A stretch of DNA of 64,000 nucleotides from Candidatus Riesia pediculicola (GTDB taxonomy: Bacteria; Pseudomonadota; Gammaproteobacteria; Enterobacterales; Enterobacteriaceae). The notes beneath the pieces are model-generated. The model was given only the letters and a program-made list of their open reading frames with translations. It ran no database searches and was not told the origin of the DNA. Positions 1 to 64,000 of the stretch are shown piece by piece. Position 1 is the first letter of the stretch. Every line of letters begins with the position of its first letter. The stretch covers positions 510,390 to 574,389 of the forward strand of contig NZ_CP012841.1 in NCBI RefSeq assembly GCF_002073915.1. The letters are read 5' to 3'. Position numbers and translations under genes: made by a program.

Positions 1-912
1 GAATGGGTAAGAATACAGGATCAATATAACTGTATTTATTGCATTGCCGATCAACATTCCATTACTAAATTTGATAAAAAAAAATTATCGTTAGGAAAAA
101 ATATATTGGATACATTAGCAATATATATAGCTTGTGGAATTGATCCGAAAAAAAGTATAGTTTTCGTTCAATCTAAAGTTCCTCAACACTTTCAGCTAAA
201 TTGGGTTTTAAGTTGCTATACTCCTCTTGGAGAATTGAAAAGGATGACTCAGTTTAAAGAGAACTTTTCTATTTATGGAAATAGAATGAACATTGGAATT
301 TTAAATTATCCTGTTTTAATGGCTGCAGATATATTGTTGTATGGAGCTTCCTTAATTCCAGTAGGAATTGATCAAATGCAGCATATTGAGATATGTAGAA
401 GAATAGCTAATCGATTCAATAAAATTCATGGAAATGTTTTTAAAATTCCAAAGGCCATAATTGGTAAATTTAAAGTGATGGGAATCAAAAATCCAGAAAA
501 AAAGATGTCTAAATCTGACCATGATTCAAACAATGTTATAAAAATACTCGATAATCCAGAATTAATTATGAAAAAGATCAGATTAGCTTCAACTGATTCC
601 GAAAACCCTCCTAAAATATCCTTCGATATGAATAGAAAATCTGGAATTTCTAATTTGATTAATATTTTTTCAAGTTTGACTGAACTTCCCATTTTGGAAA
701 TAGAAAAACGTTTTTTCGGAAAAAACTATTTGTATTTTAAGAAGTGTGTTTGTAAAGTTTTGGTTCAAAAATTGAAGAGAATTCAAGAGAAATTCTTCTA
801 CGTTAGAAAAAAAGAGAAATTCTTAGAGAAAATCTTGCAGGAGGGATCAGAAAGAGCAAAGTTAATAGCGAAAGAAAATATGGAAAAAGTTTTTTCTTCT
901 ATTGGAATTTAA
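1..912 (+). CDS. trpS: Tryptophanyl-tRNA synthetase, 5' end cut off by the window
   Basis: Class I aminoacyl-tRNA synthetase that charges tRNA-Trp in the cytoplasm. The reading frame is open from base 1, so the gene begins before the window; 303 codons are present against 334 residues in E. coli, so roughly 27-30 N-terminal residues, including the HIGH-type signature, lie outside. Visible landmarks are YCIADQHSIT, ACGIDPKKS, the conserved PVLMAADILLY segment and the second class I signature KKMSKSD at about residues 166-172 of the visible part. It converges with sodA after a 71-bp gap. In E. coli trpS is not next to sodA, so this junction is a rearrangement. The first ATG in the window (position 106) is internal and not the start. 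Confidence 0.97.
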   Translation, partial: EWVRIQDQYNCIYCIADQHSITKFDKKKLSLGKNILDTLAIYIACGIDPKKSIVFVQSKVPQHFQLNWVLSCYTPLGELKRMTQFKENFSIYGNRMNIGILNYPVLMAADILLYGASLIPVGIDQMQHIEICRRIANRFNKIHGNVFKIPKAIIGKFKVMGIKNPEKKMSKSDHDSNNVIKILDNPELIMKKIRLASTDSENPPKISFDMNRKSGISNLINIFSSLTELPILEIEKRFFGKNYLYFKKCVCKVLVQKLKRIQEKFFYVRKKEKFLEKILQEGSERAKLIAKENMEKVFSSIGI

Positions 913-983
913 AAAATATACTTTGTTTTCTCTCTGATTCCTTCAGAAGATGATAAAAACTAATAAGTATTTTCAAAAATTTA

Positions 984-1616
984 TCATAACTTACTTTTTC
1001 CTATTAATAACCTATTTTCTGCTTCTTCCCAGTTTAATACATTCCAAAAGGATTGAATGTATTCCTTCTTACGATTTTGGTATTTTAAGTAATACGAATG
1101 TTCCCATAGATCTATTCCGAAAATTGGATAGTATGATGTAGAAGAATCATTGTACATAAACGGATTTTCTTGATTTGGAGTATTCATAATACTCAAATCT
1201 TCATTTTTCAAAACCAGCCAAGTCCATCCAGATCCAAAACAAGATATGGCTTTTTTCTCAAATTTTTCTTTAAATTTTTTTATGTTCTCGAATTTAGATT
1301 CAATAACGTATTGCATTTTTTGACTTAAATTCGTCCCTATTTTTAATCCTTTAAAAAAAATTTCATGATTTATCACCCCTCCAGCATTATTCCTTAATAA
1401 AATTTTTAAATCTTGATTCGATATCATATTTAAATTTTGAATCAGATTGAATAGATCGTACTTTTTGAGATTTTTGTCTATCTCTTGTAACAATTGATTG
1501 GTGTTATTTACGTATGTTCGATAATGCATTTCATAATGTAAAAATATTGTTCTTTCATCTAGAAAAGGTTCTAAATCCCGATATCCATACGATAACTTTA
1601 GTGAAGTATGTTTCAT
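984..1616 (-). CDS. sodA: Superoxide dismutase, Mn type
   Basis: Converts superoxide to hydrogen peroxide and oxygen in the cytoplasm. The protein has 210 residues (E. coli SodA 206). All four metal ligands can be placed: His in FLHYEMHYRTYVNN, His in NNAGGVINHE, and Asp and His in GIDLWEHSYY. The Gln in TPNQENP sits where Mn-type enzymes carry their second-shell Gln, favouring SodA over SodB. A GGAG ribosome-binding site lies just upstream of the ATG at 1616. It is the only oxidative-stress enzyme in the window. The Mn assignment is by motif and not certain. Confidence 0.95.
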   Translation of the reverse strand: MKHTSLKLSYGYRDLEPFLDERTIFLHYEMHYRTYVNNTNQLLQEIDKNLKKYDLFNLIQNLNMISNQDLKILLRNNAGGVINHEIFFKGLKIGTNLSQKMQYVIESKFENIKKFKEKFEKKAISCFGSGWTWLVLKNEDLSIMNTPNQENPFMYNDSSTSYYPIFGIDLWEHSYYLKYQNRKKEYIQSFWNVLNWEEAENRLLIGKSKL

Positions 1617-1836
1617 ATTTTCTCCAAAAAAATTCTTTTTTTAAGAAATTATCTCATTCTAACAAAAAAAATGTAGCTTGATAAGATTTTATCTTTTCGT
1701 TTATTTAATTTAACTTATATAATTTAGTGAAATAAATAATGTTCTACAGGTATCGTTTTGAGATTAAAGAGTAATTTTTAAGAATATCGAAATATTTATA
1801 AATTTCTTTTTGGAAAAATTAATTTCATTAATTAAC

Positions 1837-3303
1837 TCACTTTTTCCAAAAAATTGGAGTGAACAAAATTAATAAAGTGAATATTTCTAATCTTCCAAAT
1901 AACATAGTAAATATCAGAATCCATTTTCCAGCAAAATTCATATTTATGAAATTTTCTGAGAAATCTCCCAGAGCAGGTCCAAAATTATTTAAAGTTGCTA
2001 CAATTGAAGAGAAAGCAGAAAATTCATCTACTCCAGTTGAAATTAATAAAAGCAAACTAGAGATGAATATTAATACGTAAGAAGAAAAGAAACCCCATAT
2101 AGTATCTATATTTTTTTCTGATAGAATTCTATGATTATTATAATTTATTTTGATAGTATATATTGCGTTCGGATGAACTAAACGTTTTAATTCTGTTGAA
2201 ACTTGAAAAAACAGTAATAAAATTCTAATAACTTTTAGTCCTCCTCCAACTGATCCAGAACATCCTCCTATAAAAGTAGAAAAGAGAAGTAACATTTGCA
2301 AAAAAAGTGGTAGTGTTTCGATATTATCGATACTAAATCCAGCAGTTGTAGAAGAAGAAATCACTTGAAAAAAAGATTGATGAATAATTGTTAATATTGA
2401 TTTATTTCCAGAAGAATGATACAAGGAGACAATCAAAACAACTACGACTAATAAAACTTGAAAAAAAATAAATGTTTTAAATTCTAAATCGTTCCAATAA
2501 ATTTTCAAACTCTTCCCAGAGAGAACTAAAAAATGTAAATTAAAATTACAACTTGATACTAGCAAAAAAAACAACACTATATCATTTATCCAAATATTTT
2601 TAAAATATCCTATATTCTCGTCATGTGTAGAAAATCCACCTAAAGAGATAATCGAAAAACTATGTGAAATAGCGTCAAAAAAATCCATTCCAGCTATCCA
2701 TAATAGTATCGTACATATGATCGTTAAAAGAATATAAATTGACCACAAGGTTTTTGCTGTTTTAGATGCCCTCGGATGAATTTTATTTTCTTTTATAGGT
2801 CCAGAGATTTCTGCTTTGTACAGCTGAAATCCCCCAGATATTCCGAATAACGGAAATATCGCTATTGCCAATACTATTATTCCCATTCCACCCAACCATT
2901 GTAACATCTGTCTATAAAATAATATAGACTTTGGAAGATCATTCAATTGAATTAGATTTGTTGCTCCGGTTGTAGTTAGTCCAGAAAAGGATTCAAAAAA
3001 AGCATCTGTTACCGATATATTCGGTTGATCTAAAAATATGAAAGGAAGAGATCCTAAACTTCCTAGAACCACCCAAAATAAAGAGACTACTAAAAATCCT
3101 TCCTTCTGACTCAATTCTCGATTTCTATTTTTATTAGGAACCCATAAAATCAATCCAACTAATAAAGTGACTAGGAAAGTATGAATGAAAGAGCGTTCTG
3201 TTTTATCTTGATAAAAGAGAGAAACCAATCCTGGAATGACCATGGTTATGGAAAACATTACAAACAATAATCCAATAATTCTGATTATATTTTTAAAATC
3301 CAT
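1837..3303 (-). CDS. trkH: Potassium uptake channel protein TrkH
   Basis: Membrane subunit of the Trk potassium importer. From the ATG at 3303 it has 488 residues (E. coli 483) and aligns end to end, starting MDFKNIIRIIGLLFV. The first pore-loop filter is seen as SGLTTTGATN, and later pore loops as SLGGFSTHDENIGYF, SSSTTAGFS and LNNFGPALG. A TTG 12 bases upstream (3315) would add four residues, but the ATG matches the family start. In E. coli trkH lies downstream of ubiD, fre, fadAB, pepQ and yigZ; here it follows ubiD directly, so the intervening genes were deleted. The regulatory partner TrkA is not in this window. Confidence 0.95.
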   Translation of the reverse strand: MDFKNIIRIIGLLFVMFSITMVIPGLVSLFYQDKTERSFIHTFLVTLLVGLILWVPNKNRNRELSQKEGFLVVSLFWVVLGSLGSLPFIFLDQPNISVTDAFFESFSGLTTTGATNLIQLNDLPKSILFYRQMLQWLGGMGIIVLAIAIFPLFGISGGFQLYKAEISGPIKENKIHPRASKTAKTLWSIYILLTIICTILLWIAGMDFFDAISHSFSIISLGGFSTHDENIGYFKNIWINDIVLFFLLVSSCNFNLHFLVLSGKSLKIYWNDLEFKTFIFFQVLLVVVVLIVSLYHSSGNKSILTIIHQSFFQVISSSTTAGFSIDNIETLPLFLQMLLLFSTFIGGCSGSVGGGLKVIRILLLFFQVSTELKRLVHPNAIYTIKINYNNHRILSEKNIDTIWGFFSSYVLIFISSLLLLISTGVDEFSAFSSIVATLNNFGPALGDFSENFINMNFAGKWILIFTMLFGRLEIFTLLILFTPIFWKK

Positions 3304-3699
3304 GATTGATATCAATGATTAAATATTAGCGCATCCTATAGAGGATTGATTTTTTGAATCTTTCGAAAAATTGTAACTCAGTTTTAAACCGAAATTACAT
3401 AAGCATATTTTTTTGGAAAAATTAAAAAACTTGATATTTTTTACAAATCACCAAATTTTCTATATTAAAAAGAAGAACCTTTTGAAATTTATTTTAAAGA
3501 TACGCTTTGATACGATGATTTAAAAGAAATTAAATTTTTCTCAATAATTTTTTCAGAAATTAAATATATCCGTATTGGACAATATTTACTCGAGAATAAT
3601 ATTGAGAATCTTTCAATTTTCTCATAGAACTCTATTTATAGAAGTTTTAAGAAAAAGATCAATTTGGTTTTAACTGATTTTTTCAAATTCAAAATATTT
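3304..3699. other. Eroded spacer between trkH and ubiD
   Basis: About 396 bases of very AT-rich DNA with no credible reading frame, tRNA or strong hairpin. In E. coli this interval holds fre, fadA, fadB, pepQ and yigZ, so it is probably the residue of those deleted genes. No recognisable remnant remains. Confidence 0.5.
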
Positions 3700-5172
3700 T
3701 TAGATTTTCAAATGTTTCCAGATTTTTTCAACTTTTTTTTCTATAGATTTTTTCATTTTGATAGTTCTTCCCCATGCTCTATTTGTTTCTCCTGGAAACT
3801 TATTAGTAGCATCAATCCCCATCTTCGAACCTAATCCTTCTATTTCTGAAGAAAAATCAAGATAATCTATTGGTGTATTTTTTATCAAAAATACATCTCT
3901 ACTTGGATCTGATCTAGTAGATATTGCCCAAATCACTTCCTTCCAGTCTCTTGCATTAATATCTTCATCGCAAACTATAATGAATTTAGTATATATAAAT
4001 TGTTTTAAATACGTCCATATTCCCATCATTACTTGTCTGGCTTGCCCTGAATACTCCTTTTTGATTGTAACAATCGCAAATCTATATGAACACGCTTCAT
4101 AAGGAAGGTAAAAATCTACAATTTCAGAAAATTTTTTTTTCAGTATTGGTATTAATATTTCATTCATTGCAATCCCTAAAACGCTCGGTTCATCTAAAGG
4201 TCTTCCAGAATAAGTAGAGTGATAAATGTAATCATTTCTTTTAGTAATGTGTGTAACAGTGAACACTGGAAATTTTTCCACTGTTCCATAATATCCAGTA
4301 TGATCTCCATGTGGACCTTCTTGAGAATATTCTTCAGGATGAATATATCCTTCTAAAATTAGTTCAGAGCTTGCTGGCACATGAATAGGAATGGAAATAC
4401 ATTTTGTAACTTCTGATCTATAACCTCTTAAGATTCCAGCAAAAGCATATTCAGAAATTTCATTAGGAATAGGAATAACAGCTGAAAGAATAGTAGCTGG
4501 ATCTGCTCCAATGGATACCGCAATTGGAAAGGGTTGGGATGGATATTTTTTTTTCCAAATATAAAAATCTGAAGCTCCACCTCTTTGTGGTAGCCATCTC
4601 ATAATTAGCTTGTTTTCAGAGAGCAATTGTTGTCGATATATTCCTAAATTATATCGATTTAAATTTTGGTTTTTAGTAATTGTAATTCCAAAAGTTATAA
4701 GAGGTGCGACATCTTTAGGCCAACATCGCATGATCGGTATATCGAATAAATTTATATTATTTTCTTTTAAAATAACTTCTTGACAGACTGCTCTTTTAAC
4801 ATTTTTTACATTTGTAAACCAAATACTTTTTAACTTTTTTAATCTTTTCATAAATCCAGAAAAATTTTTTGGAGCATTTGGTTCTTTTAAAAAAGCTATT
4901 AATTTTCCTATTTTTTTTAAAGATTGGGTGTCATTTCCTCCTATGCTCATCGCGATTCTTTCAACTGTTCCAAATAAATTGCATAAAACTCTTTTTTTAA
5001 AAAATCCGGTTGGATTTTCAAAAAGTAAAGCAGGACCTTTAGAATGTATTGATCTTCTTGAAAGTTCAGTCATTTCTAAATTTGGATCAACTTTTTGTCG
5101 AACTTTTTTAAGTTTATTTTTTTTTTCTAAAAAGTTTAGAAAATCTCTTAGACTTCTGTATCCATTTTTCAT
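3700..5172 (-). CDS. ubiD: 3-octaprenyl-4-hydroxybenzoate decarboxylase UbiD
   Basis: Decarboxylates polyprenyl-hydroxybenzoate in ubiquinone synthesis using prenylated FMN. The protein has 490 residues (E. coli 497) and is collinear throughout. Diagnostic stretches are [44 protein letters not shown], the active-site segment [29 protein letters not shown] and the C-terminal [17 protein letters not shown]. UbiX, which makes the cofactor, is not in this window. It lies downstream of ubiE and ubiB on the same strand, 110 bp after ubiB, probably in one transcript. The ATG at 5172 gives a start matching the family. Confidence 0.97.
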
Positions 5173-5282
5173 GTATAAATGATAATTCTTGTAAGAAGAT
5201 TAATGTTCATTTTAATAAAAAATATCTAATCACTATAGATTGTTCTTATGAGTTGGAAAACAGATATCAAATAGTCTTATGT

Positions 5283-6866
5283 TCAGTCATATAAAAATAG
5301 ATGTTTAAAAATCTCTTTTTTTGAATAGATTAACCAAAAAAGAAAAAGAAAAATCTTAAAAATTGAGCATAAAAAAATTAATCCCATGATGCATGTTAAT
5401 CGATTTACTTTTTTAGAATTTTTTAATAATAATTGACTGTTTTTTTTTTCAATGTTTTTCATATAAAAGTCATTAAACTTTAGAAATTTATCAATTAGAT
5501 CTGGAAATTTAATAAAGTATTCTAAAAGAATGGGAATTTTTTTCTTTATTTTATTTAGAAAAGATGAAATTTTCAATTGTTGATGCAACCATCCCTCAAT
5601 AAAAGGTTTTGCAGTTTTCCAAAGATCTAAACTGGGATATAACTTTTTTCCTAAACTTTCTACGTATAACAAATTTTTTTGAAGCAAGACAAGTTGAGGA
5701 TGAATCTTGATATCAAAATTGTTTAATATTCGAAATAATTGTAATAAAAACTTTCCGAAAGAAATTTCTGAAATTGGTTTTCTAAAGATTGGTTCACATA
5801 TGGTTCGTATAAAAAGTTCTATTTCGTCAATTTCAGATTCTTCTTTATTTTCTTTATCAGATAATTCAAATAAAGATTCCGCTATTTTTCGATAGTTTCT
5901 GTTAAAGAAATTGATAAAGTTCTTTGCAAGAAAATATCTGTTTTGTTTGGTTAAAGATCCGACAATTCCACAATCAACACCAATATATCTTGAAGATTTA
6001 TAATCAACTAATATATTTCCCGGATGCATATCTGCATGAAAAAAGTTGTCTCGAAAAATTTGTTTAAAAAATATCTTTACTCCATTTTCAGCGAGTTTCT
6101 TTAGATTTAAATTATATTTATTCAATTTTTTCGTATTTAAAATTGAAATTCCATAGATTCTTTCTGCAATCATTATATTTTTTCTGGAATGTTCTATGTA
6201 TATTTTCGGTATATATAACATAGGATCATCTCTAAAATTTCTTCTTAATTGAATGGTATTCACAGACTCATTTAAAAGATTTAACTCATTAAAGATAGTT
6301 TTTTTATATTCTTTTATAAGATCTTCGATCTGAACACATTTTATTTTATAAAATAATTTTATCCATTTAGCTAGTTTGGAGAGCAACTTAATGTCTATCT
6401 CTATTATCGGTATGATATCGGGTCGAATTACCTTAATTACAACTGATATATTATTTTTTCTTAAAATCGCAGAATGAACTTGAGAAATGGATGCAGATGC
6501 TATAGGATTTTCATTAAAATGAATAAATATTTTTTCAAAATTTTTTCCTAAAGATTTTTCAATATATGTTTTTGCTAGTTTTCCGTCAAATGCTTTTACT
6601 TTATTTTGAAGTAAAGACAATTGTTTGCAAATATTCCTTGAAAACAAATCATCTCTTGTAGATAGAAACTGTCCTAATTTAATCCATACTGGACCAAGCT
6701 CTTGAAAACTTAAACGAATTCTTTTTGCAAGTGACTTTTTTGATTTTATAAAGAAAGGAAAAATTTTAACTTTTCTATTCAGAAGAATTTCCAATAATCT
6801 ATATTTTAAGAAAATCTTAAATACAAAAAAAATTCTTCTTATTTCTTTCATTTTTATATGAAACAT
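5283..6866 (-). CDS. ubiB: Ubiquinone biosynthesis ATPase/kinase-like protein UbiB
   Basis: Atypical kinase of the ABC1/ADCK family needed for ubiquinone synthesis at the inner membrane. It has 527 residues (E. coli 546). The family KxGQ motif is present as WIKLGQFLSTR near residue 60, followed by ASASISQVH, VVIKVIRPDI, FFHADMHPGNI and GVDCGIVG, which cover the alanine-rich loop, the nucleotide-binding lysine, the catalytic loop and the metal-binding motif. The C-terminus keeps a hydrophobic stretch (about residues 490-515) that fits the family's membrane anchor. A second ATG at 6851 (MKEIRRIFF) is an equally plausible start and resembles the E. coli N-terminus more closely. It lies 78 bp downstream of ubiE. 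Confidence 0.95.
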   Translation of the reverse strand: MFHIKMKEIRRIFFVFKIFLKYRLLEILLNRKVKIFPFFIKSKKSLAKRIRLSFQELGPVWIKLGQFLSTRDDLFSRNICKQLSLLQNKVKAFDGKLAKTYIEKSLGKNFEKIFIHFNENPIASASISQVHSAILRKNNISVVIKVIRPDIIPIIEIDIKLLSKLAKWIKLFYKIKCVQIEDLIKEYKKTIFNELNLLNESVNTIQLRRNFRDDPMLYIPKIYIEHSRKNIMIAERIYGISILNTKKLNKYNLNLKKLAENGVKIFFKQIFRDNFFHADMHPGNILVDYKSSRYIGVDCGIVGSLTKQNRYFLAKNFINFFNRNYRKIAESLFELSDKENKEESEIDEIELFIRTICEPIFRKPISEISFGKFLLQLFRILNNFDIKIHPQLVLLQKNLLYVESLGKKLYPSLDLWKTAKPFIEGWLHQQLKISSFLNKIKKKIPILLEYFIKFPDLIDKFLKFNDFYMKNIEKKNSQLLLKNSKKVNRLTCIMGLIFLCSIFKIFLFLFWLIYSKKEIFKHLFLYD

Positions 6867-6944
6867 AACTTCTTTAAAGGATCTTGATAAGAGAATATTT
6901 CAAGAGAATTTTTTAAATAAAAATGAGCTCTTTTTAAACGATGA

Positions 6945-7661
6945 TCAATTGAATATGGTTTTATATCCTACATGAATCGAAACTATTCCTCCAATCAAGT
7001 TCAAGTAATTGACTTTTTTAAATCCAGATTTTTCAATCATTTTTTTCAAATAATTTTGATCAGGATGAACTTGTATAGATCGTATTAAATATTGATAACT
7101 GTGAAAATTGTCAAAAAATAATAATCCAAGATACGGTAAAAAAAAGGAGTATATAGAATATAACTTCTTTAAAGTTTTGGAGGATGGCTTAGAAAATTCT
7201 AGTATTACCAATTTTCCTCCTGTTTTCAAAACTCTAAAAATGGATTTAAGAGATTTTTCTTGATCTTGAATGTTTCTTAGTCCAAAAGAAACTACTACAA
7301 CATCGAAAGAAAAGTCTTCAAAAGGTAAATTTTCTGCAGAAGCTTGAATATAGTATATATTTTTTATTAAACCGAGGTTTCTTATTTTTCTTTTTCCAAT
7401 TTCTATCATACGTTTGTTAATATCTACTAAAAATATTTTTCCAGAATTTTTAAGAATTTTTGCAAATTTTATTGTTAAATCTCCGGTGCCTCCAGCTAAA
7501 TCAAGAACTGTATGGTTTTGTTTTAAATTACAAACTTTTACCGCAACATTTTTCCAAATTCTATGTGTACCAAGTGACATCATATCATTCATTAGGTCGT
7601 AATGATCGGATGAATGGTTAAAAATTGATTTGATATATTGATTGGATATTCTGTTAAACAT
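6945..7661 (-). CDS. ubiE: Ubiquinone/menaquinone C-methyltransferase UbiE
   Basis: SAM-dependent methyltransferase acting late in quinone synthesis. It has 238 residues (E. coli 251), with a shortened N-terminus. The SAM-binding motif I reads VLDLAGGTGDLT at about residues 53-64; FDVVVVSFGLRNI and GGKLVILEFSKP are the family's later motifs. It is the first gene of the minus-strand ubiE-ubiB-ubiD-trkH run, which preserves E. coli order. UbiJ, normally between ubiE and ubiB, is absent; the gap to ubiB is only 78 bp. Retention of three ubi genes implies that the symbiont still makes its own ubiquinone for respiration. Confidence 0.96.
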   Translation of the reverse strand: MFNRISNQYIKSIFNHSSDHYDLMNDMMSLGTHRIWKNVAVKVCNLKQNHTVLDLAGGTGDLTIKFAKILKNSGKIFLVDINKRMIEIGKRKIRNLGLIKNIYYIQASAENLPFEDFSFDVVVVSFGLRNIQDQEKSLKSIFRVLKTGGKLVILEFSKPSSKTLKKLYSIYSFFLPYLGLLFFDNFHSYQYLIRSIQVHPDQNYLKKMIEKSGFKKVNYLNLIGGIVSIHVGYKTIFN

Positions 7662-8037
7662 ATATGACGTTAATTCTTTTTAATTTTCTTTGCTTTCAAT
7701 TGATTTAATGTTGCTAAAAACAATTTTGACTCGTTTTCTTAATTCTAAAGATTCCAAAGATACATAACTTTCAATTATCAATTTTCCTTCTGAGGTTTTT
7801 CATGGATATCTCTTATTTAAGAAGGTCTTATTAGAAAAGGTTTTTCTTAATTTCTGAATTTAAGAAGCAATGTAGAATTCATTGTTTCTTAACATATTTA
7901 TTTTTCGGAATTATAATTCTTTTTTTATTTGAAACTTTTGGTAAAGTATTTCAAGAGCGGATGAAATTCTTCTATTTTTAATTTCAAAGTTACGACTTTT
8001 TGAAGTTCTAAATTTAAATTTTTTTGTTGTTAATGAG
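7662..8037. other. Spacer upstream of ubiE containing one strong hairpin
   Basis: A 376-bp AT-rich interval that should hold the ubiE promoter on the minus strand, though no promoter can be singled out in such AT-rich DNA. The only distinct structure is the inverted repeat at 7860-7892. No protein-coding remnant is recognisable. Confidence 0.4.
7860..7892. repeat. 13-bp-stem hairpin
   Basis: TTAAGAAGCAATG at 7860-7872 pairs with CATTGTTTCTTAA at 7880-7892 with a single wobble-type mismatch and a 7-base loop. No T-run follows on either strand, so a standard intrinsic terminator is not evident. It could end the minus-strand transcript of the small ORF at 8038-8283 or act as a transcript-stabilising structure. 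Confidence 0.55.
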
Positions 8038-8283
8038 TTAATTTGACTTATAAGAGTGCAAAGTAATGTTGGAAATATAAAGATGATTCAATAAAGAATA
8101 AAAATATTGTTTTTCTAAGAATATTTCTAATTTTTTCAAAATAAGCTTTAATTTTTCGTTCGGTTTTCTTGTATCATTTTCTAGCACAATATATCTAATC
8201 AAATAAGAACTACATTTGGAATCAAATAATGAAATTTTTTTAAATGTTAAAAAAGTTCTCTTTGATATTTTTATTTTTATCAT
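8038..8283 (-). CDS. Small hypothetical protein (81 aa), unrecognised
   Basis: I do not recognise this protein. It has 81 residues, is rich in Lys, Leu, Ile and Ser, contains a single Cys (Cys24) and shows no transmembrane stretch or known motif; the middle (about residues 40-60, PNEKLKLILKKLEIFLEKQ) could form an amphipathic helix. In favour of reality are an AGGA ribosome-binding site about 7 bases before the ATG at 8283 and the lack of any overlapping gene. Against it are the short length, the AT-driven composition and its position between two map blocks (ubiE and thrA) where decaying DNA is expected. It may be a true small gene, a decayed remnant or chance. Confidence 0.35.
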   Translation of the reverse strand: MIKIKISKRTFLTFKKISLFDSKCSSYLIRYIVLENDTRKPNEKLKLILKKLEIFLEKQYFYSLLNHLYISNITLHSYKSN

Positions 8284-8632
8284 GATTCAATCCTGTTTTT
8301 AGGAAGAAAAATTTTTGAGAAGTAATTTATTTTTTATGTTTAAAAATTTATGATCTATTAGAGAATAACTATTTTGTAAGAGGGTATTCTTTTGAAGAAA
8401 CATTCATTTTTATTCTGATTTAACAAACTTCTTTTCAAGCAAGATAAGGTTAGCTCTTTGCGTTACAGAAATTATTTCAGAATTTATTCGTCATTTCAGT
8501 ATTCTCTCAATTTAAATCTATTTTATTTGAGGTTTAAAGAAGATCGTATGGAAAAACTACAAGAACTTTTTGTAGAATCGATTATGTGAACGACACGATA
8601 CAAAATTACTTTTGATTTTCTTTAGGGGATTT
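8284..8632. other. Spacer upstream of thrA
   Basis: A 349-bp AT-rich interval. I looked for a thrL-like leader peptide rich in Thr and Ile codons and an attenuator, and found neither. A weak hairpin, CTACAA (8557-8562) with TTGTAG (8570-8575), is not followed by a T-run. An AGGGG ribosome-binding site for thrA ends the interval. Loss of attenuation would fit a symbiont with little amino-acid regulation. Confidence 0.4.
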
Positions 8633-10035
8633 ATGAAAGTTTTAAAGTTTGGAGGAACATCACTTGCAAATTATAAGAAAATGATTTCTGTAGCTAAAAT
8701 AATTATAAAAAAATTTCAGTACGAACCTATCGCAGTTGTGTTGTCTGCTCCAGGGAAATCAACAGATTTTATATTAGATGCAATCGAAGCTTCGACTAGA
8801 AACGAAAATATTTTATTGTATATCCAAAAAATTAAAAGTTTTTTTTTTCCATTATTTTTAAATTAAAAACATATCGATCTAAATTTAGATTTGTGAAGAT
8901 AAAGCTGAAAATAGAAGAGACAGTCGATTATCTTTATGAAAACTTAAAAAAAATTTCTTCTAATTCGGAAAATTATTCGGAAAAAATATATTCTCAGTTA
9001 ATTTGTACTGGAGAAAATTTGTCAGTTGACATTATGCAAGAAATTCTTCTATCACTTGGTTATTCTACCACAGTCATCAATCCACTTGATTTTTTATTAT
9101 CTGACAATAATAGTTATGTAGATGTTAAAATCAATTTAACAAAATCAATTAATCAATTTTCTTCTTTAAAGATATCATATGATCGAATAATATTGATGGC
9201 TGGATTTATAGCAAAAAATAGAAAAAAAGAACTTTCTACACTTGGAAGAAATGGATCAGATTATTCCGCTTCTGTGCTTTCTGCTTGTCTAAAAGCTAAT
9301 TTTTGTGAAATATGGAAAGATGTAGATGGAATTTATTCTTGCGACCCAAATATTGTTAAAAATTCTTTTTTAATTAAAGAGATCTCCTATCAGGATGCAG
9401 TTTTATTTTCCAAATTTGGAGCAAATATATTGCATCATAGATTCATTTTTCCAATTCAGAAGTTTGGCATTCCTTGTGTTGTTAAAAATACTTTTTCCCC
9501 ATTTTCAAGAGGAACTTTGATTACTAATACATTTAAAAATAAAAATCTTTCTTTGAATTTAATAAAAGGAATCACTATCTCTAAAGATGTAATTATAGTC
9601 GAAATTTATCGAACTGATAAAAAAACTGTTGAAGAAATTGAAAATAAGATACTTAATGATTTTCTCAAATTTAAGATATTAATGATAAATTATAAAAATG
9701 TTTTTCTTCAAAAGGGAGTATTTTTATATTATAATCGAAAAAAAATAATTCATTATACATTAAAAAATTTCTTATTTGATCAAAAACATGTTAAAAATGG
9801 ACAAAGCTTTACATTGATAAAGAAAATGTCAATTATATCGATAATTGGTGATTTTCGTCGATCATACGAGAAAGTATTAAAAAGTTTAATTAATTTTCTA
9901 AATAATTATAAAATAGAAACATTCTTTATACTTGTAGACTCGTCAGGTCAAGCGATTTCGATACCTATTTTAAGTAGTTCTATAGAAAAGATAGCAGAAC
10001 TATTCTACCATTTTTTTTTCAAAAGAAGAAGTTAA
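8633..10035 (+). CDS. thrA: Aspartokinase (ThrA kinase and regulatory part only), interrupted by a T10 frameshift
   Basis: Phosphorylates aspartate, the first step toward diaminopimelate, lysine and threonine. It opens with MKVLKFGGTSLAN after an AGGGG site and matches E. coli ThrA rather than LysC by sequence and by position next to talB. The first frame stops at 8866; the rest lies in the next frame, open from 8836 to 10035. The two overlap at a run of ten T (8839-8848). Adding one base in that run gives a continuous 467-residue product whose joined part resembles the ThrA segment around QLKTFVDQEF. Downstream are LICTGENLS, GRNGSDYSASVLSACL, EIWKDVDGIYSCDP and GANILHHR. The gene ends where the E. 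coli homoserine dehydrogenase domain begins, so that half is lost. It may be rescued by transcriptional slippage or be a young pseudogene. Confidence 0.85.
8839..8848 (+). other. T10 homopolymer, probable slippage site in thrA
   Basis: A run of exactly ten T inside the aspartokinase coding region marks the point where the two halves of thrA fall out of frame. Both frames are open across it (the upstream frame to 8866, the downstream frame from 8836). One extra base in the transcript would restore the full protein. Rescue at homopolymers by RNA polymerase slippage is known from other insect endosymbionts. Confidence 0.75.
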
Positions 10036-10207
10036 TTTCTTTTGTTAACTTATAAAGGTTATTTGATTTTTGATTCAGAATCATTATGTTCAAAAAAAAT
10101 TTTCCCATCGAAAAACGGTTCAATTAGTTGACAATTGAGTCCGTATTGAGTGAAATTTCATACTTTAATAGATTGAAAATGAATAATTTTTTACTAGTAG
10201 AAAAAAC

Positions 10208-11176
10208 ATGAATAAATTAATCTCTTTAAAGAAAATAACTAATGTAATGGCTGATACTTCAGATTTGGATGAGATTCAAAAATATCGACCAAACGATGTG
10301 ACAACTAATCCTTCTTCAATACTTAGTTTTGTAGAAAATAAAAAAAATGATTATTTTCTTAAAACTATTTTTCATTCATTCGATTTTGATAACTTTTCTA
10401 GAGAAACAATTGGTTCTAAGTTATATGAAATAATCTTAATTAGGTTAGCTTCGGAAATTGTAAAAATGATACCTGGAAGAGTATCAATAGAGATGAATTC
10501 TCGCTTTTCTTATGATGAAGAGAATTGTTTTGAAATATCTAAAAAAATTATACAATCCCTAGAAGAGGAAGGAATTAAGAAGAACAGAATTCTAATCAAG
10601 ATAGCATCTACTTGGCAAGGAATACAAGCTGCCAAAAGATTGGAAAAAATTGGAATAAATTGTAATTTGACTTTAATTTTTTCTTTTGCACAAGCAATTG
10701 CTTGTGCAGATTCCAAAGTTCATTCGATTTCTCCTTTTGTCGGAAGAATCACAGACTGGTATCAAAACAATGAAAACAAGAAAAAATTAGATGATCAGGA
10801 AGATCCAGGAATCAATTTCGTAAAAAATATTTACAAATATTATAAAAGTAACGGATTCAATACAAATATTATTGGAGCAAGTATTCGAAGTACAAAACAT
10901 ATTTTTGAACTTTCCGGATGTGATTATTTAACTATCCCCCCTCAATTACTTCAAAAATTAAGTTGTTCTCGAGGAGAAATAAAAAGAAAAATAATTAAAA
11001 AAACTTACTTAAACAAATATCAAAAGAATGAAAAAATGACAGAATCTGATTTTTATTGGAAACATTGTTCTGATAATATGGCAAATTTTAGCTTATCTAA
11101 CGGAATCCATAAGTTTTTTGTTGATCAAGAAAAATTAAAAAGATTCATTCTAAACAGATTTTATAAAAATTTTTAG
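10208..11176 (+). CDS. talB: Transaldolase
   Basis: Transfers a dihydroxyacetone unit between sugar phosphates in the non-oxidative pentose phosphate pathway. It has 322 residues (E. coli TalB 317). The Schiff-base lysine sits in ILIKIASTWQG; other landmarks are MADTSDLDEI, DVTTNPSS, NCNLTLIFSFAQAIACA and ISPFVGRITDWY. Compared with E. coli, ARACA is AIACA, a mild change near the active site. In E. coli talB lies between thrABC and dnaK, and the same order holds here with thrB, thrC and yaa genes lost. A 172-bp spacer separates it from thrA. TalA is the only realistic alternative; synteny favours TalB. Confidence 0.96.
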   Translation: MNKLISLKKITNVMADTSDLDEIQKYRPNDVTTNPSSILSFVENKKNDYFLKTIFHSFDFDNFSRETIGSKLYEIILIRLASEIVKMIPGRVSIEMNSRFSYDEENCFEISKKIIQSLEEEGIKKNRILIKIASTWQGIQAAKRLEKIGINCNLTLIFSFAQAIACADSKVHSISPFVGRITDWYQNNENKKKLDDQEDPGINFVKNIYKYYKSNGFNTNIIGASIRSTKHIFELSGCDYLTIPPQLLQKLSCSRGEIKRKIIKKTYLNKYQKNEKMTESDFYWKHCSDNMANFSLSNGIHKFFVDQEKLKRFILNRFYKNF

Positions 11177-11517
11177 ATAAGTTAGTTTTTTCTAGAATTC
11201 TATATTCTTTAAATTTAATTCCTGAATTTATAAAACTGAAAAAAAATCATGCTTTTTCTAAAAAAGCTAAACCGTATCGAAAACCGATATGAATCTTTTC
11301 TGATTGATCCAAGAGTTTCAAAATTTTGGATTTTATTTTTTTGAATAAATTTTTTCTTTTTACCCTTGATGAACATGATTAATGCCCCAATCTTTCATAT
11401 TACGATGTTGATTGTCTTTCTAAGAAAAAATTTTAGAAAAATAAAACAAATTCTATTTTTAATATGCTTTATTAAATGGACTACGAATTGAAAATTCGTT
11501 AATTTTGGAGGAATTTA
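11177..11517. other. Spacer upstream of dnaK with two small hairpins and a heat-shock promoter
   Basis: A 341-bp interval replacing mog, satP and yaaI of E. coli. It contains a perfect 7-bp stem with a 3-base loop (GCTTTTT 11251-11257, AAAAAGC 11261-11267), a second stem (CGTATCG 11273-11279 with CGATATG 11285-11291) and the promoter at 11363-11393. Neither hairpin is followed by a T-run on the plus strand. No protein remnant is seen. Confidence 0.5.
11363..11393 (+). promoter_or_regulatory. Sigma-32 heat-shock promoter of dnaK (P1 ortholog)
   Basis: CCCTTGATG (11363-11371) and CCCCAATCT (11385-11393) are separated by 13 bases. As I recall it, E. coli dnaK P1 has CCCTTGATG, 13 bases, then CCCCATTTA. 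The -35 element is unchanged and the -10 element differs only after CCCCA. These C-rich blocks stand out in a very AT-rich spacer. The dnaK start codon is about 125 bases downstream. Confidence 0.8.
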
Positions 11518-13437
11518 ATGGGAAAAATTATCGGTATTGATCTTGGAACAACAAATTCTTGTGTAGCTACAATGGATGGAGGGCATGCTAAGGTATTGGA
11601 AAATAGTGAAGGAGATCGAACTACCCCTTCTATTATTGCTTATTCCCAAGAAGGAGAAATATTAGTAGGACAGCCTGCAAAAAGGCAAGCTGTAACCAAT
11701 CCAAAAAATACTCTTTTTGCTATTAAAAGATTAATTGGTCGTAGATTTCGAGAGGAAGAAGTTCAAAGGGATATTTCTATTCTTCCTTACAAAATTGTTG
11801 AAGCTGAGAATGGAGATGCTTGGATAGAAGTAAAGGGAAAAAGAATTGCTCCTCCTCAAATTTCAGCAGAAATCTTGAAAAAAATGAAAAAAACCGCAGA
11901 GGATTATCTAGGGGAGAAAGTATCTGATGCAGTAATTACGGTTCCTGCTTATTTTAATGACGTTCAAAGGCAAGCCACAAAAGATGCAGGAAGAATCGCT
12001 GGTTTGAATGTGAAAAGAATAATTAATGAACCAACAGCAGCTGCTTTAGCGTACGGATTAGATAAAGGAGTTGGAAATAGAACAGTTGCAGTTTATGATC
12101 TTGGAGGAGGAACTTTTGATATATCCATTATTGAAATAGATGAAGTAGATGGAGAAAAAACTTATGAAGTTCTTTCTACAAATGGAGACACTCATCTCGG
12201 AGGAGAAGATTTTGACAATAGATTGATAAATTATTTGGTGAATGAATTTAAAAAAGAAAACGGATTTGATTTAAAGAATGATCCTTTGGCAATGCAAAGA
12301 TTGAAAGAAGCTTCCGAAAAGTCAAAAATTGAACTTTCTTCTTCTCATCAAACCGAAGTAAATTTACCGTATATCACCGCTGATTCTTCCGGTCCAAAAC
12401 ATATGAACATCAAAGTCACAAGAGCAAAATTAGAATCTTTGGTGGAAGATCTCGTTCGAAAATCAATGCATCCAGTTGAAATCGCTCTAAAAGATGCAAA
12501 TTTGAGTGTTGGACAGATTAATGATGTTATATTGGTAGGTGGACAAACAAGGATGCCAATGGTTCAAAAAGCTGTTGCTAGATTCTTTGGAAAAGATCCT
12601 AGAAAAGATGTAAATCCAGATGAGGCAGTTGCGATAGGTGCTGCTGTTCAGGGAGGTGTATTGGCAGGAGATGTTAAAGATGTTTTATTATTGGATGTTA
12701 CACCTTTATCTCTTGGAATAGAGACTATGGGGGGAATTATGACAACTTTAATTTCTAAAAATACCACTATTCCAACCAAACATAGTCAAGTTTTTTCCAC
12801 TGCAGAAGACAATCAATCTGCTGTTACAATACATATTTTACAAGGAGAAAGAAAACGATCTTCTGATAATAAATCTCTTGGTCAATTCAATTTAGATGGA
12901 ATTCAACCCGCTCCAAGAGGAATACCTCAAATTGAAGTAACTTTTGATATTGATGCGGATGGTATTCTTCATGTTTCTGCAAAGGATAAAAAGACTGGGA
13001 GAGAGCAAAAAATAGCAATTCAAGCTTCTTCTGGATTAAAAGAAGAAGAAATTAGGAAAATGGTAGATGATGCAAAAATGAATGAAAAATTTGATCAGCA
13101 ATTTGAAGAATTAGTAAAAGTCAAAAATCAAGCTGATCAAATAATACATAGTACTAAAAAACAAATTTTGGAAATTAAAGAAAAGATTACTTTTGAAGAG
13201 AAAAAAGATGTAGAGAAACATTTGAGTCTTCTAGAAGAATCTGTTAGAACTGAAGATAAAAAAGAAATCGAAAAAAGAATTCAAGATTTAATTCAAATTA
13301 CTTCTAAACTTTTGGAAAAATATAGAAATAAAAATTCAGGAGATAGTCAAAATAGTCATGAAAATTTTTCTTCAAAAGAAGAAAAAAAAGATAAGGAGAA
13401 TGTAGTAGATGCTGAATTTGAGGAAGTAAAAAAATAG
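11518..13437 (+). CDS. dnaK: Chaperone DnaK (Hsp70)
   Basis: ATP-driven chaperone that binds exposed hydrophobic segments and works with DnaJ and GrpE (the latter not in this window). It has 639 residues (E. coli 638). The N-terminal ATPase domain opens [10 protein letters not shown] and contains [13 protein letters not shown] and [12 protein letters not shown]; the substrate-binding domain follows the linker [19 protein letters not shown]; the C-terminus ends in an acidic tail, DAEFEEVKK, like the E. coli EEVKDKK end. A strong GGAGG site precedes the ATG. It is the best conserved protein in the window, as expected for an endosymbiont under chronic protein-folding stress. Confidence 0.99.
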
Positions 13438-13486
13438 TAGAACAAGGATCAATGAGATTTTTTTCAATTCCGAAGATTCTGAATTC

Positions 13487-13510
13487 GGGCGTCGAGACTA
13501 CTCGTCGCCC
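13487..13510 (+). terminator. GC-rich hairpin between dnaK and dnaJ
   Basis: GGGCG-T-CGAG (13487-13496), loop ACTA, CTCG-T-CGCCC (13501-13510): ten stem positions with one T-T mismatch, followed by a T-rich stretch. It is by far the most GC-rich patch in the neighbourhood. E. coli also has a GC-rich hairpin in this spacer, so this is probably an orthologous partial terminator or mRNA-processing element that lowers dnaJ expression relative to dnaK. Confidence 0.7.
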
Positions 13511-13543
13511 TTATTTCTATATTGATTTTTTTGGTAAATGAGG

Positions 13544-14686
13544 ATGTCGAAAAGAAATTATTATGAAATATTAGGAATATCCAATACTGCTGATGATAAA
13601 GAAATAAAAAAAGCATACAAACGATTAGCAATGAAATATCATCCAGACCGTAATAAAGGAAATAAGAGATCAGAAGATCGTTTTAAAGAAGTTAAAGAAG
13701 CGTATGAAATTTTATCTGATCCGAGAAAAAGATCTGCATATGATCAGTACGGACAGTCTGCGTTTGATCAAATGAATATAAACGGAGGATTTAATAATGA
13801 TTTCTCTTCTAGTGGAACGTCTGATTTTGGAGATATATTTGGAGATGTCTTTGGAGACATTTTTGGAGGGAATAAACGTTCTTTTTCTAGAAGAAGAGGA
13901 TCGAACCTGCAATATGAGATTTTTCTCTCTTTGGAAGAATCTGTTTTTGGAGTTGTTAAAGAAATTAAGTTGCCGAAATTGGTAATTTGTCATTTTTGTA
14001 ATGGAAATGGTTCAAAATTTGGAACACATTTATCTATTTGTAAAAACTGTAATGGTTCTGGGCAAATTCAAACAAGACAAGGATTTTTCACAGTACAACA
14101 AACTTGTTCGAATTGTTCGGGAAGAGGAAAGATTATTCAGGAACCATGTAAAAAATGTCATGGAGATGGTCAAGTTCAGAAAGATAGGATATTATCTGTA
14201 AAAATTCCTTCTGGAATCAGCAATGGAGATCAAATTCGTCTCAATGGTGAAGGAGAATCTGGAAAGAATGGAGGACCAAACGGAGACCTCTATGTTCGAA
14301 TTAATGTTAGAAAACATGATATCTTTTGGAGAGAGAAAAACGATCTATATTGTGAAGTTCCAATTGATTTCATAACAGCTTCTTTAGGAGGAAAAGTTGG
14401 TGTTCCGACTCTCCATGGAGTGATTTCTTTAAAGATTCCTCCTGAGACACAAAATGGTAAGATGTTTAGAGTTAAGGGTGGTGGAGTTCGTTCTTCCTAT
14501 TACACAGGAGATTTGATATGCAAAATTTTTATAGAAACTCCTGTCAATTTAAATGATAGTCAGAAAAAGCTATTAAGACAATTTAAGGAAACATCTGATT
14601 ATAAAAGAGACGGAAAACAGAACAATCCGATTTCAATTAAATTTTTGGAAAAATTAAAAAATTTTTTGAAAAAAATGAGAAATTAA
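13544..14686 (+). CDS. dnaJ: Co-chaperone DnaJ (Hsp40)
   Basis: Delivers substrates to DnaK and stimulates its ATPase. From the ATG at 13544 ([12 protein letters not shown]) it has 380 residues (E. coli 376); an in-frame ATG six bases upstream adds two. Domains in order: J domain with the HPD motif in [10 protein letters not shown], a Gly/Phe-rich linker, and a zinc-binding domain with four CxxCxGxG repeats ([32 protein letters not shown]), then the C-terminal substrate-binding domains. It follows dnaK after about 106 bp, so the operon is retained. All functional motifs look intact. Confidence 0.98.
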
Positions 14687-14965
14687 AATTTATAAAGATC
14701 AATGAACAAAATCTTTAACGAGAGATCATAAATTAAATTCATTTTTAGAGAAAAATATTAAAGATGCTATCGAATTTAATAGAATTAATTTAAACTTACA
14801 TAGTTGAATATTAAATTAAAGTCTTTAATTCTATAAGATTTCTTTTATGATCCATTTACTCAAGAGAAATTTTTTTTTAAATTTGTTTTTAATATTTAAC
14901 TCACTGATTTTTTATGCGTCTTTCTTATAAAAGAAGTTCATAAATTCTTTTAGGATTTTTAAGTT

Positions 14966-16159
14966 ATGTTGCTTATAAAAAGAGCTATTCGATCTGATTT
15001 TTTCGGTGGAATACTTTTAATATTCTCTATCTTGCTTTCACTATACATGGTGAGTAGTCCTCATAAAGATTCGTATTACGAGTTTCTAAATACTTCTGTT
15101 GTTTGTAAAGTGTGGAACTTAAGAATCGATAAGCCTCTTTTGATCTGGATTAATGAAGGTTTAATGAGCATATTTTTTCTTACAGTTAGTCTAGAAATTA
15201 AGAAAGAATTCTTAAAAAAAGAATCTCTAAGAAGCAAAAGTCGATTGATTCTTCCTATTTTTTCAGCTATAGGAGGAACTGTAGTACCAATAATTATTTA
15301 TTTAGCTTTTAATTTCTCTAACAAAATTGCAATAAAGGGTTGGGCTATTCCGGCTACTACTGATATCGCTTTTGCTGTCGGAGTAATATCTATTTTCGGG
15401 AATCGTGTCTCTAAAGAACTGAGAGCTTTTTTACTTGCTTTAGCTACTATAGATGATTTGATAATAATTTTTATTATTTCTATATTTTATTCTCAATTTA
15501 TTTCTATCTCTCATTTGCTTTTTTCGATTTTTCCGATTTCTATATTATTTTTTATGAATCGATGTAAGATAAAAAATGTTTTATTGTATCTATCTTTTGG
15601 AATTATATTATGGTATTTCTTATTGGTTGCAGGAATTCAAGCTTCCATATCTGGAGTGATCATAGGTTTGATGATACCGTATAGGAAAAATGTTCAGAAA
15701 TATTCTTCTTGCCCCACATCAATAGAAAAGATTTTTCATCGATTAGTAATTTATTTCATTCTCCCGATATTTGCGTTTTCTAATTCAGGAATCGATTTAA
15801 CTAAACTAATTTCGGATGAAACATCCATAATATTTTCTACTGTATCAGTAGGAATTGTTTTTGCTTTAGTTATCGGAAAACCTACTGGAATTTTTTTATC
15901 TGTTTTGACAATGTTAAAATTAAACTTCGTTAAGTTACCAAAGAAAATTAGCTTAAATCAAATATTTTCAATTTCTGTTCTTTGCGGAATCAGCTTTACT
16001 ATGTCAATCTTTATAGCTGGAATTACATTTGATCAAAATTTTGAAAGTTTTTTAAATTGTTCTAGAATAGGAATATTTATAGGATCTTGGATTTCAGCAA
16101 TTCTTGGAGCGGTTTTATTAGGGTTCACTTTGCCTAAAAAGATTAATTCATCTATCTAG
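14966..16159 (+). CDS. nhaA: Na+/H+ antiporter NhaA
   Basis: Inner-membrane antiporter exporting sodium in exchange for protons. It has 397 residues (E. coli 388) with about twelve hydrophobic segments. The ion-binding Asp pair is in ALATIDDLII, the trans-membrane Asp in PATTDIAFAVGV and the Lys in VIGKPTGIF, so the transport machinery seems intact. The segment matching E. coli GVHATLAGV, which carries the pH-response residue His225, reads GIQASISGV, so that His is Gln. NhaR, the regulator adjacent to nhaA in E. coli, is gone. It sits between dnaJ and rpsT exactly as in E. coli. Confidence 0.96.
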   Translation: MLLIKRAIRSDFFGGILLIFSILLSLYMVSSPHKDSYYEFLNTSVVCKVWNLRIDKPLLIWINEGLMSIFFLTVSLEIKKEFLKKESLRSKSRLILPIFSAIGGTVVPIIIYLAFNFSNKIAIKGWAIPATTDIAFAVGVISIFGNRVSKELRAFLLALATIDDLIIIFIISIFYSQFISISHLLFSIFPISILFFMNRCKIKNVLLYLSFGIILWYFLLVAGIQASISGVIIGLMIPYRKNVQKYSSCPTSIEKIFHRLVIYFILPIFAFSNSGIDLTKLISDETSIIFSTVSVGIVFALVIGKPTGIFLSVLTMLKLNFVKLPKKISLNQIFSISVLCGISFTMSIFIAGITFDQNFESFLNCSRIGIFIGSWISAILGAVLLGFTLPKKINSSI

Positions 16160-16185
16160 AATTTCCTTAAAAAAAGACCTTTTTT

Positions 16186-16208
16186 GAATAAAATTTATTC
16201 TTTATTTT
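16186..16208. terminator. Possible terminator between convergent nhaA and rpsT
   Basis: GAATA (16186-16190) pairs with TATTC (16196-16200) around a short AT loop and is followed on the plus strand by TTTATTTTTT. It lies between two convergent genes, where a terminator is expected. The stem is short and AT-only, so chance is possible. Confidence 0.3.
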
Positions 16209-16228
16209 TTATTTCAATTTTTTTCTAT

Positions 16229-16492
16229 TTATAGAAGTTTCGAAATCTGATTAATTTTTTTGGATAATCTAGATTTTTTTCTAGATGCCTTATTTCTATG
16301 AATCACATTTTTTTGTGAGAACCGATCAAGTATTGATTGAACTCGATTAAAATAGTACTTTGCTTGTTCGATATCTTTGTTAGATAAAAAAGAAAGGACC
16401 CTCTTTGTGAAGGTTTTAATCATAGATTTTCTTCTCATGTTATTACGACGTAACTTTTCTGACTGTTTAATCCTTTTTTTAGAAGATTTCAT
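16229..16492 (-). CDS. rpsT: 30S ribosomal protein S20
   Basis: Binds 16S rRNA early in assembly of the small subunit. It has 87 residues, the same as E. coli, and is very basic. Matching blocks include KSSKKRIKQSEKLRRNN, RRKSMIKTFTKRV, the central helix with FNRVQSILDR, and HRNKASRKKSRLSKKIN. It is transcribed from the minus strand between nhaA and ribF, divergent from ribF, as in E. coli. The ATG at 16492 has only a weak purine-rich AAGAAAG before it. Confidence 0.96.
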   Translation of the reverse strand: MKSSKKRIKQSEKLRRNNMRRKSMIKTFTKRVLSFLSNKDIEQAKYYFNRVQSILDRFSQKNVIHRNKASRKKSRLSKKINQISKLL

Positions 16493-16645
16493 CTTTCTTA
16501 GTTTTCTCCAAACTTTATATATTAATTTTTGATTTTAATTGTTCCACTGATATCTTGTCAAAGATATTTTTATTTTTTTCTATCGAACATTTAGTCAGTG
16601 TATTTTTAATTGTTTGTTGATTGCATGATGATTTTTTGAGATTTT

Positions 16646-17581
16646 ATGAAGTTGATTAGAGGAATACACAATATACGAAATCAGCATTATGGTTGTTCTT
16701 TAACGATAGGAAACTTTGATTCCGTTCATATAGGTCATCAGATGATATTGAAAAAATTAATTCAGTACAAATATCCAGGATCTCCCACAGTAGTTATGAT
16801 TTTTGAACCCCAACCAATAGAGTTTTTTTTAGGAAAACTAGCTCCAGCTCGTTTAACTGGATTAAGAGATAAGATAAAATATATTTCAGAATATGAAATA
16901 GATTATCTGCTTTGTGTAAATTTCAATCGATCTTTTTCTTCTTTAACCCCAGATGATTTTATTGACCAATTACTGATTAAAAAATTAGGAATACAATTGT
17001 TGGTAATAGGAGATGATTTTCAATTTGGTAAAAATAGACTTGGTAATTTTAATCATCTCTTTCAAGCTGGAAAGAGGTACGGATTTCATGTTTTCAAAAC
17101 TAAAAGTTTCTTTAAAAGAGGTATTCGAGTGAGCAGTACATCTATAAGACAAGCCTTGATGAAAGATGATTTAAGTTTAGCTAGGAATTTAATAGGAAGA
17201 CCTTATCAGTTAAGTGGAAGAGTGATTCATGGAAAAAGATTAGGAAGTACTATTGGGTTTCCTACTGCCAATTTGCTTTTTAAATACTTTACTATTGCAA
17301 TCAAAGGAGTATACGTAGCTGAAGTTCAAGGTATTTTAGAAAATTCGATAAGATCTGTGGTAAATGTGGGATTTAGACCAACTGTAATGGGGAAAAATAG
17401 ACAAATTGAAGTTCATCTAATTGATTTTCAAACAAATATATATGGTAGTCATATAAATATTATTATACATAAGAAATTACGTGAAGAAAAAAGATTTAAC
17501 TCTATTTTTGAACTGAAGAAACAAATCTATGAAGACATAAGTCAAGCAAAAAAATTTTTTAAGCTCTTTATATCTAGGTAA
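16646..17581 (+). CDS. ribF: Bifunctional riboflavin kinase / FAD synthetase
   Basis: Converts riboflavin to FMN and FMN to FAD. It has 311 residues (E. coli 313). The N-terminal adenylyltransferase domain shows GNFDSVHIGHQ (HxGH-type motif) near residue 25, DDFQFGKNR and VSSTSIRQAL; the C-terminal kinase domain starts about residue 185 with SGRVIHGKRLGSTIGFPTAN. It heads the ribF-ileS-lspA run, with three bases before ileS, as in E. coli. Besides supplying the cell's own flavin cofactors it completes the last steps of vitamin B2 conversion. Confidence 0.96.
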   Translation: MKLIRGIHNIRNQHYGCSLTIGNFDSVHIGHQMILKKLIQYKYPGSPTVVMIFEPQPIEFFLGKLAPARLTGLRDKIKYISEYEIDYLLCVNFNRSFSSLTPDDFIDQLLIKKLGIQLLVIGDDFQFGKNRLGNFNHLFQAGKRYGFHVFKTKSFFKRGIRVSSTSIRQALMKDDLSLARNLIGRPYQLSGRVIHGKRLGSTIGFPTANLLFKYFTIAIKGVYVAEVQGILENSIRSVVNVGFRPTVMGKNRQIEVHLIDFQTNIYGSHINIIIHKKLREEKRFNSIFELKKQIYEDISQAKKFFKLFISR

Positions 17582-17584
17582 AAT

Positions 17585-20419
17585 ATGAAAAATTATAAAG
17601 ATACTATTAATCTACCGAGAACAAAATTTTCGATGTATGGAAATTTAAAAGAAAGAGAACTGGAATTTTTAGAAGAATGGAATAAGAATAAAATGTACCA
17701 TCGTGTTAGAAATTCTAGAAGAGGAAAAAAAACATTTGTATTGCATGACGGGCCACCATATGCCAATGGTAATGTTCATATCGGACATGCAGTTAATAAG
17801 ATTCTTAAGGATATTTTAATAAAGTCAAAAAGGATGAAAGGATTTGATTCTCCTTTTATTCTTGGATGGGATTGCCATGGATTACCAATAGAAAACCAAA
17901 TAGAAAAAATTAAAGGGAAATTATTCAATAAAAATCACTTTTTTGAATTTCGCAAAGAATGTAGAAATTATGCTTATCGACAAATCAAAAAACAAAAAAT
18001 TGATTTCAAGAGAATGGGAATTTTGGCGGATTGGAATCGTTCTTATTTAACTATGCAACCGAATTTAGAATCAAACTCTATTCGAATCTTAGGAAAAATT
18101 ATTGAGAATGATCATCTTATTAGAAAAAGAAAACCAGTCTATTGGTGTACTTTTTGCCAATCAGCTTTAGCAGAGGCAGAAGTTGAATATTATCAAAAAT
18201 ATTCTTTATCCATATATGTAGCATTTAAATCCATTAATTTTTATGAAGTTTATAAAAGATTTCGAATAGATTCTCACAATCTTCCAGTTTATGCGGTTAT
18301 ATGGACAACCAACCCTTGGACATTGCCAGCTAACCAAGCTATCAGCGTTAATAGAAATTTTTTATATCAATTGGTTGAATTGAAAGATTGTGTTTTTATA
18401 GTTTCAGAAAAGCTTCTACAGTCTTTTGTTCGTGCGATGAAGATAAAGAGATGGAATATTCTATCAAGTTGTTATGGTTCAGAATTAGAATTTTTGATGT
18501 TTTCTCATCCTTTCATAAACTTTAATGTCCCAATTGTGTTAAGTGATTTTGTGCATCTGTGTGATGGAACCGGTTTAGTTCACATTTCTCCAGGCCATGG
18601 TCTGGAGGATTATGATATTGGAGTACAATACAATTTAGGAATTAAAAACGTGGTTGATTCAGAAGGTAAGTTTTTGAAAGGTACGAATCCAATTTTGGAT
18701 AACGTTTCCATATTTGAGTCAGATGGTTTGATTACTAGAATTCTAAAACAAAAGAAAAGATTATTATCTTCTCAAACTATCTCTCATAATTACCCATTTT
18801 GTTGGAGACATAAAGTTCCTCTGATATTTCGATCCACCACTCAATGGTTTGTAAGTATGGAAAAAAATTGTTTGAGAGAAAGAATACTGGATAGACTTAA
18901 TGATATCACTTGGTATCCGAAATGGGGTAGAGATCGAATGGAGGAGATGATTCAAAATCATCCAGATTGGTGTATTTCTAGACAACGATCTTGGGGTACT
19001 CCAATTCCATTATTCATACATAAGAAAAATCAAGAAATGCATCCTAATACTCTTGAATTTATATCAGACATTTCTAAAAAAGTGGAAATTTTTGGAAGTG
19101 AATATTGGTGGAACATTAATATTCGTGAATTTTTATCTGAAAAAGATGAGAAAGAATATTTTAAAGAGAAAGATATTTTAGATGTTTGGTTTGATTCTGG
19201 TTCGATTAGTTATTCTGTAGTTGATAACGATCTCAAAGATCATCTTCCAGACATATATTTAGAAGGATTCGATCAATACAGAGGATGGTTTATGTCTTCT
19301 TTAATTTTATCTGTTGCAGTTAAAAACAATATTCCATGTAAAACAATCATTGCTCATGGATTTGTAGTAGATGAGCATGGAAGAAAGATGTCCAAATCTG
19401 TTGGAAATATTATCACTCCTAAAGAAATTATAGATGAATTTGGAGCGGACGTCTTAAGATTGTGGGTAGCTTCTTCAAACTATAGAAAAGAAATCAATAT
19501 TTCAGAAAAAATAATAGCAGGAACTATCGATCACTACCGAAAGATCAGAAACACCATGCGTTTTTTATTATCCAATATAAATGATTTCGATATTCGAACT
19601 GATGAAATTGATTTTTTAGACATGGTCGCTTTAGATCAGAGAATGTTAATTATCGCAAAATATTTTCAAGAAAAGATTATTGTGTATTATGAAGATTATA
19701 AATTCCATAAAGTGATAGAATCAGTACTGACTTTCTGTTCAATTGAACTCAGCTCTGAATATTTTAGTTTAGTTAAAGATCGTCAGTATATGGATCTACG
19801 TGATAGTATTTCAAGAAGAAGTTGCCAAACAACTTTTTTTCATATACTTTCAGCTTTAATTCGATGGATCTCTCCAATATTATCTTTCACTTCATATGAA
19901 ATTTGGAAATTTCTTTTTAAAAATTCAGAAAATAACTTATTTTCTGAAAATTACTATACGTATTTGAATGAGATTCCTAAAGATGGAATTATTAGTATGG
20001 ACAATTGGAACCTTATATTTCTTATCAAGAAAGAGGTCAATAGGATAATTGAAAAGAAAAGAAAGGAGAAAAAAATTAATCATTCTTTAGAATCCAATGT
20101 TGTTCTTTATGCTAATTCGAAAATAAAGGGTATATTAAAATTGATAAATAAGGAATTAAAGTTTTTATTTCTAACATCAGAAGTAAGAATTGAAAATATC
20201 AAAAAAAAAGATATTGAGAAAAAAATAAAAAATTGGGAAACTGATTTAAATGGATTAAAAATAATAGTTAGTAAATCAAAAGGGAGAAAATGCGATCGTT
20301 GTTGGCATTACTTTAATGATTCTCAAGAAGAAGATGAGAAAATTGGAGATATTTCAAAATTATGCAGAAGATGTATTTTAAATTTAAATGGAAAAATGGA
20401 GATTAGAAAATTTATATGA
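17585..20419 (+). CDS. ileS: Isoleucyl-tRNA synthetase
   Basis: Class I synthetase charging isoleucine tRNAs, including the CAU-anticodon tRNA-Ile2 in this window after lysidine modification. It has 944 residues (E. coli 938). The HIGH motif is in PPYANGNVHIGHA (about residue 65), WDCHGLPIE follows, the editing domain has TTNPWTLPANQA, and the second signature is GRKMSKSVGN near residue 600. The C-terminal zinc site survives as CDRCWHYF and LCRRC. The start is three bases after ribF, and the last 32 bases overlap lspA. Confidence 0.98.
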   Translation: MKNYKDTINLPRTKFSMYGNLKERELEFLEEWNKNKMYHRVRNSRRGKKTFVLHDGPPYANGNVHIGHAVNKILKDILIKSKRMKGFDSPFILGWDCHGLPIENQIEKIKGKLFNKNHFFEFRKECRNYAYRQIKKQKIDFKRMGILADWNRSYLTMQPNLESNSIRILGKIIENDHLIRKRKPVYWCTFCQSALAEAEVEYYQKYSLSIYVAFKSINFYEVYKRFRIDSHNLPVYAVIWTTNPWTLPANQAISVNRNFLYQLVELKDCVFIVSEKLLQSFVRAMKIKRWNILSSCYGSELEFLMFSHPFINFNVPIVLSDFVHLCDGTGLVHISPGHGLEDYDIGVQYNLGIKNVVDSEGKFLKGTNPILDNVSIFESDGLITRILKQKKRLLSSQTISHNYPFCWRHKVPLIFRSTTQWFVSMEKNCLRERILDRLNDITWYPKWGRDRMEEMIQNHPDWCISRQRSWGTPIPLFIHKKNQEMHPNTLEFISDISKKVEIFGSEYWWNINIREFLSEKDEKEYFKEKDILDVWFDSGSISYSVVDNDLKDHLPDIYLEGFDQYRGWFMSSLILSVAVKNNIPCKTIIAHGFVVDEHGRKMSKSVGNIITPKEIIDEFGADVLRLWVASSNYRKEINISEKIIAGTIDHYRKIRNTMRFLLSNINDFDIRTDEIDFLDMVALDQRMLIIAKYFQEKIIVYYEDYKFHKVIESVLTFCSIELSSEYFSLVKDRQYMDLRDSISRRSCQTTFFHILSALIRWISPILSFTSYEIWKFLFKNSENNLFSENYYTYLNEIPKDGIISMDNWNLIFLIKKEVNRIIEKKRKEKKINHSLESNVVLYANSKIKGILKLINKELKFLFLTSEVRIENIKKKDIEKKIKNWETDLNGLKIIVSKSKGRKCDRCWHYFNDSQEEDEKIGDISKLCRRCILNLNGKMEIRKFI

Positions 20420-20906
20420 ATTTCAAGAAAAAATTAATTTTTTTTTCTTTTTTTTATTTTTTATGGATCGTTTTACAAAATTATTTTTTTTGAATATAGA
20501 CGGATCATCAAAATCTATTTATTTGAATAGATTTCTAAATCTAGAATATGTTCGAAATTATGGAATAGCTTTTGGATTGGTTTCCAACGAAAGTAATTTC
20601 TTTTATTTTCTTATCTTCTTTGTTGGTCTTCTAACTTTATATGTTTTAATTTTTCTTATATCGGTAGGATATAATGATAAAGATAGATATCTTTGTTATT
20701 TCATGATTTTAGCTGGGGCTTTTGGAAATTTAATTGATAGGTTGATTTATGGATATATAATTGATTTTATAGATCTTCATGTAGGAAGATATCATTTTCC
20801 TACATTTAATACGGCAGATTTTTCGATATTTTTGGGAGAGATCTTTTTGATTTTAAGAATTTTCTTTAAGAAAGGCAGTAATGCATTTAAGGATAAGAAG
20901 AAATAA
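20388..20906 (+). CDS. lspA: Lipoprotein signal peptidase (signal peptidase II)
   Basis: Inner-membrane aspartic protease that cleaves the signal peptide of diacylated prolipoproteins. It has 172 residues (E. coli 164) with four hydrophobic segments. Family motifs are NLEYVRNYGIAFG, the first catalytic Asp in GAFGNLIDR and the second in FNTADFSI. The ATG at 20388 lies inside ileS, so translation is probably coupled. Retention implies that some lipoproteins are still processed. FkpB, normally the next gene, is missing from the 133-bp gap before ispH. Confidence 0.95.
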   Translation: MEKWRLENLYEFQEKINFFFFFLFFMDRFTKLFFLNIDGSSKSIYLNRFLNLEYVRNYGIAFGLVSNESNFFYFLIFFVGLLTLYVLIFLISVGYNDKDRYLCYFMILAGAFGNLIDRLIYGYIIDFIDLHVGRYHFPTFNTADFSIFLGEIFLILRIFFKKGSNAFKDKKK

Positions 20907-21039
20907 AAAAATTTTTTATAATTTTTGAATGAACAATCCTTCATTTTCTATAATCTCGATGAAAAGAAAAGATGAATTAAAGAAAATAGAAGATTTCCTG
21001 TAAAACAGAGTTTCATCAATAGAATCGCAGTAGTAGACT

Positions 21040-21975
21040 ATGAAAATATTTTTAGCTAATCCCAGAGGATTTTGTGCAGGAGTGCGTAGATCAATTGATT
21101 GTGTCAATTTTGCTATGAATTTTCATAAACCAGTATATGTTAAACATGAGATTGTTCATAATACTCATGTTGTCGAAGGATTTCGAAAGAAGGGAATCAA
21201 TTTCATTGAAAAAATCTCTGATGTTCCAGATGGATCAATTCTGATATTTTCTGCGCATGGGGTATCAAGATCTATCTTTTTAGAGGCAAAGAATCGTAAT
21301 TCTTTATCCATATTGGACGCTACTTGTCCTTTAGTAAAAAAAATACATACTAGAATTCATAGAGCAAGTAAAAATTCACAAGATGTAATTTTAATAGGAG
21401 ATCCAAAACATCCTGAAATTCAAGGATCAGTAGGGCATTATGAAAGAAACGAACGTTCCAAAATACATGTAGTTAACTCATTGCATGATATTGATCATAT
21501 AAATCTTCGAAATACAGAAGACTTAATTTTTTCTACGCAAACGACTTTATCGATTGATCATACTAAACTGATGATAAAAAAATTGATATCCAAATTTCCG
21601 AAGGTTGAAGGACCCAGTTCTAGCGAAATATGTTATGCGACGAGAAACAGACAAGAAGCTCTTCGAGAATTATCAAAAAAATCTAATACGATCTTAGTAG
21701 TTGGATCCAAAAATTCCTCTAATTCAAATAGTCTATTAAAGCTTTCAAGAAAATTAGGAAAGGAGGGATTTTTAATTGATACTATAAAAGAAATTGAGAA
21801 AATATCTTTTAATCGATCTCTACCGATTGGTTTAACTGCTGGAGCATCTACTCCTTCTTCAATGATATTCGAAGTTATTAAAAGATTAAATAGAATTGGA
21901 TTCGATGAAATTCAAGAAATTTCACCTTTCAAAAAAGAAAAAATGATCTTTAGATTTCCTCGTTTTGAAAATTAA
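21040..21975 (+). CDS. ispH: 4-hydroxy-3-methylbut-2-enyl diphosphate reductase
   Basis: Last step of the MEP isoprenoid pathway, making IPP and DMAPP with an iron-sulfur cluster. It has 311 residues (E. coli 316). The three cluster cysteines are in NPRGFCAGVRR, LDATCPLVKK and SEICYATRNRQ; substrate-binding histidines are in VHNTHVV, FSAHGVS and GDPKHPEIQG, the last also with the catalytic Glu. It supplies the polyprenyl chains needed by the Ubi proteins encoded upstream and for undecaprenyl carriers. Position between lspA and dapB is as in E. coli, with fkpB and rihC lost. Confidence 0.98.
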   Translation: MKIFLANPRGFCAGVRRSIDCVNFAMNFHKPVYVKHEIVHNTHVVEGFRKKGINFIEKISDVPDGSILIFSAHGVSRSIFLEAKNRNSLSILDATCPLVKKIHTRIHRASKNSQDVILIGDPKHPEIQGSVGHYERNERSKIHVVNSLHDIDHINLRNTEDLIFSTQTTLSIDHTKLMIKKLISKFPKVEGPSSSEICYATRNRQEALRELSKKSNTILVVGSKNSSNSNSLLKLSRKLGKEGFLIDTIKEIEKISFNRSLPIGLTAGASTPSSMIFEVIKRLNRIGFDEIQEISPFKKEKMIFRFPRFEN

Positions 21976-21994
21976 TTTCTGATTCTTTTTAGTC

Positions 21995-22006
21995 TGATTC
22001 GAATCA
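21995..22006. repeat. 12-bp perfect palindrome upstream of dapB
   Basis: TGATTCGAATCA reads identically on both strands and lies about 50 bases before the dapB start. It could be a protein-binding site or chance; no regulator can be named. Confidence 0.3.
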
Positions 22007-22055
22007 TTTTAGTTATCATTAAAATAATCGTTAATGTCTTTTGTTTTTGAAAAAA

Positions 22056-22844
22056 ATGAAAAAATTTACTGATCTTCAAAAAAAAATTAGAATTGCTATT
22101 GCTGGATCTTTTGGAAGAATGGGAAAAGACTTAATCAAAACTTTTTCTAAAGAACCAAGATTTTCTATCGAACTTTTTTTAAATAAAGATTTCAAAATTA
22201 AATCTCAAATTGATCTTCTAAAAAACTCTGATCAATTTGATTTATTAATTGATTTTACAAGTCCGATAGGAACTATGCAAAATGTTGTTCTTTGTAAAGA
22301 AATAAAAAAACCAATCATTATTGGAACAACTGGTTTGAGTCAAAGAAATATTCGTTATATTGTTCAATTTTCTCGATATATTCCAATATTAATCTCTGAG
22401 AATTTTAGTTTTGGGATGAACTTATTATTTAAATTTTTTCAAGAGTATTCGGAAATATTGAATAACAGTTATCAAATCAAATTAACCGAAACACATCATA
22501 AAAATAAACGTGATTTTCCATCGGGAACATCTATTAAAATAGAAAAAATTCTTTCTAGAAAAAAAGAGTCTGAAAGAAATTTCGATAGTTTCTTCAGTTC
22601 TCAAAAAAAGAGTCTTCATCAACCACTTGACAAAAATAAGAAAATTCTTCTTTCTTCTACTCGTTCTCATCTTACTTTAAGTGAACATGAAGTTACTTTT
22701 TCTAGAAAATATGAAAAGATAAAAATTCGGCATATCGTTCAAAATAGAAAAGTTTTTTGCGAAGGAGTAATGAGATCTTGCTTTTGGATTATTCGTAAAA
22801 AAAACGGATTATACCATTCTCAAGAAGTATTTTTAGGAAAGTAG
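22056..22844 (+). CDS. dapB: 4-hydroxy-tetrahydrodipicolinate reductase
   Basis: Reduces hydroxy-tetrahydrodipicolinate toward diaminopimelate and lysine. From the ATG at 22056 (MKKFTDLQKK) it has 262 residues (E. coli 273); a TTG at 22041 would add five. The NAD(P)H-binding loop is IAIAGSFGRMGKDL (E. coli IAGAGGRMG), so the usual Gly after Ala is Ser. The catalytic His and Lys lie in ETHHKNKRDFPSGTSI, and GTTGLSQ is the cofactor-side motif. Together with the aspartokinase-only thrA it suggests that aspartate flux is now used for diaminopimelate in peptidoglycan. It ends the block colinear with the E. coli 0-minute region. Confidence 0.95.
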   Translation: MKKFTDLQKKIRIAIAGSFGRMGKDLIKTFSKEPRFSIELFLNKDFKIKSQIDLLKNSDQFDLLIDFTSPIGTMQNVVLCKEIKKPIIIGTTGLSQRNIRYIVQFSRYIPILISENFSFGMNLLFKFFQEYSEILNNSYQIKLTETHHKNKRDFPSGTSIKIEKILSRKKESERNFDSFFSSQKKSLHQPLDKNKKILLSSTRSHLTLSEHEVTFSRKYEKIKIRHIVQNRKVFCEGVMRSCFWIIRKKNGLYHSQEVFLGK

Positions 22845-23107
22845 ATTTCTTGAAAATCCATGAGAATAATTCTTAAAATAATTTTTTTAAATCCTTGGAA
22901 TATCTCCTAAACCATTTTCTCATTAAAAAAGGAACGATAGTATTCTCGAAAAATTTGTAAAAGTTTTTAACGAATTTTATAGAAAATTGGATCGTAGAAA
23001 AACTTTTTGTAATAACTTTTTGCTATCTACAAAAAAACTTAAAATTGATTAAAGAATATGTTGACCACTTTCTTGTTATCTATTTTTTTTTAAAAAAAAT
23101 AATATTT

Positions 23108-24139
23108 ATGAATAGTATCCATTATTTTGATAATTTGAATATCTCGAAAATTCTTAAAGATGATCAAAATTACTGTTTTCAAAAATACGAAATACAACCA
23201 ATATCTATTTCAGACGCATCATCAAAAAACAATTCTTTATTTTTTTATACTAAGAAAGTTGGATTTTTTTTTCGAAAATCTTCTTTATTATTAGTAAAAA
23301 ATAATCAAAGAAAAATTCATTTCGATTTTTCGAACCAGTCTTTAAGAAATATCGTAAAAAAAAAAGAAGATAATTTTTTTTTAAATCAATTTGATAAAAA
23401 AAGTTTTAAATCAATTTTTAAAGAAAAAATTATTCGATCAAATTTTAGATTTCTTTTAAAAAAGAGTGTTCTCACATATAAAAGAAGTTGGATCAGACTT
23501 TTTAAAAATACTTCTCAAAAAATTGAAAAGAAACTTTCTAAAGTTACGATTATTTTTTCTGACATTATCGAACAAATAGTTTTTAAACTTTTTCAAATGA
23601 GTTATATAGAGTTTGTTCCGAAATTAAAGAGTTTTGTCTTTCATAAGTTCTTTTCTTTCTTGTCTTTTTCTATTCATGTTTCAGATGAAAAAGACTTTTG
23701 TTCTAAAAAGTTAAAGAAACCAATTTTCATTGATTCAAATATGGATCTTTTAAAATATCCTACCGAAAGGATTTTTAAAATTTCTTCTCGTTTTAGCTTG
23801 CGAAGGATTAATCCTGTAACAGGTTTGTTATCTCCTCACAGAGGAACAGATTTTTCTATGCCTGTTGGAACTTCAGTATTATCTGTAGCGAATGGAACAG
23901 TTTCTATTGCAAAATATAGTAATATCGCCGGATACTTCATTGTAATACAACATGAAAATAAATTAGTCACAAAGTATATGCATTTATTAAAATTGATGGT
24001 TAAACCTGGACAAAAAGTGAAAAAAGGACAATGTATTGGACTTTCTGGAAATACTGGGAGAACCACCGGACCACATCTTCATTACGAGATTTGGGTTGGA
24101 AGTCAAGCAATTGACCCTTTAACCATGATATTTAAATGA
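23108..24139 (+). CDS. mepM: Murein DD-endopeptidase MepM (M23 family)
   Basis: Zinc metallopeptidase that cuts meso-DAP-D-Ala cross-links so that peptidoglycan can expand. The C-terminal third is clear: FKISSRFSLRRINPVTG, HRGTDFSMPVGT (first zinc ligands), YMHLLKLMVKPGQKVKKG and the HxH motif in TTGPHLHYEIW. These match E. coli MepM (YebA) rather than NlpD. The N-terminal two thirds are strongly diverged and the protein (343 residues) is shorter than the E. coli 440. The start is uncertain: the frame is open upstream, and a TTG at 23045 would add a hydrophobic stretch (FLVIYFFLKKIIF) that could be the membrane anchor the family normally has. No clear ribosome-binding site supports either. 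Confidence 0.88.
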   Translation: MNSIHYFDNLNISKILKDDQNYCFQKYEIQPISISDASSKNNSLFFYTKKVGFFFRKSSLLLVKNNQRKIHFDFSNQSLRNIVKKKEDNFFLNQFDKKSFKSIFKEKIIRSNFRFLLKKSVLTYKRSWIRLFKNTSQKIEKKLSKVTIIFSDIIEQIVFKLFQMSYIEFVPKLKSFVFHKFFSFLSFSIHVSDEKDFCSKKLKKPIFIDSNMDLLKYPTERIFKISSRFSLRRINPVTGLLSPHRGTDFSMPVGTSVLSVANGTVSIAKYSNIAGYFIVIQHENKLVTKYMHLLKLMVKPGQKVKKGQCIGLSGNTGRTTGPHLHYEIWVGSQAIDPLTMIFK

Positions 24140-24195
24140 TCAGACTTTATTTAGTCCAAAAAATTCTAAAAGTTTGCTCTTCTAAAATTATTAAT

Positions 24196-25917
24196 CTAAC
24201 TTCTTCTTAAGAATCTTTTTATCTCTAATCTGATAGATCTAGAAGAAGACATTTTAAGAATATTTTCTGTAAATTCTTTTGATTCTTGAAATTTTAATTT
24301 TCTTATTTGTTTTTTAACTCTAGGAATAGATGTTGAATTCATACTGAATTTATCTAACCCCATTCCGATTAAAACAACGGTTGCAAACTCATCTGAAGCT
24401 AATTCACCACATATACCGACCTCTTTTCCTTCGTAATGAGCATTGCTTATTACCATTTTCATAAGTCTCAGTACTGATGGAGATAAAGGATCATACAAAT
24501 GCGATATTGACTGATTACCCCTATCCACTGCTAGAGTGTATTGAATCAGATCATTGGTTCCTATACTAAAAAAATCTACTTCCCTCGCTAGCTCTTTGGA
24601 CATAATGGCAGCAGAAGGAGTTTCTATCATTATTCCAATTTCTATATTTTCCTTAAAAGTATATTTTTTGCAATTTAACTGATTTTTTACAAAAGAAAGT
24701 TTGTTTTTTAAATTCATTATCTCTTCTAAAGAGATAACCATTGGGAACATGATCTTTAAATTTCCAAAATTAGAAGCACGTAAAATAGCTCTCAATTGAC
24801 TTAATATAATTTCTTCTTCGTTTCTGATAATCCTTATTGCGCGTAATCCTAAAAATGGATTGTCTTCTTTCGGAATTTTCATGTATGAAACAAATTTGTC
24901 TCCTCCAATATCTATTGTTCTAATTATGATAGGTTTAGGATTCATAATTTCCGCAGCTTTTTTATAAGTTTGAAATTGTTCTTCTTCTGTCGGAGGAGAG
25001 CTTCTGTTCATAAATAGAAACTCGGTTCTGTACAATCCGATTCCTTCTGATCCATTTTTTTTAACTAGTTCAATATCTTCATTGGAACCAACATTGGATT
25101 GTAAAATAATTCGACGATTGTCTAATGTAATTGCTGGAAGATATCTAAGATTGTTCAATTCTTTCTTCCATGTTAAGTAATTTTTTTTAATTTTTTTTAT
25201 TTTTTCGATTATTTCAGAAGATGGATTTTTATAAATTCTATTATTTATAGAATCCAACACTATATAATCATCTGTTTTAAAATATTCAGTAGCTCGACCA
25301 GTACCAACTATTGTTGGAATATCCATTGATCTTGCTATGATTGAGAAATGGGAATTTTGATTTCCATGATTTGTAACTAATCCAATAATTTTATCCATCT
25401 TTAGTTGAATAATGTCGGATGGAGATAAATCTTCGGCGATTAATACTACTCCTTTCGAAATGATAGATAGATTGACGATAGGAATCTTCAATATATTCTT
25501 TACAATTCTTTCTTGAATATCTTTAAAGTCGGATATCCTATTTTTTAGATATTCATTTTTTATTTCTTGTAATTTTGATATTTGAAAATCGATTACTTTT
25601 GTTACTGCAGCAGAAGCACAATAATGTTTCTCTCTAATCAGAGAGAGAACTTCCTTTTCGAACTCTTCATCTTCAATTAGCATGATGTGTCCTTCGAATA
25701 TTTCCCTTTTTTCCTTATCCATTTTTTTTATCTTCAAAAGATTTTTGATAGATTGAATTTGATCTACCGATTTCTTTCTATTTTTATAAAACGAATCGAT
25801 TTCTTCTAAAATTTGATCCTTAGAAATTTTTTGATAATTTATAGTGATTTTTTCTTTTTTAAAAATTAAACATTTTCCTGAAACAATTCCGGGAGATACT
25901 GGAATTCCTTTAACCAT
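24196..25917 (-). CDS. ptsI: Phosphoenolpyruvate-protein phosphotransferase (Enzyme I)
   Basis: First protein of the sugar phosphotransferase system; takes phosphate from PEP and passes it to HPr. It has 573 residues (E. coli 575). The phosphorylated His is in NSHFSIIARSMDIPTIVGTG, where E. coli has TSHTSIMARS; the preceding GGR is replaced by GNQ. Later landmarks are GIGLYRTEFLFMNR, DIGGDKFVSY, NPFLGLRAIR, FFSIGTNDLIQYTLAVDR and GICGELASDE with the active-site Cys. It follows ptsH by 54 bp. Crr (EIIA-Glc), the third gene of the E. coli operon, is missing. Confidence 0.97.
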   Translation of the reverse strand: MVKGIPVSPGIVSGKCLIFKKEKITINYQKISKDQILEEIDSFYKNRKKSVDQIQSIKNLLKIKKMDKEKREIFEGHIMLIEDEEFEKEVLSLIREKHYCASAAVTKVIDFQISKLQEIKNEYLKNRISDFKDIQERIVKNILKIPIVNLSIISKGVVLIAEDLSPSDIIQLKMDKIIGLVTNHGNQNSHFSIIARSMDIPTIVGTGRATEYFKTDDYIVLDSINNRIYKNPSSEIIEKIKKIKKNYLTWKKELNNLRYLPAITLDNRRIILQSNVGSNEDIELVKKNGSEGIGLYRTEFLFMNRSSPPTEEEQFQTYKKAAEIMNPKPIIIRTIDIGGDKFVSYMKIPKEDNPFLGLRAIRIIRNEEEIILSQLRAILRASNFGNLKIMFPMVISLEEIMNLKNKLSFVKNQLNCKKYTFKENIEIGIMIETPSAAIMSKELAREVDFFSIGTNDLIQYTLAVDRGNQSISHLYDPLSPSVLRLMKMVISNAHYEGKEVGICGELASDEFATVVLIGMGLDKFSMNSTSIPRVKKQIRKLKFQESKEFTENILKMSSSRSIRLEIKRFLRRS

Positions 25918-25971
25918 AAATTTGACCTTATTTTTTTTATAAAACGAATTAAAATTTTTAAAATATTTATT

Positions 25972-26229
25972 TTATTCTAATCGATTTATCAATTTAGTTA
26001 GAAATTCTACAGCATTTTTTTCATCTTTTCCTTCTGCTGATATTGTAATAACGTCTCCTGTAGATATACCAAGTGTTTGCAACTTAAATAGACTTTTTGC
26101 ATTAACTACTTTTTCTCCGTAACTAATAGTTATATTTGAAAGAAATCTTTTTGCTTGTTTTACAAATTGAGAAGCTGGACGTATATGAAAACCATTTTGA
26201 ATATTTACAGTAACTTCTTTTTGAAACAT
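25972..26229 (-). CDS. ptsH: Phosphocarrier protein HPr
   Basis: Small carrier that takes phosphate from Enzyme I to sugar-specific EII proteins. It has 85 residues, exactly the E. coli length. The phosphorylated His15 is in NGFHIRPA, and the second interface helix with Ser46 is [13 protein letters not shown]. First gene of a two-gene ptsHI unit. In E. coli cysK and cysZ lie upstream and crr downstream; all are absent here. No EII gene is present in this window, so the sugar served cannot be stated. Confidence 0.97.
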
Positions 26230-26750
26230 ATGGATATCCTGATTATTAGTTTAATTAAATATATAATTTTTATGGCAAGAAACCAATTTTTTTGTGAAAG
26301 ATGTTTTAAAAAAAAATTGATTAAAAATGTTATTGAAACTCAACATATTTCATAGGTTATTAATCAAATTAATAAAGATCAGAAATATTTAATTTATAGA
26401 AATTTTTTTAAACTCACTTTCTTATATAATACATATTTTTATAAAAAATTCTTTTAAATTTATCCAGGCTAATTTTTTAATAGTAATATATTTTGGAAAA
26501 TCTAGAGTATTAATTCTAATTTGAAAAGAGATTAAAAAAATAGATTAATACAATTATATTTTAGTATATTTGAAATTTTATTTTTATTGGTTTTCTTTAT
26601 GTAAAGATTTTTATTCATGATTTTTTGATAAAGTAAAAACCAATTTTGCCAGGTTCGTCGAATTTCTAATTGATATCAGATTTATTTCATTTTAAGTATG
26701 ATCTATTTTGGAAACGACACAAATTTATACAACCTTAGTTATATCAAATA
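26230..26750. other. Eroded spacer between divergent ptsH and ligA
   Basis: A 521-bp, extremely AT-rich interval occupying the place of cysK, cysZ and zipA in E. coli. It holds a perfect AT-only stem-loop (TTATTAAT 26357-26364, ATTAATAA 26368-26375) and presumably both promoters. I see no convincing gene remnant; a short plus-strand frame ending near 26355 mostly overlaps ptsH and resembles nothing I know. Confidence 0.45.
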
Positions 26751-28532
26751 ATGAAAAAAAAGAACATACATCAATATCTTTCTAGTTTGAGAAAAAAGAT
26801 CAAGAAACATCAATATTTATATCATATATTAGGTAAATCAGAGATACCAGACTTCGAATATGATTTAATGATTCGAAAATTAGATAGGATAGAAAAAGAA
26901 ATCTCTGAAAAATCCAAAAAAGAAGAAGAAACCATTTTATCCGACTTAAGAAGAAGAAGTAAAAAAATAAAACATTATTCTCCAATGCTATCATTAAATA
27001 ATGTATTTAATCAACATGAATATCTCAAGTTTTATAAAAATATATTGAAAATTATAAATAATCAGGAAGAGAGAATATATTTTTGTTGCGAGTTAAAAAT
27101 AGATGGTTTAGCTGTTAATTTAGTTTATAAAAATGGAGAATTTCATAGCGCTTCTACTAGAGGTAATGGTGAAACTGGAGAAGATATTTCTTCAAAAATT
27201 CAATACATACGAGATATTCCTTTATCAATACGAAATCGAAAAGGATGCGTTCCAGAACTAATAGAAATTCGAGGAGAAATCTTTATGAAATTTAAAAAAT
27301 TTCAAGAATTCAATTCTATGTTGAAAAAGGAAAAAAAAAAGACATTTTCCAATCCAAGAAGTGCAGCTATTGGATTAGTAAAAAAAGTGAGTCAAAAGGA
27401 AATTATAAGAGAATCTCTAAATTTTTTTAGTTACGGATGTGGTTTAATAAAACTAAATAATACTTTTGAATCTCCTAAAAATCAGTTCGAATGCTTAAAA
27501 ATGTTGAAAACTTGGAATGTCCCTATTGTTGAAAATACAAAAATGTATTCTTGCTCTAAAAAAATTTTAGAATATTATAAAAATATTTATAATATGAGAG
27601 ATCAATTGGACTATGGAATAGATGGAATAGTGATTAAAGTTAATTCTTTTATATATCAAAAAATAATAGGCCATACATCTTATGCGCCAAAGTGGTCTGT
27701 CGCATTTAAGTTCCCTGCTAAAAAAAAGATTACGACATTATTGGATGTTATATTTCAAGTTGGTAGGACTGGAGTAATTACTCCTATTGCAAAGATAGAT
27801 ACAATCTCTTTTAATGGAATTCAAATTAATCGCGTATCTTTACACAATACGAACTTTATAAAAGATCTAGGGATAATGATAGGAGATAAAGTTATTGTGA
27901 GTATAGCTGGTGATATTATTCCGAAAATTACTGGAAAGATATTCGACTCTACTTCAAATCATATTAATGAAATTGTTTTTCCAAAATATTGTCCAAGTTG
28001 TTTCTCTATAACTCAAATAGAAAAAAAAGGAAAAATTAGATGTACAGGAGGTTTATCATGCTTATCTCAAAGAGAATCTTTAATTAATCATTTTGTTTCA
28101 AAGAAAGCAATAAATATTATTGGAATTGGAAAAATGACTGTAAAAAAGATGGTTCAAAAGAATCTTATTAGTGATCCTTCAGATTTATATTCATTAAAAT
28201 TTAATGATCTATTAAGTTTGAATGGAATAACACAAGCTACTTCTAAAAAAATTCTTAATTCAATCGAAAAATCAAAGAATATTACTCTGGAAAGATTTTT
28301 ATATTCTTTAGGAATTCCAGGGGTTGGATATGTTTTATCTAAAAAAATAGCTAGTAATTCGGAAAGTTATCAATTTTTTTTAAGAATATCCTCTGGAGAG
28401 AAGTACTTACCTTGTAAGATTCCTTTTAAAGGAATTGGAAAAAACATTACAGAAAACATAATATCCTTTTTTAAAAAGGATCATAATAGAAGGATGTTTT
28501 CTAAACTTAGAAAAATTTTTAATATCAAATAA
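26751..28532 (+). CDS. ligA: NAD-dependent DNA ligase lacking the BRCT domain
   Basis: Seals nicks in DNA using NAD, essential for lagging-strand replication and repair. It has 593 residues against 671 in E. coli. The adenylation lysine is in CELKIDGLAVNLVY near residue 117; STRGNGETGEDIS, EIRGEIFM, YGIDGIVIKVN and FQVGRTGVITPIA complete the nucleotidyltransferase and OB domains. The zinc finger has cysteines in CPSC, IRCTG and SCLSQ, followed by helix-hairpin-helix motifs (SLGIPGVGYVLSKKI). The sequence ends just after the HhH region, so the roughly 75-residue BRCT domain is missing; the next frames do not restore it. It is divergent from ptsH, as in E. coli after loss of zipA, cysZ and cysK. 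Confidence 0.97.
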   Translation: MKKKNIHQYLSSLRKKIKKHQYLYHILGKSEIPDFEYDLMIRKLDRIEKEISEKSKKEEETILSDLRRRSKKIKHYSPMLSLNNVFNQHEYLKFYKNILKIINNQEERIYFCCELKIDGLAVNLVYKNGEFHSASTRGNGETGEDISSKIQYIRDIPLSIRNRKGCVPELIEIRGEIFMKFKKFQEFNSMLKKEKKKTFSNPRSAAIGLVKKVSQKEIIRESLNFFSYGCGLIKLNNTFESPKNQFECLKMLKTWNVPIVENTKMYSCSKKILEYYKNIYNMRDQLDYGIDGIVIKVNSFIYQKIIGHTSYAPKWSVAFKFPAKKKITTLLDVIFQVGRTGVITPIAKIDTISFNGIQINRVSLHNTNFIKDLGIMIGDKVIVSIAGDIIPKITGKIFDSTSNHINEIVFPKYCPSCFSITQIEKKGKIRCTGGLSCLSQRESLINHFVSKKAINIIGIGKMTVKKMVQKNLISDPSDLYSLKFNDLLSLNGITQATSKKILNSIEKSKNITLERFLYSLGIPGVGYVLSKKIASNSESYQFFLRISSGEKYLPCKIPFKGIGKNITENIISFFKKDHNRRMFSKLRKIFNIK

Positions 28533-28659
28533 TTCGACGTTTTGTAAGAATTTGATATAACAATTTTTGCTTGAAAAACTCTAAATTCATATGCCTTTGT
28601 GATCTCTTTATAAGAGAAATCTGGATTTCCATATATTATGTAAATTTGTTTTAACTAGT

Positions 28660-29964
28660 TTAAATTGAATGGATAACTGTTAATTTTTTCATATCAGAAA
28701 TAACTTCTTTTACTGCATTAGTGAGTTTTGTAAGTTCATTTTTCTTAATAATATAGGGTGGAATTAAATAGATTATCTTTTTGAAAGGACGGATCCATAC
28801 TCCAAGATCTAAAAATTTTTTTTGCAAAATTCTAAGATTTATTTCTTTTTTCATTTCAACAACTCCAATAGCTCCTAACACTCTGACATCTTGAACTAAA
28901 AAATTATTTTTTAAAGAATTAAGTTCTTTGAAAAGTTGTCTTTCTATATTTTTAACTTTTCTCTTCCATGAAGATCTTAATAAAAGATCAATGCTAGCTT
29001 TGGAAACTTCACAAGCCAATGGATTTGCCATAAAAGTTGGTCCATGCATTAAACATCCAGATTCTCCTCTAGAAATAGTACTCGCGATTTCTCTAGTAGT
29101 CATAACAGCTGCTAAAGTGAGATATCCTCCAGTTAAAGCTTTTCCTATGCAAAGGATATCTGGAAGAACTTCACTATGTTCATAAGCAAATAGTTTTCCA
29201 GTTCTTCCAAAGCCAGTTGCTATTTCATCCATAATTAATAAAATTTTATATTGGTTGCATAACTTCCTCACATTTTTTAAATAATTTGGATGGTAGAATC
29301 TCATTCCGCCTGCTCCTTGAACAATTGGCTCTACTATCATAGCGCATACATGATGCGAATTTTTAATCAATAATTTTTCCAAAGAATCAATATGTTCTTG
29401 ATTTCTATCTTGATGAAAATTACAATATGGAGCTTTGACAAAGAAATTTTTTGGTAAATATCCTTTGTAAAGGTTATGCATAGAGTTTTTTGGATCGCAT
29501 ACAGACATCGCTCCCAATGTATCTCCGTGATAGCCATATTGTAATGAAATAAATTTTTTCTTGTTTTTTTTTCTTTTTGATTGCCAATATTGAACTGCCA
29601 TCTTCAATGCTATTTCTACTGACACGGATCCTGAATCAGCTAGAAACACACATTCTAATCGACTAGATGTGATTTCAATTAGTTTTTTGCATAAGGATAT
29701 GGCGGATGCATGTGTAATTCCTCCAAACATGACATGAGACATTTTTCTTAATTGGTTTTTGATCGATTTGTTTAAATTTGGATGATTATATCCATGTATT
29801 GTAGACCACCAGGATGACATACCATCAATCAAATAATTTCCATTGGTTAGCTTAATTTTTGATCCGGAAGCACTAATCACTGGAATCGAAGAGGTAATAC
29901 GATGAATTGGAGAGTATGGATGCCAAATATTTCTTGAATCAAATTCTATTTCTGATCTTTTCAT
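28660..29964 (-). CDS. bioA: Adenosylmethionine-8-amino-7-oxononanoate aminotransferase
   Basis: PLP enzyme that makes 7,8-diaminopelargonate using SAM as amino donor, the third step of the biotin ring pathway. It has 434 residues (E. coli 429). IWHPYSPI, DGMSSWWSTIHGYNHP, SGSVSVEIALKMA, YHGDTLGAMSV, DEIATGFGRTGK and the PLP lysine in IGKALTGGYLTLAAV are all present. It is transcribed away from bioB across a 92-bp spacer, the arrangement seen in E. coli. No close copy of the BirA operator (TTGTAAACC with its inverse) was found in that spacer, so biotin repression may be gone. Confidence 0.98.
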   Translation of the reverse strand: MKRSEIEFDSRNIWHPYSPIHRITSSIPVISASGSKIKLTNGNYLIDGMSSWWSTIHGYNHPNLNKSIKNQLRKMSHVMFGGITHASAISLCKKLIEITSSRLECVFLADSGSVSVEIALKMAVQYWQSKRKKNKKKFISLQYGYHGDTLGAMSVCDPKNSMHNLYKGYLPKNFFVKAPYCNFHQDRNQEHIDSLEKLLIKNSHHVCAMIVEPIVQGAGGMRFYHPNYLKNVRKLCNQYKILLIMDEIATGFGRTGKLFAYEHSEVLPDILCIGKALTGGYLTLAAVMTTREIASTISRGESGCLMHGPTFMANPLACEVSKASIDLLLRSSWKRKVKNIERQLFKELNSLKNNFLVQDVRVLGAIGVVEMKKEINLRILQKKFLDLGVWIRPFKKIIYLIPPYIIKKNELTKLTNAVKEVISDMKKLTVIHSI

Positions 29965-30056
29965 CTTAGTGTTTTGTAGTTAGTTCCAATTTTCTATTTA
30001 TATCATAATTAGTCAATTTTTTAATTAAAATATTTATCATTTTAAAAGGGGTTCGT

Positions 30057-31076
30057 ATGAAAAAAAGATGGACCGTTTCTCAAGCAGAAAAATTATTTAA
30101 CTTACCTTTCTTTGAACTCATTTTTGAGGCTCAGAAAATACATAGAGTTCACTTCAATCCACAATCTGTTCAAATAAGTACTCTATTATCTATTAAAACC
30201 GGAAATTGTCCTGAAGACTGTAAATATTGTTCACAAAGTGCTAGATATAGAACAGATTTAAAAGCAGAGAAATTAATAAAATTTGACAAGGTAATGGATT
30301 CTGCTCGACAAGCTAAAAAAGCAGGAGCAACTCGATTCTGTATGGGAGCAGCTTGGAGAAATCCAAATGATAGAGATATTCCTTATTTGCAAAAAATTGT
30401 TCGAGAAGTAAAGTCTTTAGGATTGGAAACGTGTATGACTCTCGGAACTTTGAGTGAAAATCAAGCGAATTCTCTATCAGAAGCCGGATTAGATTATTAT
30501 AATCATAATCTGGATACTTCAGAAGAATTTTATGAAAAGATTATTACTACAAGAAAATATCAAGAAAGAATTGAAACAATTGAAAGAGTGCAAAAAGCTG
30601 GAATTAAAGTATGTTCTGGTGGAATTTTAGGATTAGGAGAAACAGTTAAGGACAGAGCATCGCTTTTAGTACAGCTAGCTAATTTACCAAAAGTTCCAGA
30701 AAGTGTTCCAATTAATATGTTAGTTCAAATTAAGGGTACACCTTTGTTTAATGAGAAAAAGATAGATTTTTTTGATTTTGTTAGAACAATTGCTGCAGCT
30801 AGAATTATGTTACCTTCTTCTTTTATCAGATTATCTGCTGGTAGAAAGAACATGAATGAGCAAATGCAAGCTCTATGCTTCATAGCTGGTGCTAACTCTG
30901 TATTTTCTGGATGCAAACTGTTAACTACAGATAATCCAAACGAACAAGAAGATCATATTTTATTTAAAAAGTTGGACATCAATTTAGATTTTACGAAAAA
31001 AAATGTTTTAGAAGAAAAAGATTCTTTTTTTTCAGAAAAAGAAGTTGAATCTGGAAATTTTTATGAAGCGTGTTAA
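30057..31076 (+). CDS. bioB: Biotin synthase
   Basis: Radical SAM enzyme that inserts sulfur into dethiobiotin, the last step of biotin synthesis. It has 339 residues (E. coli 346). The radical-SAM cluster motif is CPEDCKYC at residues 51-58, followed by [28 protein letters not shown] and [15 protein letters not shown] [20 protein letters not shown] carries the Arg and neighbouring residues of the second cluster. An AGGGG site precedes the ATG. It opens bioBFCD, whose genes all overlap by a few bases, implying translational coupling. It depends on Isc or Suf iron-sulfur assembly, not seen here. Confidence 0.98.
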
Positions 31077-32253
31077 AAACATTTGGGAGAGCTTTTTAAC
31101 AAATTCAATTAAATCTAGGAAGAAAGAGAATAATTGGAGAACAAGAAATTCTATTCAGATGAAGAGCTCTACAAAGATAATTTTTAAAAATCAAGAATAT
31201 ATCAGTTTTTCTGGAAACGACTACTTAGGATTGAGTTTTAACGAAGATGTTAAAAATGCTTGGAAAGCTGGAATAAATCAATATGGAAATGGAAGTTCTA
31301 GTTCTGGACATATTGTCGGATACAGTGAAGTTCATAGAACTTTAGAAGAAAAATTATCTCAGTGGCTTGGCTATCAAGAAGCTTTGTTATTTAGTTCTGG
31401 TTATATGGCTAATCAAAGTATTGTATTTTCTCTTATGAAGAAAAGGGATTCAATTTTTGCAGATAAAATGAGTCATGCATCTTTTACGGAAGCTTCTATG
31501 TTAAGCCAAGCTAATTTTAAAAGATTTGCTCATAACTGTATAAGCTCCTTACATCTATTGCTTAAAAAGCATTCTGGAAAAAAGAATCTCGTTTTCACAG
31601 AAGGAGTTTTCAGCATGGATGGCGATTTCGCTTCTTTAAAACTTATTCACGAAGAATCTAAAAATCATAATGCTTATTTAATGGTAGATGATGCTCATGG
31701 AATAGGATTATTTGGAGAAGAAGGTAAGGGAAGCTGTAATGTTTTTCAGATACATCCGGAGATCTTGATGATAGGATTTGGAAAATCTTTTGGAATATGC
31801 GGAGCTGCAATTCTTTGTAGCAGCAAAATGAAAAATTATCTTTTGAATTATTCAAGAAGTTTAATATATAGCACTATGATGCCTCCATCTCAAGCAGTAG
31901 CTCTGTTGGAGTCACTTCGTCAAATTAAAAGATCTAACAATCTAAGAAAAAAGTTAAAAATAAATGTGGAATTTTTTAAGAAGATGACTAAAGATAGTCA
32001 AATCTCTTTTTTATCAAACTTTTCTGAAAGTGGTATTCAACCCATTATTGTAGGAGATAACCAAAAATGCTTAGAATTATCTAAATTTTTATTCCAAAAT
32101 AATATTTGGGTTCAAGCCATTCGTCCACCTACTGTTCCATTTGGAACTTCTAGATTGAGAATAGTAATTACTGCCAATCATACATTTGATGAGATTAAAA
32201 AGCTAGTATACTCTTTGAGGGATTTTTTTGATCAAAATGAATACAAAAAATAA
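31063..32253 (+). CDS. bioF: 8-amino-7-oxononanoate synthase
   Basis: PLP enzyme that condenses pimeloyl-ACP with L-alanine in biotin synthesis. From the ATG at 31063 ([11 protein letters not shown]) it has 396 residues (E. coli 384); this overlaps bioB by 14 bases and has GGA upstream. A TTG at 31045 is a less likely start. Motifs include [47 protein letters not shown] and the PLP lysine in [28 protein letters not shown] closes the family pattern. Confidence 0.97.
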
Positions 32254-32992
32254 AAATGCAATTGCTTTTTCTTTTGGAAAAGCAGCAAGATATTATGATA
32301 ACTTTTCAATTTTTCAAAAACAGATTGGAAAAAAACTTTTCAAAAGATTTTCTTCTAATGTTGGAAATATTGTGTTAGATGCTGGATGTGGAACTGGATT
32401 TTTTAGTAAGCAATGGAAGCTAATAGGGAAAAATGTGATCGCTCTAGATTTGTCAGAATCTATGTTACATGTTGCGCAGGAAGGAAAATCAGCTTCTTAT
32501 TATGTACAAGCAGATATTGAATCTATTCCTTTAAAGAATAAGAGTGTTGATCTGTGTTTTAGCAATTTGGTGATACAATGGTGTAAAAATATATTTATTC
32601 CACTTAATCAAATGTATCGAGTAACCAAATGTGGAGGTTTGGTAGTTTTCACTACTTTGGCAGATGGATCTTTGAAAGAATTAAAGCAATGTTGGGAAAG
32701 GGTGAATCAATCTTCTCATTTCAACTCTTTTTTGACATTCGATGAAATTAAAATTGCATGTAAAATCTGGTCGAATAGTTTGGAACAAAAATCTTGTTGT
32801 TTTTTGTATCCTTCTTTTCAAGTTTTATTAAGATCAATTAAAGGAACAGGTGCAACTTATTTATATAATGAAAAAAAAAGAGGTTTAATGACCAAAAAGT
32901 ATCTTGAAAGACTAATTAATAATTATCCAAATGTAAACAATATGTTTCCTTTAACTTATAAAGTAATATTTGGGGCTTTGTATCGTGAATAA
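32237..32992 (+). CDS. bioC: Malonyl-ACP O-methyltransferase
   Basis: SAM-dependent enzyme that methylates malonyl-ACP so that fatty-acid synthesis can build the pimelate chain of biotin. From the ATG at 32237 ([14 protein letters not shown]) it has 251 residues, the E. coli length; a TTG at 32228 would add three. The SAM motif is VLDAGCGTGFFS, followed by VIALDLSESML and CFSNLVIQWC. It overlaps bioF by 17 bases. The partner esterase that removes the methyl group (BioH or a substitute) is not in this window. Confidence 0.95.
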   Translation: MNTKNKNAIAFSFGKAARYYDNFSIFQKQIGKKLFKRFSSNVGNIVLDAGCGTGFFSKQWKLIGKNVIALDLSESMLHVAQEGKSASYYVQADIESIPLKNKSVDLCFSNLVIQWCKNIFIPLNQMYRVTKCGGLVVFTTLADGSLKELKQCWERVNQSSHFNSFLTFDEIKIACKIWSNSLEQKSCCFLYPSFQVLLRSIKGTGATYLYNEKKRGLMTKKYLERLINNYPNVNNMFPLTYKVIFGALYRE

Positions 32993-33659
32993 ATGTTTTT
33001 TTGTAACTGGAACTGATACGGGTTCTGGAAAAACAATGGTGAGTTGCTCAATATTGCAAAAAGCAAATAGTTTAGGATATGTTGCTGTCGGTTATAAACC
33101 AGTTTCTACAGGTATTTCTAAGAAATATCCTTCAAAAAATTCTGATATTTCATTGTTGAAAAAATACAGTAAGTTAAAGTTAAGAGATCAAGAGATTAGT
33201 CCAGTTATGTTTTTTCAAGATACTTCTCCTCACATTGCTAGCAAAATGGACAGAAGGAGAATCAATTTAAACGATATCGATATCGGATTGGAAAATCTAA
33301 GAAAGAAAGCGAATTTCATTGTAATTGAAGGAATTGGTGGATGGTATACTCCTCTTTCTTCTCAAATAAAACTTTGTGATTGGGTTAAGTTAAATAACTT
33401 TCCCATAATATTGACGGTTTCATTTAGAATTGGATGCATCAATCATGCTTTACTGAGTATAGAAGCTATTCAAAATAGTAATTTAAGACTAATCGGTTGG
33501 ATAGCAAATATGTTCTCTATGAGAGATAGAACTCAGAGTGATTACTTTTATTCTCTTCTTCATCTTATTCCATACCCATGTATTGGGATAATTCCAAAAA
33601 TTTCTAATTGGAAGGTTCGTTCAATAAAAAAATTTATTAAATCGAAATATATTATTTAG
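32985..33659 (+). CDS. bioD: Dethiobiotin synthetase
   Basis: ATP-dependent enzyme that closes the ureido ring to make dethiobiotin. The start is chosen as the GTG at 32985 (VNKCFFVTGTDTG), which matches the E. coli N-terminus, overlaps bioC by 8 bases and has GGGG nine bases upstream; a TTG at 32970 is less likely. It then has 224 residues (E. coli 225). The P-loop is GTDTGSGKT, GYKPVSTG and EGIGGWYTPLS are the substrate-side motifs, and GCINHALLSIEAI is conserved. Last gene of the bioBFCD run; all four genes plus bioA are intact. Confidence 0.96.
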   Translation: MNKCFFVTGTDTGSGKTMVSCSILQKANSLGYVAVGYKPVSTGISKKYPSKNSDISLLKKYSKLKLRDQEISPVMFFQDTSPHIASKMDRRRINLNDIDIGLENLRKKANFIVIEGIGGWYTPLSSQIKLCDWVKLNNFPIILTVSFRIGCINHALLSIEAIQNSNLRLIGWIANMFSMRDRTQSDYFYSLLHLIPYPCIGIIPKISNWKVRSIKKFIKSKYII

Positions 33660-33851
33660 ATTTATCAAATGATGATTTCCATATCTATTTAATTTTTAGA
33701 TTAGATTTTTCTGAAAAATTGATCTTGCTCTTTCTAATTTAAATTTCTTTAACTATTCAACTTATGTTTATTTTTTTATTTCCGTCATGATATAATTCGA
33801 TTTTTGGAACTTTATTTGAGATTATTTTTTGATTAAGATATCGAGGTAAAT

Positions 33852-34577
33852 GTGAATCAGGTCAATCGAAGAAGTGAGTCGTTATTATGTAGAGAGAAAA
33901 CTGGAGTGCAGTTTTATATAGCAAACGTATACGGTTGGATGTCGGTTTCTCTTTTATTGACTGCTTTCGTTTCATTTTATACTATCCGAAACGATAATAT
34001 CATTTTTTTTATATTAAATAATAAATGGATTTTTTTTCTAATTTTTTTTGCTGAAATCATTTTAGTAAATATTTTGACTTCATCTGCATTACATAAAATC
34101 GATAGTAATTCAGCAACAACCTTGTTAATGTTATATTCTTTGATGACTGGAATTACAATTTCATTACCATTATTCGTATATACAGGAATTTCTATAGTAC
34201 GTACGTTTTTTATAACATCAATCATGTTTGGCGCATTAGCTATCTATGGATATAAAACGAAAAAGAGTTTAAATTTTCTTTCTAGTTTTCTTTTCACTTC
34301 CATTATTGGGATTGTTTTGATTTCTTTTCTAAATATATGGTTAAAAAATACTGGACTAAGCTTCTTTATAAATTTCGCTGGTGTTTTAACTTTTTCTGGA
34401 TTAGTTGCATACGATAATCAAAAACTCAAGGAAATGGGATCTAACTTGATATTTCAAAATCTATTAGATGATAAAGATAACATGAAAAAACATTCTGTTG
34501 TTGGAGCTTTAACATTATATTTAGATTTTGTTAATCTTTTTCTTTTCTTCCTTCAAATAAACGGAGAACGAAAGTAA
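33852..34577 (+). CDS. ybhL: BAX inhibitor-1 family membrane protein YbhL
   Basis: Integral membrane protein of the BI-1/TMBIM family; the bacterial function is poorly defined (ion leak or protease control has been proposed for relatives). It has 241 residues (E. coli YbhL 234) and about seven hydrophobic segments. YIANVYGWMSVSLLLTAFV, YGYKTKKSLN and the terminal ALTLYLDFVNLFLFFLQI match YbhL closely and separate it from YccA. The start is a GTG with a GAGG site 5 bases upstream. In E. coli ybhL lies a few genes from bioABFCD, so this is conserved synteny. Confidence 0.93.
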   Translation: MNQVNRRSESLLCREKTGVQFYIANVYGWMSVSLLLTAFVSFYTIRNDNIIFFILNNKWIFFLIFFAEIILVNILTSSALHKIDSNSATTLLMLYSLMTGITISLPLFVYTGISIVRTFFITSIMFGALAIYGYKTKKSLNFLSSFLFTSIIGIVLISFLNIWLKNTGLSFFINFAGVLTFSGLVAYDNQKLKEMGSNLIFQNLLDDKDNMKKHSVVGALTLYLDFVNLFLFFLQINGERK

Positions 34578-34619
34578 AGAAATTTTTAATATATTTTCTA
34601 GCTTTTTATTTTTATTCTT

Positions 34620-35486
34620 TTATTTGTTTTCTTTTCCGACTAATGTGGATCCTATGGAAGCAAATACTATGAAAAATAGAGCAACCCATTGAATAGAACT
34701 GAGATTTTCATGAAGAAAAATTCTTCCAATCAGTGCTCCTATCGCAGGTTCCAAGCTCATTAAAGTTCCAAAAGTTTTTGTTGACATTTTAGTAAGTGCG
34801 AACATTTCTATAGTGTACGGAAAAGTTGTAGATAAGAAGGAAACAGCACAAGCAGTTGGTAAAGTTGAAAGATTGAAAAGTTCATGAGTTCCAACTTTTA
34901 TTAATCCCAAAGGAAAAAAAATAATCGTTGAGATTATTGATCCTACAGATACGGAAATCGATGATCCATATCTCATTCCTGCTATTCTTCCAGAAAGAAT
35001 ATAAGCACTCCAACAAGTTCCAGCTAACAAAGCGTAGATTATTCCTATCAAGTCTATTTCATAGTTATAAAATGGAAAAAGTAAGAAGAGTCCTGTGATT
35101 ACCATTATGATCCAAAAGAAATCCATTGCTTTTTTAGAGAAAAAAAATGCTACAGAAAGTGGTCCCGTGAATTCTAAGGCTACTGCAATACCAAGAGGTA
35201 TTCTCTCTAAAGATAGATAGAATAAAGAATTCATTGATCCTAAAGATACTCCATATATGAGAAGATGAATAATCGATCCTTTCTTAAGATTTATTTTCCA
35301 TGGTTTAAAAAATATGCATAGTATGATCGAAGCAATAGACAATCTTAATGCAGTTACTCCAAATGTTCCAATGGTTGAAAATAGTTTTTTTGCTAAAGAT
35401 GCTCCAATTTGGATCGATATCATTCCAGAAATTAATGAAATAATACAGATTGTAGAATTCCATTTTTTATCTCTTTTAAAAAACAT
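34620..35486 (-). CDS. rhtA: DMT-family exporter RhtA (threonine/homoserine efflux type)
   Basis: Ten-helix EamA-type transporter; E. coli RhtA exports threonine, homoserine and other small metabolites. From the ATG at 35486 (MFFKRDKKW), with AGGA nine bases before it, there are 288 residues (E. coli 295); an upstream TTG at 35540 would add 18 residues without family support. Diagnostic stretches are SIQIGASLAKKLF, GVTALRLSIAS, IPLGIAVALEFTGPL, CWSAYILSGRIAG and MSTKTFGTLMSLEPAIGAL. With homoserine dehydrogenase missing from thrA, the substrate in this organism is open. It could export amino acids to the host. It is convergent with ybhL. Confidence 0.92.
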   Translation of the reverse strand: MFFKRDKKWNSTICIISLISGMISIQIGASLAKKLFSTIGTFGVTALRLSIASIILCIFFKPWKINLKKGSIIHLLIYGVSLGSMNSLFYLSLERIPLGIAVALEFTGPLSVAFFFSKKAMDFFWIIMVITGLFLLFPFYNYEIDLIGIIYALLAGTCWSAYILSGRIAGMRYGSSISVSVGSIISTIIFFPLGLIKVGTHELFNLSTLPTACAVSFLSTTFPYTIEMFALTKMSTKTFGTLMSLEPAIGALIGRIFLHENLSSIQWVALFFIVFASIGSTLVGKENK

Positions 35487-35907
35487 ATAAAGATTCCTGA
35501 GATCGCGTAAAAAAATAGATACTATTAGAATGCTTTTCAATATCTATTATAGAATATGAATTTTTGAGTTTGGAGTATGAGTTTTTTTGAAAAGTATAAA
35601 ATTTGATTTAATTAAATATACGATAGAAAAAAATTCGATCAATTTTTTAATTTGTTATTTTCATAAGTATATATAATCGAATATCTTTTTTAAAGATATC
35701 AGTTATTTTATTAATGTTGACTTTTTATTTTTTGTATAAGTTATTTAATCTTTTAAAAAATAAGATCTTTTTTAAAATATGGTAGAAAATTAAATTTTTA
35801 TTTTGACTTTCTTTCAAAAGAAAGATAAATAAGAGTTGGAGATAATTAATCATATCGTGCAAAGATATGTTTTTAAATAATTAATGACTATCAGAGGTAC
35901 GAATAAG
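35487..35907. other. Spacer between divergent rhtA and folE
   Basis: About 420 AT-rich bases that must hold both promoters. An AGAGG site for folE lies near the end, at 35892-35896. No tRNA, strong hairpin or gene remnant is visible. Confidence 0.4.
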
Positions 35908-36483
35908 ATGTCTTTTTCAAATGAAAAATCTAGTATGATTCAGAAAAAACTTCAGATGAATGGTGTGAATGTACAATCTGAAATTAATATCGATCAATCT
36001 TTAAAACATCTTTCTCAAGAATATGCTAAAATGTTTTCCAAATCAGGTTATAATCATTTTCCAAAAATCGATCTCATGAAAAATGATACACGATCTGATC
36101 AAATGATTATGATCAATAATATTCAGTTCATCAGTTTTTGCGAACATCATTTATTAGTGATAGATGGATTTTCCACAGTGGCATATATTCCTAAAAAGTA
36201 CATCGTTGGATTTTCTAAAATTTCCCAAATAGTTCATTTCTTTTCTAAAAGACCTCAACTTCAGGAGAGACTTACCAGACAGATATTAATTTCTTTGAAG
36301 ACTATATTGGATATTGAGGATGTTGCCGTATTTGTAAGGGCGGTTCACTACTGTATGAAGTTGAAAACACAAGATGGATCAAGTGATGTCATTACGACTG
36401 AATTAAGTGGATCATTTTTATCAAATCATTCGCTTAAAAACAATTTTTTTAGGTCATGTTATAGTTTTAATAAAGGTGGATAA
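35908..36483 (+). CDS. folE: GTP cyclohydrolase I, divergent
   Basis: First enzyme of folate synthesis, converting GTP to dihydroneopterin triphosphate. The ATG at 35908 (MSFSNEKSS) has an AGAGG site and aligns with the E. coli start; the ATG at 35884 would add eight residues. It has 191 residues against 222 in E. coli because a block of about 25 residues is missing from the N-terminal helical region, including the conserved TPHR. Zinc ligands are kept: Cys78 and His81 in FCEHHLL and Cys149 in HYCMK. Two arginines that bind the GTP triphosphate in E. coli are changed: Arg139 is Gln107 in GFSKISQIV, and Arg185 is Lys153. The protein may have reduced activity. FolB is also encoded in this window. 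Confidence 0.9.
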   Translation: MSFSNEKSSMIQKKLQMNGVNVQSEINIDQSLKHLSQEYAKMFSKSGYNHFPKIDLMKNDTRSDQMIMINNIQFISFCEHHLLVIDGFSTVAYIPKKYIVGFSKISQIVHFFSKRPQLQERLTRQILISLKTILDIEDVAVFVRAVHYCMKLKTQDGSSDVITTELSGSFLSNHSLKNNFFRSCYSFNKGG

Positions 36484-36537
36484 ATAAAATTTTCATTTGT
36501 ATAATCGATTAGAAAATAACATTTTTTTGATCATATC

Positions 36538-38169
36538 TTAATCTTCTTTCAGAAAAATTTTTCCATTTAGATCAATTCTACTGGCTAGAGATTTGAAATC
36601 GTTAATTTTATGATTTAATAAAGGATTGTTCAAACTATTCCAATCATGATGAAAAGAATAATTTAGAAAATTGGAAGATCTTTCCGCTATCTTCGGCAAT
36701 ATCGGAGATAAATATGTCATCAATATTTTGAATAAATTGATTCCAGTCGAACATATTTCATGCATCTTTTTGTTTTCTAATTTGGGATCGATTTTCCAGG
36801 GAGAACACATCTCGACGTATTTATTTGCCAGATCTGAAAGAAAACAGATTCGTTTTACTGCAGAGTTGAAGTTCAGAGATATAAATGATTGCTCTATTTT
36901 TTTAGATTCCTTAATGAACTTCTGATACAAAAACATATTATCTAGCTTTTTAGATAGGTAGTTACAGAAATATTTCTTTATGAAAGAAGCATTTCTAGAA
37001 GCTAAGTTGATTATTTTATTAATTAATTCTTTGTTAATTTTATTTGAAAAATCTGTCAGATTAAAGTTAACGTCTTCAAATTTTGAAGATAATTTAGAAG
37101 CAAAGTAATATCTTAAATAATCGGAATCAAAATGTTTTAAATAGGAATTCGCTGAAATAAAATTTCCCTTCGATTTTGACATTTTCTGTCCATCAACAGT
37201 AAGATGTCCGTGAACAAAAATATTGTTAGGTTTTCTATACTTTATTCCTTCTAGAATAGAAGGCCAAAATAAGGTATGAAAATAAATAATGTCTTTTCCT
37301 ATGAAATGAAAAAGAAGATCTTCGGAATTGTTTTTCCAAAATCTTTGAAAACTTATTTTTCTTTTTTTAAAAAGAGTTCGAGAAGATGCTATATATCCTA
37401 TAGTAGCATCCAACCATACATAAAAATATTTTCTTTTTTCTTCTGGAATTTTAAATCCAAAATATGGATCATCTCTACTAATATCCCAATCTTTTAGACC
37501 TTTTGAAATCCATTCTATAGACTTATTTTTAACAGATTGTGAGAAAGGCATACAATTGATCCATTCAAATAATTTTTTTTGAAATTTTGAAAGGATTAAA
37601 AAAATATGTTTAGTTTTTTTAATTTTTAAAGGAGATTGAGAAAGAATTGAACGGGGATGAAGCAAATCTGTCGAGTTATACACTACCCCACAAATTTCAC
37701 AATTATCTCCGTATTGATCAGGAGATAGACAATTAGGACAATTTCCTTTCACGAATCGATCTGGAAGAAAAAACTTTTTTTCAGAATCATATAGTTGAGA
37801 AACAATTTTCTTTTTTATATATCCTCTTTTTTTTAAAATCAAATAGATTTTTTGGGTTATATTTTTGTTTTCTAAATCGTTCGTAGAACAATAAATATCA
37901 TGTGAAATAGAGAATTTTAGTAGATCTTCTTTATGTTCCTTATGCATTTTTTGAATCATTTTGGAAGGATCCATATCTAGATCTATTGCTTTTAGCATAA
38001 TAGCTGCGCCATGTGAATCATCTGAAGACATGAAAAGGACCTCTTCTCCTTTCATTTTTCTATATCTCACCCAAATATCTGCTTGAATGTGCTCTAAAAG
38101 ATGTCCCAAATGAATTGGTCCGTTAGAGTATGGAAAAGCACAAGTAACTAAAATGGTTTTTTTTTTCAT
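36538..38169 (-). CDS. metG: Methionyl-tRNA synthetase, short form
   Basis: Class I synthetase charging initiator and elongator tRNA-Met. It has 543 residues against 677 in E. coli: the catalytic core and anticodon-binding helical domain are complete, but the C-terminal tRNA-binding and dimerisation domain is absent. The HIGH-type motif is PIHLGHLLEH at residues 18-27, zinc-knuckle cysteines are in CPNCLSPDQYGDNCEIC, and the second signature is GQKMSKSKGNFI near residue 330. The monomeric core is active in other bacteria, so function is expected. It is convergent with folE; a 55-bp gap separates them. Confidence 0.97.
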   Translation of the reverse strand: MKKKTILVTCAFPYSNGPIHLGHLLEHIQADIWVRYRKMKGEEVLFMSSDDSHGAAIMLKAIDLDMDPSKMIQKMHKEHKEDLLKFSISHDIYCSTNDLENKNITQKIYLILKKRGYIKKKIVSQLYDSEKKFFLPDRFVKGNCPNCLSPDQYGDNCEICGVVYNSTDLLHPRSILSQSPLKIKKTKHIFLILSKFQKKLFEWINCMPFSQSVKNKSIEWISKGLKDWDISRDDPYFGFKIPEEKRKYFYVWLDATIGYIASSRTLFKKRKISFQRFWKNNSEDLLFHFIGKDIIYFHTLFWPSILEGIKYRKPNNIFVHGHLTVDGQKMSKSKGNFISANSYLKHFDSDYLRYYFASKLSSKFEDVNFNLTDFSNKINKELINKIINLASRNASFIKKYFCNYLSKKLDNMFLYQKFIKESKKIEQSFISLNFNSAVKRICFLSDLANKYVEMCSPWKIDPKLENKKMHEICSTGINLFKILMTYLSPILPKIAERSSNFLNYSFHHDWNSLNNPLLNHKINDFKSLASRIDLNGKIFLKED

Positions 38170-38535
38170 GAGATCTCAGTTAATGTATGGAAAAATGAAT
38201 TGATAACTATTTAAATATTATCAATTCTATTCTTGAATTAAAAACTTTTAATGTATTTTATTAATCCATATTAGACTGCTAAAATATAGATTTCTTTAAT
38301 TAAGTGAAACTTTTTTTTAAAACATGTTTTTGATATTTATTTATCGTAAAAGTAAATACTAAAATTTTCTTTAACTTTTTGTGCTTTATAGTTTTTTATT
38401 ATTTTTAATGCGATCTATTTCAATATAATTTTAATTCATAATAGTTAGTATATTTTAGAAATTTTATGAAAATTATTTACTTTTTATATTTAAGAATTAT
38501 ATGAATTGATATGTTTCCGTTATTCAGGAGGAATT
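38170..38535. other. Spacer between divergent metG and dcd
   Basis: About 366 very AT-rich bases, probably carrying the metG and dcd promoters and replacing mrp, udk and other genes found between metG and dcd in E. coli. A strong AGGAGG site for dcd is the only clear signal. Confidence 0.4.
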
Positions 38536-39120
38536 ATGAGATTTTGTGACAAAGATATTATACAACACTTAAAGTCTGGAAAAATTTATATCTCTCCTTC
38601 TCCAAAGATAGAAAAGATTAGTGGAGTAACTGTAGACTTTCATTTAGGTAATGAAGTGAGAGTCTTTCAGAAAAATAATTCATCTCCATGCATAGATCTC
38701 GGTGAACTTCAACAAAGAAAAGATGGTTCTTACCTAGACGAGATGATCAGTAAGAGAATCCTTTTAGAGGATCATGAAAAAATTTTGTTACGCCCAACAG
38801 AACTAATAATAGCTATCACTTTTGAAAGTCTTTCTTTGACGAATGATATTGTAGGATGGATAGATGGAAAATCTTCCTTTGCAAGATTTGGATTAATGGT
38901 GCATGTGACTTCTAATCGAATAGATCCTGGTTGGAATGGAAAAATTGTTTTGGAAATAATTAATTTGGGAAAATTTCCTCTATTTCTGAGACCAAAAATG
39001 GTTATTTGCGCAATTAGTTTTGAAAAAATTTCTGGATCTTCCTTACGTCCTTATAGTTCTAAGAAGGGAGCTAAATATCGAAATCAATTTCGTCCTTCTA
39101 TATTTTCTTGTTTGAGTTAA
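38536..39120 (+). CDS. dcd: dCTP deaminase
   Basis: Deaminates dCTP to dUTP, feeding dTTP synthesis. The ATG at 38536 follows AGGAGG and starts MRFCDKDI, matching E. coli; it gives 194 residues (E. coli 193). Conserved blocks are GVTVDFHLGNEVR, GWIDGKSSFARFGLMVHVTS, the catalytic Glu in RIDPGWNGKIVLEI and the C-terminal AKYRNQ. An in-frame upstream start at 38506 has no support. It lies next to yegH as in E. coli once asmA is removed. Confidence 0.97.
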   Translation: MRFCDKDIIQHLKSGKIYISPSPKIEKISGVTVDFHLGNEVRVFQKNNSSPCIDLGELQQRKDGSYLDEMISKRILLEDHEKILLRPTELIIAITFESLSLTNDIVGWIDGKSSFARFGLMVHVTSNRIDPGWNGKIVLEIINLGKFPLFLRPKMVICAISFEKISGSSLRPYSSKKGAKYRNQFRPSIFSCLS

Positions 39121-39195
39121 ACTTCTTAATCTTTTGGAATAAATGAAGAACGATGATCTATTTTCTTTCAAAGTTTAAAGAAGTTATATCGGATC

Positions 39196-40770
39196 TCATA
39201 GAGTTGTTGTTATGAGGATTTTTTTGATTCTTCTGCTATTGACTTCTATTGGCTCAAAAATCCATCTTTCAATGAGTACTCTTTCTCCTACCGAAGGTAC
39301 TCTTTGAAGTTTTTCCATCAAAAGTCCAGCTATTGTTTCGTATTCTCTATTCTCATCTAAGGTAATTGGAATATGTAGAATGAGATCTTCTAATGGAATA
39401 GATCCGTTTACAAGCCATCTACTATTTTTTAATTTCTGAATGTCGTATCTGGAATCTTTTTCTTCTTGATCTATTGAAAGATTTCCCGAAAACGTTTCTA
39501 TTATATCTATTAGTGTAATGATTCCTTCTACAGATCCGAACTCGTCGGCAACAAATGCAAAATGTGTTTTAGCTTGTTGAAATTGCTTTATTGCTTGAAA
39601 TAAAGATAAATTTTCTGGAAAAATAATTGGTTGAGTAATTAATTTGTTTAAATCAAAAGATTTTTTTCTAAGTTGTTGTTCTAATATATCAGAAATATAC
39701 ACGATTCCTATTGGTTCATTGCTGACTGATTTATCAATTACGATCAGATGATTTGGATGGTATTTTTCTATTATTTCGACGATCTCTTCTTTTGATTGAT
39801 CAATATTTACGTATTTAATGTCATGTCTGGAAGTCATCACGCTGTTCACACTTCTTTGAGAAAATCCTAGCAAACGAACAACCATCTGTTTCTCCTGATG
39901 ATTAAAAATATTTTTTGTATCGTGAGTTAAATCCAATGTTTCTTTGTCCAGTTCTATTGAATCGTGTTTTCCTTCTAAAATTCTTAGAATGGCTTCTGCA
40001 GTTCTCTCTCTGATTGATTTTTTGCTTTTGAGAATTTTTCTTCTATTGAGAATAGCAAAATGATTCAAAATCTCGATCAATATGGAGAAACTAACCGAAA
40101 AATAAAGATATCCTTTTGGTATTGAATACCCAAATCCTTCTAAAAATAAACTAAAACCAATCATTAGCAGGAAACTTAAGCATAAAATAACGATTGTTGG
40201 ATGGTTATGAACGAGTTTAGTTAGTTGTTTACTAGCAATTATCATTAGTAAAGTGGAAATTGTGATTGCTATTATTACAATTTTTATATGATCTATGATT
40301 CCGATGGCAGTAATTATGGAGTCTACTGAAAATATAGTATCTAACATAATTATTTGGATGACGGTGTACCAATATTTTGCAGTTTTCCCTTCATCGTATT
40401 TTTGGTTCTTTTTCTGTAAATCCTTTCCTTCTAACCTTTCATGTAACTCGATAGTTGATTTGAATATTAAAAACAGTCCACCAAACAAAATTAAAATATC
40501 TTTAATGCTGAATAAAAAACCAAATAAAACGATATTTCTTTCTTTTAAAGAAATTAAGTAATTTAAACTAAATAAAAGAGAAATTCTGATTAATAAAGCA
40601 CTGATTAACCCAATTGTTATGGCTTGATTTCTTTTTTCAGATAACTTTTCAGATAGAATAGTAATAAAAATTAAATTATCCACTCCGAGAATAATCTCAA
40701 TAATGATTAAATTAAGTAATCCTATCCAGAGAATAGGGTCATATAAATACCAAATAATTTTTTCTATCAT
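39196..40770 (-). CDS. yegH: TerC-family membrane protein with CBS domains (YegH)
   Basis: Inner-membrane protein of unknown exact role; TerC relatives are linked to metal export, often manganese. It has 524 residues (E. coli YegH 527). Order: TerC domain of about seven helices (residues 1-235) with EIILGVDNLIFI and IMLDTIFSVDSIITAIGI, each carrying membrane-embedded acidic residues; a CBS pair (about 300-420) with VMTSRHDIKYVNID and FAFVADEFGSVEGIITL; and a CorC-type C-terminal domain. These stretches match YegH better than its paralog YoaE. It is convergent with dcd. A metal-efflux role is inference. Confidence 0.92.
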   Translation of the reverse strand: MIEKIIWYLYDPILWIGLLNLIIIEIILGVDNLIFITILSEKLSEKRNQAITIGLISALLIRISLLFSLNYLISLKERNIVLFGFLFSIKDILILFGGLFLIFKSTIELHERLEGKDLQKKNQKYDEGKTAKYWYTVIQIIMLDTIFSVDSIITAIGIIDHIKIVIIAITISTLLMIIASKQLTKLVHNHPTIVILCLSFLLMIGFSLFLEGFGYSIPKGYLYFSVSFSILIEILNHFAILNRRKILKSKKSIRERTAEAILRILEGKHDSIELDKETLDLTHDTKNIFNHQEKQMVVRLLGFSQRSVNSVMTSRHDIKYVNIDQSKEEIVEIIEKYHPNHLIVIDKSVSNEPIGIVYISDILEQQLRKKSFDLNKLITQPIIFPENLSLFQAIKQFQQAKTHFAFVADEFGSVEGIITLIDIIETFSGNLSIDQEEKDSRYDIQKLKNSRWLVNGSIPLEDLILHIPITLDENREYETIAGLLMEKLQRVPSVGERVLIERWIFEPIEVNSRRIKKILITTTL

Positions 40771-41256
40771 AAATCAGATAACTGAAGAAGTCTTAGAAGG
40801 TTTTTCATATTCTTAATAATAAAAAAATATATCGAAATACTCGATCGATTTACAAATAGTTTTTCTACCAACATTGATCGATATAGAATAGTTTATTGTT
40901 GATAGGAAACGAATTCTAAGCAATCTAAAAATAATTTCAATAAATTCTTTAAAGGAATTTTTTTTAATGTTTAATAATTTTTAAAATTTTGAAAAATGTT
41001 AATCATATAAATTTAATTTTTCAAAAATATTAAATATTGATATCGATAATCTTTGTTTGTTTTCAATTTGAATAAGATTTTGTTGAAACTAACTTAATAT
41101 CGCAATCATATGATTTCTAACTTTTGTTAATCTAATCACTGCATAAAAATTTTCTTTTAATTTCATCTGATTTAAATATGTCTTTCCACGTTTATTGTGT
41201 GAATATTATTATTGTAATATACTGTTCTCAAAAATCGTTCAGATTATAATATAAAT
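40771..41256. other. Spacer between divergent yegH and glyQ
   Basis: A 486-bp AT-rich interval at a junction between two E. coli map blocks (yegH at about 46 min, glyQ at about 80 min). It must hold both promoters. I see no tRNA, strong hairpin, repeat or gene remnant, and no good ribosome-binding site before glyQ. Confidence 0.4.
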
Positions 41257-42117
41257 ATGACTTTTCAAGAGATTATTCTTTATTTACAAAAATATTGGAT
41301 TAAAATGGGTTGTATAATAATACAACCAGTAGATATACAAGTAGGGGCAGCAACCTCTCATCCAATGACTTGTTTAAATGCAATTTCTGATCAGTCAATC
41401 GCTATTGCGTATACACAACCTTCTAGAAGACCAACAGACGGAAGATATTCAAAAAGTAAAAATAGACTTCAACATTATTACCAATTTCAAGTTGTTATTA
41501 AACCTGCTCCTTTTGACATTCAAGAAATTTATTTACGATCCTTAGATATGCTAGGAATTGATTTAAAAAATAATGATATTAGATTTGTAGAGGATAATTG
41601 GGAAAACGAAACTTTAGGAGCCAGCGGAGTCGGATGGGAAATTTGGTTGAATGGCATGGAAATTACTCAATTTACGTATTTTCAGAAAGTTTGTGGAATT
41701 CCTTGCGATAAAATTGTGGTTGAATTAACTTATGGGTTAGAAAGAATTTCTATGCATATTCAGAATGTAGAAAATGTTTTCGATTTGGTTTGGGCAAACA
41801 GTAAATTTGGAAAAGTTAAATATGGAGATATATTTTATCGAAATGAAATAGAACAATCTGAGTATAATTTTCAACATTCTGATATTAATTTCTTACTAGA
41901 AAGCTTTAAAAATCATCAAAAACAGTCCATAAGTTTATTAGATCAAGATAAAGGATTGCCTATTCCTTCTTATGAACATTTACTAAAATCTATACATTAT
42001 TTTAATATTTTGGATGCGAGAAATGTTTTCTCTGTTAATGAAAGACAAATGTATATATCAAAAATATATAATTTAATTAAAAAAATCGCTAAAATTTATT
42101 TAAATTCGAAAAAATAG
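41257..42117 (+). CDS. glyQ: Glycyl-tRNA synthetase alpha subunit
   Basis: Catalytic subunit of the alpha2-beta2 glycyl-tRNA synthetase. It has 286 residues (E. coli 303), slightly shorter at both ends. Class II-type motifs are SHPMTCLN, QPSRRPTDGRY, NRLQHYYQFQVVIKP, RFVEDNWENETLGA and ELTYGLERISM. The E. coli sequence GAWGLGWEVWLNGME reads GASGVGWEIWLNGME, so one conserved Trp is Ser. The stop is followed two bases later by glyS. No clear Shine-Dalgarno sequence precedes the ATG. Confidence 0.97.
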   Translation: MTFQEIILYLQKYWIKMGCIIIQPVDIQVGAATSHPMTCLNAISDQSIAIAYTQPSRRPTDGRYSKSKNRLQHYYQFQVVIKPAPFDIQEIYLRSLDMLGIDLKNNDIRFVEDNWENETLGASGVGWEIWLNGMEITQFTYFQKVCGIPCDKIVVELTYGLERISMHIQNVENVFDLVWANSKFGKVKYGDIFYRNEIEQSEYNFQHSDINFLLESFKNHQKQSISLLDQDKGLPIPSYEHLLKSIHYFNILDARNVFSVNERQMYISKIYNLIKKIAKIYLNSKK

Positions 42118-42119
42118 AT

Positions 42120-44189
42120 ATGCATGATAAAAAAATTCTTTTCAAGAAAACTTTATTAATTGAAATAGGAACAGAAGATCTTCCATATAGAATCTTATGG
42201 TTAATATTGAAAAAGTTCTCTAATAACTTTCTAGATCAATTAAAAAAAAATCGTTTTGATTCCGATAAAATATATAGTTATGTTTCTTTAAGGAGATTAG
42301 CCGTCAAAATAATCGGGTTTTCTAGTTCAATCGAACATTGCAAACCAGAAAAGAGATTGATAAAAACACGTGATTTTCCTCAAAACAATTTTTCAAAATG
42401 TTATAAAAAAAAATGTTTTGAAGAAAATTATGATTGTTTAGATGAAATTTCATTTCATCGAAAAACCTTATATTCAAAAATAATTCGAATGGTCATATTT
42501 TCCTTAAGGAATCTTTCTTCTTTTGGATTTATGAAATGGGGAGATGGTAACGTAAAAAATCAATTTATTCGACCAGTTCATAGCGTAGTAATTCTTTTAG
42601 ACAAATTTTTAGTAAATGATGGAAATCGTATTTTTGGAATAAATATTAGTAGAAAGACTCTTAAAAATAGATCATATTTTTCAGAAGAAAAATATATTCT
42701 TTTAGATTCAGCCGATCAATATCCTTATTCTTTACAAAAATTTGGTCATGTTATTCCAGATTATAAAGTAAGAAAATCCATTATTCGAAAAAAAATCAAC
42801 ATATTAGCTAAAAGTTCTAATGGAACAGTTAAATTAGATTATGGAATATTAGACCAAATGACTTCAATGGTAGAATGGCCGAATCTGTTAAAAGCAAGTT
42901 TTAAAAAAAGATTTTTATCTTTTCCAAAAGATATAATTGTTCATATTATACAGACTGTTCATAAGTACATTCCAATATATGATAAAAAAGGCCAATTAAC
43001 TTCAGAATTCATATTTGTTTACGACGCTCCTTTTTTGAGAAGAAAAAATAAAGTTATTCATGATAATCAAAAAGTTATTAATTCTCGTCTAGAAGATATT
43101 CTTTTTTTCTTTCAAAAAGATAGAATTTATAGTTTGTTTGATTTTTTATCTATGACAAAAAGGATTTTGTTTTATAAAAAATTAGGAAATATGTATGAAA
43201 AAACTAAGAGAATAATCATCTTATCAAAGTATATATCTGAAAAGATAGGAATTACTCAAAAAAAATTAGTTTTTCGTGCGAGTTTGTTGTCCAAATGTGA
43301 TTTAGCAACCTCTATGGTCAATTGTTTTTCAGATACTCAAGGGATTGTTGGGATGTGCTACGCCAAATTAGATATGGAGAACGATGAAGTTTCAATTGCT
43401 ATTAGAGAGCAATATTATCCAAGATATTCAAGAGATCGTCTTCCAATTTCAAAAATTGGAGATATTCTTTCTATTTCAGATAAGATAGATTCCTTAGTTG
43501 CTATGTTTGGAATTGGGATAGAATATCAAGGAAAAAAAGATCCGCTATTTTTACGAAGAATGTCTATTGGAATATTAAGAATTATGATTGAAAAAAAGTA
43601 TGATTTCAATTTATTGGAAATAATAGAAAAATCTTCAAAAATATATAGTTCTTTTCTTTTTAGAAAAAGAGATTTTTTGAAAAATATAGATAATTTTTTG
43701 ATGAGAAGATTGAAATATTGGTATTTCCAGAACGGATGTCCGATGAACCTAATTAATTCAATTCAATTAAGTTCTATAAAGGATTTGCAGGACTTTAATT
43801 TAAAAATTAAAGCAATTTTATTATTTCAGTCAAACGAAAAGTTACAAAATCTTTTTCGAATTAATAAAAGAATTTCGAAAATTGTTAATAAAAATACGAA
43901 TCAAGTCCATGATGATATCGATCATCAATTACTTCAGTCAACTCAAGAAATAGAATTATTTCAAACTTTTCTTTCAGTAAAGCGCGAAGTATATAGTTTA
44001 TTTTCTCGAAAAATGTATTTCGAATGTATGCTCAAAATGCATGATTTGGTGATTCCAGTAGATCATTTTTTTAAACATACTATAATTATGGATAAAAACC
44101 ATAATATTCGACAAAATCGAATCAATATTTTGAAAAGTGTTCAGAGTTTATTGTCAAAAATCATTGATTTTTCTTGTCTCAAGAAATAG
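42120..44189 (+). CDS. glyS: Glycyl-tRNA synthetase beta subunit
   Basis: Beta subunit that binds tRNA-Gly, needed with GlyQ for charging. It has 689 residues, the same as E. coli, but is much less conserved than GlyQ. Recognisable parts are LLIEIGTEDLPYRIL at the N-terminus, MKWGDGNVKNQFIRPVHSVV, DQMTSMVEWPNLLKASF, CDLATSMVNCFSDTQGIVG and the HD-like region YPRYSRDRLP. The C-terminal anticodon-binding part is kept in length. It starts two bases after glyQ and is surely co-transcribed with it. Confidence 0.95.
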   Translation: MHDKKILFKKTLLIEIGTEDLPYRILWLILKKFSNNFLDQLKKNRFDSDKIYSYVSLRRLAVKIIGFSSSIEHCKPEKRLIKTRDFPQNNFSKCYKKKCFEENYDCLDEISFHRKTLYSKIIRMVIFSLRNLSSFGFMKWGDGNVKNQFIRPVHSVVILLDKFLVNDGNRIFGINISRKTLKNRSYFSEEKYILLDSADQYPYSLQKFGHVIPDYKVRKSIIRKKINILAKSSNGTVKLDYGILDQMTSMVEWPNLLKASFKKRFLSFPKDIIVHIIQTVHKYIPIYDKKGQLTSEFIFVYDAPFLRRKNKVIHDNQKVINSRLEDILFFFQKDRIYSLFDFLSMTKRILFYKKLGNMYEKTKRIIILSKYISEKIGITQKKLVFRASLLSKCDLATSMVNCFSDTQGIVGMCYAKLDMENDEVSIAIREQYYPRYSRDRLPISKIGDILSISDKIDSLVAMFGIGIEYQGKKDPLFLRRMSIGILRIMIEKKYDFNLLEIIEKSSKIYSSFLFRKRDFLKNIDNFLMRRLKYWYFQNGCPMNLINSIQLSSIKDLQDFNLKIKAILLFQSNEKLQNLFRINKRISKIVNKNTNQVHDDIDHQLLQSTQEIELFQTFLSVKREVYSLFSRKMYFECMLKMHDLVIPVDHFFKHTIIMDKNHNIRQNRINILKSVQSLLSKIIDFSCLKK

Positions 44190-44217
44190 TCGAATCTTTC
44201 TTTTTATATTTATTTTT

Positions 44218-44733
44218 TTATGAAAAAAAATTAATTAAATTAGAAGCAAGAATCAGAAAAAAAGACCATATCGAAGAAGAGAATAGATAAAAAAAGAAGT
44301 ATTTATGTATTCTTTTAACATTCATCATTCCAGATACCAACGGTACTAAATATCTGAAAACTGCTAGGAATCGAGATAAAAATATTATCAGGAAAGACTT
44401 TCCTTGATCTCTTAGTACATATTTTATTTTTTTTATTTTTCTATCGTATTTTTCAAATATAAAACCCATTTTTTTTTGGTTTGAAGTTCTTATCATATAA
44501 CCGATAAAATGACAAATGATGGATCCAAAAAAAGATCCAATTGTTATTGTAATCCAAGTAGTAATGTCATTTAAATATTTATCAGAAATGATTATTAAAG
44601 TAAGTAAAGTAATATAAGCTGGTGGTAAAAATGTAGAAACTATAACTACAGATTTTCCAAGAGATATCACAAAAATAAAATAAATTATCCAGTCTGGATT
44701 GGATTGAACTTTTAATAATATATGATCTACCAT
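44218..44733 (-). CDS. DedA-family membrane protein, short and diverged
   Basis: Multi-helix inner-membrane protein of the DedA (SNARE-associated) family, whose members act in membrane homeostasis and undecaprenyl-phosphate or phospholipid flipping. It has 171 residues against about 200-255 in E. coli members. The re-entrant-loop region reads STFLPPAYITLL where YqjA has FLPGDSLL, so the membrane-embedded Asp, and also the upstream Glu, are missing; the paired Arg region is kept as LSRFLAVFRYLVPLVSGM. By sequence it is nearest YabI or YqjA; position near tRNA-Ile2 and rpoD hints at yqjA. I leave it without a symbol. It is 37 bp downstream of the tRNA gene on the same strand. Confidence 0.78.
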   Translation of the reverse strand: MVDHILLKVQSNPDWIIYFIFVISLGKSVVIVSTFLPPAYITLLTLIIISDKYLNDITTWITITIGSFFGSIICHFIGYMIRTSNQKKMGFIFEKYDRKIKKIKYVLRDQGKSFLIIFLSRFLAVFRYLVPLVSGMMNVKRIHKYFFFYLFSSSIWSFFLILASNLINFFS

Positions 44734-44770
44734 GTTTTTATTGATCTTGTCTTTTAAACAGGATCATCGT

Positions 44771-44845
44771 TGGCCCTTGCTGGATTCGAACCAGCGACCA
44801 AACGATTATGAGTCGTCTGCTCTAACCTATCTGAGCTAAAGGGCC
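44771..44845 (-). tRNA. ileX: tRNA-Ile2 with CAU anticodon
   Basis: Full cloverleaf of about 75 bases starting GGCCCTTTAGCTCAG and ending CAGCAAGGGCCA. The anticodon loop CTCATAA gives CAU. Body sequence matches the E. coli minor isoleucine tRNA (GACTCATAATCG core), not elongator or initiator Met, so the CAU must be changed to lysidine-AU by TilS to read AUA codons, which are abundant here. The CCA end is not encoded, so it depends on Cca. The 5' end lies 4 bases after the rpoD stop codon, so it is probably cut from the rpoD transcript. E. coli ileX also lies next to rpoD. Confidence 0.93.
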
Positions 44846-44849
44846 GATA

Positions 44850-46739
44850 TCATTGTTCATCTAAAAAACTTCTTAGTAGTTCTGAACGGCTAGGATGTCT
44901 TAATTTTCTTAGAGCTTTTGCTTCTATTTGTCTAATTCTTTCTCTAGTGACATCAAACTGCTTTCCTACTTCTTCTAAAGTGTGATCTGTATGCATATCA
45001 ATTCCAAATCTCATACGTAATACTTTGGCTTCTCTTGTAGTAAGTCCTGAAAGAACTTCGTTGGTTGCAGATCTTAAACTTTCTGAAGTAGCAGATTCTA
45101 ATGGTAATTCTAATGTTGTATCTTCTATGAAATCTCCCAAATGACTGTCTTCGTCGTCTCCTATTGGGGTTTCCATTGAGATAGGTTCTCTTGCTATTTT
45201 AAGGACTTTTCTAATTTTTTCTTCAGGAATAAGCATTCTTTCTGAAAGCTCTTCTGGAGATGGCTCTCTTCCTGTTTCTTGAAGTATTTGCCGAGATATA
45301 TGATTTAGTTTGTTGATCGTTTCAATCATATGAACTGGAATACGAATTGTTCTAGCTTGATCAGCTATAGATCTAGTGATAGCTTGTCTAATCCACCATG
45401 TCGCATAAGTAGAAAATTTATATCCTCTTCTGTACTCAAATTTATCTACGGCTTTCATTAATCCTATGTTTCCTTCTTGAATAAGATCTAAAAACTGTAA
45501 TCCACGATTAGTATATTTTTTAGCTATTGAAATTACCAATCTTAAATTTGCCTCTACCATTTCTTTTTTAGCTCTTCTTGCTATTGTTTCTCCAATGGAT
45601 ATTTTTCTACCAATTTCTTTAATTTTACTAATGCTTATTCCGGTATCTTTTTCGATTTCGTTTAACTCATTGAGAGCTTGAACAATTGTCGAATCTAATT
45701 TGAATTTTTTTTCATCTTTTTTATTATATCGATTGGATACGATTAATTCTTTTAGATCGTACTCTTTCGGATTTTCAGAAAAAAGATTTAAAAAATACTT
45801 TTTTGGAATTTTATATTCTTTAAACGAAATATTTATGATTAGTTTCTCTTGAATTTTAATCTTTTCTATGGTTTTTCTTATATCTGATATAAGAAAATCG
45901 AGTTGTTTTGGAACTAATCGAAATTGTTTAAATATTTCACATAGATCTTGAATATCCAAAATGGATTGAGAAGATTTTATTCCATTCTCTTTAAGAGAAT
46001 GAGTGACTTTTTCATACTGATTTTGAAGTTCCAAAAATTTTTTTCTGGCAATTTTTGGATCAATATGGTTCCATTCATCTTCTACGTTAGTTCTTGTCGA
46101 ATTTTGACTCTTAGATATATCTTTTTTTTCATAGTTGTTTGATAAAATCTCATCTAAAACGGAATTTATTCGATTTAATTTCATAGAAGAAAAATTTTTA
46201 TCAACATTTTTCGAACTCGAAAAAGTATCTTCTGAAGATAAGCCGGTAATGATATCAGATAACTTCATTTCTCCAGATTCGAATAGAAAATATTGTTTCA
46301 AAATGTAACTAATAGATTTCGGATATTCTGATATGGAACGTTGAATTTGATTAATACCATCTTCTATTCTTTTAGCAATGTCAATTTCGCCTTCTCTAGT
46401 AAGAAGTTCTATCGTACCCATTTCTCTCATATACATCCTGATTGGATCAGTTGTTCTTCCGATTTCTTGTTCTACACTAGACAAAACTTGAGTAGCAGCT
46501 TCGACAGTTTCTTCGTCTGTACTACTCGTAGGATCTGTTAGTATGAGCTCATCTTCATCCGGAACTTCTTCTGTAACACGAATTCCCATGTCGATTATTG
46601 TTTGAATAATATCTTCTATTTGATCTGAATCAACTATATCTTCCGGAAGATTATCGTTCACTTCAGAATAAGTCAGATATCCTTTTTCTTTTCCTTTATT
46701 AACTAGTACTTTTAATTGAGATTTCGGGTTGCGATCCAT
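44850..46739 (-). CDS. rpoD: Principal sigma factor RpoD (left-arm copy)
   Basis: Primary sigma-70 subunit directing RNA polymerase to housekeeping promoters. It has 629 residues (E. coli 613). Region 1.1 opens with [20 protein letters not shown], region 1.2 includes [11 protein letters not shown], region 2 has [20 protein letters not shown] and [10 protein letters not shown], and region 4 carries the -35-binding helix [20 protein letters not shown], ending [13 protein letters not shown] precedes the ATG. It is the third gene of rpsU-dnaG-rpoD, 104 bp after dnaG. All but its last 71 bases (44850-44920) are inside the proven inverted repeat. Confidence 0.99.
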
Positions 46740-46843
46740 AATAAATCCTTATACTTTGTATCTATCGATGATTAAAATTAAAAAATAATTAGAAATATTT
46801 AAATTATAAAATAATTTGAAGTTTTCATTATTGTCTACAAAAT

Positions 46844-48604
46844 TCATTTTCGAGAAGTTATTCGAAGAACTTCTTCTTTTTCTTTGATATTCAATCCTAT
46901 TTTTCTTTCTTTTGAGATCAAAAAATTGAACCTTTCGTTTACAGCTATGGAAGTTAAATGGAACATTGCATCTTGAAAAATTCTTCTTTCGATTTTCTTT
47001 TCTAAAAAAAAGTTATGATTTTCCGAATCTTCTTTGAGTTTTCTAAAAAGAACATCATTATTAAAACGTTTTTCTAATTGATTGGAATCAATTTCAGGAT
47101 AATTTCTACAGATATTGAAAATCTTCAAAAACAGCTTAATTCCAAATAGTTTTATATTTTCATATTTAGAAATATTAAAATTTGGAAAATACCTCACAAA
47201 ATTAGGATTTTTGATTAATAACTTAATCAAAATAGATATTGTTCGAGATTGATTACCTAGTTTCTTTATTTTAGGAGATTTCTTTTGAATAGTACTTTTT
47301 AAAGGTTTTTTTATGCTTCTGTCCTGTATAGAAACCCCTATGATATGGCTAAGCTCATTAAACATACATTTCTTAAAAACGTATCCAGGTATCTTATAAA
47401 TTATTGGAGAAACTAGAGTGCTAAATCTTGCTTTTCCTTCGTTGTTGCTTAAATCTATTTTTTTTTTAAATCTATTAAACAAAAAGTAGGAAAGAAGGTG
47501 AGATTTTTCTATTCTTTTTTCAAATTTTTCTTTTCCTTCTTCACGAATAATTTTATCTGGATCATATCCATTCGGCAAAAACATAAATCTTGCTTGACGA
47601 TCATCCTCCATGTATGAAATGATTATCTTCAATGTTCTCCATGCTGCAGAATATCCCGCCTGATCTCCATCAAAACAGAATACCACGGAGTTTGTAAACT
47701 TAAAAATAGTTTTTACATGATTTTCTGTTAAAGATGTTCCAAGAATTGCTACTGCATAGTTAATCTGAAATTGTTTTAATGATATCACGTCCATATAACC
47801 TTCTACTACCAGAAGCTTTGAAGGATGGTTTTGTTCCTTAATTACTTCATACATTCCATATAGGATTTTTCCTTTTTTAAAAATAACGCTTTCTGGGGAA
47901 TTAATGTACTTTGGTTGAATATGATCATTTAAAATTGTTCTTCCTCCAAAGGCTACTATCATTCCTCTTCGGTTTCTAATTGGAAAAGTTATTCTGTTAT
48001 GAAATTTATTTAAAATTCTTCCTTTTTCATTAATTTTTATGATTCCGATCTCTTTAAGATGATGTGAATAATTTTTCATCTGAATTATTTTTTTTTTTAT
48101 TTTATCATCAAAAATGGATCCAAATCCTATAGAAAAATGTTGTATTGTATTTTGGTCTAAACCTCTTCTTTGCAAGTACCTTTTTGCTGAATAAGAAAAG
48201 CTGTATTTCCAGGAATCTATGAAAGTTTTGTTTATCTCATGCAATATTCCGTAAAAGATGCGTTTAAAATTCTCTCTTTTTGAAAAATTATTTAGTTCTT
48301 CATAGACTATTTCCAGACCGTTCATCTCAGAAAGTTCTTTGATAGCTTCAACGAAACCGACTCCTTTATAATTCATCAAAAAATCGATTGAGTTTCCATG
48401 AGAACTGCAACCAAAGCAATAATAGAATCTTTTTTCTTTATTCACAGTGAAAGAAGGGGTCTTCTCTTTATGAAATGGACACAAAGCCACATAGTTTTTC
48501 CCTTTTTCTTGAAGATTTATATCATTTTGAATTAATTCCACGATATCTGTAATCTCAATTAGCTCTTTAACAAATTCGTTTGATATTTTTTTATTTTTGA
48601 GCAT
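46844..48604 (-). CDS. dnaG: DNA primase (left-arm copy)
   Basis: Synthesises RNA primers for DNA replication. It has 586 residues (E. coli 581). The CHC2 zinc finger is CPFHKEKTPSFTV with CFGC; the TOPRIM domain shows VVEGYMDVISLKQF and the metal-binding CFDGDQAGYSAAW; FMFLPNGYDPD is a further core motif. The C-terminal helicase-interaction domain (after about residue 430) keeps its length but is strongly diverged. It starts 33 bases after rpsU, with no strong ribosome-binding site. Confidence 0.97.
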   Translation of the reverse strand: MLKNKKISNEFVKELIEITDIVELIQNDINLQEKGKNYVALCPFHKEKTPSFTVNKEKRFYYCFGCSSHGNSIDFLMNYKGVGFVEAIKELSEMNGLEIVYEELNNFSKRENFKRIFYGILHEINKTFIDSWKYSFSYSAKRYLQRRGLDQNTIQHFSIGFGSIFDDKIKKKIIQMKNYSHHLKEIGIIKINEKGRILNKFHNRITFPIRNRRGMIVAFGGRTILNDHIQPKYINSPESVIFKKGKILYGMYEVIKEQNHPSKLLVVEGYMDVISLKQFQINYAVAILGTSLTENHVKTIFKFTNSVVFCFDGDQAGYSAAWRTLKIIISYMEDDRQARFMFLPNGYDPDKIIREEGKEKFEKRIEKSHLLSYFLFNRFKKKIDLSNNEGKARFSTLVSPIIYKIPGYVFKKCMFNELSHIIGVSIQDRSIKKPLKSTIQKKSPKIKKLGNQSRTISILIKLLIKNPNFVRYFPNFNISKYENIKLFGIKLFLKIFNICRNYPEIDSNQLEKRFNNDVLFRKLKEDSENHNFFLEKKIERRIFQDAMFHLTSIAVNERFNFLISKERKIGLNIKEKEEVLRITSRK

Positions 48605-48637
48605 ATCATCGTGCTTTCATATTCTTAAAAAATTTTT

Positions 48638-48883
48638 TCATCTTTTCTTCTTTAACAGATTCGGATTTAGAAATGTCCGAAATCTTCTTGAATTTTCTCT
48701 AGCTATTTTTTTTGCATGTCTTTTAATGGAAGAAGCCTTTTCTCTTTTTCTAACTGTTGTCGGTTTTTCATAAAATTCTCTTCTCCTGACTTCTGCAAGA
48801 ACCCCAGCTTTTTCGCAAGAACGTTTGAATCTTCGAAAAGCTAAGTCAAACGGCTCATTTTCTTTAACTTTTATTATAGGCAT
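48638..48883 (-). CDS. rpsU: 30S ribosomal protein S21 with C-terminal extension (left-arm copy)
   Basis: Small basic protein of the 30S platform that helps initiation. It has 81 residues against 71 in E. coli. The first 60 residues are almost identical ([35 protein letters not shown]), then the usual end ARRTRLY is replaced by SRRFRTF plus ten extra residues, [10 protein letters not shown]. First gene of the macromolecular-synthesis operon rpsU-dnaG-rpoD and divergent from tsaD across about 200 bp, as in E. coli. Confidence 0.97.
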
Positions 48884-49082
48884 AAGGTCAATTATCTCTT
48901 GAATTTAAATACTGTGTAGAATATTATAAAAGATTATCTGTTTAAAATTACAAAATATTTATTCTACTCGAATATAAAAAAATATGCAAAAAACAGGATT
49001 TTTTTGAAGAAATTTTCTTGATTTTTTAGTGTTTTTAAAAATACTTGATCTAAAATTTTTCAAATAGTAAAAGAGATATTAT

Positions 49083-50114
49083 ATGATGGTTCTTGGAATA
49101 GAAACTTCTTGTGATGACACTGGAGTAGCTATTTATGATGATGAATTGGGACTTTTGTTCAATAAAGTTGAAAGTCAACACGAGTTACATAGTCGATATG
49201 GTGGGGTATTACCAGAATTAGCTTCCAGAGCGCATTCAATTAAATTACCTAAACTAATCAAATTAGCAATTTCCCAGAAAAACCTTCTGACGAATAATAA
49301 AGTTGATGCAATTGCTTATACTGCTGGTCCTGGGTTGGTAGGTTCTTTACTAGTTGGTTCAATTTTTGGAAAGTCCTTAGCTTTTTCTTTGAAGATTCCT
49401 GTAATTCCCGTTCATCACATAGAAGGTCATATTTTTTCTGTTATGCTATGTCAAAAAGAAATTCCAGATTTTCCATTTTTGGTTCTTTTGATTTCAGGGG
49501 GAAATACTCAGATTATATCTGTTCAATCTGTCGGAAAATATCGATTGTTAGGAAGGTCTAGAGATGATTCAGTAGGAGAAGTTTTTGATAAAGTTGCCAG
49601 ACATTTAGGATTAAAGTATCCAGGTGGATATTTGATATCCTCAATTGCTAATAAAGGTAATCCAGGAAAGTTTCGATTTCCAAGACCTATGATTCATTCA
49701 GATGATCTAGATCTTAGTTTTTCTGGCTTAAAAACTAGTGTTTTAAATGTTATTCAAGAAAGAAAATTAGATTTTCAAACAATATGTGATATAGCGTATG
49801 AATTTGAGAAATCTGTAGTAGATACATTGATAGAAAAATGCAGAGCTGCTTTGAATCGTGAGAAAGTTGATAATCTAGTTGTAGTAGGAGGAGTAGGTTC
49901 GAATTTTTCTATTAGATCCAAAATAAAATCATTTTTTGGAAATGTTGGAAAAAAAGTTTTTTTTCCTAAATATGAATTTTGTACTGATAATGGAGCAATG
50001 ATAGCGTATGCTGGAACATTACGATTAAAATATCAAATAAGTAGTTCTCCTACGTTTTTAAAAAAAGTTATCGATCCGAAATTATCCATATCGAAATATT
50101 CAGAAGAGATATGA
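49083..50114 (+). CDS. tsaD: tRNA threonylcarbamoyladenosine (t6A) transferase TsaD (left-arm copy)
   Basis: Transfers threonylcarbamoyl to A37 of tRNAs reading ANN codons, a nearly universal modification. It has 343 residues (E. coli 337). VLGIETSCDDTGVAIYD opens the ASKHA fold, the metal-binding histidines are in VHHIEGHIFS, and ISGGNTQII, DSVGEVFDKVARHLGL and VVVGGVGSNFSIR are conserved. E. coli TsaB, TsaC and TsaE partners are not in this window. Both tRNAs here (Ile2 with CAU, Asn with GUU) decode ANN codons and are expected substrates. Confidence 0.97.
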   Translation: MMVLGIETSCDDTGVAIYDDELGLLFNKVESQHELHSRYGGVLPELASRAHSIKLPKLIKLAISQKNLLTNNKVDAIAYTAGPGLVGSLLVGSIFGKSLAFSLKIPVIPVHHIEGHIFSVMLCQKEIPDFPFLVLLISGGNTQIISVQSVGKYRLLGRSRDDSVGEVFDKVARHLGLKYPGGYLISSIANKGNPGKFRFPRPMIHSDDLDLSFSGLKTSVLNVIQERKLDFQTICDIAYEFEKSVVDTLIEKCRAALNREKVDNLVVVGGVGSNFSIRSKIKSFFGNVGKKVFFPKYEFCTDNGAMIAYAGTLRLKYQISSSPTFLKKVIDPKLSISKYSEEI

Positions 50115-50168
50115 AAGAGTTGAAAAAAATAAATATCTTAAAATTTTTTTGATAAAAAAGGATTCATT

Positions 50169-50522
50169 ATGAAAGTTTTAATCATTGATCAACTATCAAT
50201 TTTTACCAGAATTGGAGTTTACGATTGGGAAAAACAAATAAAACAGAAATTATTAATTAGTATAAAAATTTCTCGAAAAAAATATGATATTGAGAATGAA
50301 AAATTCGAAAACTATCTAGATTATTCTAAGATAAGCGAAACTATCGTGAATTATCTTGAAAGAAATTCTTTTTCTTTGATAGAAGAAGTTGCTGACAAAA
50401 TATCTAGAATTCTGTTCAATCAGTTCTTTTGCAATTGGGTAAAAGTTACGGTATTTAAACCTAACGCTATAGCGAGAGCGAAAACGGTCGGTGTATGTTT
50501 AGAAAGAAAAATAGATATATAA
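50169..50522 (+). CDS. folB: Dihydroneopterin aldolase (left-arm copy)
   Basis: Converts dihydroneopterin to the hydroxymethyl-dihydropterin used in folate synthesis, and may also epimerise it. It has 117 residues (E. coli about 118-122). The start IDQLSIFTRIGVYDWEK holds the conserved Glu, SLIEEVADKISR and the C-terminal FKPNAIARAKTVGVCLER hold the active-site Lys and flanking motif. An AAGGA site precedes the ATG. Its stop is one base from the convergent cca stop. PlsY, between tsaD and folB in E. coli, is lost. Confidence 0.94.
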   Translation: MKVLIIDQLSIFTRIGVYDWEKQIKQKLLISIKISRKKYDIENEKFENYLDYSKISETIVNYLERNSFSLIEEVADKISRILFNQFFCNWVKVTVFKPNAIARAKTVGVCLERKIDI

Positions 50523-50523
50523 T

Positions 50524-51777
50524 TTATCTTAAATGATTTTTTCTTATTTTTTTTAAGTTCATCACTTTTTCTATTATTTTTAATCTGTTCTTTAGGATTG
50601 TCCCGCGTATTTCTTTATTTTTCATTTTTTGAAAGTCAATTTTTAAAGAGCTTTTCGATACTTTCTTAAATATTTTCATTAATAATTCTCCTTGTGGGTA
50701 ATAACATCCTAGTTCCAGCCTATTTTTAACAATGTAATGAGCTTTACATACCGTGATGAGTTGATCTATATTTTTCGGTTTTCTCCAAACATCCATTTGA
50801 TCAAATATTTTGATAACCTCTTTGCTGCAAGAATTTTGGATATTTTGAACATTTTGATGAACTTTAGCAATGGCAACGGATAATTTTTTAGTTTTAGTTG
50901 GAACACACATTCTATCGCAAAAACTACGAACCATTTGAACAGCTGAGTTAATCTTTTTTTCTTTGGAATTACTCATATGATTATCGTAAAAAAAAACAGT
51001 AAAATTACTACATAAAGCTGCGAATCTTACTTCAATACTTTTTGTTAACAAAGCTGATTTTTTAATAACAAGAAAGATATATTCTTTTTGATCAATAAAA
51101 GAAGTAAGTGAAGACTTTTTTTTGAAAGATTTTGTTAAAATAATTTGAATTTCTGGAAAAAGTACAGATAGAGCTCCACATTGAAAAAGCATTTTAAAAT
51201 ATAAATCTGGAGATGAAGTAGATAAAGCTTTTTTAGTTTCTATCCAAACTCTCTCTTTGCTGACTGTTTTGAGGTCTTCTTGTTGAACCATCTCTTCGAT
51301 TATTTTCCAGGTTTTATGATAAATGGTGAAATAATATTCAGATAGTTTTGCGTAAAATCTGGCTGTCCTTAGCACTCTAATCGGATCTTCCGAAAAAGCA
51401 TTAGAAACATGTCTTATGATTCTCTTTTGAATGTCTTTGATTCCAAAAAAAGGGTCTATGATTTTGTTTTTTGTTGTTTTAGCAATTGCATTGATGGTTA
51501 GATCTCTTCTATATAAATCTTCTTCAATAGTTACAGAAGGAGAACTGAAACATTGAAAACCAGTGTGACCGGATCCTATTTTTCGATCAATTCTTGCTAA
51601 TGAATACTCCTCTTTAGTAACTGGATGTAAAAATACAGGAAAGTCTCTGCCGACCTGTTGAAATCCCAGTCGAATCATTTCTTGAGGGCTGCTTCCAACG
51701 ACCAACCAATCTCTATCTGAAATGGGCATCCCTAATATTTGATCTCTGACAGCTCCTCCTACTAAATAAATTTTCAT
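50524..51777 (-). CDS. cca: tRNA CCA-adding enzyme with a degraded HD domain (left-arm copy)
   Basis: Adds or repairs the CCA end of tRNAs. It has 417 residues (E. coli 412). The class II nucleotidyltransferase core is intact: LVGGAVRD, catalytic carboxylates in DRDWLVVG (Asp21, Asp23), RRDLTINAIA and EDPIRVLRTARF. In the C-terminal half, the HD phosphohydrolase signature LCHDLGKG of E. coli reads LCSNFTVF (residues 255-262), and HPE and HGHGP metal-site motifs are also missing. So the 2',3'-cyclic phosphodiesterase and phosphatase activities should be lost while CCA addition remains. It must be essential, since neither tRNA gene here encodes CCA. Confidence 0.95.
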   Translation of the reverse strand: MKIYLVGGAVRDQILGMPISDRDWLVVGSSPQEMIRLGFQQVGRDFPVFLHPVTKEEYSLARIDRKIGSGHTGFQCFSSPSVTIEEDLYRRDLTINAIAKTTKNKIIDPFFGIKDIQKRIIRHVSNAFSEDPIRVLRTARFYAKLSEYYFTIYHKTWKIIEEMVQQEDLKTVSKERVWIETKKALSTSSPDLYFKMLFQCGALSVLFPEIQIILTKSFKKKSSLTSFIDQKEYIFLVIKKSALLTKSIEVRFAALCSNFTVFFYDNHMSNSKEKKINSAVQMVRSFCDRMCVPTKTKKLSVAIAKVHQNVQNIQNSCSKEVIKIFDQMDVWRKPKNIDQLITVCKAHYIVKNRLELGCYYPQGELLMKIFKKVSKSSLKIDFQKMKNKEIRGTILKNRLKIIEKVMNLKKIRKNHLR

Positions 51778-52272
51778 ATCGTCGTTATATGTTAAAATCG
51801 TATCTTCTGATTTGATCAGTATAATTTTTTCGTTAATCTATGACCAGATTTTTTAAAAAAAGCGTTTACAAATTCTTATATCGTATATTGTTCGAAATAG
51901 ATATTTAATTTCTTAGTTTTTTTATCTTATTGATACGAGATGAATTGGATTAATTAATGAGAATTTTATAAATTCATCATTTAACGCCTAGTAACAAGAA
52001 ACGATTTATGTGAAGTATAAAAATCTCAAAACTCTTTAGAGATCTCGAAATTTACCAATAAAGATAATAATAGCTATTGATGTTTTTTAAAAAATTGATA
52101 ATCTTTTTTAAATAGGTTTGTCTTTCAATTAAAAGAACGTTTTTCTGAAAAGTTCGATACTTCATGAAAAAATTATGTATTCCAATATTTTAGAACAACC
52201 TTTCATGTATATTTCTCACTGGATGTTGAGGATTAGTATTTTAATTTATGTGATATATCTTACGGAGAATAA
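51778..52272. other. Spacer between divergent cca and hldE (left arm)
   Basis: A 495-bp AT-rich interval where E. coli has glnE, ygiF and ygiM. It ends in a GGAGA ribosome-binding site for hldE. No gene remnant or tRNA is seen. It is copied base for base in the right arm where I compared it, although non-coding DNA should drift quickly, so the duplication must be young or kept uniform by gene conversion. Confidence 0.45.
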
Positions 52273-53685
52273 ATGAAATTTTCTATTCCCAATTTTGAAA
52301 AAAACAGAATTTTAGTGATCGGAGATATTATTTTAGATAATTATTGGTATGGAATAACTGAAAAAATTTCAAAAGAAGCTCCAATTCCTACAGTTAATAT
52401 AAAGAGTAGATTGTCTAAATTAGGAGGAGCTGCCAACGTTGCAGTCAATGCATCCAGATTAGGAGCAAGAGTTTTTTTGATCGGTTTGGTTGGAAACGAT
52501 GAATCATCTGAAATTGTTAGAAGTGAATTAGTCAGGTTAAAAATTCTCTTCGATCTTATCGTTCTTCCAAATTATTTAACAGTAACCAAATTTAGAATTT
52601 TTTCCAAAAATCAACAAATCGCTCGAATGGATTTTGAAGAAAAAATAAAAGAAAAATGTTCTGAATATGTTTCGTATATCTTAGAAAAGGTAAAAAAAAG
52701 AATTTCTTTCGCGCAAGTCATTGTATTATCTGATTATGGAAAAGGAGCTTTATATGAAACTTCTAAAATAATTGATCTCGCTAGGAATTATAAAATACCA
52801 GTTTTAGTTGATCCTTATGGAAAAAATTTTGAGAAATATAAAGAATCTACCATGCTTACACCTAATTTGGATGAGTTTGAATTGGTTGTTGGAAAATGTT
52901 CAAACAATTCTGAAATGGAGAAAAAGGGTTTTGAGATGATTCGTAGTTTATCTTTGGAAAGCATATTGATCACACTTTCTGAAAAAGGAATTTTGTTATT
53001 GTCTAACAAAGAACATAAATTATATTTACCGTCTTTTGTAAGAAATGTAAAGAATGTTACTGGAGCTGGAGATACCATGATTGCTACTTTGGCGGTAGCT
53101 TTCTCTTCTTCTGAACTAAGTTTAGATCAATCTTGTTTTTTATCCAATATTGCTGCTTCTATCGTTGTAGAAAAAGAAAATACTTCTGATGTTTCAATAG
53201 AAGAATTGAAAAGAAGATTCTATGAAAGAAGCTGTAGATTTTTTGGTATTCTTCGGGAAGATCAAATAAAAAATACTGTAAATATTTGTAAGTTCTTAAA
53301 AGAAAAAATTGTAATGGTGGTCGGATACTTGGACGAGATTCATCTTACTTATGTTCGATATCTTAACAGAGCTCGTAACTTTGGGGATCGACTGATCGTT
53401 GCGATCAACATTGATACATCTATCGAGAGATTAAAATTGAAGAATACTTTCTATTCCACGGAAAATACAATGGAAATTTTATTACAGTTGAAATCAGTAG
53501 ATTGGATTATTCCATTTAAAGAAAAAAGTCCAGAAAATATTGTTAGGAAAATTAAACCAGATGTTTTTATATCGACAAAAATATGTTCGTCTTGGATCGA
53601 AAATATATTTCGTTATGTAGGAGAAGTGAAAATTCTCAATTTTAAAGACAATCGGTTTTATGATGAGAATGTAAAAATAGTATGA
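52273..53685 (+). CDS. hldE: Heptose kinase/adenylyltransferase HldE with a ruined adenylyltransferase half (left-arm copy)
   Basis: In E. coli both phosphorylates heptose-7-phosphate and adenylylates heptose-1-phosphate for lipopolysaccharide core. It has 470 residues (E. coli 477). The N-terminal PfkB-type kinase domain looks sound: LVIGDIILDNYWYG, LGGAANVAVN and the catalytic NVTGAGDTM at residues 261-269. In the C-terminal domain, E. coli GVFDILHAGH is GYLDEIHLTY (residues 351-360): the HxGH nucleotidyltransferase signature has lost Gly and the second His. The KGGDY motif is replaced by STKIC, and the terminal STT motif is gone. The fold seems kept (NFGDRLIVAIN) but adenylylation is unlikely. 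Confidence 0.93.
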   Translation: MKFSIPNFEKNRILVIGDIILDNYWYGITEKISKEAPIPTVNIKSRLSKLGGAANVAVNASRLGARVFLIGLVGNDESSEIVRSELVRLKILFDLIVLPNYLTVTKFRIFSKNQQIARMDFEEKIKEKCSEYVSYILEKVKKRISFAQVIVLSDYGKGALYETSKIIDLARNYKIPVLVDPYGKNFEKYKESTMLTPNLDEFELVVGKCSNNSEMEKKGFEMIRSLSLESILITLSEKGILLLSNKEHKLYLPSFVRNVKNVTGAGDTMIATLAVAFSSSELSLDQSCFLSNIAASIVVEKENTSDVSIEELKRRFYERSCRFFGILREDQIKNTVNICKFLKEKIVMVVGYLDEIHLTYVRYLNRARNFGDRLIVAINIDTSIERLKLKNTFYSTENTMEILLQLKSVDWIIPFKEKSPENIVRKIKPDVFISTKICSSWIENIFRYVGEVKILNFKDNRFYDENVKIV

Positions 53686-53854
53686 AAAAAGATGGTTTTT
53701 GATTTTTGTAATATAAAAACTTTTAAAAAAAATTGTCCTTTTTATTCTCATATTTATATAATAAGGAATATCTGTTTTCTTTATGAATTTTGTTTGTTTT
53801 TTTTGTTGCGATTCCACGAAAGATGAAGTAATCAAAATTTAGGAGTAATTATAA

Positions 53855-54340
53855 ATGGCTAGTAGAGGTATAAATAAGGTAATATTAATTGGTTATTTAG
53901 GTCAGGATCCAGAGATTCGATATATGCCTAACGGAAACGCTGTAGCGAATTTGTCTCTAGCTACTTCTGAAAATTGGAAAGATAAGCAAACCGGAGAAAT
54001 GAGAGAAAGAACAGAATGGCATAGAGTTGTCATATTTGGCAAACTAGCAGAGGTATCTGGAGAACATTTAAGAAAAGGATCTCAGGTTTATATCGAAGGT
54101 TCTTTGCAAACTAGAAAATGGCAGGATCAAAACGGGCAAGATCGATACAATACCGAAGTTATTGTGAATATCGGCGGTACGATGAGAATGTTGGGTACTA
54201 AAAATCATCAAGATCTTTCTCAAAGAGATAAACCATCGATTTGGGAGAAACAAAAGACTTCTGAAAAGATCGTCGATTCAAGTTCAAATGAAGAAGGCAA
54301 GGAAGAATCGATAGAATTTGATGACGATATTCCCTTTTAG
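53855..54340 (+). CDS. ssb: Single-stranded DNA-binding protein (left-arm copy)
   Basis: Tetrameric protein that coats single-stranded DNA in replication and repair. It has 161 residues (E. coli 178). The OB-fold opens [20 protein letters not shown] and includes [14 protein letters not shown] and [14 protein letters not shown]; the linker is shortened; the acidic tip EFDDDIPF that recruits partner proteins is kept. AGGAG precedes the ATG. It is the innermost gene of the inverted repeat, ending 45 bp from the arm edge. In E. coli ssb is next to uvrA, so its place here reflects rearrangement. Confidence 0.98.
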
Positions 54341-54397
54341 TTCATTTGATCAAATTAATTTCGAGTTTCTTACGGAATTTTTTAAAAAAATATTTGA

Positions 54398-54427
54398 TTG
54401 ACTATAATATTTTAACCATTATATAAT
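54398..54427 (+). promoter_or_regulatory. Sigma-70 promoter of tRNA-Asn
   Basis: TTGACT (54398-54403) and TATAAT (54422-54427) are 18 bases apart, a near-consensus promoter. The -10 box ends 16 bases before the tRNA 5' end. It lies wholly inside the unique 150-bp core of the inverted repeat. Confidence 0.75.
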
Positions 54428-54443
54428 TAGGAATTTAAAATAA

Positions 54444-54515
54444 TCCTCCATAGTTCAGATGGTAGAACGGCGGACTGTTAATCCGTATGCACTGGTTCGA
54501 ATCCAGTTGGAGGAG
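54444..54515 (+). tRNA. asnT: tRNA-Asn with GUU anticodon
   Basis: A 72-base cloverleaf: acceptor TCCTCCA pairs with TGGAGGA, discriminator G, D arm TAGTTCAGATGGTAGAA, anticodon loop CTGTTAA (GUU), T arm ACTGGTTCGAATCCAGT. The variable loop has four bases, one fewer than in E. coli. CCA is not encoded. A T-rich tail (54516-54527) follows and may end transcription. It is the only gene in the core between the arms and therefore the only single-copy gene of this region. The symbol is by analogy; E. coli has several identical asn genes. Confidence 0.96.
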
Positions 54516-54580
54516 TTTTATTTTTTTAGATAGAATTAAAAAATTCCGTAAGAAACTCGAAATTAATTTGATCAAATGAA

Positions 54581-55066
54581 CTAAAAGGGAATATCGTCAT
54601 CAAATTCTATCGATTCTTCCTTGCCTTCTTCATTTGAACTTGAATCGACGATCTTTTCAGAAGTCTTTTGTTTCTCCCAAATCGATGGTTTATCTCTTTG
54701 AGAAAGATCTTGATGATTTTTAGTACCCAACATTCTCATCGTACCGCCGATATTCACAATAACTTCGGTATTGTATCGATCTTGCCCGTTTTGATCCTGC
54801 CATTTTCTAGTTTGCAAAGAACCTTCGATATAAACCTGAGATCCTTTTCTTAAATGTTCTCCAGATACCTCTGCTAGTTTGCCAAATATGACAACTCTAT
54901 GCCATTCTGTTCTTTCTCTCATTTCTCCGGTTTGCTTATCTTTCCAATTTTCAGAAGTAGCTAGAGACAAATTCGCTACAGCGTTTCCGTTAGGCATATA
55001 TCGAATCTCTGGATCCTGACCTAAATAACCAATTAATATTACCTTATTTATACCTCTACTAGCCAT
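54581..55066 (-). CDS. ssb: Single-stranded DNA-binding protein (right-arm copy)
   Basis: Second copy, identical at the protein level to the gene at 53855-54340, with the same AGGAG site and the same DDDIPF tip. The two ssb copies converge on the tRNA-Asn core, their stop codons 240 bp apart. If both are real, dosage of this protein is doubled. Confidence 0.97.
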
Positions 55067-55235
55067 TTATAATTACTCCTAAATTTTGATTACTTCATCT
55101 TTCGTGGAATCGCAACAAAAAAAACAAACAAAATTCATAAAGAAAACAGATATTCCTTATTATATAAATATGAGAATAAAAAGGACAATTTTTTTTAAAA
55201 GTTTTTATATTACAAAAATCAAAAACCATCTTTTT

Positions 55236-56648
55236 TCATACTATTTTTACATTCTCATCATAAAACCGATTGTCTTTAAAATTGAGAATTTTCACTTCTC
55301 CTACATAACGAAATATATTTTCGATCCAAGACGAACATATTTTTGTCGATATAAAAACATCTGGTTTAATTTTCCTAACAATATTTTCTGGACTTTTTTC
55401 TTTAAATGGAATAATCCAATCTACTGATTTCAACTGTAATAAAATTTCCATTGTATTTTCCGTGGAATAGAAAGTATTCTTCAATTTTAATCTCTCGATA
55501 GATGTATCAATGTTGATCGCAACGATCAGTCGATCCCCAAAGTTACGAGCTCTGTTAAGATATCGAACATAAGTAAGATGAATCTCGTCCAAGTATCCGA
55601 CCACCATTACAATTTTTTCTTTTAAGAACTTACAAATATTTACAGTATTTTTTATTTGATCTTCCCGAAGAATACCAAAAAATCTACAGCTTCTTTCATA
55701 GAATCTTCTTTTCAATTCTTCTATTGAAACATCAGAAGTATTTTCTTTTTCTACAACGATAGAAGCAGCAATATTGGATAAAAAACAAGATTGATCTAAA
55801 CTTAATTCAGAAGAAGAGAAAGCTACCGCCAAAGTAGCAATCATGGTATCTCCAGCTCCAGTAACATTCTTTACATTTCTTACAAAAGACGGTAAATATA
55901 ATTTATGTTCTTTGTTAGACAATAACAAAATTCCTTTTTCAGAAAGTGTGATCAATATGCTTTCCAAAGATAAACTACGAATCATCTCAAAACCCTTTTT
56001 CTCCATTTCAGAATTGTTTGAACATTTTCCAACAACCAATTCAAACTCATCCAAATTAGGTGTAAGCATGGTAGATTCTTTATATTTCTCAAAATTTTTT
56101 CCATAAGGATCAACTAAAACTGGTATTTTATAATTCCTAGCGAGATCAATTATTTTAGAAGTTTCATATAAAGCTCCTTTTCCATAATCAGATAATACAA
56201 TGACTTGCGCGAAAGAAATTCTTTTTTTTACCTTTTCTAAGATATACGAAACATATTCAGAACATTTTTCTTTTATTTTTTCTTCAAAATCCATTCGAGC
56301 GATTTGTTGATTTTTGGAAAAAATTCTAAATTTGGTTACTGTTAAATAATTTGGAAGAACGATAAGATCGAAGAGAATTTTTAACCTGACTAATTCACTT
56401 CTAACAATTTCAGATGATTCATCGTTTCCAACCAAACCGATCAAAAAAACTCTTGCTCCTAATCTGGATGCATTGACTGCAACGTTGGCAGCTCCTCCTA
56501 ATTTAGACAATCTACTCTTTATATTAACTGTAGGAATTGGAGCTTCTTTTGAAATTTTTTCAGTTATTCCATACCAATAATTATCTAAAATAATATCTCC
56601 GATCACTAAAATTCTGTTTTTTTCAAAATTGGGAATAGAAAATTTCAT
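55236..56648 (-). CDS. hldE: HldE, right-arm copy with the same ruined adenylyltransferase motif
   Basis: Identical in protein sequence to 52273-53685. The HLTY replacement of HAGH and the loss of the C-terminal STT motif are shared, so the decay of the adenylyltransferase half happened before the duplication, or both copies are kept identical by gene conversion. The GAGD kinase site is present here too. Confidence 0.92.
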   Translation of the reverse strand: MKFSIPNFEKNRILVIGDIILDNYWYGITEKISKEAPIPTVNIKSRLSKLGGAANVAVNASRLGARVFLIGLVGNDESSEIVRSELVRLKILFDLIVLPNYLTVTKFRIFSKNQQIARMDFEEKIKEKCSEYVSYILEKVKKRISFAQVIVLSDYGKGALYETSKIIDLARNYKIPVLVDPYGKNFEKYKESTMLTPNLDEFELVVGKCSNNSEMEKKGFEMIRSLSLESILITLSEKGILLLSNKEHKLYLPSFVRNVKNVTGAGDTMIATLAVAFSSSELSLDQSCFLSNIAASIVVEKENTSDVSIEELKRRFYERSCRFFGILREDQIKNTVNICKFLKEKIVMVVGYLDEIHLTYVRYLNRARNFGDRLIVAINIDTSIERLKLKNTFYSTENTMEILLQLKSVDWIIPFKEKSPENIVRKIKPDVFISTKICSSWIENIFRYVGEVKILNFKDNRFYDENVKIV

Positions 56649-57143
56649 TTATTCTCCGTAAGATATATCACATAAATTAAAATACTAATCCTCAACATCC
56701 AGTGAGAAATATACATGAAAGGTTGTTCTAAAATATTGGAATACATAATTTTTTCATGAAGTATCGAACTTTTCAGAAAAACGTTCTTTTAATTGAAAGA
56801 CAAACCTATTTAAAAAAGATTATCAATTTTTTAAAAAACATCAATAGCTATTATTATCTTTATTGGTAAATTTCGAGATCTCTAAAGAGTTTTGAGATTT
56901 TTATACTTCACATAAATCGTTTCTTGTTACTAGGCGTTAAATGATGAATTTATAAAATTCTCATTAATTAATCCAATTCATCTCGTATCAATAAGATAAA
57001 AAAACTAAGAAATTAAATATCTATTTCGAACAATATACGATATAAGAATTTGTAAACGCTTTTTTTAAAAAATCTGGTCATAGATTAACGAAAAAATTAT
57101 ACTGATCAAATCAGAAGATACGATTTTAACATATAACGACGAT
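56649..57143. other. Spacer between hldE and cca (right arm)
   Basis: A 495-bp mirror copy of 51778-52272. Compared segments, including the AT-rich stretch near 57061-57080, match exactly. Nothing else is recognisable. Confidence 0.45.
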
Positions 57144-58397
57144 ATGAAAATTTATTTAGTAGGAGGAGCTGTCAGAGATCAAATATTAGGGATGCCCATT
57201 TCAGATAGAGATTGGTTGGTCGTTGGAAGCAGCCCTCAAGAAATGATTCGACTGGGATTTCAACAGGTCGGCAGAGACTTTCCTGTATTTTTACATCCAG
57301 TTACTAAAGAGGAGTATTCATTAGCAAGAATTGATCGAAAAATAGGATCCGGTCACACTGGTTTTCAATGTTTCAGTTCTCCTTCTGTAACTATTGAAGA
57401 AGATTTATATAGAAGAGATCTAACCATCAATGCAATTGCTAAAACAACAAAAAACAAAATCATAGACCCTTTTTTTGGAATCAAAGACATTCAAAAGAGA
57501 ATCATAAGACATGTTTCTAATGCTTTTTCGGAAGATCCGATTAGAGTGCTAAGGACAGCCAGATTTTACGCAAAACTATCTGAATATTATTTCACCATTT
57601 ATCATAAAACCTGGAAAATAATCGAAGAGATGGTTCAACAAGAAGACCTCAAAACAGTCAGCAAAGAGAGAGTTTGGATAGAAACTAAAAAAGCTTTATC
57701 TACTTCATCTCCAGATTTATATTTTAAAATGCTTTTTCAATGTGGAGCTCTATCTGTACTTTTTCCAGAAATTCAAATTATTTTAACAAAATCTTTCAAA
57801 AAAAAGTCTTCACTTACTTCTTTTATTGATCAAAAAGAATATATCTTTCTTGTTATTAAAAAATCAGCTTTGTTAACAAAAAGTATTGAAGTAAGATTCG
57901 CAGCTTTATGTAGTAATTTTACTGTTTTTTTTTACGATAATCATATGAGTAATTCCAAAGAAAAAAAGATTAACTCAGCTGTTCAAATGGTTCGTAGTTT
58001 TTGCGATAGAATGTGTGTTCCAACTAAAACTAAAAAATTATCCGTTGCCATTGCTAAAGTTCATCAAAATGTTCAAAATATCCAAAATTCTTGCAGCAAA
58101 GAGGTTATCAAAATATTTGATCAAATGGATGTTTGGAGAAAACCGAAAAATATAGATCAACTCATCACGGTATGTAAAGCTCATTACATTGTTAAAAATA
58201 GGCTGGAACTAGGATGTTATTACCCACAAGGAGAATTATTAATGAAAATATTTAAGAAAGTATCGAAAAGCTCTTTAAAAATTGACTTTCAAAAAATGAA
58301 AAATAAAGAAATACGCGGGACAATCCTAAAGAACAGATTAAAAATAATAGAAAAAGTGATGAACTTAAAAAAAATAAGAAAAAATCATTTAAGATAA
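57144..58397 (+). CDS. cca: tRNA CCA-adding enzyme (right-arm copy)
   Basis: Protein identical to the copy at 50524-51777, including Asp21 and Asp23 of the nucleotidyltransferase site and the LCSNFTVF sequence in place of the HD signature. It converges on the right-arm folB copy with one base between the stop codons. Confidence 0.95.
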   Translation: MKIYLVGGAVRDQILGMPISDRDWLVVGSSPQEMIRLGFQQVGRDFPVFLHPVTKEEYSLARIDRKIGSGHTGFQCFSSPSVTIEEDLYRRDLTINAIAKTTKNKIIDPFFGIKDIQKRIIRHVSNAFSEDPIRVLRTARFYAKLSEYYFTIYHKTWKIIEEMVQQEDLKTVSKERVWIETKKALSTSSPDLYFKMLFQCGALSVLFPEIQIILTKSFKKKSSLTSFIDQKEYIFLVIKKSALLTKSIEVRFAALCSNFTVFFYDNHMSNSKEKKINSAVQMVRSFCDRMCVPTKTKKLSVAIAKVHQNVQNIQNSCSKEVIKIFDQMDVWRKPKNIDQLITVCKAHYIVKNRLELGCYYPQGELLMKIFKKVSKSSLKIDFQKMKNKEIRGTILKNRLKIIEKVMNLKKIRKNHLR

Positions 58398-58398
58398 A

Positions 58399-58752
58399 TT
58401 ATATATCTATTTTTCTTTCTAAACATACACCGACCGTTTTCGCTCTCGCTATAGCGTTAGGTTTAAATACCGTAACTTTTACCCAATTGCAAAAGAACTG
58501 ATTGAACAGAATTCTAGATATTTTGTCAGCAACTTCTTCTATCAAAGAAAAAGAATTTCTTTCAAGATAATTCACGATAGTTTCGCTTATCTTAGAATAA
58601 TCTAGATAGTTTTCGAATTTTTCATTCTCAATATCATATTTTTTTCGAGAAATTTTTATACTAATTAATAATTTCTGTTTTATTTGTTTTTCCCAATCGT
58701 AAACTCCAATTCTGGTAAAAATTGATAGTTGATCAATGATTAAAACTTTCAT
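58399..58752 (-). CDS. folB: Dihydroneopterin aldolase (right-arm copy)
   Basis: Protein identical to 50169-50522 with the same AAGGA ribosome-binding site. It lies 54 bp downstream of the tsaD copy, on the same strand, as in the left arm. Confidence 0.94.
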   Translation of the reverse strand: MKVLIIDQLSIFTRIGVYDWEKQIKQKLLISIKISRKKYDIENEKFENYLDYSKISETIVNYLERNSFSLIEEVADKISRILFNQFFCNWVKVTVFKPNAIARAKTVGVCLERKIDI

Positions 58753-58806
58753 AATGAATCCTTTTTTATCAAAAAAATTTTAAGATATTTATTTTTTTCA
58801 ACTCTT

Positions 58807-59838
58807 TCATATCTCTTCTGAATATTTCGATATGGATAATTTCGGATCGATAACTTTTTTTAAAAACGTAGGAGAACTACTTATTTGATATTTTAATCGT
58901 AATGTTCCAGCATACGCTATCATTGCTCCATTATCAGTACAAAATTCATATTTAGGAAAAAAAACTTTTTTTCCAACATTTCCAAAAAATGATTTTATTT
59001 TGGATCTAATAGAAAAATTCGAACCTACTCCTCCTACTACAACTAGATTATCAACTTTCTCACGATTCAAAGCAGCTCTGCATTTTTCTATCAATGTATC
59101 TACTACAGATTTCTCAAATTCATACGCTATATCACATATTGTTTGAAAATCTAATTTTCTTTCTTGAATAACATTTAAAACACTAGTTTTTAAGCCAGAA
59201 AAACTAAGATCTAGATCATCTGAATGAATCATAGGTCTTGGAAATCGAAACTTTCCTGGATTACCTTTATTAGCAATTGAGGATATCAAATATCCACCTG
59301 GATACTTTAATCCTAAATGTCTGGCAACTTTATCAAAAACTTCTCCTACTGAATCATCTCTAGACCTTCCTAACAATCGATATTTTCCAACAGATTGAAC
59401 AGATATAATCTGAGTATTTCCCCCTGAAATCAAAAGAACCAAAAATGGAAAATCTGGAATTTCTTTTTGACATAGCATAACAGAAAAAATATGACCTTCT
59501 ATGTGATGAACGGGAATTACAGGAATCTTCAAAGAAAAAGCTAAGGACTTTCCAAAAATTGAACCAACTAGTAAAGAACCTACCAACCCAGGACCAGCAG
59601 TATAAGCAATTGCATCAACTTTATTATTCGTCAGAAGGTTTTTCTGGGAAATTGCTAATTTGATTAGTTTAGGTAATTTAATTGAATGCGCTCTGGAAGC
59701 TAATTCTGGTAATACCCCACCATATCGACTATGTAACTCGTGTTGACTTTCAACTTTATTGAACAAAAGTCCCAATTCATCATCATAAATAGCTACTCCA
59801 GTGTCATCACAAGAAGTTTCTATTCCAAGAACCATCAT
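58807..59838 (-). CDS. tsaD: t6A transferase TsaD (right-arm copy)
   Basis: Protein identical to 49083-50114, with the HHIEGHI metal site. It is divergent from the rpsU copy, so the regulatory spacer between them is duplicated as well. Confidence 0.97.
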   Translation of the reverse strand: MMVLGIETSCDDTGVAIYDDELGLLFNKVESQHELHSRYGGVLPELASRAHSIKLPKLIKLAISQKNLLTNNKVDAIAYTAGPGLVGSLLVGSIFGKSLAFSLKIPVIPVHHIEGHIFSVMLCQKEIPDFPFLVLLISGGNTQIISVQSVGKYRLLGRSRDDSVGEVFDKVARHLGLKYPGGYLISSIANKGNPGKFRFPRPMIHSDDLDLSFSGLKTSVLNVIQERKLDFQTICDIAYEFEKSVVDTLIEKCRAALNREKVDNLVVVGGVGSNFSIRSKIKSFFGNVGKKVFFPKYEFCTDNGAMIAYAGTLRLKYQISSSPTFLKKVIDPKLSISKYSEEI

Positions 59839-60037
59839 ATAATATCTCTTTTACTATTTGAAAAATTTTAGATCAAGTATTTTTAAAAACACTAAAAAAT
59901 CAAGAAAATTTCTTCAAAAAAATCCTGTTTTTTGCATATTTTTTTATATTCGAGTAGAATAAATATTTTGTAATTTTAAACAGATAATCTTTTATAATAT
60001 TCTACACAGTATTTAAATTCAAGAGATAATTGACCTT

Positions 60038-60283
60038 ATGCCTATAATAAAAGTTAAAGAAAATGAGCCGTTTGACTTAGCTTTTCGAAGATTCAAACGT
60101 TCTTGCGAAAAAGCTGGGGTTCTTGCAGAAGTCAGGAGAAGAGAATTTTATGAAAAACCGACAACAGTTAGAAAAAGAGAAAAGGCTTCTTCCATTAAAA
60201 GACATGCAAAAAAAATAGCTAGAGAAAATTCAAGAAGATTTCGGACATTTCTAAATCCGAATCTGTTAAAGAAGAAAAGATGA
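60038..60283 (+). CDS. rpsU: 30S ribosomal protein S21 with C-terminal extension (right-arm copy)
   Basis: Protein identical to 48638-48883, including the ten-residue extension [10 protein letters not shown]. It heads a second rpsU-dnaG-rpoD unit running rightward. Confidence 0.97.
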
Positions 60284-60316
60284 AAAAATTTTTTAAGAAT
60301 ATGAAAGCACGATGAT

Positions 60317-62077
60317 ATGCTCAAAAATAAAAAAATATCAAACGAATTTGTTAAAGAGCTAATTGAGATTACAGATATCGTGGAATTAATTCAAAATGAT
60401 ATAAATCTTCAAGAAAAAGGGAAAAACTATGTGGCTTTGTGTCCATTTCATAAAGAGAAGACCCCTTCTTTCACTGTGAATAAAGAAAAAAGATTCTATT
60501 ATTGCTTTGGTTGCAGTTCTCATGGAAACTCAATCGATTTTTTGATGAATTATAAAGGAGTCGGTTTCGTTGAAGCTATCAAAGAACTTTCTGAGATGAA
60601 CGGTCTGGAAATAGTCTATGAAGAACTAAATAATTTTTCAAAAAGAGAGAATTTTAAACGCATCTTTTACGGAATATTGCATGAGATAAACAAAACTTTC
60701 ATAGATTCCTGGAAATACAGCTTTTCTTATTCAGCAAAAAGGTACTTGCAAAGAAGAGGTTTAGACCAAAATACAATACAACATTTTTCTATAGGATTTG
60801 GATCCATTTTTGATGATAAAATAAAAAAAAAAATAATTCAGATGAAAAATTATTCACATCATCTTAAAGAGATCGGAATCATAAAAATTAATGAAAAAGG
60901 AAGAATTTTAAATAAATTTCATAACAGAATAACTTTTCCAATTAGAAACCGAAGAGGAATGATAGTAGCCTTTGGAGGAAGAACAATTTTAAATGATCAT
61001 ATTCAACCAAAGTACATTAATTCCCCAGAAAGCGTTATTTTTAAAAAAGGAAAAATCCTATATGGAATGTATGAAGTAATTAAGGAACAAAACCATCCTT
61101 CAAAGCTTCTGGTAGTAGAAGGTTATATGGACGTGATATCATTAAAACAATTTCAGATTAACTATGCAGTAGCAATTCTTGGAACATCTTTAACAGAAAA
61201 TCATGTAAAAACTATTTTTAAGTTTACAAACTCCGTGGTATTCTGTTTTGATGGAGATCAGGCGGGATATTCTGCAGCATGGAGAACATTGAAGATAATC
61301 ATTTCATACATGGAGGATGATCGTCAAGCAAGATTTATGTTTTTGCCGAATGGATATGATCCAGATAAAATTATTCGTGAAGAAGGAAAAGAAAAATTTG
61401 AAAAAAGAATAGAAAAATCTCACCTTCTTTCCTACTTTTTGTTTAATAGATTTAAAAAAAAAATAGATTTAAGCAACAACGAAGGAAAAGCAAGATTTAG
61501 CACTCTAGTTTCTCCAATAATTTATAAGATACCTGGATACGTTTTTAAGAAATGTATGTTTAATGAGCTTAGCCATATCATAGGGGTTTCTATACAGGAC
61601 AGAAGCATAAAAAAACCTTTAAAAAGTACTATTCAAAAGAAATCTCCTAAAATAAAGAAACTAGGTAATCAATCTCGAACAATATCTATTTTGATTAAGT
61701 TATTAATCAAAAATCCTAATTTTGTGAGGTATTTTCCAAATTTTAATATTTCTAAATATGAAAATATAAAACTATTTGGAATTAAGCTGTTTTTGAAGAT
61801 TTTCAATATCTGTAGAAATTATCCTGAAATTGATTCCAATCAATTAGAAAAACGTTTTAATAATGATGTTCTTTTTAGAAAACTCAAAGAAGATTCGGAA
61901 AATCATAACTTTTTTTTAGAAAAGAAAATCGAAAGAAGAATTTTTCAAGATGCAATGTTCCATTTAACTTCCATAGCTGTAAACGAAAGGTTCAATTTTT
62001 TGATCTCAAAAGAAAGAAAAATAGGATTGAATATCAAAGAAAAAGAAGAAGTTCTTCGAATAACTTCTCGAAAATGA
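60317..62077 (+). CDS. dnaG: DNA primase (right-arm copy)
   Basis: Protein identical to 46844-48604, with the zinc-finger and TOPRIM motifs intact. It begins 33 bases after rpsU and ends 104 bases before the rpoD copy, the same spacing as in the left arm. Confidence 0.97.
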   Translation: MLKNKKISNEFVKELIEITDIVELIQNDINLQEKGKNYVALCPFHKEKTPSFTVNKEKRFYYCFGCSSHGNSIDFLMNYKGVGFVEAIKELSEMNGLEIVYEELNNFSKRENFKRIFYGILHEINKTFIDSWKYSFSYSAKRYLQRRGLDQNTIQHFSIGFGSIFDDKIKKKIIQMKNYSHHLKEIGIIKINEKGRILNKFHNRITFPIRNRRGMIVAFGGRTILNDHIQPKYINSPESVIFKKGKILYGMYEVIKEQNHPSKLLVVEGYMDVISLKQFQINYAVAILGTSLTENHVKTIFKFTNSVVFCFDGDQAGYSAAWRTLKIIISYMEDDRQARFMFLPNGYDPDKIIREEGKEKFEKRIEKSHLLSYFLFNRFKKKIDLSNNEGKARFSTLVSPIIYKIPGYVFKKCMFNELSHIIGVSIQDRSIKKPLKSTIQKKSPKIKKLGNQSRTISILIKLLIKNPNFVRYFPNFNISKYENIKLFGIKLFLKIFNICRNYPEIDSNQLEKRFNNDVLFRKLKEDSENHNFFLEKKIERRIFQDAMFHLTSIAVNERFNFLISKERKIGLNIKEKEEVLRITSRK

Positions 62078-62181
62078 ATTTTGTAGACAATAATGAAAAC
62101 TTCAAATTATTTTATAATTTAAATATTTCTAATTATTTTTTAATTTTAATCATCGATAGATACAAAGTATAAGGATTTATT

Positions 62182-64000
62182 ATGGATCGCAACCCGAAAT
62201 CTCAATTAAAAGTACTAGTTAATAAAGGAAAAGAAAAAGGATATCTGACTTATTCTGAAGTGAACGATAATCTTCCGGAAGATATAGTTGATTCAGATCA
62301 AATAGAAGATATTATTCAAACAATAATCGACATGGGAATTCGTGTTACAGAAGAAGTTCCGGATGAAGATGAGCTCATACTAACAGATCCTACGAGTAGT
62401 ACAGACGAAGAAACTGTCGAAGCTGCTACTCAAGTTTTGTCTAGTGTAGAACAAGAAATCGGAAGAACAACTGATCCAATCAGGATGTATATGAGAGAAA
62501 TGGGTACGATAGAACTTCTTACTAGAGAAGGCGAAATTGACATTGCTAAAAGAATAGAAGATGGTATTAATCAAATTCAACGTTCCATATCAGAATATCC
62601 GAAATCTATTAGTTACATTTTGAAACAATATTTTCTATTCGAATCTGGAGAAATGAAGTTATCTGATATCATTACCGGCTTATCTTCAGAAGATACTTTT
62701 TCGAGTTCGAAAAATGTTGATAAAAATTTTTCTTCTATGAAATTAAATCGAATAAATTCCGTTTTAGATGAGATTTTATCAAACAACTATGAAAAAAAAG
62801 ATATATCTAAGAGTCAAAATTCGACAAGAACTAACGTAGAAGATGAATGGAACCATATTGATCCAAAAATTGCCAGAAAAAAATTTTTGGAACTTCAAAA
62901 TCAGTATGAAAAAGTCACTCATTCTCTTAAAGAGAATGGAATAAAATCTTCTCAATCCATTTTGGATATTCAAGATCTATGTGAAATATTTAAACAATTT
63001 CGATTAGTTCCAAAACAACTCGATTTTCTTATATCAGATATAAGAAAAACCATAGAAAAGATTAAAATTCAAGAGAAACTAATCATAAATATTTCGTTTA
63101 AAGAATATAAAATTCCAAAAAAGTATTTTTTAAATCTTTTTTCTGAAAATCCGAAAGAGTACGATCTAAAAGAATTAATCGTATCCAATCGATATAATAA
63201 AAAAGATGAAAAAAAATTCAAATTAGATTCGACAATTGTTCAAGCTCTCAATGAGTTAAACGAAATCGAAAAAGATACCGGAATAAGCATTAGTAAAATT
63301 AAAGAAATTGGTAGAAAAATATCCATTGGAGAAACAATAGCAAGAAGAGCTAAAAAAGAAATGGTAGAGGCAAATTTAAGATTGGTAATTTCAATAGCTA
63401 AAAAATATACTAATCGTGGATTACAGTTTTTAGATCTTATTCAAGAAGGAAACATAGGATTAATGAAAGCCGTAGATAAATTTGAGTACAGAAGAGGATA
63501 TAAATTTTCTACTTATGCGACATGGTGGATTAGACAAGCTATCACTAGATCTATAGCTGATCAAGCTAGAACAATTCGTATTCCAGTTCATATGATTGAA
63601 ACGATCAACAAACTAAATCATATATCTCGGCAAATACTTCAAGAAACAGGAAGAGAGCCATCTCCAGAAGAGCTTTCAGAAAGAATGCTTATTCCTGAAG
63701 AAAAAATTAGAAAAGTCCTTAAAATAGCAAGAGAACCTATCTCAATGGAAACCCCAATAGGAGACGACGAAGACAGTCATTTGGGAGATTTCATAGAAGA
63801 TACAACATTAGAATTACCATTAGAATCTGCTACTTCAGAAAGTTTAAGATCTGCAACCAACGAAGTTCTTTCAGGACTTACTACAAGAGAAGCCAAAGTA
63901 TTACGTATGAGATTTGGAATTGATATGCATACAGATCACACTTTAGAAGAAGTAGGAAAGCAGTTTGATGTCACTAGAGAAAGAATTAGACAAATAGAAG
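62182..64000 (+). CDS. rpoD: Principal sigma factor RpoD (right-arm copy), 3' end beyond the window
   Basis: Starts with ATG after AAGGA and reads [16 protein letters not shown] like the left copy. The frame is open to the last base of the window: 606 codons are visible, into the region 4 helix around [11 protein letters not shown]. By symmetry the stop should be at 64071. Whether the last 23 codons match the left copy cannot be checked here. Confidence 0.96.

What the first reader, a model, noticed from the sequence alone, without database searches (positions are those of the whole stretch)
44921..64000. Perfect giant inverted repeat (arms of at least 9.46 kb) around a single tRNA-Asn gene
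Seen directly: all features left of the core recur inverted on the right at 108,921 minus their coordinate, with no net indel, identical proteins and identical spacers where compared. The unique core is only 150 bp. Long near-palindromes are unstable in bacteria and very rare in reduced genomes, which usually shed duplicates. It doubles rpoD, dnaG, rpsU, tsaD, ssb and cca. Possible explanations: a recent fold-back or template-switch event at replication, a chromosome end or end-fusion structure (I recall that the louse symbiont Riesia was reported with a linear chromosome), an organelle-like repeat kept identical by gene conversion, or an assembly artefact.
Basis: partly seen in the sequence, partly recalled or inferred. 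Interest (0 to 1): 0.88.

Follow-up and report, generated by a model that had tools for sequence, protein, structure and literature searches.

The report
Fold-back palindromes cap both chromosome ends
A louse-dwelling bacterium with a tiny genome appears to end its chromosome, at both tips, with long mirror-image copies of its own end genes, and a sister species shows signs of the same design, which may be a way for a bacterium to live without true telomeres.

Summary
The inverted repeat is real in the record: arms 44921-54385 and 54536-64000, 9,465 bp with two silent mismatches, around a 150-bp core holding a tRNA-Asn gene with no second match in the genome. The window's last base is the last base of a 574,389-bp chromosome record, whose size fits Candidatus Riesia pediculicola. 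The opposite end has a second, unrelated palindrome: arms of about 8.0 kb around a core with rsmD and ftsY. In the one other genome of the genus among those searched, the chromosome contig stops at the same two cores, so the fold-back probably predates the split. Arms are at least 99.9% identical; the species differ at half of four-fold sites. No telomere resolvase, Xer, DnaA domain or full RecB was found; RecA is present. Best reading: both ends of an opened chromosome were capped by fold-back duplication, the outer copy being a re-copied buffer. A circular head-to-head dimer is the main rival; read depth would decide. The end duplication is in print (PMC4232544); this structure was not found in print.

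The parts
44921..54385 (+). Right-end palindrome, inner arm (continuous with the rest of the chromosome)
54386..54535 (+). Single-copy core, 150 bp, the pivot of the fold-back
   Evidence: equivalent stretch opens the G001 contig
54398..54427 (+). Promoter-like site TTGACT-18-TATAAT before tRNA-Asn, inside the core; consensus match only (3 sites found in the region, 2.2 expected)
54444..54515 (+). tRNA-Asn (GTT), single match in the genome
54536..64000 (-). Right-end palindrome, outer arm; reaches the last base of the chromosome record
44850..46739 (-). rpoD, complete inner copy (44850-44920 lies just outside the arm)
62182..64000 (+). rpoD, outer copy, cut at the record end (606 of 629 codons)
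   Evidence: mirror coordinates
46844..48604 (-). dnaG inner copy (outer mirror 60317-62077 +)
48638..48883 (-). rpsU inner copy (outer mirror 60038-60283 +)
49083..50114 (+). tsaD inner copy (outer mirror 58807-59838 -); silent mismatch at 49532/59389
50169..50522 (+). folB inner copy (outer mirror 58399-58752 -)
   Evidence: folB domain over cut-off; full-length models below theirs
50524..51777 (-). cca inner copy (outer mirror 57144-58397 +)
   Evidence: best model PRK13298, below its curated cut-off
52273..53685 (+). hldE inner copy (outer mirror 55236-56648 -); silent mismatch at 53116/55805
   Evidence: best model PRK11316, below its curated cut-off
53855..54340 (+). ssb inner copy (outer mirror 54581-55066 -)

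Best explanation
The repeat is one of two fold-back palindromes at the two ends of a linear Riesia chromosome. Inferred history: the ancestral chromosome was opened, and each free 3' end folded back on a nearby short inverted match, primed synthesis and copied the end region outward as an inverted duplicate. This left a single-copy pivot at each end: tRNA-Asn on the right, rsmD-ftsY on the left. Inferred maintenance: with no resolvase found and no protein cap known, the outer arm erodes or varies in length and is re-copied from the inner arm, by RecA-dependent recombination or by renewed fold-back synthesis. That would keep the arms identical and make the outer copies of rpoD, dnaG, rpoH and others a disposable buffer for essential genes. 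Shown: both palindromes, their cores, silent-only substitutions, matching contig ends in a second species, and the repair-gene set. Not shown: physical linearity, true length of the outer arms, and the copying step.
For: Window end = record end. Second palindrome at the other end, arms 37-8037 and 9606-17609 of L003, core 1,568 bp, unrelated to the right one. Left core is the divergent rsmD-ftsY pair, neighbours in 5 of 5 relatives in which one search found ftsY proper (G006, G008-G011, out of 6 relatives outside the genus given). In G000 rsmD and ftsY share their last 23 bases because both enter the arm, a fold-back signature. G001's contig starts with the tRNA-Asn core then ssb and ends about 300 bp past the rpoH start in an rsmD-like tail, LYCLFKHHG* against LYSLFKRH* (score reached at 1 of 79,896 positions, itself); G001 has no rsmD or ftsY proper. 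Arms differ by 3 substitutions, all silent, against 51% at four-fold sites between species. RecA present in both Riesia, no RecB over cut-off in either; no resolvase, Xer or DnaA domain in either. PMC6990135 (passages) states the chromosome is linear.
Against: No read data were available. G001's ends contain no inverted repeat; short-read collapse is assumed. The G001 junction rests on about nine codons found by looking at that end first, only two residues (LY against IN) favour rsmD over ftsY, and the ftsY tail scores 22, reached at 9 of 79,896 positions. For the chimpanzee-louse Riesia, which may or may not be G001, PMC4232544 reports no duplicated regions, a depth range of 120-150x (a doubled stretch could exceed that, unless contig averages are meant), and a check of unassembled contigs for genes missing against the human-louse species; the last would argue that a missing ftsY is a true loss. 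Core plus outer arm is 9,605 bp on the left (36 N included) and 9,615 bp on the right, which hints at a technical limit. Homopolymer deletions in the left outer arm suggest thin coverage. In yeast with palindromic ends, homologous recombination hindered rather than helped palindromes (PMC4981268), against RecA-driven upkeep. RecA with no RecB also holds for G006, not known here to have such ends. SbcD and RuvB are missing, but also in 5 of 6 relatives outside the genus. Arms and flanks diverge alike (559/1099 and 329/640 four-fold sites).
Confidence: 0.5

Rival explanations
1. Whole-chromosome head-to-head dimer: a circle made of two mirror-image chromosomes joined at the two single-copy cores, like an isochromosome. 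The record would show only the first ~9.6 kb of the mirrored half because assembly could not go further from the core.
For: Fold-back capping followed by replication round the hairpin is proposed to give duplication up to the far chromosome end in yeast (PMC10622511, passages). Nearly equal extension past both inner arms, 9,605 and 9,615 bp. G001's record is one contig from core to core. Even depth of 120-150x reported for the chimpanzee-louse species fits equal dosage of arms and middle. No Xer-type gene found.
Against: Review text calls the chromosome linear (the primary paper was not held). A reduced genome would be expected to delete one half. No depth data for this genome.
Confidence: 0.23
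2. Assembly artefact: chimeric or mis-joined clones doubled the ends of a normal chromosome.
For: Both repeats sit exactly at record ends; 36 N at the left end; homopolymer indels in the left outer arm; G001's ends show no repeat, and PMC4232544 reports none in the chimpanzee-louse species, with even depth and a check for missed contigs.
Against: Two independent ends; G001 contig ends coincide with both cores and carry an rsmD-like tail beside rpoH; the 3 substitutions between arms are all silent; rsmD and ftsY are not found in G001, as expected for an unplaced core.
Confidence: 0.14
3. Circular chromosome in which the two outer arms are joined to each other across the record gap, i.e. two adjacent palindromes near one locus, as a relic of chromosome rescue like that proposed for Lactobacillus bulgaricus.
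For: Large inverted repeats with unique cores exist in circular L. bulgaricus chromosomes, and repeats of 8.7 and 9.4 kb were found in two further circular genomes (PMC5345009); the record starts with 36 N.
Against: The two record ends share no overlap, while the plasmid record does overlap by 104 bp; a branch at the outer arm borders would be expected to break the G001 contig, which is one record with short N runs.
Confidence: 0.08

Closest known systems
PAL yeast: palindromic chromosome ends in telomerase- and Rad52-deficient budding yeast (PMC4981268, passages read)
   Same: Chromosome ends carry inverted duplications formed at short inverted repeats; duplicated end genes are proposed to protect essential genes from erosion; cells live without telomeres.
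   Different: Laboratory mutants of a eukaryote in which homologous recombination hinders palindromes; here a bacterium with RecA, two species probably sharing the same pivots.
Lactobacillus delbrueckii ssp. bulgaricus terminus inverted repeats (PMC5345009, parts 1-3 of 6 read)
   Same: Large inverted repeat around a 1 to 8.8 kb unique core; fold-back origin proposed; two incomplete assemblies end there with doubled depth.
   Different: One repeat inside a circular chromosome, being eroded; here two different repeats, each at a record end, arms nearly identical.
Candidatus Phytoplasma mali linear chromosome (PMC2459194, passages read)
   Same: Small linear chromosome of a host-bound bacterium with very long, identical inverted repeats at the ends.
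   Different: There both ends share one terminal inverted repeat and are hairpins; here the two ends are unrelated and each is mirrored on itself.
Babesia microti / B. rodhaini linear mitochondrial DNA with two pairs of inverted repeats (PMC3546061, passages read)
   Same: Two distinct pairs of inverted repeats on one linear molecule.
   Different: The repeats there are 184-1082 bp and flank regions of about 3 kb that invert; here arms are 8-9.5 kb and the outer arm is the end of the record.
Duplicated region at the end of the R. pediculicola chromosome (PMC4232544, section 12 and passages read)
   Same: Very probably the same right-end duplication, noted in 2014 as a likely gain of identical genes.
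   Different: Described as a duplicated region with mobile elements as a possible cause; the parts read do not call it inverted, do not give a second one at the other end, and do not treat it as an end structure.

Membership tests
Hairpin-telomere linear replicons (Borrelia, Agrobacterium, N15) | Telomere resolvase gene | tested here: not met
   PF16684: 0 of 2 Riesia genomes, E up to 1; control rang in 2 of 14, over the cut-off in 1. A very divergent enzyme is not excluded.
Hairpin-telomere linear replicons (Borrelia, Agrobacterium, N15) | Covalently closed hairpin tip | not testable with these tools
   Needs snap-back or exonuclease assay.
Streptomyces-type or P. mali-type terminal inverted repeats | The same sequence inverted at both ends | tested here: not met
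   Left 20 kb against window: only matches of 25-52 bp.
Streptomyces-type linear chromosome | Terminal protein and telomere-associated protein | not tested
   No search made.
Fold-back inverted duplication | Long near-identical inverted arms around a single-copy pivot | tested here: met
   Both ends.
Fold-back inverted duplication | Short inverted match at the pivot before duplication | tested here: inconclusive
   Left: FtsY and several RsmD of relatives end in loosely similar tails, compatible with microhomology; right: no undoubled relative to read the ancestral flank.
Palindromic chromosome ends (PAL-like) | Outer arm is a physical chromosome end | tested here: inconclusive
   Record ends inside both outer arms and the ends do not overlap; no read data.
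L. bulgaricus-type terminus repeat | Lies inside a circular chromosome at the replication terminus | tested here: inconclusive
   Record ends lie at the repeats; GC skew of sampled stretches showed no clear origin or terminus.

The most novel reading that the evidence does not exclude
A third kind of bacterial chromosome end: no hairpin resolvase and no protein cap, only a self-templated palindrome at each tip, different at the two ends, inherited through speciation and kept identical by copying the outer arm from the inner one. In its strongest form the chromosome alternates between a linear monomer with fold-back ends and a head-to-head dimer, with tRNA-Asn and rsmD-ftsY as the only single-copy genes.
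Probability: 0.35. Interest if true: 0.92.

Novelty: new variant of a known kind. Interest (0 to 1): 0.74.

Why it matters
For linear bacterial chromosomes two kinds of ends were distinguished (PMC2459194, passages): hairpins made by a resolvase, and protein-capped inverted repeats. A natural bacterium living with fold-back palindromes would add a third, simpler one, and would show how a chromosome can be linear where no full RecB, Xer or DnaA is found. It could also explain why rsmD and ftsY (essential in E. coli, recalled) are not found in a related genome, and it warns that short-read symbiont assemblies can hide palindromic ends.

Tried and rejected
Telomere resolvase: searched, none. Shared terminal repeats between the two ends: none. 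Repeat-linked slow-down of evolution, to separate a true duplicate from a whole-chromosome dimer: no contrast. My first count (arms 635/1246, flanks 378/746) included antisense frames and cross-matches between the sigma-factor genes; the recount with these dropped gives arms 559/1099 in 15 ORFs and flanks 329/640 in 10 ORFs, 25 of 26 ORFs kept having a match. N runs in G001 as marks of collapsed repeats: 4 runs in the first 20 kb against 2 in the other 120 kb sampled, too few to use. GC skew for the origin: no clean pattern in sampled stretches. Ancestral neighbours of tRNA-Asn: no tRNA within 1.5 kb of ssb or rsmD in 21 of 21 loci of relatives scanned, out of 36 fetched, so a single break between tRNA-Asn and rsmD stays a guess. 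Named relatives in genome contigs: the first scan found none, the second only 2 Omnitrophota contigs, so G001 has no name here; its size and small plasmid (566,667 and 5,197 bp) resemble R. pediculischaeffi of PMC4232544 (576,757 and 5,159 bp) without matching. Rfam on the left 20 kb: nothing at gathering scores. Plasmid: its duplication is a direct tandem, not inverted, so not part of this. The primary Riesia genome paper and the 2017 follow-up were not held.

Novelty searches. Judged by titles and abstract starts of the rows shown, none describes inverted repeats at both ends of this chromosome; some searches showed only 20 of 61, 25 of 252, 15 of 486 and 15 of 616 papers, and the library lacks most subscription papers, including the primary one.

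Changes after checking: the depth range, the missed-contig check in PMC4232544 and the recombination result in PMC4981268 had been left out; for these I lowered the best reading from 0.55 to 0.5 and raised the dimer from 0.2 to 0.23 and the artefact from 0.12 to 0.14.
Full report
Observation. The arms 44921-54385 and 54536-64000 are inverted copies over 9,465 bp with two mismatches, around 150 bp of unique DNA. The core holds tRNA-Asn, which has one match in the genome. Genes in the arm are rpoD, dnaG, rpsU, tsaD, folB, cca, hldE and ssb (cca, hldE and the full-length folB models fall below the curated cut-offs, so those names also lean on gene order). In 157,211 bases of the same genome taken outside the palindromes the longest inverted BLAST match was 67 bp at 78%.

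Where it is. The window is G000:C2:510390-574389 and contig C2 is 574,389 bp, so the right arm reaches the last base of the chromosome record, inside the outer rpoD copy after 606 of 629 codons. With a 7,737-bp second contig the genome has 582,126 bases, against 582,127 and a plasmid of 7,737 given for Ca. Riesia pediculicola in PMC4232544 (section 12). I take the organism to be that species; this is inference from size. PMC6990135 (passages) states that this chromosome is linear, citing a primary paper that was not held.

The other end. The first 20 kb of the chromosome begin with 36 N and then form a second palindrome: 37-8037 against 9606-17609, 99.9% identical, with a core of 1,568 bp. It shares with the right one only matches of 25-52 bp. 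Its arm holds rpoH, accC, accB, aroQ, mreB, mreC and kdsC and its core rsmD and ftsY. One search looked for ftsY in 6 relatives outside the genus; it found ftsY proper in 5 (G006, G008-G011), and in 5 of 5 rsmD is the divergent neighbour. In G000 both genes end with the same 23 bases because both run into the arm. In relatives FtsY and several RsmD end in loosely similar short tails, which could have served as the microhomology for a fold-back. That last step is inference.

Differences between arms. Right: two C/T substitutions, both silent. Left: one C/T substitution, silent, plus four single-base deletions in homopolymer runs in the outer copy, which shorten the outer mreB frame and alter the start of kdsC, and a ragged base at the inner border. 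Three of three substitutions silent fits real, selected copies; the homopolymer deletions look like sequencing errors in a thinly covered stretch.

A second species. Of the 20 genomes searched, own genome included, one other is of the same genus (G001). Its chromosome contig is 566,667 bp. It opens with the tRNA-Asn core, then ssb, hldE and cca in the order of G000's right end, and closes about 300 bp beyond the rpoH start. The last 30 bases, read toward rpoH, encode LYCLFKHHG*, best matched by the RsmD tail of G000, LYSLFKRH* (score 33, reached by 1 of 79,896 positions in 40 kb of G001, itself; the FtsY tail INSLFKRH scores 22, reached by 9). The comparison was made after seeing that end. rsmD proper and ftsY proper are not found in G001; the weak hits there lie where G000 has its paralogues. 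So a contig of another species stops at both pivots and leaves out the left core, as expected if identical arms on both sides of each core broke a short-read assembly. The stretch between this tail and rpoH is too diverged to align well.

Results against it. [quoted passage not shown] Its reads were 100 bp with 350-bp inserts, which could not resolve such repeats, but a doubled stretch should raise local depth unless averages are meant, and the contig check speaks for true gene loss. Whether G001 is that species is not settled. These points favour the dimer or artefact over the linear reading somewhat, and the odds were moved for them.

Concerted evolution. Aligned pieces of the two species are 70-84% identical at the DNA level, 87% over the tRNA core, and differ at about half of four-fold sites both in arms (559/1099) and next to them (329/640). 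The arms within G000 differ by 3 substitutions in 17.5 kb. If the palindromes predate the split, the copies have been kept alike or renewed.

Machinery. In both Riesia: RecA present (control 14 of 14); no RecB over cut-off, only partial helicase-type matches (control 12 of 14, over cut-off in 1); no DnaA domain (control 13 of 14); no tyrosine recombinase (control 14 of 14); no telomere resolvase domain (control 2 of 14); no SbcD (control 13 of 14); no RuvB over cut-off (control 14 of 14, over cut-off in 10). Of the reduced relatives G006, G007, G008 and G011, RecB is kept by three (G007, G008, G011) and RecA by one (G006). RecA without RecB sets Riesia and G006 apart from those three; G009 and G010 were not tested for RecA. 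Loss of RecB would remove the enzyme that degrades open ends; RecA would allow copying between arms. This is suggestive only: G006 shares the pattern without known palindromes, and in yeast with palindromic ends recombination hindered palindromes (PMC4981268).

Interpretation. The simplest account is that an opened chromosome was capped at both ends by fold-back synthesis before the two species split, and that the outer arms serve as replaceable copies. This matches the published logic of palindromic ends in yeast without telomeres, where duplicated end genes are kept away from the eroding tip (PMC4981268), and of fold-back repeats in L. bulgaricus (PMC5345009). It differs from hairpin or protein-capped linear chromosomes and from P. 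mali, where both ends share one repeat (PMC2459194).

What is open. The record cannot show where the outer arms stop. Core plus outer arm measures 9,605 bp at the left, 36 N included, and 9,615 bp at the right, so near to each other that a technical limit is a fair suspicion. Fold-back capping followed by replication round the hairpin is held to yield inverted duplication reaching to the far end of the chromosome (PMC10622511, passages), so a whole-chromosome head-to-head dimer is a serious rival. Read depth separates the cases.

Novelty. [quoted passage not shown] Eight genes in the right arm and at least seven in the left would exceed eleven, so the left one appears not to have been counted; this is inference. 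Inverted repeats of similar arm length, 8.7 and 9.4 kb, were reported in two circular genomes and longer ones in L. bulgaricus, 5 of 1,368 circular genomes scanned there (PMC5345009). The searches named under Tried and rejected gave no paper describing inverted repeats at both ends of this chromosome. The new points are the second palindrome, the single-copy pivots, the matching contig ends in a second species, and the repair-gene context.

Noticed in passing
L003:1-36: The chromosome record starts with 36 N; whether native to the record or masked is unknown.
   Followed up: no
L005:2375-5104: The plasmid holds about 2.3 direct tandem copies of a 1,178-bp unit, 99.9% alike.
   Followed up: partly
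L005:5-108 and 7633-7736: The plasmid record's ends overlap by 104 bp, so the circle is about 104 bp shorter than recorded.
   Followed up: no
window 44850-46739; L003:9930-10790: Sigma-factor genes lie in both arms: rpoD at the right end and rpoH at the left end, each present twice.
   Followed up: no
G000 and G001 genomes: No DnaA domain and no Xer-type recombinase found, while RecA is kept; replication may start without DnaA.
   Followed up: partly
G006: Another reduced relative with RecA but without RecB over cut-off; its contig ends were not examined for palindromes.
   Followed up: no
L047:962-2340 and 7911-9682: hldE and rpoD of G001 are frameshifted near the contig end, rpoD beside a run of seven N; may reflect assembly trouble at a collapsed repeat.
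   Followed up: partly
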